NCBI GenBank assembly: GCA_030272155.1
Contig: CP126201.1
Coordinates: 4,512,501 to 4,576,500 of the forward strand
From: Tetradesmus obliquus
Lineage: Eukaryota; Chlorophyta; Chlorophyceae; Sphaeropleales; Scenedesmaceae
Length of the DNA stretch: 64,000 nt
Reading direction: 5' to 3'
The notes beneath the pieces are model-generated. The model was not told the DNA's origin. It worked only from the letters and a program-made list of their open reading frames with translations, and did not search any database. Below are positions 1-64,000 of the stretch, piece after piece; position 1 is the first letter of the stretch; the number at the start of each line of letters is the position of its first letter. The position numbers were made by a program, and so were the translations under genes.

Positions 1-13
1 ACCCACAGCCCAA

Positions 14-20
<7 letters not shown>

Positions 21-51
<31 letters not shown>
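21..51. repeat. CTG microsatellite
   Basis: About ten CTG units, lying in the TSR3 intron that leaves the window on the left. Confidence 0.9.
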
Positions 52-71
52 CGTCATTGCCTGCCACGCAC

Positions 72-716
72 CACTTGAAGCGGCTCATGATGCCCCTGCT
101 CTCCTCCTGCAGCCCGCAGATCCACAGCGCGGCAGCCAGCGCCTCCGCACACGACAGCTTGCACGGCCGGCCTGCAAGCAGACATGACAGGCGCTGGTTG
201 TGAAGCAGACATACGTTGCAGGTCACAAGCGCTTGTTGTGGAGCAGACATACAATGTGGCAGCCAGCGCCTCCGCACACGACAGCTTGCACGGCCGGCCT
301 GCAAGGCAGAGCAGCGGTAGCACAGACACCGGCAGGCAGTGGTAGACCCCAGCAGAAAACGGCAGTCAGCGGTGCGAGGGCGTGTGAGTAAGAGCTGGCT
401 GTACAATGCAGAGCTCGAGCCAGTGTGCTTGCCTGCAGTTGCCAGCTGCAGTGAGGTAGCAGGGACAGGTGCAGCAGAGCGAGTGCAGGACACCAGATGT
501 CGGCCACGCGCACAGTGCAGCAGCCAGCAACAGCTTTTGCAGAGGCAGCCTGGCAGGCCAACCTTGTGTGGCTGCGGCAAGGTAGCAGATCACCAAAAGC
601 AGTGCAACTGTTGACAGCTCAGCATCGCCCTGCCCTGCCCCCTCACCGTAGTTGACTGGGTTGGCTGCCACGAAGAACGGCAGCAGGCGAGGAGCAGCAC
701 CCCTGATGCGCCCTGC

Positions 717-752
<36 letters not shown>

Positions 753-2739
753 GCAGCAGAAGGAGCAGCAGCAGTTCAATGATGTGCGCGTGTGTACAGC
801 GCGCAAACCAAGCATCATTGTAGATGCAGCTGGTGTGCAGCATCCTTCAGACCGCAGGTGCAGCACCACTTGCAGCTGAGCATGCATTTGCTGATCTCAC
901 TTGCTGTTGATGGTAGCTGTGCATGCAAGCAGCTCACCGAAGGGCACATCCTCCAGCCTGTTCCATGAGCAGTCCACCACTGCCAGGCCCTTGGCGCGGA
1001 TCAGCGGCGCATCCTCACGCGACACAACCCTGGTGGCAGCCAGCAGACAGACGGCAGCAGATGGCAGCAGATGGCAGCAGCGATGTCAGCAGCAGGCAGG
1101 CGGCAGCAGGCAGCATCTCACACGACACCAGCCTGACATGGCAGGCAGCAAAGCACAACATATGGCAGCAGATGGCAGAAGGCAATGAGCCAGGTCAGCA
1201 CACGGCGGCAAGCGGCAGGCAGAAAGCCCTTGGCGCGTATAAGCGGCGCATCCTCACGTGACACAACCCTGGTGGCAGCCAGCAAACAGATGGCAGTTGT
1301 AAACAAGCAAGTGGTTGTCAGCGACCCAGGCAGCGGTAATTGTAAACAAGCAAGTGGTTGTCAGCGACCCAGGCAGCGGTACGTAAGGAGCCTTACGTAC
1401 CGCTGACAACCACTTGCTTGTTTACAGCAGATGGCAGCAGATGGCAGCAGCCGTGTCAGCAGCAGGCAGGCCGCAGCAGGCAGCATCCTCACGCGACACC
1501 ACCCTGGCAGCAGGGAGCACATGACAACACATGGCAGCATACACACAAGACAGTAGGCCAGGTCAGTGCATGGCAGCATGCGTCAGGCGACAGGCGGCAG
1601 GCAGCAAGCCCTTGGCGCGGATCAGCGGCGCATCCTCACGCGGCACCACCCTGGCAAGACAGCAAGGGACATAGATGACAGCGAAGCACAACAGGTGGAA
1701 GCAGATGACAAAAGGCAGTAGACCAGGTCAGCTCATGGCAGCAGGCGGCAGGCAGCTGCTGCTGCGGCCGGGGCTGAGGATGACTGTTGGGACGGGTGTG
1801 CCTAGCCGCACTGCTGTGCTGGACATGACCACCCTGCACACGATAATAAAAGAACCTGATAAACACAACCCTGCACACGATAATAACAAAACCTGATGCA
1901 GCAGCGCACCTGCTGCCGCTGGGGCTGCAGATGACTCCAGGGAAGGGAGTGCCCAGCCGCAATGCTGTGCTGGACAACACAACCCTGGGCAAAACAGCCA
2001 AGGTTTAAACGAAGATAAACCAAAACCAACGCACCTGCTGCCGCTGGGGCTGAGGATGACGCCAGGGAAGGGTGTGCCCAGCCGCAGCTCCCCCACCACG
2101 CCCTGACGCACCAGCCGCGTGCCTGCATGGGGGTGGCAGCAGCAGCAGCAGCAGCGGCGGCGGCAGCAGCAGCACACATCAGGCATTGTGATTGCAGTAA
2201 ACAGCCCACAGCACACTGCATGGACACACGCAGCAGCAAGATTGCGCAGAAGCATGTGCCCGGTAGTCATCTCTACGCCTTCAGTTACTTTCACTTTCAC
2301 TTTCATGCACATCATCAAATTCATGCATGAAACATCGCCTGCTGCGCACCTCAAACCACAGACACTAGCACCCTCCACCTGATGCGCCGGATGCAAGCCC
2401 ACCCCATCACCACCAGCAGCAGAGCATCTTTCAAGCTGCTATCAGATGCCCAAACTCACCGGTGCAGCGCTTCTTATCGCACTGTCCCAGGTCCCACATA
2501 GCTAGCCGAATGCTGCTGCTGCTGCTGCCGGCTGCCTGCTGCTGCTCGTCCTGCTCATCGCCACTGCCAGCCTGGTCTGCTTGTGTCGGCAGGGTATTGT
2601 GCTCTGCTTGTTCTACTGCATCCTCCCCAAATCCAGGCCTGTGGTGCCGCCCTTTGCCTGGCTTGTTGCGGGGCTGCTTCTGGTGGCCGCCAGGGCGGGG
2701 CATGGCTGCTGCTGGTGCTGCTGCTGCTGATGGTGGCAC
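72..2739 (-). CDS. TSR3: TSR3-like 18S rRNA aminocarboxypropyltransferase (3' end beyond window)
   Basis: TSR3 transfers the aminocarboxypropyl group of S-adenosylmethionine to a hypermodified pseudouridine of 18S rRNA during small-subunit maturation. Five exons in continuous phase read leftward: 2739-2460, 2122-2035, 1029-938, 712-647, 171-72. In order they carry the family landmarks: LAMWDLGQCDKKRCTG; TRLVRQGVVGELRLG followed by PGVILSPSG; GLAVVDCSWNRLEDVPF; APRLLPFFVAANPVNYG; and RPCKLSCAEALAA ending SRFKW. The residues before LAMWD are a low-complexity leader rich in Gln, Ser and charged residues. The start at 2739 is the first Met of that frame; 2703 is an alternative. The gene continues left of base 72 past a good donor (GTGCGT). 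Three of its junctions have tandem partial copies in the introns. Identification rests on motif order and is firm; exact splice choice among copies is less certain. Confidence 0.87.
131..305 (-). repeat. Tandem copy of TSR3 exon 5 acceptor junction
   Basis: About 45 bases (acceptor CAG plus the first residues RPCKLSCAEALAA) occur at roughly 131-175, where the exon continues to its donor, and again at roughly 258-305, where the reading is lost after Ala-Ala. The distal copy keeps its AG and lies upstream of the used exon in transcription order. Confidence 0.85.
719..771. repeat. CAG/CTG-rich tract
   Basis: CAG run with some AAG variants, just upstream (in transcription sense) of the TSR3 exon 4 acceptor. 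Read on the minus strand it is a CTG tract abutting the 3' splice site. Confidence 0.8.
1029..1660 (-). repeat. Tandem copies of TSR3 exon 3 acceptor junction and GGCAGCAGAT minisatellite
   Basis: The 5' end of exon 3 with its CCACCAG-type acceptor recurs at about 1224-1280 and 1607-1655, with a shorter remnant near 1481-1508. These are embedded in a field of degenerate GGCAGCAGAT-like repeats. Only the copy ending at 938 continues to VVDCSW and a donor. Confidence 0.75.
1299..1424. repeat. Fold-back hairpin element in TSR3 intron
   Basis: A 14-base arm (1374-1387) is followed by a 4-base loop and its perfect reverse complement (1392-1405). A further arm of about 19 bases (near 1341-1360 with 1406-1424) extends the stem. 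The left half, with GTAAACAAGCAAGTGG, is itself present twice in direct orientation (from 1299 and from about 1342). Confidence 0.8.
1752..2090 (-). repeat. Tandem copies of TSR3 exon 2 donor junction
   Basis: The exon 2 end, coding LGTPFPGVILSPSG, with its donor is seen at 2090-2035 (used in the model). It recurs at about 1965-1910 (LGTPFPGVICSPSG, donor kept) and about 1810-1755 (LGTPVPTVILSP, donor lost). Period is about 125-155 bases. Confidence 0.82.
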
Positions 2740-3197
2740 AGCCTGCTGCTGCTAGTGCCGGCCAGGCTACTGGCGGTGCTGCCTGATGATGGATGTGCTG
2801 GGAGCACCAGCTGATGGTGCTTCGACAGGTGGTAAACGAAGACGTGAGGAACCACTTGGGGTGACCTGTGTATGTGTATCAGATGCTGCGAGGAGGGCTG
2901 CCTCTGTCGAAAGTGACTGACTGCTGCTGCTGGTGCTGCTGCCACAAGGAACACGACTGCCTGGCAGAAAACAAGAACACAGACACTAGTGAAAAACGGT
3001 TCATGAACACGTTCCTCTGTCTAAGGCCTTGTTGGCGTTCAAATACTCAAACCCTGCCTCGTCAGGGCTGGTTCCTGCTGTCGGTGTCTTTGCCGCAGTC
3101 GGGTGCCAATCCCACATGCTGCAATTGAAAGCTGCTTGATCTGATTGACCATCGGCTGTGCTGCACTTCCCACTCGACACGTTCAGCAGCAGCCAAA
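2740..3197. other. Divergent intergenic region between TSR3 and BCCP
   Basis: The two genes start about 460 bases apart on opposite strands, so this stretch must hold both promoters. I see no TATA box or other element that I would call. Confidence 0.5.
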
Positions 3198-5074
3198 ATG
3201 CAGCTCAGCAGGCCCTGCGTTCGCGGGCAGACCGCACTTAGGCAGTCATCACGTAGCGTGGCGTTGAAGGTGTGCAATGCTGTGACAATGGGCGAAGTTG
3301 CGAGCACCAGCAGGCCCAGTTCAGTGTATCTTATGTGACCTGTTGTGCCTGCAGCCCGTCCGCAGCGTGAGCCTGCGCGCTGCTGCAGAGGAGGTCGAGA
3401 TCGCAGCAAACAATGGGGCCGCGCCTTCTAGCGTGCCTTCAAACATGCTGGATTTCGAGGAGCTCTCTGACATCGTCAGGTCAGCCAAGCGGCGCAATTC
3501 AGTTGCTTCAGATGCAGCCAGATAGCGCAAACTTCATTATACTTACGGTAGATTTATGGTATTTTGGCAGAGGTCTTGCTCGAGTTGTTTGGGCTTCGAA
3601 AGTGCTGCCTTCAGCCCAGGCGTTACGTCGAAAGCAGTGCTGCTGCGGTTGGTCAATTGATGGCTTGCAGCACATCTTATCACTAAAGATGTCTTTAGCA
3701 GCCGCTGGTGGCAGCGGGCACTGGTCTTGGGTCTCTAGGCTCACCAAGCCAGGATGGCACAGCAGCAGTACCAGCGTGCAGTGCTGACAACCGCATCAGA
3801 GTGCAGAAGCAGGTTGTGTTTGACCAGACTTGGCATGCTTGCGTGCTTGCAGGATGGTCAACGACACTGACATTGTGGAGCTGGAGCTGAAGAGCAAGCG
3901 CTTCAGCCTGTCACTGAAGAAGAAGGCAGCACTGCAGGAGCAGGTGGTGCAGGTGGGTGCATCACATGGGGCGTCACTTTGTCATTTCAAACATACAACA
4001 GCCCAGGCTGTGTATCTTTGTCCGGCTAGTACCCCTGCCCACGGTCCAACTCTGCAAGTCCTGGCGAGTGTATGAAGTATACCGGAGCGAGTCATAGCCA
4101 TTTGCAGTTGTGACTGCCCATGAAGCTTGCCGACGCAATTTGAAAAAATCTGCTGCATGTGCAAACTCAACTCTGCGCTCTCGCCAATATTCTACCGCCG
4201 TGCTGCAGGTGGTGCAGGCAGCACCGGTGGCCATGGCCGCGCCGGCGCCAGCAGCTGCTGCACCAGCAGCGGCACCAGCAGCAGCAGCACCCGCGCCGGC
4301 GCCAGCAGCGCCCAAGCCAGCAGCAGCACCAGTGGTGGAGGGAGTGGAGGTGACCAGCCCCATGAGCGGCACCATGTACAGGTGAGCCTTTTTCCCTCTT
4401 TCAGTGTCGGACGCATGCTTTGTTGTATGATACGAACCCCTGCGGTTGGCTTGACAGTGGTTGAGGCGGTGGGGTCGTCAGCCGCACGGGCCTGTGGCCT
4501 ATGTACAGTCTTATACCAGCCCTATGGGCCTATATACAGCTGTGCAGCCTGAATATTGAAGCCAGGGATGAATGTATGTTGTTGTTATGTTGCCAACTCC
4601 TGCGGTTCTTGATGGTAACGTTAGGCCAGCATCAGTTGCACATCTGGACGGCTGCCATGACACATGCCATGTGCCCTTGCGGGTGACAGAATGTGTAACC
4701 AGTTCAGTAGTCTGACCGTCAGCTGTAGTCTTCAAGGAGTCGCGTGCTGCCTTTGCACAGATCAGGCAGCAACTGAACGGATCCAACACCCAGCAGCACA
4801 GCACACCATGTAGCTGCTTCTGACATCGCAATTCGCCTGGAGCAACGCAGCGCAGCATCATACGCGGCCAGCTTCAACGACCGTGTCGCAACATATCAAT
4901 TGTGTTCTGGTGTGCGTCACCCTCATTCACAGCCGGTAATCATGGCGGTGGCCTAACCTCGCCGTCCTGCTGCTGTGTTGCCCTGTTGCTGCTGCCAGGG
5001 CTGCTGCGCCTGGCGAGCCTCCCTTCTGCAAGGAGGGCGACCGCGTGAAGAAGGGCCAGACGGTGTGCATCATT

Positions 5075-5105
<31 letters not shown>

Positions 5106-5188
5106 TGGGTTCAAGGCTTGGGTTTCTAGTGGGTGCTGCAGCTTAGGGCTCTGGGCCACCAGGCAGGGCATATGTCTGGCACATCTTT

Positions 5189-5219
<31 letters not shown>

Positions 5220-5805
5220 TGGGTTCAAGGCTTGGGGCTTTGGTTTGTAACGGGTGCTGTACCTCAGGTTTAGGGTTGTGCAGCTCATTTTTCGGGATAT
5301 GTAGCTCATGATTAGAGTTATGCAGCTCATGTTTGGGGTTGTGCAGCTCATGTTTAGGATTGTGCAGCTCAGGTTTAGGGTTGTGCAGCTCATGTTTAGG
5401 GTTGTGCATCTCAGGTTTAGGGTTCAGCTCAGGTTTTGGGATATGTAGCTCAGGGTTTGAGATGGCAGGGCGTTTCAGAGGGGGCGGCCAGCTGATGGTG
5501 AAAGCCAGGCTGGGACAGGGGTGGGGTTAGCAGCCTGGACTTGATACGGCAGTGATTGAGGCTGAGGTGTGATCACACATGACGCGCTGCATTGTTGCTT
5601 GCTTGCAGCCTTGCGACAATACCCTACGGGCATTGCTGAGGTCTTTGCCTGTGAAACCATTTCACACATGACTTCAATATAACATGCTGCTGCCGTGCAT
5701 CCTTTGCTGCCACAGGCTGAAGTTGCTGGCACAGTGGTGAAGGCATGCGTGGAGAATGGCCAGTCTGTGACACCCGGCCAGCCTCTGTTCATCATCAAGC
5801 CCTAA
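3198..5805 (+). CDS. accB: Biotin carboxyl carrier protein of plastid acetyl-CoA carboxylase
   Basis: This is the biotin-bearing subunit of heteromeric acetyl-CoA carboxylase, which carries carboxyl groups between biotin carboxylase and carboxyltransferase in plastid fatty-acid synthesis. Six in-phase exons: 3198-3269, 3355-3479, 3853-3952, 4209-4381, 4999-5104, 5716-5805 (221 residues). The start AAAATG opens a Ser/Arg-rich, acid-poor leader typical of a plastid transit peptide, with [10 protein letters not shown] near the likely cleavage region. Then come [27 protein letters not shown], a flexible Ala/Pro linker (residues about 100-145), [11 protein letters not shown], and the biotinylation motif [10 protein letters not shown] whose Lys is the attachment site. 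The protein ends [12 protein letters not shown]. Intron 5 carries a duplicated exon-end and a minisatellite. A TGTAA signal follows the stop by about 80 bases. Confidence 0.93.
5075..5241 (+). repeat. Tandem copy of BCCP exon 5 donor junction
   Basis: The last 30 bases of exon 5 ([10 protein letters not shown]) plus the donor GTGGGTTCAAGGCTTGGG are repeated 114 bases downstream (from 5189). The copy includes the biotinylation codon and a complete donor. Confidence 0.9.
5275..5460. repeat. Minisatellite with TTTAGGG units in BCCP intron 5
   Basis: Units of about 18-20 bases of the type TTTAGGGTTGTGCAGCTCA are repeated roughly eight to ten times with variants. The embedded TTTAGGG equals the plant/green-algal telomere unit, but it is interspersed rather than in a pure array. 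Confidence 0.8.
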
Positions 5806-5883
5806 GCAGCTGCTGCGGATCTGCTGTTTGAATCAGCGTGCGACAGCTGAAGCAGTTGAGGCAGGGCTCGGCATACTTATAGC

Positions 5884-5888
5884 TGTAA
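5884..5888 (+). terminator. TGTAA polyadenylation signal of BCCP
   Basis: TGTAA about 80 bases after the stop. It matches the usual chlorophyte poly(A) signal. Confidence 0.55.
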
Positions 5889-7320
5889 GGGAGACTGCTG
5901 TGTCAGCCATGGTGTATTCATGGCGGTGCATGCAGCATCTCGTTGGCAATTTGGAACTGTGCAAAGCGTGTATGACAGCAGAGCAGCCGCAGAGGCAGGG
6001 CAGCATATGTGGCAGCACATCATTGCCATTGCTGGGCATGTATGCTCTACCAGGCATGGCCAAAGTTTGCGAGTCTTTGCGGATTTTTCTGGCGTTGGCT
6101 GTTGGACTGGTCTTGAGCTGAAGGGGTATCAGCTGGCTGTTGCTCATGCAGCAGCAGCAGCAGCAGCAGGTGGAGCGCTGCTGGGTTGAGGGTTGGGTCT
6201 TGGTTGTTGGTCATGGACTGGTTTGCTGACTGCGAGTGACGTTGTCTGCCGTGTTGGCCGCCACTATGCTACAATGAAGCAAGTGGCATGCGCTGCAATG
6301 TCTGGATGAGTAGTTGGACAGGGCTGTCAGGCTTACAGCGCGCAGCAAGTAGTGCAAGAGTGCTGTACAGTGCTGTTTGATTGTGCAGAGGCATGCTGCT
6401 GTGGGGTGTAGGCGAAACAAAAGGACAGTGCATGTCATTGCTGCTCAGAAGTTCTGTCAGGTGTGCCACGGTGCGACTGTGCGTCCTGCAATGCTGCTGA
6501 CAGTGCGGCGGCAGCAGCCACACTGCCACTGTATTAGTAGCGCTTTAGTATGTGGCTTGCAGACCGTGGATTGTTTGGGGTCTGCAACATATGTGGCGCG
6601 TTACATTCACTGTAGTGCTGCCTTTCGAGCGCCCGGCAGTGCAGTAAAATTTTTAGCGCTTACGGTCACTGGTTGCATAAAACTGCTGTATGTGTGTGGT
6701 GGGTGTTTGCAGACAGAAGGACAGTTCCAGCTGGTCTTTTGTAGCCTGCTGGGCAGCTGAGAGGAGCTTGCCAGCAGTGATGTAACTGATGCCAGAGGCT
6801 GGTCCTGACGCGTTTGATATCTTGAAGCTGCGGTTAATGAGGTCAAAGCGCATGCAATACAGAGCTCTACCGCGTTGAAGAGGTGCATAATCGGCCAGCG
6901 TTGAGCTAGTGCTAAGCAGGTGCAGCAGCAGCGAGTTGGGTGACAGTCAGGGAATTCGTACAAAGGCATGCCCATCTGGTTTGCATCATGTTAATTGGTA
7001 TGATGTAATGAATATGCAAGGCCGCCTTAGGCTGATGTCGATCTTCAAGTATCTAGCACTCCGGTAAGAAACTGTGTGTCATCAGCCACCGCTTAGGTAA
7101 CCTGTGCACGTAGCAGGGAGATTGAAGAGAGGCATACCTCATCACAGTACTAATGATGGCGAAGCGGTGACTGATGATCGTGGTTCGGGCATGTCCATCG
7201 ACGTCATGGGACAAAGGCAGTGCAGCTCTCACAGTGCTCTGTCCGTGTCGAGCGTGCACGAAGTGATGTGATGATAGGCGATATGAATACGGCAGCATGG
7301 AGGTGCTGTTGATAGCCGCG
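5889..7320. other. Intergenic region, no gene seen
   Basis: Open frames here are short and lack splice-consistent continuation or family motifs. It holds a short GCAGCAGCAG run near 6150 and presumably the promoter of the downstream kinase. Confidence 0.5.
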
Positions 7321-8321
7321 ATGCCACCAGCATTTGGGAGCAGCAGCAAACTTGCTGGCTGGCTGTGCTTGCTGTTGTGCGCTAACAGCAGCATACAGGG
7401 CTGTGTTGGTCAACGCAAGGAGGAAAAGGTGGCCTGGCTGGTTCCTGAAGGTGAGCTGCTGGGCACACAGCCCTGTATCAGCAGGCAGCAGCAAGCCAGC
7501 AGTGCAGATTCTATTACATCACTGCGCTTGGTGACATCACTGCCTACATATGCAGCTGGAATGCCTGCTGGGTATCCTTGCACACACATGCACAAACACA
7601 TCATGCCCGCACCAGCAGACTACTTTGGCACATGCCGATCAGGGATCGTCTCAGCTTGACGCAACGCAACTAGCACAGCACACTACAACCAGCCCGCCGC
7701 AGCATTGCAGCAGCTGCAATCACACTGGGCACATCTAGATACATGTTGCAAAGTTTACAAGCCATCCAGCAAGGCTGCCTGCATCCTGCATATGCCGCCC
7801 TGCACCCGCGCAGCTTTTCTGCAAGCAAGCGGCAGCCAGAAAGCCAAAAGCACAACCATCACACAAGCAGATGAATCCAAAGTTTCTAAACTGCGCAACT
7901 CACCCATAGCTGCTCTCATGCATGCGTGTTGATGTCCATCCTGACCCTGCTCGATCATATTGTGCACCCGCACCGCTTTCCTGCAAGCAGGCGGCAGCCA
8001 GGCTGCAGTGCCTGCGGGTGCCGCCACCTTTGCCAAGGCTGAGGAGTTCCTCACGGCCAAGCACTTGGCTGTGTATGATACGCTGATGATGACAGCAGAC
8101 TACAGCATAACAGCAGAGGCCTGGGGCCAGAAGCGCTTCAGTCTGCAGCGCAATTTGACCATCGCATCCCCGCCCGGGTTTGTGTTCAAACTGGAGTTTG
8201 ACTTTATAACACAGGGCCTCGCGGTGCCGAAAGGAATAACAGTTACGTTGCGCAGCATTGCGCTGGGCAAAGTGCGGGACACGGCCGGCTGGTCGCTGCC
8301 GTTCTTCACAGGTGAGCAGGC

Positions 8322-8365
<44 letters not shown>

Positions 8366-10295
8366 GCTCGCAGGTGAGCTCTGCAGCGGCAGTCGCCGCC
8401 GCCGCCGCCGCCGCAGCAGCAGCAGCAGCAGCAGCAGCACTATCTGCATGGGCAGCGGCTGCTATGTGACTCACCTTGTGGGGCCCGGCTGTGACCTTGC
8501 TTGTGTTTTATTTGCCACCTTTTTGTACTGCAAATGCAGGGGATGGTGGCACCATGATCTTGCTGAGTGTGGTGCGGACGCGCCTGGCATGCCTGCCTGT
8601 GGCTCCAACCCTACCAGCAACTTTAACTGCCACTCCGAGGCCAGCAGGCTTGCCAGGCAAGCAGCGAGTCAGCATTTTGGACTATTACTGGCGCGGGCAT
8701 GTCTACCCAGGATCTTTCCACTCCTCAGATCTGGCACTCACCCTCGGGCCCGGCGATGTGGACGACATGCAGTCGTTCAAGGGTTATAACATGTTACAAA
8801 TCAATGTAACAAGGGTGTGCCTGAGCTACGTGCCGAAGGACTGCACAGACCCGCCGGACATCTGCCTGAAGCGAGCAACACAGGCCATGCTGTATGGCAA
8901 CAGCAGCGCACGGGGCAGCAGTGGAGAGCTGACGCCTCAGGCACTGCTAGCGGCGATTGTGGTGCCGGTAGTTGCAGCAGGTGGGTGGCAGTGCGGTGGC
9001 AACACGACAACGCAGTGATGGAAGGGTGACGCCTGTTTCTCTGGATGTTGGTTGAGGAGATGCTCACGTGCGGTGTCTTGAAGGATACACAATGGCAATG
9101 TGTGACGGCTGCGCCTGAAATTGTGTCGTTGCTGCTCTCACACGTAACGGCTTTCTCTGCTTGCTGCTCTTTTGCTGTGCCTTGCTGCAGCTGTGGTGCT
9201 GGCAGCTGTAACAGGCCTGCTTCTGTTGCGCCGGCGCAAGCAGCAGGGCAAACAGCTGCCAATTCTGCAGCACGACAAGCAGCAGAAGCAGCAGAAGCAG
9301 CAACAGCACGAGCTGCTGCTTGCCGAAGCATCTTCAGGCAAGCTGCCACCCTCGCCAACATCACTGCAGCGACATCAGCTGCGACAACAGCAGCAGCAGC
9401 AGCAGGTGGCGTGTGCGCGCAGCGTCACTTCGAGTCACCGTGGCGAGGGTGCTGCTGCTGCTGGCGGCAGTGGCGGCTGGGGCTCCGGGCCTGCTGCTGA
9501 GCGGCTGGCCAACATCTGCAGGTGGGGCGGCGGTGGGGTTGGTTGCTGCTTCTGATGTGGGAGGCACAGCTGCTTCAAGTGTGGCAGTGCACGTGCAGCG
9601 CAGCATGCTTTGTGTACATTTCCAGTGCATTGAGACACACGCTGCAGCACATCAGAACAACGAAGAGAAGAACGAGGCTCCGCAGAACCTTCCCTCACAG
9701 GACTGCCTTGGACTTTCCCAATGTATCTATCGCTGTCGCTGCTGCTGCTGCACACCTGCCTCTCCCTGCCACTGCCTGCTGCCCTGCCTCAACCACCACC
9801 ACCTGTACCTGTTACTGTCGCTGCTGCCGCTGCATGTGCGCCTCACTCTGCCTGCTGCCCTTCCTCCACCACCCCCGGCGCGTGCAGCGGCGCCAGCGGC
9901 ACCATTGAGGACGTGGCCACGGGGGCGGCAGGCGCTGGCAGTGCTGACGGCAGCAGCGGCTGGCGGCTGATGGCCTGCCACAACGCGCCAGAGTTCAGGG
10001 ACGCCACGCCCAAGGACAGGATCACGCTGGGTGAGTGGGCGGGGGCGCGCTGGATCTGGCTGTCTGCGCTTCGCTGATGATGCAACCTGGCTGCAACCTG
10101 GCTGCTACTGCTTCGACGGACAGTTCACAAGTCGTGTTTGCCTGCTGCTTTGTGTAGTGTGGCCAGGCAAGGTCCGTCCCAGACACCATTCAGCTGCGAT
10201 GTTGTGTGTACCGTGGGGTTTGGCTGCCTGTCTTGTGTTGTGGCTGTTGTCCAAGCTCTCGCTTGATGTACTGCTTCCTGGTGCTGACATATTTG

Positions 10296-10342
<47 letters not shown>

Positions 10343-11058
10343 CACTGCTTCTGCTGCTGCTGCTGTTGCTGCTGCTGCTACTGCTGCTGCTGCTGCCTGG
10401 GTCAGGCCTGCTGCTAGGCGTGGGCAGCTTTGGCCGCGTGTACAAGGGCAGCTGGCGGGGCATGGAGGTGGCAGTCAAGGTGCTGCACCACGACAGCAAC
10501 ACGGCAGCAGCAGTGGCCAACGAGGTGGACCTGGTCATGAGCTTCAAGTGAGGGTGGAGCAGGAGTAACGGGGTCTGCTGCTGCTGTGCTGCGACTGCTG
10601 ATCTGCGAGGGTGCTGGCTCGTGTGTGTGTGGTGCCGAGCCGATGCAGTGCCCTGCAACCCTGCGCACACGTGGCAATCATGCGCAACACCAGCTGCACT
10701 TGCCATCAGCTGCTGCTGCTGCTGCTGGCCCTCCTTCCTGCTGCTGCTGCCCCTCCCCTCCCCCAGGCACCCCAACATCACCACAGCCTTCCACTTTGTG
10801 ACCTGGAACTACGAAATCACAGCAGCAGATGCAACAACACCGGCTGCAGCAGTAAACAGCGCAGGCTGCCCTCTTGAGAAGATGAAGCAGCAGGCGCATT
10901 CCTCTACTTTACAAGATCAGTCAATGCAGAGGGATTCAGAGCAGGGGGAAGCAGCAGCAGCAGCAGCAGCAGGCGCTGCTGCAGGTCATGCTACCAGCAG
11001 CACTTCTAGCGCAGGTGCAATCGCGCTGCTGAAGCGCAACTGTAACCCAGCAGCAGCA

Positions 11059-11094
<36 letters not shown>

Positions 11095-12036
11095 CTGCCC
11101 ACTTTGGTTGAGCAGCCTTCTCGCACTTCTGTTGACTCTGCGAGTCAGCAGCAGGTGGTGGTGCCGATAGGTGCACTCAGCCGAGCTGCATGCAGCAACG
11201 GCAGCAGCAGCAGCGCTGGCATGAGCAATGGCATCGCCGCAGGACACTCACCAGCAGCAGCAGCAGCAGCAGCAGATCGACCAGCAATCCTGCAGCCAGC
11301 AGCAGCAGCAGCAGCAGCAGCAGGGCTTGATCATGCAGAGACTGCGCTGCCAGCAGCAGCAGCAGCAACAGCAGCAGGAGGCGGCTGGTTGTCTACTGCT
11401 GATTGCCCGCACAGCAGCAGCATCAGTAACACAGGCAGCTTCTACATACAACCAGAGTTCAACACACCGCCTCCAGCAGCAGCAGCAGCAGCGCCAGATG
11501 CTGTGGTGTCAGCAACAACAGACTCACAGCCGGTGCAGCTGTGGCCAGCTAACCCACATGGCCAGCACCAGCGGCAATTTGTAGTGCTGACACCGCTGCA
11601 TATAGAGCGCATCCCTGACCTGCAGCTACCACATCAGCAGCAGCAGCAGCAGCTCAGCAATCCGGTGCCGCAGCAGACGTCAACAGAGTGCAACAACAGC
11701 GCGGGCCGCAGCGGTGCTGCTGCGCGGCGTGCGGCGCCGTGTGAGGCGCAGACGTGGCTGGTCATGGAGTACTGCAACGGCGGGTGAGGGAGGGCAGGCA
11801 TTTACTCTGACTCGCATCGGAGCAGTCATATAGACAAGCGAAGCACACTGAGTGACTAAGCTTTCGTTAACAAGCTGTCGGCGCTGACTGGAGCAGGCGT
11901 GGACGAGCTGTTCACGGTGCACACTATCTGGTTGCCTGGATGGGTCACTGTGCTTGTTATGTGTTGCATTTGATGTTACACCATGCAACGTCCCTGCTGT
12001 TACTGGCTCACAATCTCAAGCATCTTTCCACTCTGC

Positions 12037-12072
<36 letters not shown>

Positions 12073-13204
12073 CACGCTGCTGGATGTGCTGCAGGACGGG
12101 CGGCTGGTCAACAGCAGGACTGGCAAAGTCAAAATGGTGAGCCGGCGGCTGGCTTTGACTTTAAACGCCACTTGCAGGTCAATGTGACACCGTGCTGCCG
12201 CTGCGCTAGATGTATAAGAACGAATTTAGATGTGTGAGAAGGATGTGTTTCTTGTTGGCAGCAGTCCCTTGTTGCCCATGTCAGATGAATGCAGCTGCTG
12301 CATGCAAACCACAACACTGCATATGCTGTGCTAAACATAACATATTAAAGTATGACCGCACTGCTGCTGCTGCTGCTGCTGCTGACTGCTGGCACCACTT
12401 CTGCTGCTGCCCGCACGTTCATCGTCCCTGCAGGCGCACGTGCTGACGCTGCTGTGTGACGTGGCGGCCGGCATGTCCTACCTGCACTCACGCAACGTGC
12501 TGCACGGTGAGCGGCGGCGCAGCCTGACGGGCAGGCTAGTGGAAGCTGTGTGCATTGCGGCTTCGTCTCGTCTGCTGCGCCTCCTGCCAACTGCCAGCAG
12601 GCTGGTCATCTGCTGCATATCATGCCACCTTTGATGCCTCGTCTGCAGCGTGAAGTTTAGGCCATGCCATGCCGCATCCCGTCCTGCCCAACCCCTCCTC
12701 ACTCTGCGCCCCCTGTCAGGCGACCTGAAGCCCGGCAACGTGCTGCTGGCGCAGCGGCAGGGCGCGCCCTGGGGCCACGTTGCCAAGGTGACCGACTTTG
12801 GCATGAGCCGCTGCCTGGGCGTGGGCCAGAGCCACCGCTCCACGCGCACGCTGGGCACAGTCAACCACACCAGCCCGGAGCTGCTGCGCCTGGGGCGGCT
12901 GTCCCCGGCGGGCGACATCTATGCGTTTGGCGTGCTCATGTGGGAGTGCTACACGGGCCGCGTGGCCTGGGCGGGGCTGCACTACGGCGAGGTCTTTGAG
13001 TGCGTTGCGCTGATGCAGCAGCGGCCGCCGCTGCCGCCCGGCATGCCGGCCGACTACGCTGCGCTGCTGGCTGCGGCGTGGTCGCCGGACCCGTTTGTGC
13101 GGCCGTCCTTTGAGTCGATCCGGGCGCAGCTGGCTGCCATGCTGGCGGGCCTGGTGCAGGAGCAGGACGAGGCCGCGGAGCGCTTCGTGTGCGACCTGGT
13201 GTAG
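7321..13204 (+). CDS. Receptor-like TKL protein kinase, copy A
   Basis: Predicted single-pass membrane kinase that would sense an extracytoplasmic cue and phosphorylate Ser/Thr (or Tyr) targets. Ten in-phase exons give 1,048 residues: 7321-7450, 7991-8311, 8540-8980, 9191-9521, 9888-10030, 10406-10547, 10767-11783, 12073-12136, 12434-12506, 12720-13204. An N-terminal hydrophobic signal (LAGWLCLLLC) leads an ectodomain with N-glycosylation-type NLTIAS and cysteines. A helix VVLAAVTGLLLLRRRK (about residues 298-315) follows. The kinase domain has GVGSFGRVYKG, VAVKVL, hinge VMEYCNGG, catalytic loop HGDLKPGN, TDFGMSR and TSPELLRLG. About 310 Ala/Gln-rich residues interrupt the N-lobe between strands beta4 and beta5. 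The start at 7321 is favoured over 7297 because the paralogue also begins Met-Pro. The ligand is unknown. Family assignment (tyrosine-kinase-like) is by motif. Confidence 0.86.
8322..8364 (+). repeat. CAG microsatellite just after kinase A exon 2 donor
   Basis: About fourteen CAG units begin about ten bases after the exon 2 donor at 8312. A GCC/GCA run follows at 8395-8440. Confidence 0.9.
10303..10404 (+). repeat. CTG tract abutting kinase A exon 6 acceptor
   Basis: About thirty interrupted CTG units end in the acceptor GTCAG just before the glycine-rich loop exon at 10406. Confidence 0.9.
10942..11680 (+). repeat. Ala/Gln-coding CAG/GCA repeats inside kinase A exon 7
   Basis: Multiple poly-Ala runs encoded by GCA repeats and a late poly-Gln run lie within the open exon 10767-11783. 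They form the insertion between TWNYEI (beta4) and QTWLVMEYC (beta5). Confidence 0.85.
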
Positions 13205-16087
13205 CGGCGGCTGCCTGTGCGCTGTTTGCTGGATGATTTCAGCTGGTGAGTTTGTCTGCTTGTTGCAGTCGCCAGTTCTTGATGTGTCGTGTGCGACCTG
13301 GTGTAGCGGCGCAATGGCACTTTGTGCCGTGTCTTGGCTGCCTTTTCTGCTGCTACAGCTTGTTGCCTCCAGTATGGAGATGTAGCTGAGGTGATGAGCT
13401 TGTGGCTGTGGCGGCCATGCGGGAAATACATGCAAGATGCGGCTGTCACATACTGCTCTGTTGCTGCATGACCGTGGCTTGTGTGTTGCACTCTTGTTGC
13501 AGTCAGAGGCGATTGAGACGGGTAGTCTTACATGTGGGTCCAGGTGTCAAGGAAAACGGCCCCAGAGCAGCATCAGAACGACATACAACTGCAGCCGAAC
13601 CGTAGCCGACAGCTTGCCTGCAGTGGCAGAGCCTTGTGTGGATGGAGTTGCGTTGCATGCAGCATGTGGGGTGTGTACCCAGCCGTTTTGCAGCTGTGTT
13701 TTGGACTCCTGCACATTATGCAGAGGATTTGAATGGCCGTGCAGACCTCAGACAACAACCAGCCAGATTCATCACCAATGTGCACACACAATGCGGACGA
13801 GCACTGATGTTTAGGCACTGCTTCTCGTCCAGAATTGTTTTGCAGGTGCGCAGTTGTGCATTTACCATGCGTAAAACTGTCCTTTCACTGCTCAGCAACT
13901 AGATCCTGTTTGTACTCGTACTATTGGTCCACAGCATGGCCTGCTGCATTGTTTGTCCCATTGTGATGAATGCTGTACAGGCTTTTTTGGTGCATGCACA
14001 TGTCTTTGCACCAGGATATAGGGATGTGGGGCACTGGGGTATAGGGATGGCCGTGTTTGAGCAGAGTAACAGGTGGCTGCCTGCATTGCAGCAGCGGCGG
14101 CTGGCTTGTGCTGAGCTGTGGAGTTGCGGTTAGAGTCACCAGACCCGCCAATATAATGAGAAGAAAAGATACAGCCAGCGTGGTGCGGCACTCATCTGTG
14201 GCAGCACCATTACTTTCCTGCTGCTCAGCATCTACAGGCACACAGGGTACGCATTGCAGCACTGTTTCAACTGCGAGGCACCGAGTGCTCCGCATACTTG
14301 CCATATGTCTGTGCATTGCCTTTGCCACACATGCAGCTCTATTGGTATACTCTGAGCACCGCTGCGAAACCAACACGGTTGCGCTGTTTCCGTGTGTGGT
14401 TCTGTGTGATAGCAGCATTGACTGGACGGTGCCGCCACATGCCAGCGTGTATGCATGCGTGCAGCAGGGGAGATGTCTGTGCTTACTCAATTAAAATGGC
14501 TCAGCTGGTTGCTAGCCCTGCTAAGCCCGCTGATGCAGAACATCACTAACCGCAAGTATCAGCCGTGCATCACACATGTCATTGTGTGCTACATAACGCG
14601 TCGGCTGTGTGTCGCATGCTGTTTGCTCTACTACTTTTACTCTGCTCACACACTGTTGCTGCACATCAGATTGGGCATGTGCTGCTGCAGAGCCCCTAGC
14701 ACTTTCTTGGGTTATAAAGCCTGCAGGCTGCTGTGTATATGCTGCATTGGGCCGGTCCGGTTGTGAGCTTTTGCTCTTTTTTCTGTGCTTCTTACTACTG
14801 CGTTGTCCCATCATTGAATACACACACAATGCTCGGTGCTGTATCAGGCATACGCAATAGGTGTGCACCCCGAGGTGCCTTGCATGTCTGCAACTGCTGC
14901 TGCCTGCATATAGCTTGTAACATAGGAGGCAGCTGTGGAACCCTGGTACACATGCCGCAGCGCACATGGTATATGCTGTGTGTTGATATGTAGGTGGCAC
15001 TCCAGCACCTGTTCTTTTGCCGCACGCCATCGCCAGAAAGGGTCTGCAGGCTGGTTTTGCCTGCGTGTCATGACAAGGCAGACGTCTGGGTGGTCTCTTG
15101 GTGCTGTGCTGTTGGTACGGCTTGACTTTTCAGGATTACATACTTGTCTATCATGCCAGTCTGACCGCCTTTTTCAACAGGCTATCAACTGGCCCAAGTG
15201 GGTGGCATACAGTGCTGTCAGCCAGTGGCAGCGGCATTGCTGCACACACCAAGCTTGCTTGTGAACTGATTGTTGGTGTTGCTGCACATTGCAAGGGCAG
15301 CAGCAAACGTTCTGTCGCCCTCCCTCTATCCAGTGTTGCTAGCAGCCATATGGATGTGTGTGCAATGCGTACGGTGCAGCAGCCGCACTGCGCAGTGCAT
15401 GCACTGGATCTGGTGCAGCTCTCTCCTTGTCGGCATGCAGTCTTTTTTTGTTACCAGGGGGAGCGAAACCCTGCGTAGGCCCTACCAGGAGGAGTGAAAC
15501 TCTACGTAGTATACTGGCTGGCCATACACAGCAAGCGGCGTGCATTCTTGCATTGCTGCGAGCATGAAGATGCTTGCCGGGTGCAGGCCTGCTGCTGCTG
15601 GTGGGGTTGCTGTACAAAAAAGCTGCTGTTCTCGTGAGTGCTGTTTTTTGGGGGTTCTGTCCAGACTACAAACCCACCGCAGGTTGTCATGTGGCCATGG
15701 CCACTGTGCTAGTACTGCTGCATGATTGACCTGCTTGCACGTTGTACCAATTTTATATAGTACTGCTCTCCTAAGTTCGGGTGTTGCAACGCGCCCAGCA
15801 AAGCGTGTGGGCACGTACATAACTGCTTCACCTGTGAGATGGACTCTTTGCGTGCGCCTGCATTGCACACGTGCCAGCAAGCCTGGATCAAATAGGCGGC
15901 CGCCTACTTAACCTGTGCATGATTGTAACAGACTCTCGTCAGCCTCAATGAAAGATGCTTTCGCTGAATCTTCCAGGCTGGCGCCAGCGGCAGTGGTACT
16001 AGCCGGTACAACATGCTGCATGTCTGCCTGCAACACACCCCAGCAGCCACCAAACGATTGACAGCTCAACAGAGTGGGGCTTGGTGC
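12360..16087. repeat. Left arm of giant inverted repeat (core)
   Basis: This matches the reverse complement of 16701-20430 with coordinate sum 32788-32789. From about 13,500 to 16,087 only occasional substitutions are seen, for example near 14,336, 15,293 and 15,651. Around 13,205-13,500 divergence is higher, and the last kinase exon is again nearly identical. Homology continues patchily out to 7.3 kb through the kinase exons. Confidence 0.93.
14551..16021 (-). CDS. Candidate multi-exon gene of unknown function, left-arm copy
   Basis: Mirror of the right-arm gene, with proposed exons 16021-15913, 15882-15486, 15060-14869 and 14797-14551. I recognise no family. Support is internal: four exon candidates join in consistent phase, and long frames read as ordinary protein with motifs such as YVPTRFAGRVATPELRR, DPFWRWRAAKEQVLECHL and a basic KKHRKKSKS stretch. 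The one substitution noticed between the arms in exon 2, near 15,651, is synonymous in this frame (Pro) but not in the overlapping one. A weak point is the first intron of only 30 bases, so a frame disruption (pseudogene) is possible. The 3' end is unresolved. It is transcribed outward from the palindrome centre, toward the kinase. Confidence 0.33.
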
Positions 16088-16092
16088 GGATG
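16088..16092. other. Junction between left arm and palindrome centre
   Basis: Arm identity ends after GGCTTGGTGC. The first 301-bp central unit starts at about 16093. Confidence 0.6.
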
Positions 16093-16694
16093 GCCACACG
16101 GCCATGCCAGTGGCCTAACTGGTGATCAATGAAAAGATAACTATATGTATAAGATAATTATAATTTTATATAAGATGATTTATCAGCAAACGTGCCGCTG
16201 TGCCACGAAGATAAGCAGTAAAGGTGCGCACACACTGCTTCCCCAATGCATGCGCATGCTTGCACCGAATCGTGGTGCATTAGCGCCTGCTGCCCATGCA
16301 TGGAAACACTAAGGGCTACAGCAGGGCCCTGGGGCAGGCAGCTTTGTGTTGTGGCAGTCGGTAGGGGATGCACTCTGCAAAGTTTTACACCGCGCCACAC
16401 GGCCATGCCAGTGGCCTAACTGGTGATCAATGAAAAGATAACTATATGTATAAGATAATTATAATTTTATATAAGATGATTTATCAGCAAACGTGCCGCT
16501 GTGCCACGAAGATAAGCAGTAAAGGTGCGCACACACTGCTTCCCCAATGCATGCGCATGCTTGCACCGAATCGTGGTGCATTAGCGCCTGCTGCCCATGC
16601 ATGGAAACACTAAGGGCTACAGCAGGGCCCTGGGGCAGGCAGCTTTGTGTTGTGGCAGTCGGTAGGGGATGCACTCTGCAAAGTTTTACACCGC
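16093..16694. repeat. Two direct 301-bp repeats forming the palindrome centre
   Basis: Copy 1 is 16093-16393 and copy 2 is 16394-16694, apparently identical. Each holds an AT-rich block of about 60 bases (around 16130-16190 and 16431-16491, with TATATAAGATGA and TTATAATTTTATATAAG) that stands out in GC-rich surroundings. The boundary between the two coincides with the symmetry axis of the inverted repeat (16394). No coding function is visible. Confidence 0.92.
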
Positions 16695-16700
16695 GGAACA

Positions 16701-19700
16701 GCACCAAGCCCCACTCTGTTGAGCTGTCAATCGTTTGGTGGCTGCTGGGGTGTGTTGCAGGCAGACATGCAGCATGTTGTACCGGCTAGTACCACTGCCG
16801 CTGGCGCCAGCCTGGAAGATTCAGCGAAAGCATCTTTCATTGAGGCTGACGAGAGTCTGTTACAATCATGCACAGGTTAAGTAGGCGGCCGCCTATTTGA
16901 TCCAGGCTTGCTGGCACGTGTGCAATGCAGGCGCACGCAAAGAGTCCATCTCACAGGTGAAGCAGTTATGTACGTGCCCACACGCTTTGCTGGGCGCGTT
17001 GCAACACCCGAACTTAGGAGAGCAGTACTATATAAAATTGGTACAACGTGCAAGCAGGTCAATCATGCAGCAGTACTAGCACAGTGGCCATGGCCACATG
17101 ACAACCTGCGGTGGGTTTGTAGTCTGGACAGAACCCCAAAAAAACAGCACTCACGAGAACAGCAGCTTTTTTGTACAGCAACCCCACCAGCAGCAGCAGG
17201 CCTGCACCCGGCAAGCATCTTCATGCTCGCAGCAATGCAAGAATGCACGCCGCTTGCTGTGTATGGCCAGCCAGTATACTACGTAGAGTTTCACTCCTCC
17301 TGGTAGGGCCTACGCAGGGTTTCGCTCCCCCTGGTAACAAAAAAAGACTGCATGCCGACAAGGAGAGAGCTGCACCAGATCCAGTGCATGCACTGCGCAG
17401 TGCGGCTGCTGCACCGTACGCATTGCACACACATCCATATGGCTGCTAGCAACACTGGATAGAGGGAGGGCGACAGAACGTTTGCTGCTGCCCTCGCAAT
17501 GTGCAGCAACACCAACAATCAGTTCACAAGCAAGCTTGGTGTGTGCAGCAATGCCGCTGCCACTGGCTGACAGCACTGTATGCCACCCACTTGGGCCAGT
17601 TGATAGCCTGTTGAAAAAGGCGGTCAGACTGGCATGATAGACAAGTATGTAATCCTGAAAAGTCAAGCCGTACCAACAGCACAGCACCAAGAGACCACCC
17701 AGACGTCTGCCTTGTCATGACACGCAGGCAAAACCAGCCTGCAGACCCTTTCTGGCGATGGCGTGCGGCAAAAGAACAGGTGCTGGAGTGCCACCTACAT
17801 ATCAACACACAGCATATACCATGTGCGCTGCGGCATGTGTACCAGGGTTCCACAGCTGCCTCCTATGTTACAAGCTATATGCAGGCAGCAGCAGTTGCAG
17901 ACATGCAAGGCACCTCGGGGTGCACACCTATTGCGTATGCCTGATACAGCACCGAGCATTGTGTGTGTATTCAATGATGGGACAACGCAGTAGTAAGAAG
18001 CACAGAAAAAAGAGCAAAAGCTCACAACCGGACCGGCCCAATGCAGCATATACACAGCAGCCTGCAGGCTTTATAACCCAAGAAAGTGCTAGGGGCTCTG
18101 CAGCAGCACATGCCCAATCTGATGTGCAGCAACAGTGTGTGAGCAGAGTAAAAGTAGTAGAGCAAACAGCATGCGACACACAGCCGACGCGTTATGTAGC
18201 ACACAATGACATGTGTGATGCACGGCTGATACTTGCGGTTAGTGATGTTCTGCATCAGCGGGCTTAGCAGGGCTAGCAACCAGCTGAGCCATTTTAATTG
18301 AGTAAGCACAGACATCTCCCCTGCTGCACGCATGCATACACGCTGGCATGTGGCGGCACCGTCCAATCAATGCTGCTATCACACAGAACCACACACGGAA
18401 ACAGCGCAACCGTGTTGGTTTTGCAGCGGTGCTCAGAGTATACCAATAGAGATGCATGTGTGGCAAAGGCAATGCACAGACATATGGCAAGTATGCGGAG
18501 CAATCGGTGCCTCGCAGTTGAAACAGTGCTGCAATGCGTACCCTGTGTGCCTGTAGATGCTGAGCAGCAGGAAAGTAATGGTGCTGCCACAGATGAGTGC
18601 CGCACCACGCTGGCTGTATCTTTTCTTCTCATTATATTGGCGGGTCTGGTGACTCTAACCGCAACTCCACAGCTCAGCACAAGCCAGCCGCCGCTGCTGC
18701 AATGCAGGCAGCCACCTGTTACTCTGCCCAAACACGGCCATCCCTATACCCTAGTGCCCCACATCCCTATATCCTGGTGCAAAGACATGTGCATGCACCA
18801 AAAACGCCTGTACGGCATTCATCACAATGGGACAAACAATGCAGCAGGCCATGCTGTGGACCAATAGTACGAGTACAAACAGGATCTAGTTGCTGAGCAG
18901 TGAAAGGACAGTTTTACGCATGGTAAATGCACAACTGCGCACCTGCACAACAATGCTGGACGAGAAGCAGTGCCTAAACATCAGTGCTCGTCCGCATTGT
19001 GTGTGCACATTGGTGATGAATCTGGCTGGTTGTTGTCTGAGTTCTGCACGGCCATTCAAATCCTCTGCATAATGTGCAGGAGTCCAAAACACAGTTGCAA
19101 AACGGCTGGGTACACACCCCACATGCTGCATGCAACGCAACTCCATCCACACAAGGCTCTGCCACTGCAGGCAAGCTGTCGGCTACGGTTTCGGCTGCAT
19201 TTGTATGTCGTTCTAATGCTGTTCTGGGCCGTTTTCCTTGACACCTGGACCCACATGTAAGACTACCCGTCTCAATCGCCTCTGACTGCAATAAGAGTGC
19301 AACACACAAGCCACGGTCATGCAGCAACAGAGCAGCAAGTAACAGCCACACCTTGGCAGCATTTTCTGCATGGCCGCCACAGCCACAAGCTCATCACCTC
19401 AGCTACATCTCCTCACTGGAGGCAACAAGCTGATAGCAGCAGAAAAGGCAGCCAAGACACGGCACAAAGTGCCATTGTGCCGCTACACCAGGTCGCACAC
19501 GACACATCAAGAGACGGCGACTGCAACAAGCAGACAAGCTCACCAGATGAAGTCAGCCAGCAAACAGCGCACAGGCACCCGCCGCTACACCAGGTCGCAC
19601 ACGAAGCGCTCCGCGGCCTCGTCCTGCTCCTGCACCAGGCCCGCCAGCATGGCAGCCAGCTGCGCCCGGATCGACTCAAAGGACGGCCGCACAAACGGGT

Positions 19701-20430
19701 CCGGCGACCACGCCGCAGCCAGCAGCGCAGCGTAGTCGGCCGGCATGCCGGGCGGCAGCGGCGGCCGCTGCTGCATCAGCGCAACGCACTCAAAGACCTC
19801 GCCGTAGTGCAGCCCCGCCCAGGCCACGCGGCCCGTGTAGCACTCCCACATGAGCACGCCAAACGCATAGATGTCGCCCGCCGGGGACAGCCGCCCCAGG
19901 CGCAGCAGCTCCGGGCTGGTGTGGTTGACTGTGCCCAGCGTGCGCGTGGAGCGATGGCTCTGGCCCACGCCCAGGCAGCGGCTCATGCCAAAGTCGGTCA
20001 CCTTGGCAACGTGGCCCCAGGGCGCGCCCTGGCGCTGCGCCAGCAGCACGTTGCCAGGCTTCAGGTCGCCTGCGGGGCGCAGAGGGAGAGGGGGGAGTTG
20101 GGGCAGGCAGGCAGGGAGGTGGCATGGCATGGCCTAAAGTTCACCGCATGGCATGGCCTAAAGTTCACCGCATGGCATGGCCGGAAGTTCACGCAGCTGC
20201 AGAGGCAACAAAGGTGGCATGATATGCAGCAGATGACCAGACTACTGGCAGTTGGCAGGAGCACAGCAGACGAGGCGAAGCCAGACTGCAAACAGTATCC
20301 ACTAGCCTGCCCGTCAGGCTGCGCGGCCGCTTCATCCTGCCCGGCAGTTGCCTGCGCCGCCGCTCACCGTGCAGCACGTTGCGTGAGTGCAGGTAGGACA
20401 TGCCGGCCGCCACGTCACACAGCAGCGTCA
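16701..20430. repeat. Right arm of giant inverted repeat (core)
   Basis: Reverse complement of 12360-16087; see the left arm. It includes the last two exons of the minus-strand kinase, whose products are identical in sequence to those of the plus-strand copy. Confidence 0.93.
16767..18237 (+). CDS. Candidate multi-exon gene of unknown function, right-arm copy
   Basis: Proposed exons are 16767-16875, 16906-17302, 17728-17919 and 17991-18237, phase-consistent, about 315 residues, with possible further exons downstream. The start is the first Met after a TTGCAG in the arm; coding may begin further upstream in the central repeat. There is no recognised domain. Features seen: an acidic Ser-rich N-terminus (ASLEDSAKASFIEADES), a Trp-rich patch (LAQWPWPHDNLRWVC), DPFWRWRAAKEQ, and a Lys/Ser-rich basic stretch that could be a nuclear signal. 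The first intron would be 30 bases and contains the 14-base palindrome TAGGCGGCCGCCTA. That is unusually short, so it may instead mark a break. Confidence 0.35.
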
Positions 20431-20792
20431 GCACATGCGCCTGCAGGCGCGGCCATGCACCAGCAGCAGCAGCAGCATGCGCTTACACTTACACAACTGC
20501 ATGTTCAGACAGAAGCACTGCAATGTCATAGCGCACAATGCAGCGGCGTTGTGTCGGACATTATTTATGATTGCACAGCAGTAAAGCTGTCAGCAACCTA
20601 CATGAGGCTGCAGGTGACGAATACTTTCAGGTCACTTTCAGCCGCCGGCTCACAACCGAAACTAACAAAAGCAGCAAAAGACAGCTGCCAGCAAGCCACC
20701 TCGATCCAACCACATCTAGCGCGCCCTCACCATGTTGACCTTGCCGCTTGTGCTGTTGACCAGCCGCCCCTCCTGCAGCACATCCAGCAGCG

Positions 20793-20836
<44 letters not shown>

Positions 20837-22531
20837 CGGCACAGTGTATGCATTGTCAGCAGACGCAAGCAGATCGGAGTAATCGACTGTGCACCAACGT
20901 TTTGAGTGGTTCAGCATAGCAGCCACATGTCCACCCAGCACGAGACATCAAGGCGTCAAGTTGAACGGAACCTGAAAGCAGGAGGCACGCAGAAGCAGCC
21001 ATTGTAATGTACACGCTTGATAGCTTGTTCCAGAAGTCAAGCCACACTTGAGATGTAGTCATGCACTGGCCGCAACTTCTAGTCACTCCCATCGCTGCCA
21101 GCTGCATCCAACAACTGCGCCTGCTTGCAGCCAGGGTCGATACACCCTAGGGTGCACATGTGCGCAGGTGCCTCCCCGCCTTCAACCGCAGCGACAGCAA
21201 ACAAGTGCACCAGCGCAGTCCTTACCCCCGCACAGCTAACAGCTCTTGCAGTGCACATGTGCGCAGCCGCGTGCCCGGCCTCACCCGCCGCGTTCTCAGA
21301 CTAAGCTTAGTCACTCGGTGTGCCTTGCGTGTTCTGTCACTGCAACATACAAGTCAGAATGATTGCCTGCCCTCCCTCACCCGCCGTTGCAGTACTCCAT
21401 GACCAGCCACGTCTGCGCCTCACACGGCGCCGCGCGCCGCGCAGCGGCACCGCTGCGACTGGCGCTGGTGTTGCTGCAGCTGATGCTGGTGTTGTCTGAG
21501 CTCAATGTATGCACTAGCGAGGGCCCAAGGTTCTGCTGCTGCTGCTGCTGCTGCTGTTGTCGGCTCCCAGAAGAACCAGCGCTAGGCTTCAGCTGCAATG
21601 GGGGCAGCAGCAGCGACTGCCGCTGCTGCCGGCCGGCGCTGCTGCCGGGCCAAATCTGCACTGGCTGTGGGTCTGCAGACATGGGAGGCACATCAACCGT
21701 TGCTGCTGCTGCTGCTGCTGCTGTTGAAGGCATGACGTTCCAAGTCGGCTGAGCGTGTGCGCCTGAGCTGCTGCCGCCGCTGCTGCTGCTGCTGCTGGTG
21801 GCAGGGCAGGTGTGGAAAGCAGTAGACCAGGTGGTGGCTTGTGAAGCTCTAGTGGAATCAAACGCTGCTGCTGCTGCTGCTGCTGCTGCTGCCGGAGCGG
21901 CGGCGCTGCCGACGCCCGCGCTGCTGTTGGTGCTGCAGCAGCCTGCGGAGCCAGTCAGTGCACCCATTGGCACCATGACATGCTCCTGTGATCCAGAGCT
22001 GCTGCCTGCATTCCATGGCTGCTCATCCATCTGCTGCGCCTGCGCAGCGGCGGCTGCTGTTGCTGCTGCTGTTGCTGCTGCTTTTTCTGCTGCTGTTGCT
22101 GCTGCTGCTGTTGCTGCTGCTGTTGCTGCTGCTGGTGCTGCTGCTGCTGTTGCTGCTGTCGCTGAAGAAGGCCTCTCACTGTGCAGGATTGTATCTCTTG
22201 CGCTGATGGCGCCGCCTACCGCAATGTGGGGATCCACTGCACCTGCTGGTGCATCCCAATTAGGGCGTAGCGTGCATGCCGAGTCAACCTGCTGCTGCTG
22301 CTGCTGCTGCTGCTGCTTGGCAAGCGCCGGACTGCTGCTGCTGTTCACTGTGCATGCTGATGCTGCTGCGCTGCATGCTGTGCCTTCTTGTAGTGACAAC
22401 GAGCCTGCACGCGCCAAGCTGGTTGGTGCGGGTGCTGCTGTGTTTTCGTAGTTCCAGGTCACAAAGTGGAAGGCTGTGGTGATGTTCGGGTGCCTGGGGT
22501 GGGAGGCGGCAGCAGCAGCAGGAAGGAGGGT

Positions 22532-22565
<34 letters not shown>

Positions 22566-24230
22566 TGCTGCTGCTGGGCAGGTGATGGCTACTGCAGCTG
22601 GGTGTGGACAGCAGCACATCAAACAAGTGCCACGTGTGTGCACTGGTCAGCAGCTGAACCTGGGCCCTGCATGGGCTAACTATGCATTACACTACATTAC
22701 ATTACATTACATTACATTACATTACATGCTCCACTCAAACGAGGAGTGGGAACCACAGTCAGGAGCCAACGAGAGGCTCATAGAGGGAGGAAACATCGAA
22801 GAAGAACTCATCGTGCACACACACACGCACACACCAACATGACAGTTGCCAAGCAGCTGCATCACAGCAGCCACAACACGCTACTGCTCCGGCCCCCTTA
22901 ACGTCCCCATTCCCTCACTTGAAGCTCATGACCAGGTCCACCTCGCTGCCCCCCACCCCTCCCACACACAAGCATGCAGCAGCAGCCCCTCACTTGAAGC
23001 TCATGACCAGGTCCACCTCGTTGGCCACTGCTGCTGCCGTGTTGCTGTCATGATGCAGCACCTTGACTGCCACCTCCATGCCCCGCCAGCTGCCCTTGTA
23101 CACGCGGCCAAAGCTGCCCACGCCTAGCAGCAGGCCTGAGGGCAGCAGCAGCAGCAGCAGTCAAATATGTCAGCACCAGGAAGCAGTACATCAAGCGAGA
23201 GCTTGGACAACAGCCACAACACAAGACAGGCAGCCAAGCGCCACGGTACACACAACATTGCAGCTGAATGGTGCCTGGGACAAACCTGGCACGGCCACAA
23301 TACACAAAGCAGCAGGCAAACACGACTTGTGAACTGTCCTTGGCAGCTGTAGCAGCCAGGTTGTTGCATCATCAGCGAAGCGCAGGCTGTCAGATCCGGC
23401 GCGCCACCGCCCACTCACCCAGTGTGATCCTGTCCTTGGGGGTGGCAATCGCCAAATCAACAAAGCATGATATCAGATTGAGTCAACATGCGTCGCGCCC
23501 CCAGCCACTTACCCAGCGTGATCCTGTCCTTGGGCGTGGCGTCCCTGAACTCTGGCGCGTTGTGGCAGGCCATCAGCCGCCAGCCGCTGCTGCCGTCAGC
23601 ACTACCAGCGCCTGCCGCCCCCGTGGCCACGTCCTCAATGGTGCCGCTGGCGCCGCTGCAGGCGCCGGGGGTGGTGGAGGAAGGGCAGCAGGCAGAGTGA
23701 GGCGGATGGGCAGTGGCAGCAGCGACAGTGATGATTGCGTTGGAAAGTGCGTAGAGTGCGTAGAGGCTGGTGGGCTTTTCTGCAGACCCTGTTTCCTCTC
23801 TGTGTTGTTCTGACGTGCTATTGTGTGTGCGTCACAATGTATGTATGTATGTGGGGCCTGCGAGGGCATGGGGCAGTCACCACGATTGTCGCAATATCCG
23901 CATGCCGGCCACATGGGTACCCCACCCACATATATCCTCACACTGCACTGGACTGTACGCAAAGCATGTTGCGCTGCACATGCACTGGCCCAATTGAAGC
24001 AGCTGCGCCACCAACAGCGCCCCCCCCCCCCCCCCCCCACCTGCAGATGTTGGCCAGCCGGTCAGCAGCAGGCCCGGAGCCCCAGCCGCCACTGCCGCCA
24101 GCAGCAGCAGCACCCTCGCCACGGTGACTCGAAGTGACGCTGCGCGCACACGCCACCTGCTGCTGCTGCTGCTGCTGCGGGGTGGGGGGCCTGGCTGCCT
24201 GCTGCTCACTACTGTCTGGCCCTGCGGGTG

Positions 24231-24295
<65 letters not shown>

Positions 24296-26323
24296 GACTT
24301 CACTTTGAGCTCCACTAGGGGCTGCCGCTGCTGCCTCCTCCGCCGGCGGCGGTGTCGGAGCAACAGCAGCGCCGCCGCCACGGCTGCTACAATGACAACT
24401 GCATAGCAGCAGGCGTGAACAGCAGCAGGCAGCAGCAGAGCAGCGGTTTGGTACATTGGCAGCTGCTCCTCAGCTCACTTTGCGTGGATATGCAGCAGCT
24501 GCAGGCAAGCTGCGTAGCATGCTATACAAGGCGTCTGCACCCCACCTGCAGCGATTATTGGCACTGCAGTCAGAGGTACGACGATCAGAGGCACTACGAT
24601 CAGAGGCACTACGATCAGAGGCACTACGGTTAGAGGCACTACTGTCAGAGGCACTACGGTCAGAGGCACTACAATCAGAGGCACTACGATCATAGGCACT
24701 ATGACCAGAGGCACTACGGTCAGAGGCACTACGATCACCCCACCTGCAGCGATCAGAGGCACTACGATCACCACCACCACCGAGGGATGTGGATGGCGAA
24801 TCGCGTGAGCCTCTTTATCAAGCATCGCCTGTGTCGCCCTTATCACGCAGATATCCGGCGGGTCTGTGCAGTCCGCCGCCGCGTAGCTCACGCACGCGCG
24901 TGTTACATTGACTTGTAACATGTTAAAACCGCGGTACTGACGCATGTCGTCCACGTCACCGGGCCCCAGGAAAGCCGCCACATCTGTGAGGTGAATGCAG
25001 CGGGGAAAAGCTGTTCCGCGCCAAATGTAAGACTCCAAAATGCTGACCTGTTGCTGTCCTGGCAGTTCAGCGGGCCGCGGAGTGCTGCTCAGAAACTGCA
25101 GCAGGTTGCTGGGAACAGGCGTGCACACCAGGCGCACCCGAGGCACGTTGACCAGCACAATGGTGCCACCGTCTCCTGCAAGTGCAGTAGTGCAGGTTGC
25201 AGCAGCAGTAATGAGGTAACAGCGCAGTTGACATACATGTACAGAAGTGGCCTCCGGCACTGCGCAGTGCTGTAGCTGGTTACCTGTCTATACGAACGGT
25301 TGACTGCTGCCTGCAGGACGCGCCACGTTGCGTGGCACGTGCAGGCAAGTGCACAAGGAGCAGCAGTTGCAGCAAGCAAGCATTGCGCAGTCAGCACACT
25401 GCGCCAAGCACAATATCTGCCACTGCCGTGGCTGCTGCTGTTGCTGCTGTTGCTGCTGCTGCTGAACTTCATACACCTGTAAAGAAGTCCACAGACCATC
25501 CGAGAGCTTGCCGGTCCTTGCCTATAGCCATGTCACGCAGCGTCACTGTCACGCCTTGTGGCACCCGCAGCGCCTGGGAGATGAAGTCAAACTCAAGCAT
25601 GAACTGATGCCCAGGCGCGGATGCGATTGTCAGATTGCGGCTCAGGTCATATCGCTGCTGCCCCCAGGCCTCTGCGGTTATGCTGTAGTCTGCTGCCAGC
25701 AGCAGCGAGTCGTACACAGCCAGGTGCTTGGGCGTGAGGAACTCCTCGGCCGTGGCAAAGGTGGCAGCACCCGCAGGCACTGCCGCCTGGCTGCCGCCTG
25801 CTTGCAGGACAGTGGTGCGGGAGCAAATGTGAGCGAGCAGCGTCAGGAAGGACATGAGCACGCGTGCGCAAAAGCAGATATGGGTGAGTTGCGTAGTTCA
25901 CATACTTTGACATTGTGGGTTTATATGTTGTAATTCTGCTTTTGACTTGCAGGATGCGGGTGAACACCAGTGCACAGGTGGTGCCTGTGCAACAGGTGCG
26001 GAGGTGCACCAAGAGCTCCACTTGCATTAGCTGCAGCCTTGCTGTGCCCGCTTGAATACATCTATAACGAACACACTTTTCCCGTTTCTGGGACGTTTGG
26101 GTGCTGATGCTGTTGGTATGCCAGCAGACATGCTTCTGCTGTGGCGCTGTTGCGCAAGGGTTGGGTTAAGGACATGCACATCGGTGGGCAGCTCACCGGC
26201 TGGGACCAGCCAGGCAACACGATCACCGCCCTGACTGTGACAACCGCTCAAGAAGCTGCCGATGCACACCGCCAAGCAGAGCCAGCCAGCCCGTCTGCTG
26301 CTGCCCCTCATTGCTGCTGGCAT
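19585..26323 (-). CDS. Receptor-like TKL protein kinase, copy B
   Basis: Paralogue of copy A with the same exon structure: 26323-26197, 25797-25477, 25175-24744, 24398-24041, 23655-23513, 23135-22994, 22493-21381, 20794-20731, 20440-20368, 20069-19585, all in phase, 1,085 residues. It has a signal-like N-terminus (GWLCLAVCIGSFLSGC), an ectodomain with YSITAEAWGQ and DCTDPPDIC shared with copy A, a membrane helix VVIVAAVAAALLLL, a poly-Gln run of about 20 after it, and a complete kinase domain (GVGSFGRVYKG, VAVKV, HGDLKPGN, DFGMSR). The ectodomain has clearly diverged from copy A, while the C-lobe is identical. Introns hold duplicated donor junctions for exons 3, 5 and 6. Exon 3 could instead end at 24546, adding 66 residues of IVVPL-type repeats. 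Confidence 0.86.
22521..22568. repeat. CAG tract in kinase B intron 6
   Basis: CAG run, CTG on the coding strand, about 30 bases upstream of the exon 7 acceptor at 22493. Confidence 0.85.
22685..22727. repeat. ATTAC pentanucleotide microsatellite
   Basis: About eight tandem copies of CATTA/ATTAC in kinase B intron 6. Confidence 0.93.
22917..23030 (-). repeat. Tandem copy of kinase B exon 6 donor junction
   Basis: The exon end coding VDLVMSF plus the donor CAAGTGAGGG is present at 22994 (used) and again 75 bases further downstream in transcription, ending at about 22919. Confidence 0.87.
23411..23545 (-). repeat. Tandem copy of kinase B exon 5 donor junction
   Basis: The end of exon 5 (ATPKDRITLG) with its donor is found at 23513 (donor GTAAGT) and again at about 23419 (donor GTGAGT), 94 bases apart. 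Both donors look functional. Confidence 0.87.
24020..24038. repeat. Poly-C homopolymer beside kinase B exon 4 donor
   Basis: About nineteen C residues, poly-G on the coding strand, start directly after the donor GTGGGG of exon 4. Length is likely unstable or subject to sequencing error. Confidence 0.85.
24233..24294 (-). repeat. Poly-Gln-coding CAG tract in kinase B exon 4
   Basis: About twenty CTG units on the plus strand encode a Gln run just inside the membrane helix of the minus-strand kinase. Confidence 0.9.
24575..24744 (-). repeat. 15-bp minisatellite encoding IVVPL/TVVPL
   Basis: About ten tandem 15-base units (AGAGGCACTACGATC and variants on the plus strand). Each keeps the frame and reads IVVPL or TVVPL on the coding strand. 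It begins exactly at the exon 3 end (VVPLIAAG) and finishes in a second near-copy of that end (VPIIAAG) with its own donor at 24545. Confidence 0.9.
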
Positions 26324-27741
26324 CGCCAGAGCTCAGCTCAGGTCACGTATTCATCTTGAAAGCTATTTTGATCCGCACTAACATGGTTGCTTGGTTGCAT
26401 TCCAAGGCAGTGCACTGGTCGCTGCACTTCACGTGTCTCGAGAGTAATAAGGTGTATCCTATCCACTATTACCAAGGCAACCTCAAGGCTTTCGTAGAAC
26501 CTGTTGAAACGTTTTTGAACGCATTGCCACTCTTTCGACAGTAGCACGAGTGTAGCTGCGTTGGTGGCCAGAACCCGATAACAGATCCTGGCATATCTCC
26601 GGATGTGCAGCCTGCTGTGTTGCTGTGCACCACAGCACACCTCCAGCCCTGCGCTTCCACTGCCCTGTTGTGGCTCAAGCCGTCTTTAGATGGTGTCACG
26701 AACCATAGTCAAATGCATCCTCTCACTGCCTTGAAGCAACACAGCAGGAAAGATGGGGCCCATTCAATTACCTTTGGCCTCAGGCTCCAGTGATAGTGCT
26801 TGTGGTAGCACAAGACAAAGTGTCTGGCGGCAGACTGTCAAAACAGCTGAACTGTTCAGCAGGCACGGATTCTGGCAGCCATGCAGCGACCAGCGACTGT
26901 GGTCAGTATGACATGAGCATCAGCGGTACACCCGGTGTACATCCTGGGCCAGGACCGTCCACCAGGCCATAAAATGACATTACCAGCATCTTCAACAAGC
27001 AGTAGTACTGCTGCTAGCTACAGGCATTGCCGGCATTTGAAGGCACGGCCCCTGGGCTGTGCCAGCTGTTCAGTCAATCTTTGACGAGGCTTGTCAAATG
27101 CACTCATGGTAGGGTCTGTCATGATATCACACTGAAGTAAACCCTCATCCACGATTCACATACGCCGGAGTAAGCCATGAATGCCGCATGCCATCCTGCA
27201 GGCTACAGCATGTTTAACTATTACAGTGCAGGCATCGCCAGACCACTCCACAGCATGACATGCATTAGACTGAGCACGCCCCCAGTGTGTTGCAGCGCAG
27301 GCAGATGGCAACTGCCAGTTGCTGCAACGACCAATAGAGTCAAGCAAGCATCGTGCTTGTCTTGTGTCAGTGCCATATTCTGGCATGCAGCTGCTGGGCA
27401 CAACGCATGCTGCCAACACGCGCAGCTTACAGCTGATACAGATGCTGCAGCACAGTGCTTGTCATAACCCCCAGCAGCAAACACAATTCGTATGACGGAA
27501 ACACAGGCTGGGCGGCCCGTTTTTGAGCGTGCTAGATCATCTAGCTGCAGTGCAGCACCACGACAGGCTCACTGGGCAACTACTACATCAACCACAACAC
27601 AAGGCGCCAGCACACAAAAGGCACATGAAAGGCAGGCTCTTCCACATGGTGATATCTTATCATCAGCTTGTCACCTGCTGAGCCATTACCAATAGTTTTC
27701 ATGCCGTACACTAATGCGGCATCCTTCCCAGCTAACACGTG
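26324..27741. other. Intergenic region, no gene seen
   Basis: Includes the presumed promoter of kinase B and the 3' flank of the thioredoxin-like gene. Only short unsupported frames and no recognisable RNA gene were seen. Confidence 0.5.
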
Positions 27742-29314
27742 TTACAGCGCCATGGCTGCATCATCATACTCATCATCGTCCTCCCCCTCCCCTTCCCCTC
27801 CAGCAGCAGCAGCAGCAGCATCTGGTGCGTCCCAGCCCAGGATGTTGGCTGCCGTGTTTGTGATGAACTCGTGCATCATGTCGAAGAAGAAGAAGTCGCT
27901 GCGGTATGTGATGGCGTGCTTGCCCAGGTAGTACACCTGCATGTGCATGACGATACAGGTGCACAACAGTCAGTCAGGGGTTGCGGTTGCAAGATTTTCC
28001 AAATTTGCGGTCATCATGACCAGCTAGGAGCCAGCTGCCCGGCTGCGGTATGTGATGGCGTGCTTGCCGAGGTATAACACCTGTAGCCTGCACCTGTAGA
28101 TGGCCGTGCCACGGCCACGGACTGCAGTGCACTTGCAGAGCAGCCAGAGTGTTGGCTACTGCCAGTGACCTGGCTATGGTAGATGATGGCGTGCTTGCCA
28201 AGGCAGTACACCTGCAGTGAATGGCCACGCAGTTGCAATGCAGGCAGGTTGCTGGCCGCTGCCATGTCCCTGGTTGCCTATGGCACCTCTGGAGTGGCCG
28301 CCAGGCATCATGGCCTGCAATTCTGCGCAGCAATGACGACTGCTGCTGCAGCTGCTGCCTCTGCTGCTGCTACTGCTGCTGCTGCTCCTTTTGGCCTTTT
28401 CTGGAGACGCTGTGGCCACACAATGTGCTGCGTTAATGTCAGAAGCTGGAAGATTGTTGCTACAGATGCCATTGCAGCCGAGAGGGCTTGCAGTCCAGCT
28501 CAGCCGCCACTCGGAGCTTCAGAAGACGTTGTCTCCTGGTCAAGCTTTGTTCAAAGGTGCGCCGCGTTGCATTTACTGTGCAAAACCCTCCCTACACATT
28601 GACTCAAAGTTATTTTGAATGTGCTGCCCACCTTCATCTCTGGCGTCCGGCTGATGCGGATGTCATCATTGCAGAAGCGCTCCGCCTCCTCACAGTTGAG
28701 GCGTGCCACCACGATGTGCGGTGCAGTGGCTGTCAGGTTGTCTGCCAGCATGCTGACGTGGCTGGCGATGCGCCTGCGGCGGGGACGCAAATATGTGTGT
28801 CAAAGGTGTGTCAACAGCATGAAGGGGGAGGGTTGTGGGTGTGTGGGAGGGGGGGGGAGATGCGATGTGATATACAGTTTGATGGGCTGCATGCTTTTTG
28901 TATATTCATTGGAAGCCAGCTGAAGGTGTTGTGCAGCAGGACGCAGGACGTGAAAGCCGCCTGAACGGCAACAACTTGTAGCATGCCAATCATGCAGGTG
29001 CAGCTTGCTTCGCCACCAGTTGCTAATTCAATTGCTGCTGACGCTGCCACTGTGCAGTGGCGGCCACTGCTGAGCAGCACCAGGAGCAGCAGGCTTGGTG
29101 GTTGATCTCACCTGCAATTCCGGCAGAAGTCGGCGTAGAACTCGACAAACCATACCCTGCCGTCTGCTGTCTGTTTAAATGTGTACTCGGTGAGGTCAGT
29201 CACGTTGCTGCTGGCAGGTATCTTGGCCTGCTTAGGACTGGTGAGCGGCTGCTGAGCTGCGGCGAAGCACAAGCTTACAACAAGCAATGTGGCGATAATC
29301 AAGCTCTTGTGCAT
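27742..29314 (-). CDS. Small secretory-pathway thioredoxin-like protein (PDI-type)
   Basis: Probable ER-lumenal dithiol-disulfide protein. Three in-phase exons (29314-29112, 28773-28632, 27936-27742) give 179 residues. Residues 1-20 (SLIIATLLVVSLCFAAAQ) are a signal peptide. GRVWFVEFYADFCRNC holds the thioredoxin active-site pattern as CRNC, in place of CGHC of classical PDI or CGPC of thioredoxin. VVARLNCEEAERFC follows with two further cysteines, then SRTPEMK joined to VYYLGKHAITYRSDF, which matches the cis-Pro/beta4 region. The C-terminus is Ala/Gly-rich then acidic and ends DDAAMAL, with no KDEL-type retention signal. Introns contain two extra copies of the exon 3 acceptor junction. Substrate unknown. 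Confidence 0.8.
27902..28215 (-). repeat. Three copies of thioredoxin-like exon 3 acceptor junction
   Basis: The segment coding YLGKHAITYR with its CTGCAG or CTACAG acceptor ends at 27936 (used), 28080 and 28211. The intervals are about 144 and 131 bases. The two upstream copies lose the frame beyond the shared segment. Confidence 0.87.
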
Positions 29315-30694
29315 TGTTGTTGCTGGGTTCGGCCTGCCAGGCGTCGCGAAGGGTCGATGCAATGTGCCTTCCTCCGTTGAAAGGAAATGGGCAGGTGCAG
29401 TACTTTACATGTGTTTTGTTAGTCTCAATTATCCTTGTTTAAGTCCAGAATTTGCGGGCTATAACTTGTAACCGTTCCAAGGTTTCCAATGTGTGAGGGC
29501 AATGTGTGAGAAAGGGAAGTGTGCTCTCCCGCAGAGAGTAGAGGCTCAATCAACTTAGTTTCTGCATTTGTATATTGCGATAATTGTTGCCCATTGTGTG
29601 TGTTGTCACAGCGCTGCAGCACGAAAGCAGTGCTGCACAGCCATGGCTGGCATAACGCTAGTGCTGCCGCAGCACAAGTTGTCTGCTCGTAGCATCTGTA
29701 TCCGTGCAGCACACGCAGCATATCATATGAAACCTAGGCTATCAACGTATTATTAAGCTGTTTGAGCATTTCAAGCAATGCAGGCTGCTGACACAGCGTC
29801 ATTGGTGTTGTTGCTCTGATTGTGTTTCAGCACCAATGCTTGCTTCATGATAGCTTCCTGCAAAGAGACGCATAGCTGCGCAGAATATGCTACAGCTGCT
29901 CTGCGGTCTTGTGTGCTGAGAACCATTTATCTGCACTTCTGTCTAGACAGGCTCCTGCTGCTGCTGCTCCGGTGCTAGTCTGTGTATTTTGCTGCACAGA
30001 ATCAGCGAGACAGCTGTTTAGTATCTACATCTGGTTGTTCTACTCCTAGACATGTTGCAAGCTGGACATACACGAGTTTGTGGGTGCTCCAAAGTGAGCC
30101 ACATGCGTATGCCGATGCCGGGTCAGCGCGTTTGGCTAGTAACGCCGGACATACAATATTAAACAATAAGAGTAAAAGCTAGTATCAGATCTAGTGCGTT
30201 GGCAAGGTGCTTCCCGTCAGATCGTAGCACACGTCCAACCATGCCTCGTCCTGCTGCAGGTTGCACACCCCGCCCTGATGCGACCGCAGCTGCTAGCAAA
30301 CAGGAGGCAGGAGAAGCACATTGTACGTTCCAGCACCACTGCTGCAGCAGAGCACATCATCCTAGGTGAGGCAGCCTGCATAGCCAGTCAGTGTGGGTTG
30401 TAGCAGTTGCTGCTGCTCCTGTTGTGCTGCTCCTGTTGCTGCTGCCATGAAGCCAGCTGGTGCACCCAGTCAAACAGCAGTAGAACCACAGCAATCTGTT
30501 GGAAATTGTGATGCTGTACAGGTGTCAGGCGTGAGTCCAGCAGCTGTGGTTGAGTATGCTTGCACAATGCTCACGCACAGTGCATTCTGCCTGTCGTCAG
30601 CTGCGGACCGCCTAACTACCTACTTGCAGGATGATTCATGTAAAAACTGCACGGCAACTCACACTGCTTGAACGTCTTCTGCTGCTGCTGCTGC
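29315..30694. other. Divergent intergenic region, no gene seen
   Basis: Lies between the minus-strand thioredoxin-like gene and the plus-strand hydrolase. Upstream non-coding exons or a leader of the hydrolase could lie at 30240-30540, but I cannot support one. Confidence 0.45.
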
Positions 30695-33135
30695 ATGCTG
30701 GTTGCTGTGGCAGCCCCTCCTGCAAGCAACAGCGCGGCAGCAGAGACAGAGACGCTTCTGGTGCTTGCGCCGGGCTTCACAGTCGGCCCTGCGGACTTCA
30801 AGCACCTGGGAGAGGCAGTACAGGTGCGCCAATAAATAAATAAATTAGTAAAGCCAGGAAATTCAAAAAAACCAAAAGGAAGCAGTCTTGCATGGTACCT
30901 GGTCTCAGGGAGTCCTGACAGGAGGCCAGGTGGCAACACTCCAAACTAATTTCTTGCATAAGATCAGCATCACTCCTCAACAAAGTGAAGAGTTCCCAAG
31001 TGGCGGCAGCTTGTGCGTTGTTATGCAGCGCTGGGCATCGCCGTGCTGCCAGGGCAGTCTTGAGCAGCGCATGCAGCGGCCAATGCACGTAGCAGAGGCG
31101 ATGCCCAAATGCATGCTGCTGCTGTACACGTCACGACGGAGGCAGCAACAGCACAGGCGCCGCCCGGCACACACCACACAACTTTGTATGTCGTAACCCG
31201 TCCGCTGACGTTATATCTCCGTTGTGGGTGGGCCTGCTGCTGCTTTGGTAACTGTTTTGGTAACTGGTAACTGATATATCATCTGTGAGTCCTGCATGCC
31301 CACAGGCGCAGTGTCCTGATGTGCGGCTGTGGGTGGCGTGCATGCATCTGGACTACCAAGGCATCATGGCAGCCATGATGAAGGAGAACTCGGGCACGTC
31401 TTATGAGCAGGTGTGCAGCTGGCGGTGCGCCCTGTATGCTTTTCTCATCTGTACCTCAATACTCATCAGCAGCAATGGCAGCTCCAGCAGCTGCAGCAAC
31501 AACAGACCTGCAGCCAAACTGCAAACCGACCGAACAACCGTGCTTTATTTGTTGTGCTTGACAAACAGTGTATTGTCAGGAATTCATGTTGCTGCCTCCA
31601 CAGTGGCCATGCAGCGGGATTTGCCGCTGCTGCTGCTGCTGCTGCCGCTTCCCCTGCTGATCATGCTGCTCGCTGACCTTCTGATGCTGTTGCTGCTGCT
31701 CCTGCTGCTGCTGCTGTGCAGGCCTACCAGAACCTTCCTTCCAGTGGCAAGCTGGAGGCCGCCCTTGACAGTGTGAAGGATGCTGCTGCAGCAGCTGGCT
31801 TCAAGCCGCGCCAGTCGGGATGGGGTGAGGCGGGCTGGGGGAGGGCAAGCGCCCACAGTGCTTGTTGATAAGTTTCAGCCAAATGCAACTGCAGATGGTG
31901 CTTGCCGTGCAGCAGCAGTGGCCACTTGGAGCTTGTGGGGTTCTGCCATGTGCGCATTGCTGCACTGTTGCAGGCGGCATCAGTCATCTAAACGTTTGCT
32001 ACAAACGGAACGTTTGTGGGCACCTGCCCCCTGCTGCTTTCGCAACTTCTCAATCGATGTGAGCTGCTCTGCGGCGTGTCCCTGTGCAGGTCGGCTGACC
32101 AACCTGTACCTGTGCTGCCAAAGCGCCGCTGGGGTGACGCTGTCCCCTGTGGCCTTCAAGGCTGTGGCTGGCTTCATCCTGCTGGCCAGCACCTTCGACG
32201 GGCGCTACTCTATGGGCAAGCTGCCCAGCCTGGAGGACTGGGGCAGGTGCGCCAAGGCCTTGTGCTGCAAACCACTCGTCATCGCCCAGCAGTGGACATG
32301 CTGGACAAGATTATGATGTTGCTGTGACACCGTAGCTGTGACAGTTTGATCGGTGATGCGAAGTTCAACATCTTGATCTTGTTTGAAGTCCTAATGTTGC
32401 AGCCTTCAAGGCTGTGGCTGGCTTCATCCTGCTGGCCAGCACCTTTGACGGGCGCTACTCAATGGGCAAGCTGCCCAGCCTGGAGGACTGGGGCGGGTGC
32501 GCAGCGGCCTTGCGCTGAAAACCATTTGTTATTGCCCAGCGGTGGACATGCTGGACAAGATTATGATGTTGCTGTGACACCGTAGCTGTGACAGTTTGAT
32601 CGGTGATGCGAAGTTCAACATCTTGATCTTGTTTGAAGTCCTAATGTTGCAGCCTTCAAGGCTGTGGCTGGCTTCATCCTGCTGGCCAGCACCTTTGACG
32701 GGCGCTACTCAATGGGCAAGCTGCCCAGCCTGGAGGACTGGGGCGGGTGCGCAGCGGCCTTGCGCTGAAAACCATTTGTTATTGCCCAGCGGTGGACATG
32801 CTGGACAAGTTTTGATGTTGGTGTTACACCGTAGCTGTGACGGTTTGGTCGGTGATGGAACAATGAACATCTTGATCTTGACCAAAGTCCAAATGCTGCA
32901 GCCTTCAAGGCTGTGGCTGGCTTCATCCTGCTGGTCAGCACCTTCGATGGGCGATCCTCAATGGGCAAACTGCCCAGCCTGGAGGGCTGGGGCAGGTGCG
33001 ATGTTGTGCACTATACAACGGCCCTGTAGCATGCTGCCATGCTCTATGCAGGCCTGTGTTGCTGCTGCTGGGTCAATGGAGGCCTGCTCAACCACACTAC
33101 CCGCGCATCCTGTACTGCTGCCACTGTGTCATGTT

Positions 33136-33183
<48 letters not shown>

Positions 33184-36100
33184 AGGCCTGTGATGCTGCT
33201 GGGTGCGGAGCTGGATGGGCAGATGCGCTGGCCCTGGTCGGCTGGCCTGGCTGCAGACGCAGCGGTACTGGCGCAAAAGGCGGGGCCTAGGTGAGCAGTG
33301 GAATTGGAGCCTCATGGTTTGAGAGGGAATTGAAACTGTACGATGGGCTGGCCTGGCAGTGATGCGGCGTTGCTGTAGCAGACGGCGGGATGGAAGTGGG
33401 TGGAAATGGAAGGGGCAATTTTTAATTGGTGTGAAGGCAAAACGCCGGCTGTGGCTTGGTGAAAGCAGGTTTTGCTTATTCTTTGGACATGGTGCACCTC
33501 GTATTTCGACAGGCAATCAAAACCTAACCGTTGCGCATGCACCGCTGTCCACCCCTCCTGCTCCACACGATACATCTTCCAGGTTTGCAGCAGCGCAGCA
33601 GCCGTTCATCCTCGTGCCAGGCGCCAACCATGGCCACACTTCCAACGGCATCCCAAATTACGACCGCGGGGACATCCCAGCACACACCGAGTATGCAACA
33701 GCAACCGAGGCCTTCGCAAGGGCCATGGCAGCATTTGTAACAGCACACGAAGGACCAGGCAAGAGCGCGAAGCAGGCAGCTACAGACCAGCTGCTGCTGA
33801 TGGTGCGCCAGACAGCAGAGCTGGTTGCGCCGTACTTCATGGCATCAGGTGAGCTATAAATGGATACGATATAAGCACCAACACATTCAGTGCGGTGCAG
33901 ACATAACCGCTTGAAGTTTCTTTGTGTCCGGTGCGCAACGTGCATGTGAGTTTCAGTGTAACTGCTGTTGTTTGCATCCTGCAGGCACGGGCGAACTGTG
34001 TGCTGCTTGTGTAACGTCTGATGCTGCTGTCCTTGCTGTAGTGCCTTCTTCCACACCCAACATGTGCTGCTGCTGCTGCTGCTGCTGCTGTGTCTGTCCT
34101 GCAGGCATGGGCAACCCATGCGCCGGCTGGATAACAGGCAGGCAGGGTGGACCTGAATCCACAGCCAGCCTCGACGCACCAGACACATCACACAGCAGCC
34201 ACCAGCACCAGCATGCACATGGAGCATCTGCACATGCAGCCTCATCCCTGCAGCAGTCGCTCCTGCAAGGGGCCAGGCGCGAGGCAGGCGCTGCTGTGTC
34301 TGCTGCGCTGCACCCTGGGGTGCTGCAGAAGGCTGAGCGCTTTGTTGCTGCTGCGCAGCTGAAGCTGGCGAGCACGCTGCCACGGGAAGTGCTGGGAAAG
34401 CTGCGAGTGGTGGTGCAGACACACACGACAGTAGAGGTGCGGATGTGGCTGAGTCCCTGTGGCTGTGTATGCGCTTTGAAGCCAGCTCGGCTAGTATAAG
34501 ATTGTGTGGAGGAGCTTGATGGGCAGACTGCAGGTGCATCGGTTGAATGGCAGCTTGCAGGAACTGATGCAGCTGTCCGGTGCTGCTGTGTTCAGGCACA
34601 AGAAATTGTTGCATCCATTGCTTGGCAGGCAGCAGGTCGGGAGCCAATGCAGGAGCACACAACACCAACAAACCGTACAACTCTGGCTGCTGCCTGTCCT
34701 GCAGGCGCTGCTGTTCAACCAGCCGGTCATGTCTGAGCAGGATGACGGCAGCGTGGTGGTGCTGGTGCAGGCAGAATCCATTGACCAACATGCATGTTCA
34801 ATCACTTCCTGTCCTGCAGGCGCTGCTATTCAACCAGCCGGTCAACTCTGAGCAGGATGATGGCAGTGTGATGGTGCTGATGCAGCCAGCACCCATTGGC
34901 CAACATGCTTGTTAATCACTTCCTGTCCTGCAGGCGCTGCTGTTCAACCAGCCGGTCAACTCTGAGCAGGATGACAGCAGCGTGGTGGTGCTGATGCAGC
35001 CAGCATCCACTGACGAACATGCATGTTCAATCACTTCCTGTCCTGCAGGCGCTGCTGTTCAACCAGCCGGTCATCTCTGAGCAGGATGACGGCAGCGTGG
35101 TGGTGCTGGTGCATGCGCTGGTGGCGCCACCTAATGTGGTGCGGCCTGCCACAGAAGGAGCGCTGCTGACCAGTCGTGCATCATCGCCAGAGTATTGGCT
35201 GAAGCTGAAGCGGCCACAGGCCATTGCTGAGGTGATTGCTGGTACCTGCTTGATGAAGTGTTGTTGTACAAGAAGGTGGTAGTGAAGCCTGAGGTGCTTC
35301 TTGTTGCTGTCCTGCAAGCTTGCAGCGGCCACAGGCCAATGCTCAGGTGCGCGTTGTTACGCATATGGTATGCTGTGCGGCGGTCACAGGCGTGAGATGC
35401 TCGGTGTCCCTGTCCTGCATACCCAGACTTTTGTTGTGCCGTGCTGCTTGTTGCTGGCGCGGCAGGCGCAGCGGCAGTGGCTCAAGCACTAGCTTACACA
35501 AGCGGCCCAATGCTAGGCAGATTGTGCTGCGCATGTGTGTTGCATGCGGGAGGCAGATACCTTGGCAAAGGGCGCGGATGTTGCAGAGTGCGGTGGTCTC
35601 CACTTGCAATCAACGAATGTGGATCTGCTGAACTATGCAACAGACATCTGGACTCCTGCAAGCCATTCGTAAACTCAGAATGCCTTCTCTCCCTGCTGAC
35701 TGCCTGCTTGCAGGATTTGGGGCTCAGCGGCATCTATGTAGACGGGGTGACAGCAGCAGCGCTCAACCAAGGAGCCTTTGACGCAGCAATTGCTGCTGTC
35801 AACCGCAAAGCAGCGGAGCGCTACAAGGCGGCTGGCTGGCAGCTGGCCTTTGGCGAGGACGAGCCAACACCAGATGTAAATGCCGAGAAGTTCATACGGC
35901 AGGGAGCCATGAAGTTCACAGCAGTGCCTGCTGCAGGCTCTGATGACGGCGGCACAGCAGATGGTGCCGTGCAGCAGCAGAAGCGCCAGCTGGGTGTTGT
36001 GACTGTTACATCGCCTGTGCTGACCAGCAAGTCCATCAGTGAGACAGTGCAGCAGGCGGGCCAGGGCCCCCAGGCAGAGGCGATGATTGCTGCAACTAAG

Positions 36101-36499
36101 GTGCGAGTTGGGCGCGTGAAGTACTGGAATAAGCAGCATAGCATACAAGTGTGCAACACATACAATAAGCGACCCAAGCATTGCATCTTGCGACAGCTGA
36201 GCTTGTGCTCCAACTCGTGGATGTGTGCCTTCGGCAGCGTTAGCACAGCTGCGTTGCTTGCTTTTGTCCTGAAGAGCCTTCCTTTTGATCCAGGGACAGC
36301 TGTGCTGCAACTGTTGCTTCGTCATCACATGCTACACCCTGCTTTGCTGCTGCTACTTGCTCAATACTGTTATGCATGCTTGCAGGACAAGTACATGCAT
36401 CGCTTCCTGGGCAACTGGTACACCAAGGTCTTCAGCGTTGCACAGGCCATGGAGTGGATCATGCTGGACAGCCTTCGCAACAAGAACACCTGGAGCTAA
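30695..36499 (+). CDS. Alpha/beta-hydrolase-fold protein, algal type
   Basis: Ten in-phase exons give 626 residues: 30695-30823, 31306-31410, 31722-31824, 32090-32246, 33186-33290, 33583-33848, 34105-34436, 35049-35231, 35714-36100, 36386-36499. The N-terminal half has alpha/beta-hydrolase landmarks: LLVLAPGFTVGP (oxyanion region), YLCCQSAAG at the nucleophile position, VMLLGAELDGQMRWP (likely acid residue) and VPGANHGHTSNG (likely catalytic His). The nucleophile elbow is not a clean GxSxG, so activity is uncertain. A C-terminal half (from about residue 230) of unknown function follows, with a His/Ser-rich linker and FLGNWYTKVFSVAQAMEW near the end. The start at 30695 opens the frame, but upstream exons are possible. 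Exon 8 is chosen as the last of four tandem copies because only it continues. Substrate unknown. Confidence 0.72.
32153..32996 (+). repeat. Four tandem copies of hydrolase exon 4, period 250 bp
   Basis: The segment coding FKAVAGFILLASTFDGRYSMGKLPSLEDWG is in the used exon (from 32153) and is repeated at 32403-32496, 32653-32746 and 32902-32995. The three extra copies each have their own acceptor TTGCAG or CTGCAG and a donor (GTGCGC or GTGCGA), so they are complete candidate exons. Copies 2 and 3 are almost identical. Confidence 0.92.
33137..33184 (+). repeat. CTG tract abutting hydrolase exon 5 acceptor
   Basis: About sixteen CTG units run directly into the acceptor CTGCAG at 33185. Confidence 0.9.
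33960..34125 (+). repeat. Tandem copy of hydrolase exon 7 acceptor junction
   Basis: CCTGCAGGCACGGGCGAACT near 33979-33998 resembles CCTGCAGGCATGGGCAACCC near 34099-34118. Only the latter opens the long exon. Confidence 0.65.
34690..35122 (+). repeat. Four tandem copies of hydrolase exon 8 acceptor junction, period 115 bp
   Basis: CCTGTCCTGCAG followed by the coding segment ALLFNQPVxSEQDDGSVVVLV starts at 34705, 34820, 34934 and 35049. All four keep the frame across the segment. Only the last continues into ALVAPPNVVRP and a donor. Confidence 0.93.
35205..35350 (+). repeat. Tandem copy of hydrolase exon 8 donor junction
   Basis: The end of exon 8 (RPQAIAE, donor GTGATT) at 35231 is echoed at about 35345 (GCGGCCACAGGCCAATGCTC, donor GTGCGC). 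Confidence 0.75.
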
Positions 36500-37229
36500 G
36501 TACGGAGCTGGATGCAGAGCTGGCGCTGGTGCAGATGCCAAGGCATCAGCTGTGGTGTCTTGATACTGCTCATGCTAAACGGGGATGCACAGGCATGGTT
36601 GATGTTGACAGGGATGCTGCCTTGTGCATATGCTTTGGAGCCTGATCGTGGCTGAGTGTACCTTGTAAGTCAAAACACCAAGTTGCTGAGGCCGTCCTGC
36701 ACTGGCCGTGGTTGCAGCAGTTGCATGACATTAGGGTTTGGGGCAGGTGCAACAGCAACATTCAATGCATGCCTGCTGCCTAGTAGGCACCTAGTGAGTT
36801 GAGTTCGCTGTCTGGCTGCGTTTGTCGCGTTCGTTGCTTGTCAGGGCCTGAAAGGCATCGTCGGCGTTGCAGCTTTGCTGGCACACTGAACAGTCGCCTC
36901 CTTTGCTGCAAGTCTGTGACCATAAACTACTGTTATGATGTATGGAACCACGCGTGCCGCGACAAGCACCTCTTGGGCCTTCACGCAGTTTACGCCAGCA
37001 CAATTTAAACGCTACAGCGCCATCTGTCACCATGACACAGGCAGCTTGTCAGGACAAAGTGGCTAGCGTGTATGGTAAATGGAAAAGCATTGAAGTGCAA
37101 CGGTTTATAGGCTGAAGGCAGGCTACTGCGGCGCGTCCTCAGCAACACTGATTAGAATCAGCAGTACAGCCAACAGGCATCAGGTGTGCAGTTGGTGATC
37201 ACTTCTACGCAACTGCCACAGAAGTAGCT
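36500..37229. other. Intergenic region with TGTAA signal
   Basis: A TGTAA at 36664-36668, about 165 bases after the hydrolase stop, is a plausible poly(A) signal. The rest should hold the promoter of the TmcB-like gene. No other feature seen. Confidence 0.45.
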
Positions 37230-40200
37230 ATGAGTGAATCAGGTTCGAGTGGCACGGGTTTCAGCAGCCATGGAGACGCCAGCAGCGTAGCCTCCAGCGC
37301 TAACACAGACAGGCGGGCCATCACTGCTTTTGCGGCAGCAAGGTGAGTATGGTGTGTTCAGTCCTGCAGGCGAGTGTGACTGGAGCGTCGACATATGCTG
37401 CTGATTGACTTCACCTGGTGGCACTGCTTGCAGCTCTGGCATTGACGAGCAGGTGGACAACCTTGAAGCAAAGAAGGGTTTGCTAGAGGTGGTGAGTAGC
37501 GCCAAGCTACGGCATCATGCCGCATGGGGAAAGCTTTGTTGCTGAATCACCACTGCAGCCGGGAAGCTGGTACCGCACAATGAGGTATGTCAACACTTCA
37601 AGCAGCAGGTGGCTGCCGTGGCAGACATCGTTCTCCTGCATGTACATTGTATCAGGCTGTGCTGCTGCTTTGTGCTGTAGGTGTTCGCCACACTCTATAC
37701 CCTCACAAAAAACAGAGTGCTTGATGCATCCCTGCGCCTGGCAACAGCACGCGTGGTGCTGGAGTTCCTGCAAATGTTCAGAGTTCTCTTCAACACGACT
37801 TTCGCTTGGAAATACAGAAAAGCCTGTGGTGAGCGGCAGCAGTTGTGCAGCAACTGTCAGTGGGCTGGTGCTGTTGCCCTCTGTGGTGCACGCAGCACTG
37901 CAGCTATTGCATTTATGGAGGAGATGCCCCAGCTGCTTGCCTCCACTGAACACTCCTTAGCAGCTTGCTTCTGCACAATCGTGATACTGCGCACCAGTTG
38001 CAGGCAGCACAAATTTCTTGTTGCTGCTGTTATCCTCAACTTGCCGAACAGGATATGGCGCACTATAGAGTGGACGCTTTTTCGCGCGCTGGTGATCCCA
38101 GCTGGATACGACAAGTACATCTTTATCTTCTATGTGGTGGCTGGCGTGGTGCGTGAGCAGTGATTGCTGTTTTGTTGTACTTGCAGCTACCATGCTGGCC
38201 ACTTACAGCTGGGTAGCGATTGTAGCTGTCCTGCAGGCCAGTTCTTCAGCAAGACCACTCATCTGCTCTGCCAGGTGCTCAGCGCGAACATGCTTGTAAA
38301 TGCTGGTCTGTTTGTGCGCTGCTGTATTGCAGGTGCTGGGCGTCATAGGTGCTACGGTGTGTGTAGCTCTGTACCTGAAAGGCAACGAAGCACGCAGTTC
38401 ATGGCTGAAGAGGTGAGGCACAGTATGGCAATAGCATTGCCAAGGCAGTCGCTCCACATAGCTTGCTGCTGGACCACCTGGCAGCTGTTTGACGGTAACC
38501 TTCTTCTCCCTGGCTGCCTCTCTTCTGCTGCTTCAGGTTGATAGGTTTGCTGCAGCTGCTGGCGTTATTGGTGTTTGGCGTGATGTGGCCAGCCGTGCTG
38601 GACTACTGCGTCTTTCTGCTGGACTGCAGTTGGAGTGACTTGGCAGCTGGCAAGGCACCACACCACATCACGTTTGCTGAGCAGAGTAAGTAACATGCAG
38701 ACATATTCAGGTGTAGCTGCATGGACATGTCAACGTCATGGGTGCCCTGGTATGGCACAGTTGTGATGTTGAGACAGGTAGAAGCGTCAACGGCCGTGGC
38801 CGTGTCACGCAGCTGTGCCAGCAACCAATGCTGTCAGCAGCAATGCTCCTCAGTGACACTTCCGCTTGCAGGTTCCGAAGTTGTGCTGAGGCATTTGCAG
38901 AGCTTGTGTTTGAGACGAGCATGCTGTGTTTTCCATTGCAGGCTGTACAGCAATGCCACACCTGGCGCACATGCTGTTCTCTGTTGCTGTGTGCATCCTT
39001 TTGGCTGGCATGGTCCTGTTGATGGTGAGTTCCGCTTGAAGGATCTGCACAGCGCAGGTCACTGGGCTTGTTCATGCAAAACGGCATCAAATTCTGCATT
39101 GAGTGCGTGCTGCTGCTTGGCGATTGCGCACACCGCAACCCCAGAACAGAATGGCAGACAATGCAAAGGCATGCACACCAACACCTCGAGGCTGCAGGGT
39201 GGTTCCTGCAAGCTGTACTGCACACATGCCCATGCAATACTGTACCTACTGCTTCAAGATCTTTCCTGCAAGCTGAAACGAATGAATACATCCTGTTATG
39301 GGGTCTGTGCCGTGTGATGCCTGATTGCAGTCGGTGGGCATGTGCGACATGAACCCCATGACCCGCTCCTGGCTGTCCAGCAGCGATGCACCCACTTCAC
39401 TCAAAAACACAGGCCTCAAAATGGGCATGGTAGTTGTCGCCACCGCACTGGATGATTTCAGTTCGGTGCAGCCGCCACTGGTGGCACTGCTTGTCCTGAG
39501 CGTGTGTTTCTACCAGGTGGTAGAGGTAGGTTGTTTGCTGGTGCATGAAGTAGTGCACACTTTTGGCACAGCTTTGACAGCAAGCACAACAACAATTGCA
39601 ACAGCCATCACAACAGCAAGTGCAGAAGCACACCGTGCAGGGCATATCCCTCAGACCCTGCATGCAGAATGGGCGCCATATTGTGATGCCGTCTGTGCTT
39701 CCTCTTGTGGTGCTGCAGCTGCCCTACTATGAGGCGATTGTCAACGTGATGTGGAATGGGCTGTGGTGCGGCTTGCTGCTGGTAGCGGCCCTGCTGGTTA
39801 CACTTGAGGCCAACGTCAACCATACAAGTGACCCCGTGTACGCAGACACCTTAACTTGGGTGAGCATCAGCGCTTGACAATGTGCTGCTGTTCTGTTCTT
39901 CTCTGAATGTTCAGCACTTGCCACATACCATGGTATTATGCGGTGCTCTCCCTTCACTAGCAGTCAGGTCTTATCATCAGCTGTGGCATGTGATTTCAAC
40001 TGCCGTGCCTAAGTCGGTTGAGAAACAGAGAAATAGCGCTGAGACCACTGCTTTGCTGCAACTGCGTGCAGTCGGTGCTTTACAGCATCTTCCTGTTCGT
40101 GTTCATCGGCGCCCTGATCACCTGGGCCAGGCTTGCTTTCACACAGCGCATCACCAAACAGCTGCGGCAGGCATTCCAGCAGCGCAAGGCAGCCATGTCT

Positions 40201-43200
40201 TTTACCAGCAGTGCTGACGAACCATACAGCACCGACCAGGCGAGCGTTGGAGCATTCGGCAACTCTGTTGTGGCACAGATGGGCGACCTGAAGGCAGTGT
40301 ACAGATGGAGGGATGTGCGGCAGATCTCTGTCGTGGCACGCGGCATGCGTGTGTGGGATGAAGATGGCGTGCCTGACCCAGATGCTGCTGACTTTGGGGA
40401 GTTTGTTCTCAAGATGAGAGGGATCTTGGGGTTGGACCTTTGAGGCTGCATGCGTGTTTCGTGCAGAGCAATGGTTACAGCACCTGGTGTGCACTTTTGA
40501 AAACAGCACAGCGATTAGTGACAGAAATGTGGGTCACACGAAACACCACAAACATGTGCTAGCTCGACATACAGCGCGGCCATTTTGCTTCACGCTGCAA
40601 CGTACCTCACAGTCTGCTGCCGATGCTGCTGCTGCTGCAGAGTGGCATGGCTCGCCTACCTGGCGACCCCTCACTGCTTGTGATGTATGCCAACTTCCTC
40701 ATCGTGCATAGCAACAGCCAGGCAGCGCGTACACATATGCAGATGGCCCAGCGCGCGCATCCTTCACTGCTTGGCCTATACAACATATTTGTGGCGCAGC
40801 AGCTGGCTAAGCAGCTCAAAAGAGGTGTGGTTTCTCAACGCTGCATTGTAGCTGTTGCGCCTTCTAGAGAGCATTGCTGCACTACTGCTCACAGCGCACA
40901 TGATGTGTGCCTGTATGTCACCCATTCAAAGCAGCTGTATGGGGGTTTAAACAAGACAGGACGAATAGCAGTACAGCTTTTCAGCTTTTCTTTATGCTCT
41001 GCACGCTTGCTGCTCGTTGTGTGTGCCATGTTTGTGCAGACGGCGAAGGCCTGGACCTGCTCAGCCACGTGGAGTTCCAGCGCAACTACAGGTCAGTCAG
41101 GGGCGGCAGTTGCACATGGCCTTGCACACTGGCTGACATGTCTAATGATTTGCAGCGAGCTCCTAAGCCCCTTAAGGGTCTCCTGCTGTGCAATCAATGC
41201 GTCACTTTTCCTCATCGCAGCTATCCGCCAAGCACCTGATCAAGCTTCTGATCCCAATTCTGTATTGCTGCCGGCGCTCTGCTGTGCTGCCTGGGGTGTT
41301 GCTTTTCTGCAGTGCTTGCGTGCGTGCCCATAAGATGGCGCTGATGTCACAGCGCCAGTTTTGGGCCAGCCTGCTGCGTGACACAATTGCGTTCAAGGAC
41401 ATGCAGCGCAGCCTGCAGCACATGCAGTTTGCAGAGCAGCGAGCTTCTGCCATCTACAAGCGGTGAGGCAGCATGGGCTGAACTCCGCAAAAGTAGAATA
41501 CCGTAATGACCGCGCATGCTGCAGACCGCATGTGATATGCTGTGCACCATGTGCGGTGGGGTCAGAAGCACTTTGGCGCCCCAGTCATGGCACTGCAAGC
41601 CTCACTGTCTTGTCTGCATGGCCTTACAGGCATCAACCCACGCTGGCATGCACGTTGTCGCTTGGTGCTGCTTGTTCTGGCTTGCAGGGTGCTTGAGCGC
41701 TACCCTGACAGTGGCAAGCTGTTGAAAGTGTACGGCCGCTTCCTAGAGTTTGTGCAGAACGATCCTGAAGCTGCCCGGCACTACTATTCAGCTGCCACGC
41801 ACCATGGCACCTCTGACAGCATGGTCAAGATGGTCAGCTCTGCGCTAGCTGTGGCTGGTGGCAGCGCTGGCTCTGCAGCAGCAGCAATTGACGAGAAGGT
41901 TGACGGCCTGGTGATCATCAATGCACAAGGCCTGATGCTGCTGGTGAACCTGGCAGCCCGCAGCATGTTTGGCTACGGCAAGGGCGAGATGGAGGGCAAG
42001 AACATCTCTGTGCTAATGTGAGTGCCGCCAAGGTCACGAACGTCACTAGTAGCAGCGGCTGTTGAGACCATGCATCACATAGCCGCGGGTCTACTGCCAT
42101 GATAGGTGTGCACATGTTGAGCTGTGCATAACGTGCATAATAAACAGCCTCATCCAGGTAGCTGGCAAGCGACTGTCTGGCTCTTTGCGGCGTTTTGTGC
42201 AATTTATGGTGTGTGTGCTTGTCATTTCTGCAGGCCGCAGGCCAGCACTTCACAGCAGGACGCCTTCATGCAGGCAAGTGAACACAGGGCAGCGCACTTG
42301 TTGTGTAGCTCATGCATCCCCCCTGCTCTGCAGGACGCAGACATTCCTGCAGGCTATGTTGCATGTTTTAGGCAGTCCACTTGCCTGGCAGAACGCTAGC
42401 TGTTGTGATGCATTGCCTGTGTTCTGACGTGCTGTGCTGTGCGCTACTGTGCATGTGCGGCTTGCAGCGCGTTGTGGACGGCACGCACTCGCACACAGGC
42501 AACACTCCAATGTCGTTGGTGATGCTCCACAAGGTACGCAGCTGCAGCCAACACTCCAGCACTAGGCTGTCGGCGCATCCAGGATAGGGGTACATACCAT
42601 GCGTGTTTCTATATGTGTGTTTGCCGAGTAACGCCTTGAGCCCAGCCCCTGCTGATTTGCTGCCTGGGCGCACCATTCAACCGTGCCAGGTATCCCCCAT
42701 CAGGCCTGGGAGTGGGGGTTCCTGCAAGTCTGGCAGTTCCTGCCATGCGCCAGGCACCTGCTGCTTTGGTTACATGCAACTTGCGGTGACGTGTTTATGT
42801 TTCAAGTACTGTTTTTGTCGGTGTCTGAGCAGCACCTGTGCTGTGAATGTGCAGGACCACTCGCCGTTCCCCATATGCCTGTCCATTGCGAGGCTGTCTG
42901 GCTGCGGCAGCGACGCGCTGTTCGTGGGCATCATGCGCCACACCAGCCAGGAGCCCTGCAGCGATGGCGGCAGCATTGTGAGGTTCTGGACGACCCCCAG
43001 TGGCATCATCCTCTACGCAGACCGCAACACAGCAGACTGCTTCGGCGTAGATGCCAATGGCCTTGTCGGTTGCCCTCTTGGCAACTTGTGCACAGACCCA
43101 GATGCCGTGAACAGGTGAGCTGACACGGGGCTGCAGGGACACAGCTACAGCAAGCCGCAGCACTGGCCGTACCTGCACAACAGACACTACTAGTAAACTC

Positions 43201-46200
43201 GGGTGTTTGCAGCTTTCGAGTAGCAGGAGCTACTGTGTGCGCTGTTGCTGGAAGTGTGGGACCACAGGTAGCCTTCTGAGTTGTGTTTCTTGTTGTCTGC
43301 AGCTTCTTCTCGCGGCTGCCAGCAGTGCTGGCATCAGGCGCGCAGCCTCTGCTGCAGGCCTGCATCAACCGCACCTACCTCCCGCCAGTTGATGTGGAGC
43401 TCTCGCTGCATGCATCGGGCGCCGCCGCAGAACAGGGCGACTACCGCAGCTTGGTCGTGCAGGTAAAACATGTATTCTGCTGTTGTTGTATGCCACGTGA
43501 TGAATTGCATGGTTGCATAGCTCAGGCTGCTTGCTTGGGAGGCACCAAATTGCATTGCATCTGCATAGTTGACCCTTGGCTGCAAGCCATGATGCCAGGC
43601 AGGTGCGCTCAGAAGCACAGCCTTTTGAACTGCCATTGCTGTGCAGGCGCGCTTGCTGTCAGAGGCTGGCGCAGTAATGGTGGTGGATCACAAGGCACGG
43701 CTGGTGTACACATCCGACCAGCTGGCCAGCATGCTTGGCTACCCACAATCTGCGCTGGCAAAGATGCCTCTGGCTCTGCTGCTGCCGCAGCCCTACAGCC
43801 AGATGCACGACGCATGGTTCAAGGTGCGACAGGTGTCTCAGCTGCACGACATTGCATTGCATGCCTGCCAGCACCATGTGGCAGCTGCGCTAGTCAGGCA
43901 AACACACCAATGTTGGAGCAATGACGTGTTCTTGCTGCTGTGCCGCATCAGTAACAAGGATGGCACCATCCTTCGAAACATGTGTTTGCCCGCGTGCTGT
44001 CTCGCAGGAGATGCACAGCAGGGCCCCTGGCGCATCAAGCTGCAGGTCTGGCGCAGTTGTGCACCTGCTGTCAGCGACAGGCGCGCAGCTGCCTGTGACG
44101 CTGAAAATGACAACCCTGGACAGCACCGACTCGGGGCGGCAGTCGCATGTCGTACAGGTGCAGGGGAGCAGCCTGTGCTCGGCTGACCTGAATGCGGCTG
44201 CGACCTGGCTAGTCAAAAGCATCTCAATGTTGCTAGCACAAGTGGTCGCTGCATCAGCATTGCCTGCAGGCTATGCTTCTGTGCAGCTGAGGTGAATTCT
44301 CGCCAATGGTGTGTATGTTGGTGCGGTGCAGGTGATCCCAGCCAGTAAGTCAGCGCATGCAGACCAGCTGCGCCTGCTGCTCAGCGTCAACTACAAGGGC
44401 ACCATCCTAAGCGTCAACCCAGGTGCGCACAACACGCCAGTAATTTAGCACAACCAAAGCCTGTACCAAAAGCGCTGCGGTGTTGTTCCAGCCACTGCTA
44501 TCTGCCACTGTTGCTATGATTTGCTGCTGCCTTGTGCCAACACCAGTGCTTTTCATTCATTCAGCATAACGCATCTGCTGCTGTGTCTGCACATTGTAGG
44601 AGCTTCCAAGGCACTGTATGGCTTTGATCCGTCTGAGGCTGTCGGACAACCCCTGGCAGCAGTTGTTGATGTGTTTGGCCTCTGGCGGCGGCAGTTTGCA
44701 GAAGACCAATCGCTGCTGTGCCTGCTGGCCAGCCAAGCGGCAGCTGATATGTCACGGGCGGAGGCTGAGTTGGAGGGCCACTTGACGGCTTGTGCTGGTG
44801 GCAGTGGCGGCGGCTGTTGGCGGGTTGGTGTGCACTTGCCTGTAACTTCTGACGAGCTGATCGCCAAGAATGCAGAGCAGTTGGCAGTGGAGAGCAGCCG
44901 CCTTGGAGGGAAGGTAGGGTGCTGCTGATCGCTGTTGTTGGTAATCTAGTATTGCCTCTTGCATAGCAGTTCCAGCATATCAGTCATCCTGCCAGCATGT
45001 GGGCCAGCACAGTATTTCACCGGTTGTGCTTATAGCAGCAAAGCAAGCATGATCAATCAACATAACCTGCCACATTTGTGTGCGTTTACTCACAAATCTT
45101 GGTGATGTGTGCGTCATGCAGGCCAGCGCCACTGCATCTGGGGTGAAGGGCATGCTGCAGAAGCGCAGCAGGCTGCGGCCAGCCTGCATGACACTGCAGC
45201 TGCTGCATCAGGATGAAGAGGCCTCCCAGCAGCTGCTGCAGGATGATGGTGCAGCAGATGAGACACCCATCATGCAGGTGCGCAGTCGCAAGCCTGCATG
45301 TGATTGCAACTGTTCATCAGTTGAACTGAAGACAATGCCATGGCGTCTCAAAGTGCATCACTATTTTACGCAGCTGTCATATCATGCGAGTTCTCCTGAG
45401 AAAAGCAGCATGCCTACTGCTGCTGTGTTTGTGGTGCTGCCTGACCACTTGGTTGGCTGCAGGTGGCTTTGCACCGCTCTGATGCGCTGTCAGCGCTGCT
45501 TGAGCTGGACAGGCACCTCAGCATCGCACACGCGGATGAAGCAGCTGGGCTGATGTTCGGCTGTGAAGGCCAGCAGCTTGTCAGGCTGCCATTTGCAAGG
45601 TGCGGTGCGCTGCAAGCTTCGCAGTGCTAGTTGCATGTCCCACGTCCCTGCTTTGATCGGAGGACTCATCAGAACAAATGCTCGCAAGTCCTGTGCCACT
45701 GCTTGGCGTGATACATTACATCTGCTGTCATACCTGCCGCCAGGTTGGTCGGCATGGATGCGTCGTCCACATTTGATGAGCTGCTGGGCCTCAAGGCCAC
45801 TGCTGCTGCAAAGAAAGGCGCTATGAAGGCCCCCAGTGGCAAGGCAGCGCAGTTTGGCCATGCTGCTGCCCGCTCCATGCACCGCATGGGTGTGGTGAAG
45901 CAGGTGACAGCACAGCATCTGGTTGACGGGCGACCGCTGCTGCTGGAGATGCAAGTGAGCAACTGGGTGTCTTAAACTCAACTGGTTGTTACCTGGCCAG
46001 TCAGCAGTTGTGCAATGCTCCGTCAGCAACCTGACCCTCTAACACTTGTAAACCACCAAGCTAGCAAAATGCGTGTTGCGGGCAGGCTGTGCGTGCTTGC
46101 CTGTTGTCTGGCATACAATGCTGAGCCCATTCTGCAGCATTGTGTTACGCGTGTACCCAGCCTTGTCAAGTTGGTGCTTTGCTTGCAATTTGCTGCTGTG

Positions 46201-49200
46201 TGTACAGGCTATGTCGTACGAGCAGGGCGGCAAGCCGCATCATCACGTCAGGCTGCGGCTGCTGCAGCCTGAAGGCGGCAGTGCCAGCTTGCCTGCTTTG
46301 CTGCGTTTGAAGGAGGCCGGGCCGCATGCTAGCGCAGCAGCTGCAGCTCTTGCTGCCATTGCTGGTCATGCAGCAGCAGCAGCAGCAGCAAATGATGCGC
46401 CACCCAAGAAGCGTACATCTGGCAGCTGTCGTGAGCAGAGTGAGGGCGGCAGCGCATCTGAGGAAGAAGGAGAAGATGATAAGGAGGAAGAGGAGGAGCA
46501 GGACAGGCGGTCATCGCTTGCAAGCGAGGATGCACTAGCAGCAGTAGGGCATGCAGATCCACAGTAAGCCTGTCGCTGCTTATATCAAACTAAGCTGCCT
46601 AGGTGCCACGGGCCGTAGATTGAACACAGCAGGTCAAAGACACCTGTGTATGCTTTGATCCAGCTGTTGCTTGGCTATTCAGGAATCAACAAGTTGTACG
46701 GATGGCAGTGCTAACGATGCCATGCTTCTGTGTGCCTGCTGCTGCCTCCCTGTTCTGGCTGCAGCCACCGTGTGTCGCAGTGGGTCAAGCATGCTGCTGC
46801 CCATGCAGCAGCACCTGCAGATCCAGCGCACCCACGGCAGCATCCCCCAACACCGCGCTACATCAAGCCAGACAAACCAAGCTCTGACGATGAAGACGAG
46901 GAGCCACAGCAGCAGCAGCCGCAAGCTGGGTACATGTCAATGGGCAGGGCTGCCAGTGCTATCAGCAGTGCCACTGGCGAGGACAATGCCAGTGCTGGGC
47001 AGGGTGCTGGTGGCGCTGCTGATGCTGGCATGCTCGGCGTCCTGCCTGACGGCTCGGAGCAGGAAGAGGATTTGGCTGTGGACTTAGGGTGCGCGTCAGC
47101 AGCAGTTGCAGCCGGTATGATGCCTCCAGGGCGTCATATTCCTGTTCTGACAGCAGTGGTTCATTGCACCGAGGTGGCCTTGCTATGCTTGATGAGGCAG
47201 CAGCATATACTCTGTAGTGATGGAACGAGATGCAGGACTCATTGCGCAGTGTGCAATGTATGTTGAATGTCTTTGAAGGTGCTGACATTAGACTGACGAC
47301 TCAATGTACATCGATTGGGCACACTGTTTTCACCTGCAGGCGTTCCAAGCGATTGAGGCGGCTGGGTGGCCTGCTCAGCGGCAAAGTGGCACAGGCAGCC
47401 ACTCACACCTGGCGCGACCACAGCCGGCTGCTACTGCTCGTGGCGCTGGTGGCACATGTGGCGTGCTTTGCAGCTCTGTCGGGACAGCTGCACAGGCGCC
47501 ACCAGTGAGCTGCGATCAGCAGGGCTGCTTTTCCCTGCTCTGCTAACCCATGGCAGTGCTGCTGTGCTTATGAATGATGTACTGTGTTATTCTTGTTAGT
47601 TTCAGGCTGATCTAGCACCATGCATCAACCCCTGCAGCAACCTTCACCTGCTTGTGCTGGTGCCAACCGGCGGACATCTGCAATACGTTCCCCGTTGTGT
47701 TCAATTTGCTTGCAGGAACATGCAGGATGTCTCCAACATCTCCAAGCTGCTCACAAGCACCCAGCAGGCAGTGCTGAGGATGAGGTTCATGCAGGCGAGC
47801 ACCAGCAGTGTTGTAGCGTGGAAAGGTCGTTGCACATGTGTGTGCAGAGATTATGTGCATCTCTTTGCCGCATGGCCTGAAGCTGCAGGGCAACTGCTTT
47901 GCAACTGCTGCTGCTGCTGCCGCTGCTGCTGCAGAAGTGCTACATGCCAGCCTACCAGAAGTACTGGGTCTGCAACAAAAGCAAAAGGAATCACTACGCA
48001 CAGCAGCTGGGAGATAACATGGAAGAAACCAATGTGTACCACCATGCACTATACCTGAAGGGTTAGAAGGATGCACGCTTGCAGGTAGCAATGGCGAAGG
48101 ATAGCATTGCCTTTTGGTTCAATGCACCGCTGCTGAAGATGTGCAGTGCTTGATGTGAGAAGCCTGGTCTAGCAAAAGGGATGCATGGTTGAAGTAGCAG
48201 GATGTGGTTTCCGCCAAACTGCATTCCTCAGCCAATGCACTGTGCTGTGGTGTCTGGACGTGCAGGACTACTGGACCAACAAGCAGCTGAACGAGGTCAA
48301 ATTTGTGCCACGCCTGGGCAACAGCAATGCCACCAACGTGCGCATCAACGGCACCGAAACACTCTGGGTGAGTTCAGTTACGCTGCAGAGCACACGTGCT
48401 GCCTTCTGCTGTTAGGGGCTGTATATTTGCGGCAGGAAGAAGCACATGCAATGGCAGCCACCAGCTGGTACGTTGCCAGCCTTGCCTGGTACACCTGTAC
48501 AAGCTGATTGCTTCAACCAGTACAGACAAGGCTGGTGCAGTACTTCAATCAGAACCTCACCAGTCAATAAAACCAGACACTTATCAGTGCAAGGTTGTGC
48601 ATTGTGTTCTATTTTGCTCACTCTCCTTTTCTGGTCTCAGATTGTGTGTTCAACCTGTTGTGGCTCATAACATCCAAGATGGTGCCAGGACCCACATGCA
48701 ATTATCCTCTCTCAAAAATAGAAAACTCTTGTGTGTGCAGGACATGGGCAACAAGGTGGTAGCTGCTGGCAGGGAGCTGCAGTTTGTGGCTGACTCAGTT
48801 GGCGCCGCCATGCTGAACACCACCTACTTTCAGCACCTGCTGAACAACATCCCCGGCTCGCTGTTCGCTGGCTATGCCTGGTCGCTGGATACATTTGTGG
48901 ACTATACGCTAGCGGATCTGGCGTCCCTCTCAAGCATCATCATTGTGATGATGGTGGTTGAGGTACGCAGCACCCTGCATGCAGGTGCCGTGGTGGGGCG
49001 GTTACCTTGTAGGCGTGGCAAGCATTTGGCGCTGTTTCATTGCCTGTCAAGTGGGCATTTCATTTATGGCGGCCACATACCAAACTTGTCATGTTGCGTT
49101 GATCCTGTTGACAGACGCTACCATGTGTGAAGAGCAGTCTTCCTGCCACATCTGCATGGCTTGCTGTCCACCATGCTATCTCACACATTGCACCTGTATG

Positions 49201-51866
49201 GCGTGCTGCTGTCCTGTTGACTCCAACCAGGCGCTGGTGGTGCAGCTGGGCTGCATGGTGTACCAGGCCTACCTGCTGCAGCGCTGCAACATGGCACACA
49301 TGCGGGTCTTCAGCGTGTTCCTGGCGCTGCCAAGCGCCACAGTGCGCATCATGGCAACACAGCAGATGCAGGTGGGGTGGGCAGCTGCAGTAGAGAACGC
49401 TTGCATGAAGGTGGGGTCTACAATAACATTGCAAGCGTATCCTGGAGCCTGCCCATCATGTGGTGTTAAGTACTTTGTTTGTAACTTGTGGATTCTCAAG
49501 GCAAAACATGCTGCCAATGAGCTGATGGTGTTAATTTGATAGAGCTGCAGGCACAGCGAGCCTGCACATGAGTCACAAAGGGGCAGTGCTGTTGAAGTCT
49601 CGGCCTTGCCAACGGGCGATGGTCTCGTGCAGGTGGATGAAGAGGATGGTGCTGATGCTGGCAGTGAAGACGACTTTGAGCTAGGAGACATGGCTGGTGC
49701 TGCAGCAGCTGGCGATGCAGAGGACAGCGGCGCTGGCGCTGGTGCTGCTGCTGGAGCGGCCAGCAGCAAGAGGCAGAAGTCTGTACGCATGGATGTGGCA
49801 GGTGTGTTGACCCTCAGTTGTCTGGCAGGGGATGGCGAGTGCGAAGGACAGGTTCGCATGGCACGATGTGATGAACAGCAGCAGCTGCTGCTGTTAGGCA
49901 TCCACATCACATGCTGCCAGACATTGCTCCTGCTCTTTCATTGTGGTCATCTAGTGAGCTGCTGGTGCATAATGCATGCCTGCAGAGGATGATGAGGCAG
50001 ACTTGCCAAAGAAGGCAGGCAGCAGCAGCAAGTCCAAGGCCAAGAAAGACGCCAGCGGCAGCAAGGCACCGCTGCTGGGCAGCAGGCACAAGCCGCCGCC
50101 CACTGCCTGGCAGGCATTCAGCAAAGCCGCGCACAAGCGGCTGCTGAGCTGGCTGCACCCAGTGGTGAAGTACAACGGCAAGACGCTGAAGCCCAGCAAT
50201 GCAGTGCTGGCTCGCTTCATGGTGAGCAGCGCAGTGCAGGCACATGTTGTGGTGCCACCACATGCGGAACTGCAGAGAGTGTGGTATGATGCTGCGTGCC
50301 TCGTATGGTCAGGCGCAGTCAACTGCAAAACTCTGCAGCCCTGCAATGCAACAGCGCAAGACAAAGCACACAGTATGATCCAGTGCTGCCTTCACTGCAG
50401 CATGCTGCCGTATGGCCTCCTCTGTATGCGATCTGATCTGTGCAAGGCAACCGCCACAAAACCAAAACACAGGGAAGCCTGTGCTTCGCCTCATCTGCTG
50501 CACATATGCATGTCACACAAGGACACTGGCGGACAGGATGATGATCTGATGTCGCTTGTATGCCATGGCTGTGCAGGTGCCACTGATGCTGTGGGTGACA
50601 GCTGTCATCGTCATCTTTGGTGTATCAGCTTACAAGCTGCACGGCATGCAGGTGCGCAGCCTGGCAGCACAGCTGTCAGTGGCAGTGACAACACACCACA
50701 TCAGCAGACAGACGTCTTGCTTGTAGCGATCAAGCCAGTGGCATTGCGTTTTTTTCTTGTAATGCACATGCTGGCCCTGCCAGCACACTTGGCAGGCAAT
50801 CGACACATACCTCAAATCTGATTGCAAGGGTGGACACACGCAGGATGATTGCAGGTTGGTGGGACGGTTGGCCGCGGCTTCCCATCTTAACAACCGGCTG
50901 AGCGTGTGCTTTTGTCAGCACACTGCAGGGCCCGCTGGCATCCCTAGACACGCTCGTGCATGTCACATACCGCGTGGCACGCGTGCGCGCAGCCGCCACC
51001 GACCTGGTCTTCAGCAGCGCAGCCAACCCGCTGAAGCGAGCCGCGTACCGGCAGGCGCTGTACGAGCGCGCGCTGGAGCTGCAGTCGGAGCACAACACGC
51101 TGCTGTACGGGGGGCGCATCATGCTGGAGGTGAGGCGTGTGAGCTCACACCCGAGGCCTGCGGTGGACTCAATGGTGTGCCAGTGGAGGCTGCAGCGTAG
51201 CGTGCCCTCAGGAGCTTGTTTGCAGCAAGGGTGTACATTTCAATCAAGAGCAATGGCGTCATTAAGGTAACTCGATCTCGATCTGCGCTGCTGCTGCTGC
51301 TGCTTTTGCTGTGTAGGCCAACGTCAGCTTTGACGGTACGGCACCGGCATCACTGTTCCAGAATCCTGAGGTGTCAGGTAAGCAGTGCTGTTGCTGCACC
51401 GAGTCTGTGCATCTGAATTTCATGTTGTTCTCGGCCTGGTCAACACAGCAAGCGGCTGCTCTCCGAGTCCTGTGTTTACTGTTTGACTTGCAGCCCGAGC
51501 GCAGCTGTACCAGCTGTTGCACGCAAATGTGCTGGGGCTGAGGCATGTTGCTGGTGCTGCTGCTGCTGCTGCCGCCTGCAGACCTGTTCTTCAGGTCCAG
51601 AAAGTGCCTGCGCCTGGACCAGAGCAAGTGCGTGCCGCCTGGCGATGAAAACTACGACATCACCATGGGTGGCCTAGACAGCATGGTGAGGGGGCTGTGG
51701 GATACATGTAGGCATCTTAAACAGACGCAGGACGTACTGCCAGAGAATGTGAGCAAGGCTGATGACTGTGCACACCTTGCATGTCTAGCACTCATACACC
51801 ATGGGTGTGACTGATGGCAGCCGCTTTCACAATCTGATTGGCAAACTCGACATATCGTCTTGTGCG

Positions 51867-51902
<36 letters not shown>

Positions 51903-52879
51903 ACAGCTCGGCAAGTTCACTGACATGCAGATGATGTTGTGCCTAGCGCCAGACAGCATGATCAACCCAGACCACCCTGCGTAAGTGCACTGTACAGCGC
52001 TGCTGGATGTGCCTGTGTCACACATGTTGTTTGCATTTGCAAGCCTATCTGTGTTGTCATTGTTCGCAGTTGGTAGCGCATCGCAGGTGGTGCACAGCTG
52101 CAGCCTGTGCTGCATGCACTTGAATCTGTTGTTATGAGTGTAAGCAAGCTGCTAGTTAGGCGCACAACCACATGCAATGTGACCTGAGCGTAGTGAGCAT
52201 CATGACTAAGTCACATGGTGTACTGCCAGGCTCGCCATTTATATCCCTGCACCTGCCTGCAATGCACTGCACCTCTGCAGGTACCTGTTTGCCAGCAAGA
52301 TTGTCGCTGGTGATGTGTATGATGGCCTGGCAACGGCTGCAGATGTGTTTGTCCAGTGGCCTATAAAAAGGTGCGCACCTGCAGATGCAGCAGCTGGATG
52401 AGGCACAGCAGCGGAATGTAGTGCTGGCACGACAGCCACCAGCCAAATAACTGACAACAACAGAGACGTGCTGCCGTCTTTGCGGCAGCAAACTTCACGT
52501 CATGCTGGCTATGGCTCACAAGACATAGGCCTCCAAGGCTGAACAGCACTGGCAATACACACTGCCGCCATCGCACTGCAATATGCACCACTACTTGCTG
52601 CTGAGCAGTCGCCCCTGCTGCTGTACCTGCTGCTGCACTTGTTGCTGCAGGCTGGAGCAGGTGAAGCAGCTGCACATAATCCTGCTGGCTGCCTCGCTGG
52701 CTTGCATGCTGCTGTACTTCATTGCGCTGTACCGGCCCTACTTGGCGCAGCTGCGGCATGATGACAAGGCGATAGTGGGGCTGCTGAGTCAGCTGCCTGC
52801 TGAGGTGGATGTGGAGGGGCATGTGCGAGCAGTGCTGGCGGCCGGGGCTGCAGCTGCTGACAAGGACAGCAAGCAGTAA
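37230..52879 (+). CDS. TmcB-like PAS-domain multi-pass membrane protein
   Basis: One large gene of about 42 exons (2,228 residues), resembling the TmcB/TmcC-like PAS proteins expanded in green algae and thought to be sensory. Sequence order: Ser-rich N-terminus; about eight hydrophobic segments (exons at 37681-40413, e.g. HMLFSVAVCILLAGMVLLM); helical-repeat region (PSLLVMYANFL, AHPSLLGLYN, LLSHVEFQRNYS, AHKMALMSQRQFW, PDSGKLLKVYGRFLEFVQNDPEAARHYY); PAS 1 (DGLVIINAQGLMLLVN, ending NISVLMPQ) near residues 670-735; PAS 2 (GAVMVVDHKARLVYTSDQL) near 895-950; PAS 3 (YKGTILSVNPGASKALYGF) near 1020-1070; a weaker PAS 4 near 1190-1240; an acidic linker; then C-terminal helices from HSRLLLLVALVAHVACFAAL to LHIILLAASLACMLLYF. 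Phase is kept throughout if exon 10 ends at a non-GT donor and exon 15 uses a GC donor. Exon 30 (47848-47960) is tentative. Confidence 0.85.
40072..40413 (+). other. TmcB-like exon 10 with AT-type donor
   Basis: Frame and family pattern require FGEFVLK to join SGMARLPGDPSLL at 40641, both phase 0. The base after the exon is A, not G (AAG then ATGAGA), while the frame runs into TGA at 40441. Confidence 0.6.
42234..42273 (+). other. TmcB-like exon 15 with GC-AG intron
   Basis: A 40-base exon (PQASTSQQDAFMQ) ends CAG followed by GCAAGTG, a classical GC donor, and joins exon 16 at 42468 in phase 0. Confidence 0.7.
51872..51904 (+). repeat. CTG tract abutting TmcB-like exon 40 acceptor
   Basis: About eleven CTG units directly before the acceptor GACAG at 51906. 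Confidence 0.9.
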
Positions 52880-53503
52880 TCAGGCAAAGGGATGACACGC
52901 CATTGGGGTGTTGAGCCAGCAGCCTGCTTCCAACATTGTTGCTATGGCACGAGCACTCATCCTGCAAGATGGGTGTTATACAAGCTTCGCCTGGCCCAGA
53001 CATGGCCGGCATGGTGTTGCTGCGTGCGATGCATTTCAATTGGCGGGTTGTTGGCAGCGGCATCCGTATGGCTGTACTGCCTGTGGCAGCAGACAAAGTT
53101 TCTTGTGATGAAAGGCTGCGACATGCAAGCGCCAAAGATGTCGTGGTGGCGTCACCAGCTAAGTCGAGCTAGCCATCACGTTGGAGGACGGTGGAACATG
53201 TACAGCACCAGCGGATGTTCTGTTACATGAACAACCCTTGTCACTGACATGGTTGCCAGTAATGCCTGCCTCAATGACCTGGTGGGGTCCCACGTCACAT
53301 CAACAGAGCAAGGCTGTACATCGCATTGTACTCACAAAAGTGAATGATGACATATCTGAACCGCCCCAGCTCCTGCCTCGCCTGATCAGCATTTTGGCGT
53401 GTACATCCTTCCCACGCTTTTGCTCAAACCAGCCAGTTCACCGACCACACGCAGTCTTCATACATCATCATTACACCAATCGATCAACAGAGTTGACCAC
53501 GCA
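52880..53503. other. Intergenic region, no gene seen
   Basis: Short frames only. It should contain the 3' flank of the TmcB-like gene and the cyclophilin promoter. Confidence 0.5.
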
Positions 53504-56500
53504 ATGAAGGTGTTCATCGACATCGACATTGGCGATGCTGCAAAGTACCAACAGGAGTCAGCAGCATACCAACGAGCAGTGGACTTTATGCAGCAATGCG
53601 GGTCGCAGTACGGCCTCAGCGGCAGCTTAGCAGATTTAGATGAGGAGGGATTGCAGATGCTGCGGGAAGGGTACAGCAATGACCCCAACTGGAGCAGCAA
53701 AGGTGGGCAGAGGTGCTGCCGCTACAGCTGCTGCCAGTGCTGCTGCTGCCATTGTCACCCGCAGCAATTGACACTCGCGATGACACCCACAATGCAAATG
53801 CACCATATGCATTGCTTCGAGTTCCTGTGTCATGCCAGATTGGTGGGTGCAGCTGTGCTGTCTCCCACCAGCATTACAGTGCAACCTCTGGGTATCTCCT
53901 GCTGGCACTCAAACAACAACACAAGCTAGTGTTCTTCAGGCAGCCTGAAGGAAACAGTCTGCTGTACACTGCTGACAGAGCAGAATACATTTAGTTACAA
54001 TTTGAGCGAATGAGATGCAGCAGATGCAGCAGGCAGCAGCAACAGCAGCTCAATGTTTGCTTGCAGTTGTCAGGTGGCCGTGTCCGACACCAGAACTGCA
54101 GCACACGCATTGTCACTGGAAGTATACATGAGCAACAAAATTTTCAACTGCTTTTGCTGCTGCTGCTGATTTTGTGCTGCTGTTGCTGTCTCTGCACTTG
54201 GCAGGGGAGATGAGCACGCAGCAGCCGCCGCCGCTGCGTGCCGGCCGCATTGTAGCTGAGCTGTTTGACAAGGAGGTGCCAAAGACAGCTGAGAACTTCA
54301 GGTGGCTGTTACTGGCATTTGAAAGAAGCAACGCGACTTGTAGCACCTGTGTTTGGCTGCCAGCATGTTGCTGCGTACCCGGTCACTGCAGCCACAGCAG
54401 ATGCTGTACACCCGGTCCCACACTCTGGAGATGGTGCCAGGTGCAAGCGTGCTACTCCAGTACAGCTCTATAGTTGGATCGCAGTTGCACATGCTGCCGC
54501 ATGTTGCAGAAGCATAAGTGCAGATTGTTGTGACAGGTGTCTCCACGGCTGCAACACATGGTGTCGGCTTGCAAGTCGCCCCTGTGCTTTGTCGGTGTGC
54601 TGCTGATCTGTTACGCTGCTGCTGCTTTTGCTCCTGCTGCTGCTGCTCCATTTGCTGCTGCCAGATGCCTGTGCACTGGCGAGAAGGGGCTGGGCAAGTC
54701 CAGCAAGAAGCCGCTGCACTTTAAGGTGATATACAGTTTTCGATCATGCAGTCAATGAGCTTGGACCCAGGTGCTCAGCTGCACAACATCGGACAGGATA
54801 TATTGTTGCAGCATACCTGGAGACAAAACAGCTGAGGAGATGCTGTGCTGGCTCTTCTTTTGGTGTTGCTTGCTTGCTGGCTAGCTGGTGCTTCTGATGT
54901 AAGTGTAATCCATTGCTAAGAATTACATGCTACTGTTATTGCTGCTGCTGCTGCCACAGGGCACCAAATTCCACCGGATAGAGCCTGGCTTCTGCTGCCA
55001 GGGCGGCGACGTGGTGCGAGGTGCGGCGCAAGCTGCGCTGACCTCTGTTTGTCATGAAAGACACATCAACCCATAGCAGTAAAGCCATCTGCAGCCATAT
55101 GCAGTCGCGCAGCTCTCTTTTGAACCAAATCAAAGTCATATGGCTGTGCTAGCAGCAGCATGACAAATCACAGCATTTCAAAGCTGACGCTGCTATCCTC
55201 ATTTCATGCAGGTGACGGCTCTGGTGGTAACTGCATATATGGCGGCAAGTTTAATGATGAGAAGCCGGGCCTGTTGCTGAAGCATGACGACTCACAGACA
55301 ACAACGACTTACATTCTTAACCACAATTCCTGCAGGTGACGGCTCTGGTGGTGACAGCATATATGGCGGCAAGTTCATTGACGCTGCCAGCGACGCTGCT
55401 GTGTTGGCTGAAGCATGGCTATTCTTCACAGCAAACAAAGACTGACGCTGCTAGCCTCATTCCCTGCAGGCGACGGCTCTGGCGGCGACAGCATATACGG
55501 CGGCAAGTTCAATGATGAGAAGCCGGGCCTCAAGCTGAAGCATGACTAAACACAGCAATTATATGCTGACACTGTTCGTACTAATGTCTGCAAGTGACGG
55601 CTCTGGCGGCGACAGCATATACGGCGGCAAGTTCAATGATGAGAAGTCGGGCCTCAAGCTGAAGCATGACTAAACACAGCAAATATATGCTGACACGGTT
55701 AGTACTAATGTCTGCAGGTGACGGCTCTGGCGGCGACAGCATATACGGCGGCAAGTTCAATGATGAGAAGCCGGGCCTCAAGCTGAAGCATGATGCTGCA
55801 GGGGTGCTCAGCATGGCCAACAGTGGCAAGAACAGCAACAGCAGCCAGTTTTTCTTCACACTGGCAGCGGCGCCGCAGTGCAATGGTGGGTTTGATGGTT
55901 TTGTACAGGGGTTCAAACGCTCTATGAAACTACGCTGGTTGTTTTGTTTGGCATAGCGCTGCATGGTTGTGTCCTGACCCTGCTTGCTGTGAGTTCAAGT
56001 GCACAGATGGGCTTGCAGATCATTCAGCAGCACACGGCACGATCTTACAGCAGCACGGCCAACAGCGGCAAGAACAGCAACAGCAGCAAGTTCTTCTTCA
56101 CACTGGCAGCGGCGCCGCAGTGCTATGGTGGGTTGGATGCTGTAGGCCACGGTGTTCGGGGGCTGGAAGGCGTGCGTATATGACCTGAAACAACGGCCTC
56201 CCCTCCTTTTGACACCCGATTCTGTGATGCTGCCGCTGCTCCGCTCCTCGCTGCCGGCAAGCACATTGCGTTTGGCAAGGTGCTGTCAGCTGGAAAAACC
56301 CTGCTTGCCCCGCTTCAACACCCAATTCTATGATGCTGCTGCTGCTCCGCTCCTCGCTGCAGGCAAGCACGTGGTGTGTGGCAAGATGCTATGAGCTGAA
56401 ACAACTGCCTCCCCTCCTCTGACACCCAACTTTGCGATGCTGCCTCTGCTCCGCTTCTCACTGCAGGCAAGCACGTGGTGTTTTGCAAGGTGCTGTCAGC

Positions 56501-56753
56501 TGAAAACCTGCTTGCATTGCTCTAACACCAGGCTTTGCGATGCTGCCGCTGCTCGAACCATCTTGCAGGCAAGCACGTGGTGTTTGGCAAGGTGCTGTCA
56601 GCTCAAAACCTGCTTGCATTGCTCTACCACCTGGTTCTATGATGCTGCCGCTGCTCCGCTCACGTTGCAGGCAAGCACATGGTGTTTGGCAAGGTGCTGG
56701 AAGGGCTGGACATCCTGCAGCGCATTGGTGAGCAACACAGCAGCAGCAGCAAC

Positions 56754-56789
<36 letters not shown>

Positions 56790-57069
56790 ACGGCAGCTGC
56801 AACAGCAGCATTGCTAAATGTTCTTGCAGCAGGTTGTTGGGTGGATCACTGGTTGAGGGCTGCACGCTGGCAACTGTGCTGTGTGGGTGTGCTGACTGGC
56901 ATCAGAGAGTGCAGCGGCGGATCCTTTTGCTGAATGCTGCCGCCTGCTGCTGCTGCTGCTGCTGCCGCTGCTGCTGCTGCTGCTGCTGCTGCCTGCAGAC
57001 GAAGAGGCTGCATCCCCAAATGGCGTGCCCAAGGTTGACGTCACCATAGCAGACTGTGGTGTGTTGTAG
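53504..57069 (+). CDS. Cyclophilin-type peptidyl-prolyl cis-trans isomerase with N-terminal extension
   Basis: Catalyses cis-trans isomerisation of Xaa-Pro bonds. Seven in-phase exons give 237 residues: 53504-53702, 54205-54301, 54665-54725, 54960-55020, 55718-55885, 56671-56727, 56999-57069. Cyclophilin motifs appear in order: [101 protein letters not shown] and a C-terminal DCGVL. The catalytic Arg of FHRI is present; the usual Phe-Met-x-Gly after it is replaced by GFCCQGG, and the Trp-containing loop is shortened. About 65 residues precede the domain (a soluble, acidic, helix-rich segment with no obvious targeting signal). Three junctions are tandemly duplicated. A TGTAA signal lies at 57094, 25 bases past the stop. 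Confidence 0.87.
55212..55800 (+). repeat. Five tandem copies of cyclophilin exon 5 acceptor junction
   Basis: The segment coding [14 protein letters not shown]([12 protein letters not shown]) behind TGCAG starts at 55212, 55336, 55470, 55595 and 55718, a period of 122-134 bases. Copies 3 and 4 end in TAA directly after KHD. Copy 4 has CTGCAAG in place of CTGCAGG. Only the last continues to LSMANSG. Confidence 0.95.
56050..56140 (+). repeat. Copy of cyclophilin exon 5 donor half
   Basis: [22 protein letters not shown] with its donor GTGGGTT recurs about 250 bases after the true exon end at 55885. Confidence 0.9.
56225..56727 (+). repeat. Five tandem copies of cyclophilin exon 6 acceptor junction
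   Basis: GATGCTGCCGCTGCTCCGCT-type intron followed by the coding start GKHxVFGKVL occurs with exon starts at 56257, 56363, 56467, 56569 and 56671 (period 102-106). The first has CCG instead of the acceptor CAG. Copy 2 reads CGKML. Only the last continues to EGLDILQRI. Confidence 0.93.
56946..56996 (+). repeat. CTG tract abutting cyclophilin exon 7 acceptor
   Basis: Interrupted CTG units run into CTGCAG at 56998. A CAG tract at 56740-56790 follows the exon 6 donor in the same intron. Confidence 0.88.
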
Positions 57070-57093
57070 AGTGTGGTGTGCTGCCTGGGTGCA

Positions 57094-57098
57094 TGTAA
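57094..57098 (+). terminator. TGTAA polyadenylation signal of cyclophilin
   Basis: TGTAA 25 bases downstream of the stop. Confidence 0.55.
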
Positions 57099-57561
57099 CA
57101 TTCAAGACCTTATTATGCTTTGGGGTTGAATCATCGCTTAGTTTTCAGGCTTTATGGTTTGAACGTCGCTCAGCCTCCTTTCCAAGGGGTCCCCAACAAC
57201 AAGCTTGGTGGGGTGGACCTGGGCATAAAAAATGGGACATCAGTCCACAGCTATGAGACCTACATCGTGTCTGAGCTTGCCTCGGAGTGCGGCAATGTCA
57301 TAGCTAGTGCAAATTTTTACATTGTGAACGCTATGTTGGATGGGGCGAGCTGGGCGTGCTTACACAAAACGGTTTCTGCTACAGGTCTCTGTCACATGAA
57401 ATGCTGGTTGCTAGCACCGCATCACAAAAAGCTCGGCTGTTACAGCGTACGAAGCACCGCAAAATATTTCAAGCGTGTCTGAGTTGTCCTTGCCAGTGCA
57501 TGCCAACAACCCTTCTTCGTACCAGCACTCAGACAGCTCACATGAGGGCGAAACAAGCAGC

Positions 57562-60500
57562 ATGAAGCCGCACGCTCGTGCGAGCCATCCAGAGACGTTG
57601 CTCGTAGCCGACTGCCGCCTGCAGGACAACGAGGAGGAGAAACCCAAGGTACTCAGCAGCATCAAGCAGCAGTAAGCAAAGCTTTCCGCTGAATCTGGCA
57701 GCTGGGCTCAAAACAACTGTACACACGATGTGCATAACGTGGAAATGTATGAACCATCCATCAGCAGACGACGAGCAGACGACGAGCAGTGCAGCAGGGC
57801 AACCTGTCACGTCATGGCTCCACCACCCCTGCTGCTTCCACCTAGTCTGCTTCTGCAGCGGGTGGTGGTGGTGGTGGTGCTCTGAGATCTGGCACTGGAT
57901 GAATGTGTTGCTGTTGCTGCTGCTTCTGCTGCTGCTGCTGTTGTTGAATATGATGCTGCGCCTGCTACCGCTGCTGCCCGTTACTTCCCATGCCGCAGAA
58001 CATGCCTTGGTGGAAGGATGAAACAGTCCTGCAAGTGGGGTCGGCGCTGCTGTGTGAGTGCAGCTTGGCAGCAGCAGCAGCAACAGCAGCAGCAGCACAG
58101 AGGCTGGCAGGGATGAGGAAAGGTCACACATGCAGGTGGCTGTCGCCACTGACGACGGAAGCCAAACACCACGTACCACATATCAGCACGATAGTAAGCG
58201 AACAGCGTCATGTGCTGGTCAGCAGTGTACTGCGGCTCCCATGTTGCTGTTCTACAAGGGGTGGTGCAGCAATGTACTCAAAAATTATACGCGTGCCATT
58301 TCATTGCTGCACTATGTGCACCTGCTGTCGTACCAGGTGGTTCAGCCATTTACATCCATCATTGTGGCTTGTCACAGCAGTGGAGGCATCGTCGCTGCTG
58401 AGAGGTGTAAACTGCAACCTGACCATGCAACGCAACCGCACAACTCTCGTACTAGCTCAATGGTGCTGCCTCCTGCTGCTGCTGTTGTGCAGATGCTGTT
58501 GTTGCGACAAGCATGAGCATAATCAACCGGCTGTGCCTCCTGGTCTTCCCGCTACCAACCGTGGTGCTGCTGGTGCAAATGGCATCGACAATGGTCATAC
58601 TATACCCGCTGCTGCTGGCGCACGTGCTCAACTTCAGTCTTTTTAATCCCCGCCGCTTCAAGTCTCTGCTTGGGATAAGCTTCCTATACACGGCCAACAC
58701 TGCCTTTGCTCTGTTTGGACTCAAGGGCATGAACCTGCCAATGTGAGTGTGCAGTCCTCAATTAGGTTGTGATAATGTGCTGTGAAGTGACGGGACGCAG
58801 GATGCACGTGTCGCTCGCAGCTGTCAATGCACGCACCTGCACGGATGTGCTGTCCAACCCCTCGGGCTGCATGTACACATACATCCATTAACCAATCTGC
58901 CGCTCCCCCATCGTACACACCAAACTGTCATCCACTCAACCTGCCTGTGTCCTTCTGCAGGTACACTGCCATGAGGCATGTAGAGCTGGTAGCTTGGTTA
59001 CACATGCGTTATGTTTTTGAAGTGACACAGTGTGGAGTTTGTCAGGAAGGGCCACATGCAACTGCACGGCAGTGGCCCTTGTGTGCCTGCACAGCTCCTG
59101 ACAAACTGCACACTGCGTCAATTTGAAAACATAACACATGTGTAACCAATGTCAACGCTGTACGCTTGCAGGTACATTGCGATCAAGCGCCTCACTCCAA
59201 TGTTTATCCTCATCATCACATCCGTGTGGAAGCGCAAATGGCCGCACCCCCGCATCACACACAAAGCCAACACACTTTGCGCAATGCTTCACTCTGCAGG
59301 TACACTGCCATCAAGCGCCTCACCCCCATGCCCATCCTCGTCATCAAATCTGTGTGGAAGCGAAAGTGGCCGCAGCCGCACATAACACACCAAAAACTAA
59401 CACACTTTATGCAATGCTGCACGCCTGCAGGTACACGGCGATCAAGCGCCTCACTCCAATGACCATCCTCGTCATCAAATATGTGTGGCCGCAGCGGTGC
59501 AACACACACAAAACTAACAGCAAACCAACACCAATCTTGCAACGCTGGCCATCTGCAGGTACACTGCCATCAAGCGCCTCACTCCAATGACCATCCTCAT
59601 CATCAAGTCCGTGTGGAAGCGGAAATGGCCGCACCCCCGCATCACTGCCTCTGTGGGCCTGGTGGTGGTGGGCTGCCTGGTGGCTGGCGCGGGTGACCTG
59701 TCATTTGACGGCACGGCCTACCTGTTTGCCTTTGGCAGCGTGCTGGTGCAGGCGCTGTACCTGCTGCTGGTGGAGTTCCAGGTGCGCTGCAGTGTAGTAC
59801 CGAGTTGCTTTGAAGGGCAAGCGGTACACTTTTCATCCAGAGCAGCAGTACGTAGTCACATTGTTATAGTAATAGCGTGCGGTTACGTAAGTGTGCAAAA
59901 GCCATCCGGCTATCTTGCTGGCATGTTGGTTTGAGTTGTGCATCGCGTTATGGTCTTTGACGCCCAAGCGACGTCAGGTGTTGTCCCCTGCTGTGGTGAA
60001 AGCTGAGCTGGCTATGCTGTGTGCTGTGTGCTGCAGAGTGATATGTATGCGTATATTCACCATCGTTTTTTCCAGGAGGAAAAGTGCAAGTTTGACCCCT
60101 ACTGGAAGAGGCCGAGCTCGCTGTGCTGCATGCTGTGTGCTGTGTGCTGCAGAGTGATCTGGCTGGCGCGTCGACCTCGCAGCTGCTTTGGTGCAACGCC
60201 ATGCAGTCGCTGCCGCTGCTGTGAGCACGGTGCTGTTTTGCTCTAAGCACACTTGGCATGCTGCCTGCCGCGGCCTGCGCTGTGCTGCTGCAGAGTGACG
60301 TTGCTGGCGCGTCGACCTCGGAGCTGCTCTGGTACAACGCCATGCAGTCGCTGCCGCTGCTGCTGCTCATCACAGCAGCCAATGGTGACTTCACGCGCGT
60401 GGCGCAGCACATACAGAGCGGCAGTGCGGCGCATGGCGCGTGGTACTTTTACTTCATGGTGGTGGCTGCATCAACAATGGGGTGCCTGCTGAATTACAGG

Positions 60501-61189
60501 TGGGTCTGCAGAGATGCACAGATCAATGTTTTTCCTGACATTCAACTGGTTTTGTGTTGGCATGTTGCTTGGCGTGCATGCCTATCAAGTAAGGCGGGTG
60601 CTGCCTGGGCTGTTGGTGGTGGCGAACAGTTGTACACAAATGCGCTGCAGTTTATGTCGGCAGCGGCTTTTGCCAGCAAGGAAAGCGGGATTGTCTGCCC
60701 AGCCGCCATCAGCAGCTGTGGATCAAACTGCTGCATCTCTGCTTGGTTGCTGCCAGATGCGCCACTAACTTAGTGCTTCGATATCTCACCCGAACTAAAG
60801 CAACCTTCCCCTGCCCATTTGTCTGCCTGCCTGGCTCCCTGCCTTGCAGCATGTTCCTCTGCACGATGCACAACAGCGCGCTGACAACGACCATCGTGGG
60901 CGTGCTGCGGGGTGTGGTGACAATCGTGTTGGGCTTCTTTGTAGACACTGTGAAGTTCCACGTGCTCAACATCCTGGGGCTCACTCTGAATACGTTGGGA
61001 GGCGTGTGGTACACTTGGCTCAAGTACCTTGAGAAATACGGGTTGGGTCCAGTTATCAGCAGCAGCAAGCAGCAGCAGCAGCAGCAGGAGTATGTCAAAG
61101 TACAAACGGAGGAGGATTGGGCGGATGGCGGCGGCAGTGCGGAGGGCCACGTTAGTGAAGGAGTGCACAGGCGCGACCATGCTGTGTAG
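57562..61189 (+). CDS. SLC35-type nucleotide-sugar transporter
   Basis: Member of the drug/metabolite transporter superfamily, probably exchanging a nucleotide sugar for the nucleoside monophosphate across the Golgi or ER membrane. Six in-phase exons give 386 residues: 57562-57648, 57999-58053, 58493-58742, 59559-59781, 60294-60499, 60850-61189. About ten hydrophobic helices are visible, from VLQVGSALLYAVVATSMSI through LPTVVLLVQMASTMVILYPLLL, ASVGLVVVGCLVAGAGDLSF, MQSLPLLLLITAA and the last helix pair around VVTIVLGFFVD and LTLNTLGGVWYTWLKYLEKY. Typical features include NPRRFKSLLGISFLYTANTAFALFGLKGMNLPMYTAIKR split at the Met-Tyr junction. The cytosolic tail has a short poly-Gln run and ends RRDHAV. 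It is closest in pattern to SLC35D-like carriers; the substrate cannot be told. Exons 4 and 5 have tandem acceptor copies. Confidence 0.84.
58961..59650 (+). repeat. Five tandem copies of transporter exon 4 acceptor junction
   Basis: TGCAG followed by YTAIKRLTPM-type coding starts at 58961 (short), 59172, 59300, 59431 and 59559; the last four are spaced 128-131 bases. The middle copies carry about 60-100 bases of exon, up to KSVWKRKWPHPRIT. Only the last continues into the next membrane helix. Confidence 0.95.
60031..60360 (+). repeat. Three copies of transporter exon 5 acceptor junction
   Basis: GTGCTGCAGAGTGA starts exon-like sequence at 60037, 60153 and 60294. The second copy matches as far as ASTSELLWYNAMQSLPLL with small changes, then ends in TGA. 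The third is the used exon. Confidence 0.9.
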
Positions 61190-62421
61190 AGCTGCATCAT
61201 GCATTTGATGTGTCCTGCAAGGGGCATTGCCGCTTACTAGTCCTTGGACTGGGTTGGCAACGCATCAAAGATGCATGCACATGTGCATACCGTACCCACT
61301 GGTGAGCTGTTCTTGGTTGCATTGATATTGTGTCTACCTGGCTGTTATGCCCCGCACAGTGCTGAGTACAGCTGCATCAGCAGGAGAAGCCCTGATTGAT
61401 TGAGAGGCCTGGTAGGCCACTTGCTGCAGTCACACTATGCTCTCTGCATGCGCATGCATGCAAGCAGTTGCACCCAGCTGCAGGCGCTCAGGGCTGATGT
61501 ATGGATTGAACTTGTCGGCACAGCCGGCAGTGTGTAGGCACCGATACGCATCTGATGCGGCGCTACCTGCACCCCACGCGCGGTTCTGCAGGTTCATCCA
61601 TTGCAGCTTGCGGGTCTACCATGTGGCAGGGCTGTGATTAAGCTTATGCTGGCAGTGCAACACTGCGAAGCGATTTGCGCCAGCCTGGTGCTTGTTCCCC
61701 AGCTGCCGCCACTTCCTGTTGGTGCTCGTCCCTGCTGTATAGCAGATTAAGACATGTCTTAACAGGCCGTTACTGCAGCTTCAACTTTTTGATTACTTTA
61801 AATTTACCTTACAGAAACTTGAAGTTGGCAGTGGGTGCGGCCGGCTGTGCATGCAAGCGTTATCAGCAAGGTGGTCTTTGGCGCGTGGTGCATGATGCAG
61901 GTGGGAATTGGTGTTTGCTACCTATCATCTGCTCCGCATGCGGTCAGTCTTGCAGTCAAGCGCATTCACGCCATGCTATCCTAGTAGGATTTGCACGTGC
62001 TGCGGTTCCTGCATGTGTAAATTGGATCTGCTTGGCTGCCATTACGCTCATCAGTGAGGACATTCAGGTTCATCATCATTCGCATTTGCCTCAGACACCG
62101 TGTCACAGATATTTCAGAGTGACTGTCTGTTGCGGCTACCGTGCTGTGCTGTCGGTGGCAGTACAGCTGCTTTGCATGCAGGCTGGAGGTGAGCCGGCCG
62201 AGAGGTTGCAGACTTAGTATGTAGAGCTGAGTGGCAGCGTAGGCAGCATGAATGTCGGGGCTCGCTAGCCTAGCTGTTACATTTGCGATTTGAACAAGAG
62301 TGACACGCTTGCGAGGGGATGCCTGGCACGAATCACAACCTCCGTGTGCTGTTGCAGGGAGACATTGAAATCATTTGATTGCTGCAGTAGATCACCGCTG
62401 TATATGTGAGGCTCCGATCAA
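61190..62421. other. Intergenic region, no gene seen
   Basis: Only short unsupported frames. It should contain the transporter 3' flank and the promoter of the next gene. Confidence 0.5.
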
Positions 62422-63655
62422 ATGGAGGTGTCCAGGGAAGCCCCATACATGCTCCAGTTGCAGCTGGAAAGCTTGTCTCGCGGAAGCATAGACTATTACG
62501 AAGGAGGTGCCGTTGCTGGGTCAGTGCTCAAACAGTTTCGCGTGCTGCTCCGCCTGGGCAGGCATGCAGACATCCTGCACCTAGTACAGCAGCCTCAGCT
62601 GGCGACAGCGCTGGGCCTAGCTTTGCAGCACACAGTGGAGCTGCTGTTCGAGCACGTGGAGCAGATGAAACTCACCACTGGCATTGTTGCCAGCATAGAG
62701 CATCTGATTGACTTCGTTGTCGAGCTGTTTGCCTCGTGCAACAAGTGGGGCGGGCCAAACACCGCCATCAGCTCTCTGCTGGTAGCGCGCCAGCTGGCAG
62801 AGTCAGGTGGGCTTGCACGCTGTGCAAGATGATCACTTCAAAAGCTGCAATACAGATATCTCCTGTACACCATGTGTCGTCAGTTTACCTATGGAGCTGT
62901 GTATACACACACAGCTGCAGCAGCGGCACAAATGCATGCTGGGCGCGCGAGGCTAGCGCACATGAGCAATGCAAGTACATGCGGCACGTGATTGGCCTGG
63001 CAGTAGCTGCTGAGCTGGCATGTTGCGCATCTCAACTGGGACGCGTGCCTTGATCTCTGAGTGCTGCTGCTGCTGCCGCTGCTGCTGCTGCTGCTGCTGC
63101 TGCCCAATGCCTCAACCACCTGTCTTGCAGAACTGCTGCACTACTTGGCACACTACTGCAACACAGGAGCACAGCGGCTGCAGCAGCTGGCACTTGACCT
63201 GGCGTCTGCAGAGCAGCAGCAGCAGCAGCAGCGGAGCAGGATGGAGGAGTATGCAAACCTGTACCGTGCCGGCATGCTGCTGCAGCGCATCTACCTGGCT
63301 GTGTACGAGGCGTGGCCAGGCAAGCTGCTTGCAGGAAACACCATCGCCGCATGTTTCAAGCCAGCAATGCTGCTGCTGTCTGAATTGTCACGTGGCGGTA
63401 TAACTGTGGCCATACGCCCTCCCAGCCGGCATGGCAATGCCAGCAGCAGCAGCAGCGGCAGCAGCAGCAGCAGCGTTGGCAGCTGCGATGAAGACACACT
63501 CAGGAGCACCACCATAGCAATGATAACGTGGATCAGGCTCCTGGCCGAGCGCCTGCATGCAAACATTGCGGGGCAGCAGGTGTAGGCGCTGCTGCAGCAG
63601 AGCATTCAGCTGCTGGCTGAGCCTGCGCTGTACAAGCTGCTGGCGGTGGGGCTAG
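62422..63655 (+). CDS. Unrecognised helical protein, incomplete, with in-frame TAG
   Basis: Two exons are seen: 62422-62806, and 63131 to at least 63579 (or 63655 if the TAG is passed). I recognise no family. The product looks soluble and all-helical (QFRVLLRLGRHADILHLVQQPQ, LGLALQHTVELLFEHVEQMK, a Gln run, MEEYANLYRAGMLLQRIYLAVYEAWPGK) with a Ser/Gly linker, perhaps an alpha-solenoid. The frame of exon 2 meets GTGTAG at 63580-63585, then continues open as ALLQQSIQLLAEPALYKLLAVG to a good donor at 63656. Further exons probably lie beyond the window. The start at 62422 is the only in-frame Met near the exon beginning. Confidence 0.55.
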
Positions 63656-64000
63656 GTGAGCACTTGTGGTTTCATCATGTGCCTTGGCATGATCTGCAGC
63701 AGCAAATAGGCTGCTAGTTGCTGGTCAACAGTGCCCTGCATGGAAATACAGGTTCGGGGGCGCCTAGGTGAGGGGCCTGATTTGTTAGGCATGCACAGCA
63801 GCATTGATTGAAATGTTTGCCGCCTGCAGTGCCAAGTTGCTTGGTGAAATTGTACGTCACTGTAGAGAGCACAGCTGTTGCAGCGTGGGTTGAAGCGGAG
63901 TTGCGTGAGTTAGAAAGTGTTTATCAGGCGTTGCTCAAGTTTAACAGACGTTGCATGCAGGAAGTCGCACGTGGCCTTCGATACACTGTAGCACGCGCGC
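63656..64000. other. Probable intron sequence at right edge
   Basis: Follows the donor GTGAGC. No further exon that I can assign before the window ends. Confidence 0.4.

Follow-up and report, generated by a model that had tools for sequence, protein, structure and literature searches.

Local copies of exon edges recur beside splice junctions in the Tetradesmus obliquus genome

Intragenic duplications are common and can feed exon-intron evolution (cited in PMC4974935). Several described systems, as given in the excerpts of the papers drawn on here, come close to the pattern that we report. In the potato RdRp gene, a tandem duplication extends over one intron-exon boundary (Ma, Lan and Niu 2016, PMC4974935). 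In Daphnia, recently gained introns contain internal direct repeats, which have been attributed to staggered double-strand breaks (PMC4202315). Tandem duplication involving AGGT inside an exon can be followed by splicing that leaves the peptide unaltered (PMC3443670, PMC4974935), while introner elements share with the present case a mass change of introns (PMC9860276). The excerpted text of the Haematococcus genome paper (PMC7617258) and of PMC5966456 contains nothing on edge copies.

We analysed 314 kb, comprising the window (the whole 64-kb stretch of DNA presented above) and 25 random 10-kb stretches from the 104.7-Mb genome. Exon edges in these 314 kb were called by a self-trained gene model, and all introns and used edges named here are its predictions. 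A copy was found within 1 kb at 95 of 689 exon edges, about one junction in seven. This count leaves out 18 of 113 families because the exon is itself a copy and, like our other counts, still holds some cases in which the gene model mistook the copy for the used edge. Five of the 95 copied edges lie in one stretch, L009, where the repeats probably belong to the protein itself. L009 families are included in this count and in the third-position ratios below, and are excluded from the intron-likeness and offset, codon-position, branch, splice-profile, exon-versus-intron identity and per-gene analyses.

Using 60-bp edge queries and a score of at least 44, copies were found in the edge's own intron for 22/272 donor and 24/265 acceptor edges. 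The same queries matched no unrelated intron (0/272 and 0/265) and, for the donor edges, no shuffled intron (0/272). At this threshold exon interiors gave a match in 1/91 and 1/107 cases; intron heads matched the rest of their intron in 7/308 cases and intron tails in 2/250. The feature was present in 15 of the 25 random stretches and is not limited to the window. Chaperonin and GTPase genes elsewhere in the genome show edge copies that were seen without the gene model. The donor edge of the chaperonin has four further copies at 90-96% identity and one partial copy at 83%, and its acceptor edge has three at 90-92%.

Segments of a gene are thus repeated nearby in the same gene, and 57 of 109 strict pairs span one splice junction. 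The nearest copies lie 75-519 bp away (n=88), 65 of them at 110-165 or 230-270 bp, and their offsets show no preference for the reading frame (32, 24 and 32 with remainders of 0, 1 and 2 modulo 3). The sequence-only reading had placed the copies on the intron side, and this agrees with all 28 strict pairs with a copy in a predicted intron. Local-repeat clusters overall (n=124) included 82 with exon and intron sequence, 29 with intron only and 3 that were intergenic. Gene bodies were preferred to intergenic DNA. The random stretches, covering 240 kb for this count, contained 66 exon-and-intron clusters; a straight, rough extrapolation gives tens of thousands genome-wide.

The window holds 23 clusters: 16 exon-and-intron, five intron-only, one exon-only and one intergenic. 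About 17 duplicated junctions had been claimed for it. The 16 fall in the minus-strand gene model 1-2703 (three), BCCP (one), kinase B (two), the thioredoxin-like gene (one), the hydrolase-containing gene model (three), cyclophilin (three) and the transporter (two), all genes singled out by the sequence-only reading, and in kinase A, which adds one. The features are as follows, with a used edge given as the two positions that it separates.

131-310, minus strand: acceptor-edge copy in gene model 1-2703, putatively TSR3-like by its motif; predicted used edge 171/172, copy 258-298, 100% over 41 bp of exon.
984-1654, minus strand: acceptor-edge copies; used edge 1029/1030, copies 1226-1268 and 1605-1650 (0.93 and 0.93), their intron parts significantly homologous.
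1759-2086, minus strand: donor-edge copies; used edge 2034/2035, copies 1910-1961 (0.92) and 1759-1810 (0.85).
5068-5268, plus strand: donor-edge copy in the putative BCCP gene, so called from the sequence-only reading and a motif; used edge 5104/5105, copy 5182-5218 (0.97).
7801-8001, plus strand: acceptor-edge copy in kinase A; 7801-7839 matches 7963-8001 at 90% over 39 bp.
22912-23026, minus strand: donor-edge copy in kinase B; used edge 22993/22994, copy 22919-22951 with a spacer of 41 bp; no counterpart seen in kinase A.
23394-23540, minus strand: donor-edge copy in kinase B; used edge 23512/23513, copy 23411-23446; not seen in kinase A.
27898-28237, minus strand: acceptor-edge copies in the thioredoxin-like gene; used edge 27936/27937, copies 28042-28080 (0.92) and 28178-28211 (0.88).
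32152-33000, plus strand: donor-edge array; used edge 32246/32247, exon-tail copies 32407-32494, 32657-32744 and 32906-32995.
34690-35116, plus strand: acceptor-edge array; used edge 35048/35049, copies starting at 34705, 34820 and 34934.
35202-35349, plus strand: exon-and-intron local repeat from local-repeat clustering.
37230-52879, plus strand: largest gene of the window, serving as internal negative; 38 predicted introns, no edge copy.
55143-55793, plus strand: acceptor-edge array in cyclophilin; copies starting at 55212, 55336, 55470 and 55594, used exon start taken as 55718 because the frame continues there.
55809-56139, plus strand: donor-edge copy in cyclophilin; copy 56051-56139 of exon tail 55809-55897, gene-model edge 55877/55878.
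56179-56699, plus strand: acceptor-edge array in cyclophilin; copies starting at 56257, 56363, 56467 and 56569, used exon starting at 56671.
59145-59645, plus strand: acceptor-edge array in the transporter; copies starting at 59172, 59300 and 59431, used exon starting at 59559.
60136-60362, plus strand: acceptor-edge copy in the transporter; copy 60153-60221, used exon starting at 60294 (0.91).

For the cyclophilin donor edge, the reading frame of cyclophilin suggests 55885/55886 rather than the gene-model position. The gene model also called an exon at 55470 in the first cyclophilin array. Pfam gave no confirmation of the thioredoxin-like name in the one exon searched. Neither Rfam nor a tRNA scan (ARAGORN, bacterial setting) gave a hit in the window. 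When the window was compared with itself by BLAST under low-complexity filtering, no repeats on the same strand were found beyond 1500 bp. Nearly all matches to three exons and one spacer used as queries were local; the exons (from L022, L019 and L031) had no close genome match beyond their local copies except one 72% match for L019. Across the window and these four queries, no dispersed introns of the introner kind were found.

Genes differed strongly in how many of their junctions were copied. Heterogeneity among the 38 genes with at least four introns was large (chi2 98.5), and none of 2000 permutations reached it. In the UPF1 gene model 16 of 29 introns carry copies, and the largest gene of the window has none, as the sequence-only reading had observed. 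Copies thus affect half the introns in some genes and no intron in others.

We then looked at the anatomy of the repeat unit, for which 40-150 bp of intron had been proposed. At high identity this does not hold: the unit is mostly an exon edge plus its splice site. Among the 57 one-junction pairs with at least 90% identity, the intron part was at most 15 bp in 42, and the exon part was the larger in 49. We simulated tandem duplication and neutral decay, drawing ages uniformly up to 0.2, choosing the coding phase at random and making the used intron head begin with the donor consensus; the corresponding shares for pairs of that identity were 12-18% and 50-57%. Identity over the first five intron bases was 0.95, 0.93, 0.86, 0.83 and 0.84, and fell to 0.55 at the sixth (58 copies, donor and acceptor rows pooled). 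Exon identity reached at least 0.95 in 15 copies, of which 10 had an intron identity of 0.80 or less. At 9150 in L011, a 45-bp exon tail is identical and the intron parts are 69% alike.

Residual likeness of the intron parts was also seen. Of the 88 nearest copies, 49 keep it (no more than 1/100 shuffles as good), and in these 49 intron mismatch was 0.173 versus a third-position difference of 0.162. Among 28 high-identity, edge-limited strict pairs, 13 keep intron homology (at most 3/300 shuffles as good). In these cases the whole unit may be repeated head to tail; the remainder show the exon edge only.

The copies decay. Indels in their exon parts were frameshifting in 55 cases and in-frame in 12 (n=67). 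In 22 families the used edge has its branch among those of the copies. Changes found in a single copy there were 91 nonsynonymous, 63 synonymous and 4 stop, where our own estimate of the neutral proportions is 0.653, 0.317 and 0.031; those found in the used edge alone were 6 nonsynonymous and 19 synonymous. By codon position 1, 2 and 3, changes in 35 families numbered 59, 53 and 104 in copies and 6, 12 and 54 in used edges. Since the copies gather frameshifts and stops, they look unused. The third-position excess is above plain neutrality (ratio 2.82 between used edge and copy, 2.38 between copies, L009 included), and copies seem to change at roughly 0.4-0.7 of the synonymous rate of used edges, an estimate of our own that is sensitive to the assumed synonymous share. 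Translation of the copies in general, first suggested by an omega of 0.23 and this excess, was rejected after a split by branches put most of the synonymous excess on the used edge. The median length of introns with a copy is 163 and of those without 251, a comparison that is confounded because copies called as exons split introns.

We suggest, with a probability of about 0.5, a tandem origin across the junction followed by re-copying of exon edges, the copies being unused fossils. Short segments straddling a junction would be tandemly duplicated again and again within gene bodies. The gene would tolerate such duplications, since the splice site that remains joined to the body of the exon probably stays in use, so that the extra copies turn into intron. 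The intron parts of the unit would then drift freely. Two things would slow the divergence of the exon-edge parts: selection on the used edge, and possible continued recombination among edge copies, with unequal exchange or gene conversion expanding, shrinking and re-copying them. Exchange tracts would end where homology ends, at the splice site. The residual intron homology in 13/28 edge-limited pairs supports a tandem origin with later re-copying, and the pattern of decay supports reading the copies as fossils in which the exon's successive states are preserved. By eye, the arrays at 32152 and 34690 look like products of exchange between edges; each has n exon copies and n-1 spacers that resemble one another, and its outer flank is unrelated: sequence past the last copy in the first array, and intron 5' of the first copy beyond about 15 bp in the second. 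The difference between kinase B and its inverted paralogue kinase A, in which the two edge copies of kinase B have no counterpart, gives the same impression.

Several results count against this explanation. No significant intron homology was found in 15/28 edge-limited pairs (27/44 in an earlier set). The ratio of exon-and-intron to intron-only clusters, 82:29, is above the 1.4-2.0 expected from uniform placement and simulated detectability. Synonymous changes are frequent among the differences between members of the 28 strict pairs (56, with 33 nonsynonymous and 3 stop). The third-position excess above plain neutrality also weighs against it, as do eight families with the used edge as outgroup, whose copies look as if they are or once were constrained. 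Exchange alone fails to explain the slowed change of the copies.

The 15 pairs without intron homology would be expected if staggered-break or end-joining repair just inside the intron added novel filler and a templated copy of the flanking edge. This would leave spaced direct repeats, as put forward for new introns in Daphnia, and we regard it as unlikely here. Both kinase B repeats fit such insertion: the first has 27 exon and 7 intron bp around its 41-bp spacer, and the second lies around about 50 bp, with the intron of kinase A continuing after the second copy. No other match to the spacer at 23394-23540 was found in the genome. However, the other 13 pairs do have intron homology, breaks would need to be concentrated no farther than about 15 bp from splice sites, and recombination between the repeats may just as well have removed the copies from kinase A.

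Quite unlikely is plain tandem duplication with random breakpoints, a selection sieve and neutral decay, without exchange or anchoring. Uniform placement predicts clusters over one junction, in introns only and in intergenic DNA at 1.1:1:0.48, and the observed placement is near this; the 49/88 alike introns, with mismatch close to the third-position difference, also agree. Against it stand the simulated proportions, the 10/15 copies with alike exons and diverged introns, and the intergenic clusters, 3 versus about 14 expected from the intron-only count. A pure sieve was rejected, as uniform placement and detectability leave a modest excess of junction clusters and the intergenic shortage. Slower exon divergence with loss of intron alignment was likewise rejected as sufficient: even with copies slowed to 0.4, the simulation gave an intron part of at most 15 bp in 27%. 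For tandem duplication tolerated by splicing, as first proposed, the junction-spanning duplication is supported, and its use as a full account of the anatomy is not.

Guided copying of exon edges into the adjoining intron, one end being set by the splice site, for example through RNA- or cDNA-templated repair, is improbable. It would leave a sharp end of identity at the splice site, as in the 42/57 pairs ending within 15 bp versus 12-18% simulated, and, if true, the genome would accumulate splice-edge satellites. It is likewise improbable that the inner copies are functional RNA elements, with decoy splice sites and exonic enhancers under selection that tune splicing or intron retention. The conserved edge and roughly 5 bp of splice site, and the apparently somewhat slower change of copies than of used-edge synonymous sites, are consistent with this. 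Many decoys do keep their dinucleotides, as had been claimed (GT/GC in 54/63 and AG in 42/50, donor and acceptor rows pooled), but exon identity alone predicts 51 and 42; frameshifts and stops also accumulate, and presence varies between paralogues.

Alternative or mutually exclusive coding exons, also raised by the sequence-only reading, are very improbable. Some copies are preceded by AG and read in-frame by the gene model (32389-32496, 32639-32742 and the kinase B copy at 22912), and in eight families with the used edge as outgroup the copy-unique changes (14 synonymous, 3 nonsynonymous, 2 stop) look constrained now or earlier; the third-position excess also speaks for such exons. Apart from the pattern in this synonymous-rich minority, the copies in general do not retain the reading frame, with 55/67 indels frameshifting and offsets without frame preference, and inclusion in UPF1 would duplicate conserved helicase segments; we saw no sign of useful alternative exons. 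That the assembly produced the pattern, for instance by placing two haplotypes one after the other, is hardly credible: alike exons with unlike introns and offsets near 125 and 250 bp do resemble haplotypes and read lengths, but the arrays, which had been reported as numerous, include ones of at least four copies with graded divergence, the 17 contigs of 3.1-11.1 Mb are of chromosome size with no N in the 294 kb checked, and genes differ strongly. Ideas based on diverged alleles, paralogues and 'seamless' AGGT splicing were dropped for lack of fit.

Each copy would keep an earlier state of an exon edge, which allows direct tests of intron growth, of decoy tolerance in splice-site choice, of the rates at which short repeats inside genes grow and shrink, and of why genes differ so strongly. 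There is also a practical hazard, since gene finders, our gene model included, read young copies as exons.

Internal gene duplication is a known process, and the feature is a strong form of it. What sets it apart is that the block of high identity is tied to the splice junction, that roughly one tested junction in seven is affected, and that apparently unused edges rather than whole introns are added. The potato RdRp duplication is alike in that its segment joins the 3' part of an intron to the 5' part of the next exon (PMC4974935). That is a single case in which a cryptic donor made a new intron, whereas here the duplication is recurrent, apparently swallowed by the existing intron, and found on donor and acceptor sides alike. 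The AGGT system needs AGGT inside an exon, whereas here existing junctions are multiplied. In Daphnia, direct repeats are also thought to lengthen introns, but they are described as internal to new introns (PMC4202315), whereas the repeated sequence in our case is an exon edge together with its splice site. Intron gain and lengthening have usually been studied from rare events; here a single genome offers very many junction-anchored duplications in conserved genes.

Exon edges were predicted with a simple gene HMM trained on the window (G000:C11:4512501-4576500) and on random 10-kb stretches of the genome, which totals 104,662,953 bp in 17 contigs. The trained consensus was CAG|GTGAG for donors and CTGCAG|G for acceptors, and 481 introns were predicted in 314 kb. 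The G+C content of the window (0.53-0.60 per 4 kb) and its genes resemble those of a chlorophyte; for Tetradesmus obliquus a 2018 paper gives 57% G+C and introns averaging 462 bp (PMC5966456), which is no more than a resemblance. One exon of a gene in stretch L031 matched UPF1 structures (E 1e-21) and one exon of kinase A matched protein-kinase Pfam models; no Pfam match was obtained for five further exons searched singly. TSR3, BCCP, cyclophilin, thioredoxin-like, hydrolase and transporter are presumptive names, based on the sequence-only reading and on sequence motifs.

On these predicted gene models, copies of exon edges with their splice sites were concentrated within the adjoining introns. 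Self-BLAST of the window detected 35 pairs of local repeats. When 304 kb (L009, one random stretch, left out) were scanned in 60-bp windows, 124 clusters emerged: 82 covered both exon and intron sequence, 29 lay in introns alone, 10 in exons alone and three in intergenic sequence. The window alone held 16, five, one and one of these, which bears out the roughly 17 duplicated junctions first noticed there. A nearby copy was found for 328 of 1980 junction-spanning 60-bp windows and for 76/538 exon windows within 20 bp of a junction, 11/465 at 120-239 bp and 33/988 at 240 bp or more. The intergenic count was 41/1850, and intron windows, in which the copies themselves are counted, gave 33/656 within 20 bp and 117/1115 at 120-239 bp. 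Two longer duplications lay in sequence called intergenic: a 301-bp, 100% identical tandem duplication (window 16093-16695), which is either very recent or an assembly feature, and a 718-bp one (98%, 806 bp apart, L023 8449-9971). CAG/CTG triplet runs, encoding Q, A, S, L or C runs by frame, were very numerous across the window.

Searching 90-bp edges against 1 kb on the intron side recovered copies for 52/352 donors and 43/337 acceptors. In a like-for-like test, 22/272 donor and 24/265 acceptor edges of 60 bp had a copy in their own intron, as against 0/272 and 0/265 in unrelated introns; 60-bp exon tails against shuffled introns also gave 0/272. Exon tails had copies downstream in 59/319 cases and upstream in 30/321, exon heads upstream in 46/307 and downstream in 22/306, and exon middles in 1/68 and 1/66; the numbers on the wrong side are probably too high, because the gene model calls some copies exons. 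Where the copy of a strict pair fell in a predicted intron, it lay on the intron side in 28/28 cases, that is, acceptor copies 5' and donor copies 3' of the used exon, as the sequence-only reading had it. Offsets of the 88 nearest copies were bimodal (about 110-165 and 230-270 bp, none at 195-216).

At least one family, meaning a used edge and its copies, occurred in 15 (L009 included) of the 25 random stretches, which sample all 17 contigs, and the distribution was very uneven. Copies were present in 16/29 introns of the UPF1 gene model, 8/16 of a gene in L022 and 6/15 of one in L019, totals that are inflated wherever copies were called exons. The window's largest gene had none in its 38 predicted introns, so loci do differ, and 15 of 38 genes with at least four introns lacked copies. 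Profile matches made independently of any gene model revealed the same pattern. For PF00118 (chaperonin) on contig C16, matches to 38-71, 42-69 and 45-69 lie ahead of the exon at profile 40-101, and matches to 342-376, 348-375, 348-376 and 348-396 lie after the exon at 325-376; on C17, 55-75 and 54-75 follow 47-75. For PF00009 on C16, 62-118 is followed by 78-122 and 91-122. Most of these copies have an edge coordinate in common. By hand count, about five or six of the 11 PF00118 loci listed had overlapping neighbours, and none were seen on C2, C3, C8, C9 and C11. The C16 chaperonin DNA contained further donor copies (four at 90-96%, one partial at 83%) and three acceptor copies (90-92%), with splice sites, and the intron heads of the donor array were visibly related. 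These heads (L035 donor array) carry TTAGGG/TTTAGGG-like runs; a similar motif, TTTAGGG-like, forms the core of a tandem repeat of 21 bp that adjoins the BCCP edge copy (window 5263-5454).

That the copies serve as alternative exons is unlikely in view of their indels, 55 frame-breaking and 12 in-frame, and of their stops. Across 35 families with at least two copies, changes seen only in the used edge fell 6/12/54 on codon positions 1/2/3 and those seen in just one copy 59/53/104, which indicates that the exon-attached edge, where we infer the used splice site to lie, is the constrained one. In 22 families with the used edge branching inside, copy-unique changes (91 nonsynonymous, 63 synonymous, four stop) were near the neutral share, allowing for synonymous changes of the used lineage; five mixed families gave 21, 17 and one. 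The eight families with the used edge as outgroup (three, 14 and two) look constrained; in some of them used edge and copy may have been interchanged, or the repeats may be genuinely coding, which would account for part of this. Many copies keep AG or GT, as had been remarked, but only about as often as their exon part predicts. Together with the absence of a reading-frame preference in copy offsets, these results suggest that the copies are most simply unused intron sequence, with a minority unexplained.

Simple tandem duplication across junctions may account for widespread junction-spanning copies, but not for where identity ends. Among 57 strict one-junction pairs (identity at least 90%), the exon part exceeded the intron part in 49 (random placement 0.465); the intron part was at most 15 bp in 42 (0.21) and the exon part in four (0.27). 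When tandem duplications were simulated with breakpoints placed at random, the used edge under constraint and the copy evolving neutrally, the exon part was larger in 0.50-0.57 and the intron part at most 15 bp in 0.12-0.18; with the copy slowed to 0.4 the values were 0.69 and 0.27. The tendency of identity to end at the splice site is therefore real, and simple duplication followed by decay does not explain this anchoring. Rapid intron divergence by itself would explain it poorly, since the two kinase paralogues differ by 0.121 at third positions and by 0.133 in alignable introns (only 1083/2476 intron bases aligned):

window 7.8-13.3 kb, + strand, kinase A, inverted paralogue of kinase B
window 19.4-25.9 kb, - strand, kinase B, inverted paralogue of kinase A

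This pair, 70-96% identical in aligned blocks, is useful for dating intron events. Two donor-edge copies of kinase B are absent from kinase A, as is the spacer separating the repeated edges. At 23394 a clear A-like intron resumes past the second copy; at 22912 it resumes weakly, after about 20 bp. Either kinase B gained these copies, and filler insertion would then be favoured, or kinase A lost them by recombination between the repeats; the first spacer had no other genome match in a search skipping very common words. A predicted kinase B exon also contains a 15-bp repeat in 13 copies (24570-24770).

We favour an origin in which junction-spanning segments would first have been tandemly duplicated, after which the exon edges of the copies would exchange with each other, because the intron parts appear old and the exon edges young. 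Intron parts were significantly homologous in 13/28 edge-limited pairs, and at L011 9150 a 45-bp exon tail is identical while the intron parts are 69% identical. The arrays at window 32152 and 34690, judged by eye to have n edges and n-1 alike spacers, fit exchange with the edge as homology. Against tandem origin with exchange, no intron homology was seen in 15/28 pairs, and the 28 pairs taken together differ by 56 synonymous, 33 nonsynonymous and three stop changes, a larger synonymous share than expected from exchange with neutral copies. One array (L016 8777-9608) is a mosaic at odds with any simple clock, its intron parts differing by 5% over 161 aligned bases and its exon-tail third positions at 12/30; this array may be a genuine repeat of coding sequence.

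Exon-edge copies are thus a real, widespread and strong variant of internal gene duplication. Predicted gene models demonstrate where the copies lie, how dense they are, on which side of the edge they fall and that they decay, whereas the splice site in use and the exchange among edges are inferred. Among the best matches listed in a literature search mostly outside subscription journals, no title concerned recurrent exon-edge copies in algal introns. In related reports, one potato gene has a tandem duplication across an intron-exon boundary (PMC4974935), 55 of 90 new Daphnia introns have internal direct repeats (PMC4202315), and tandem duplication and break repair are among the intron sources reviewed (PMC3443670).
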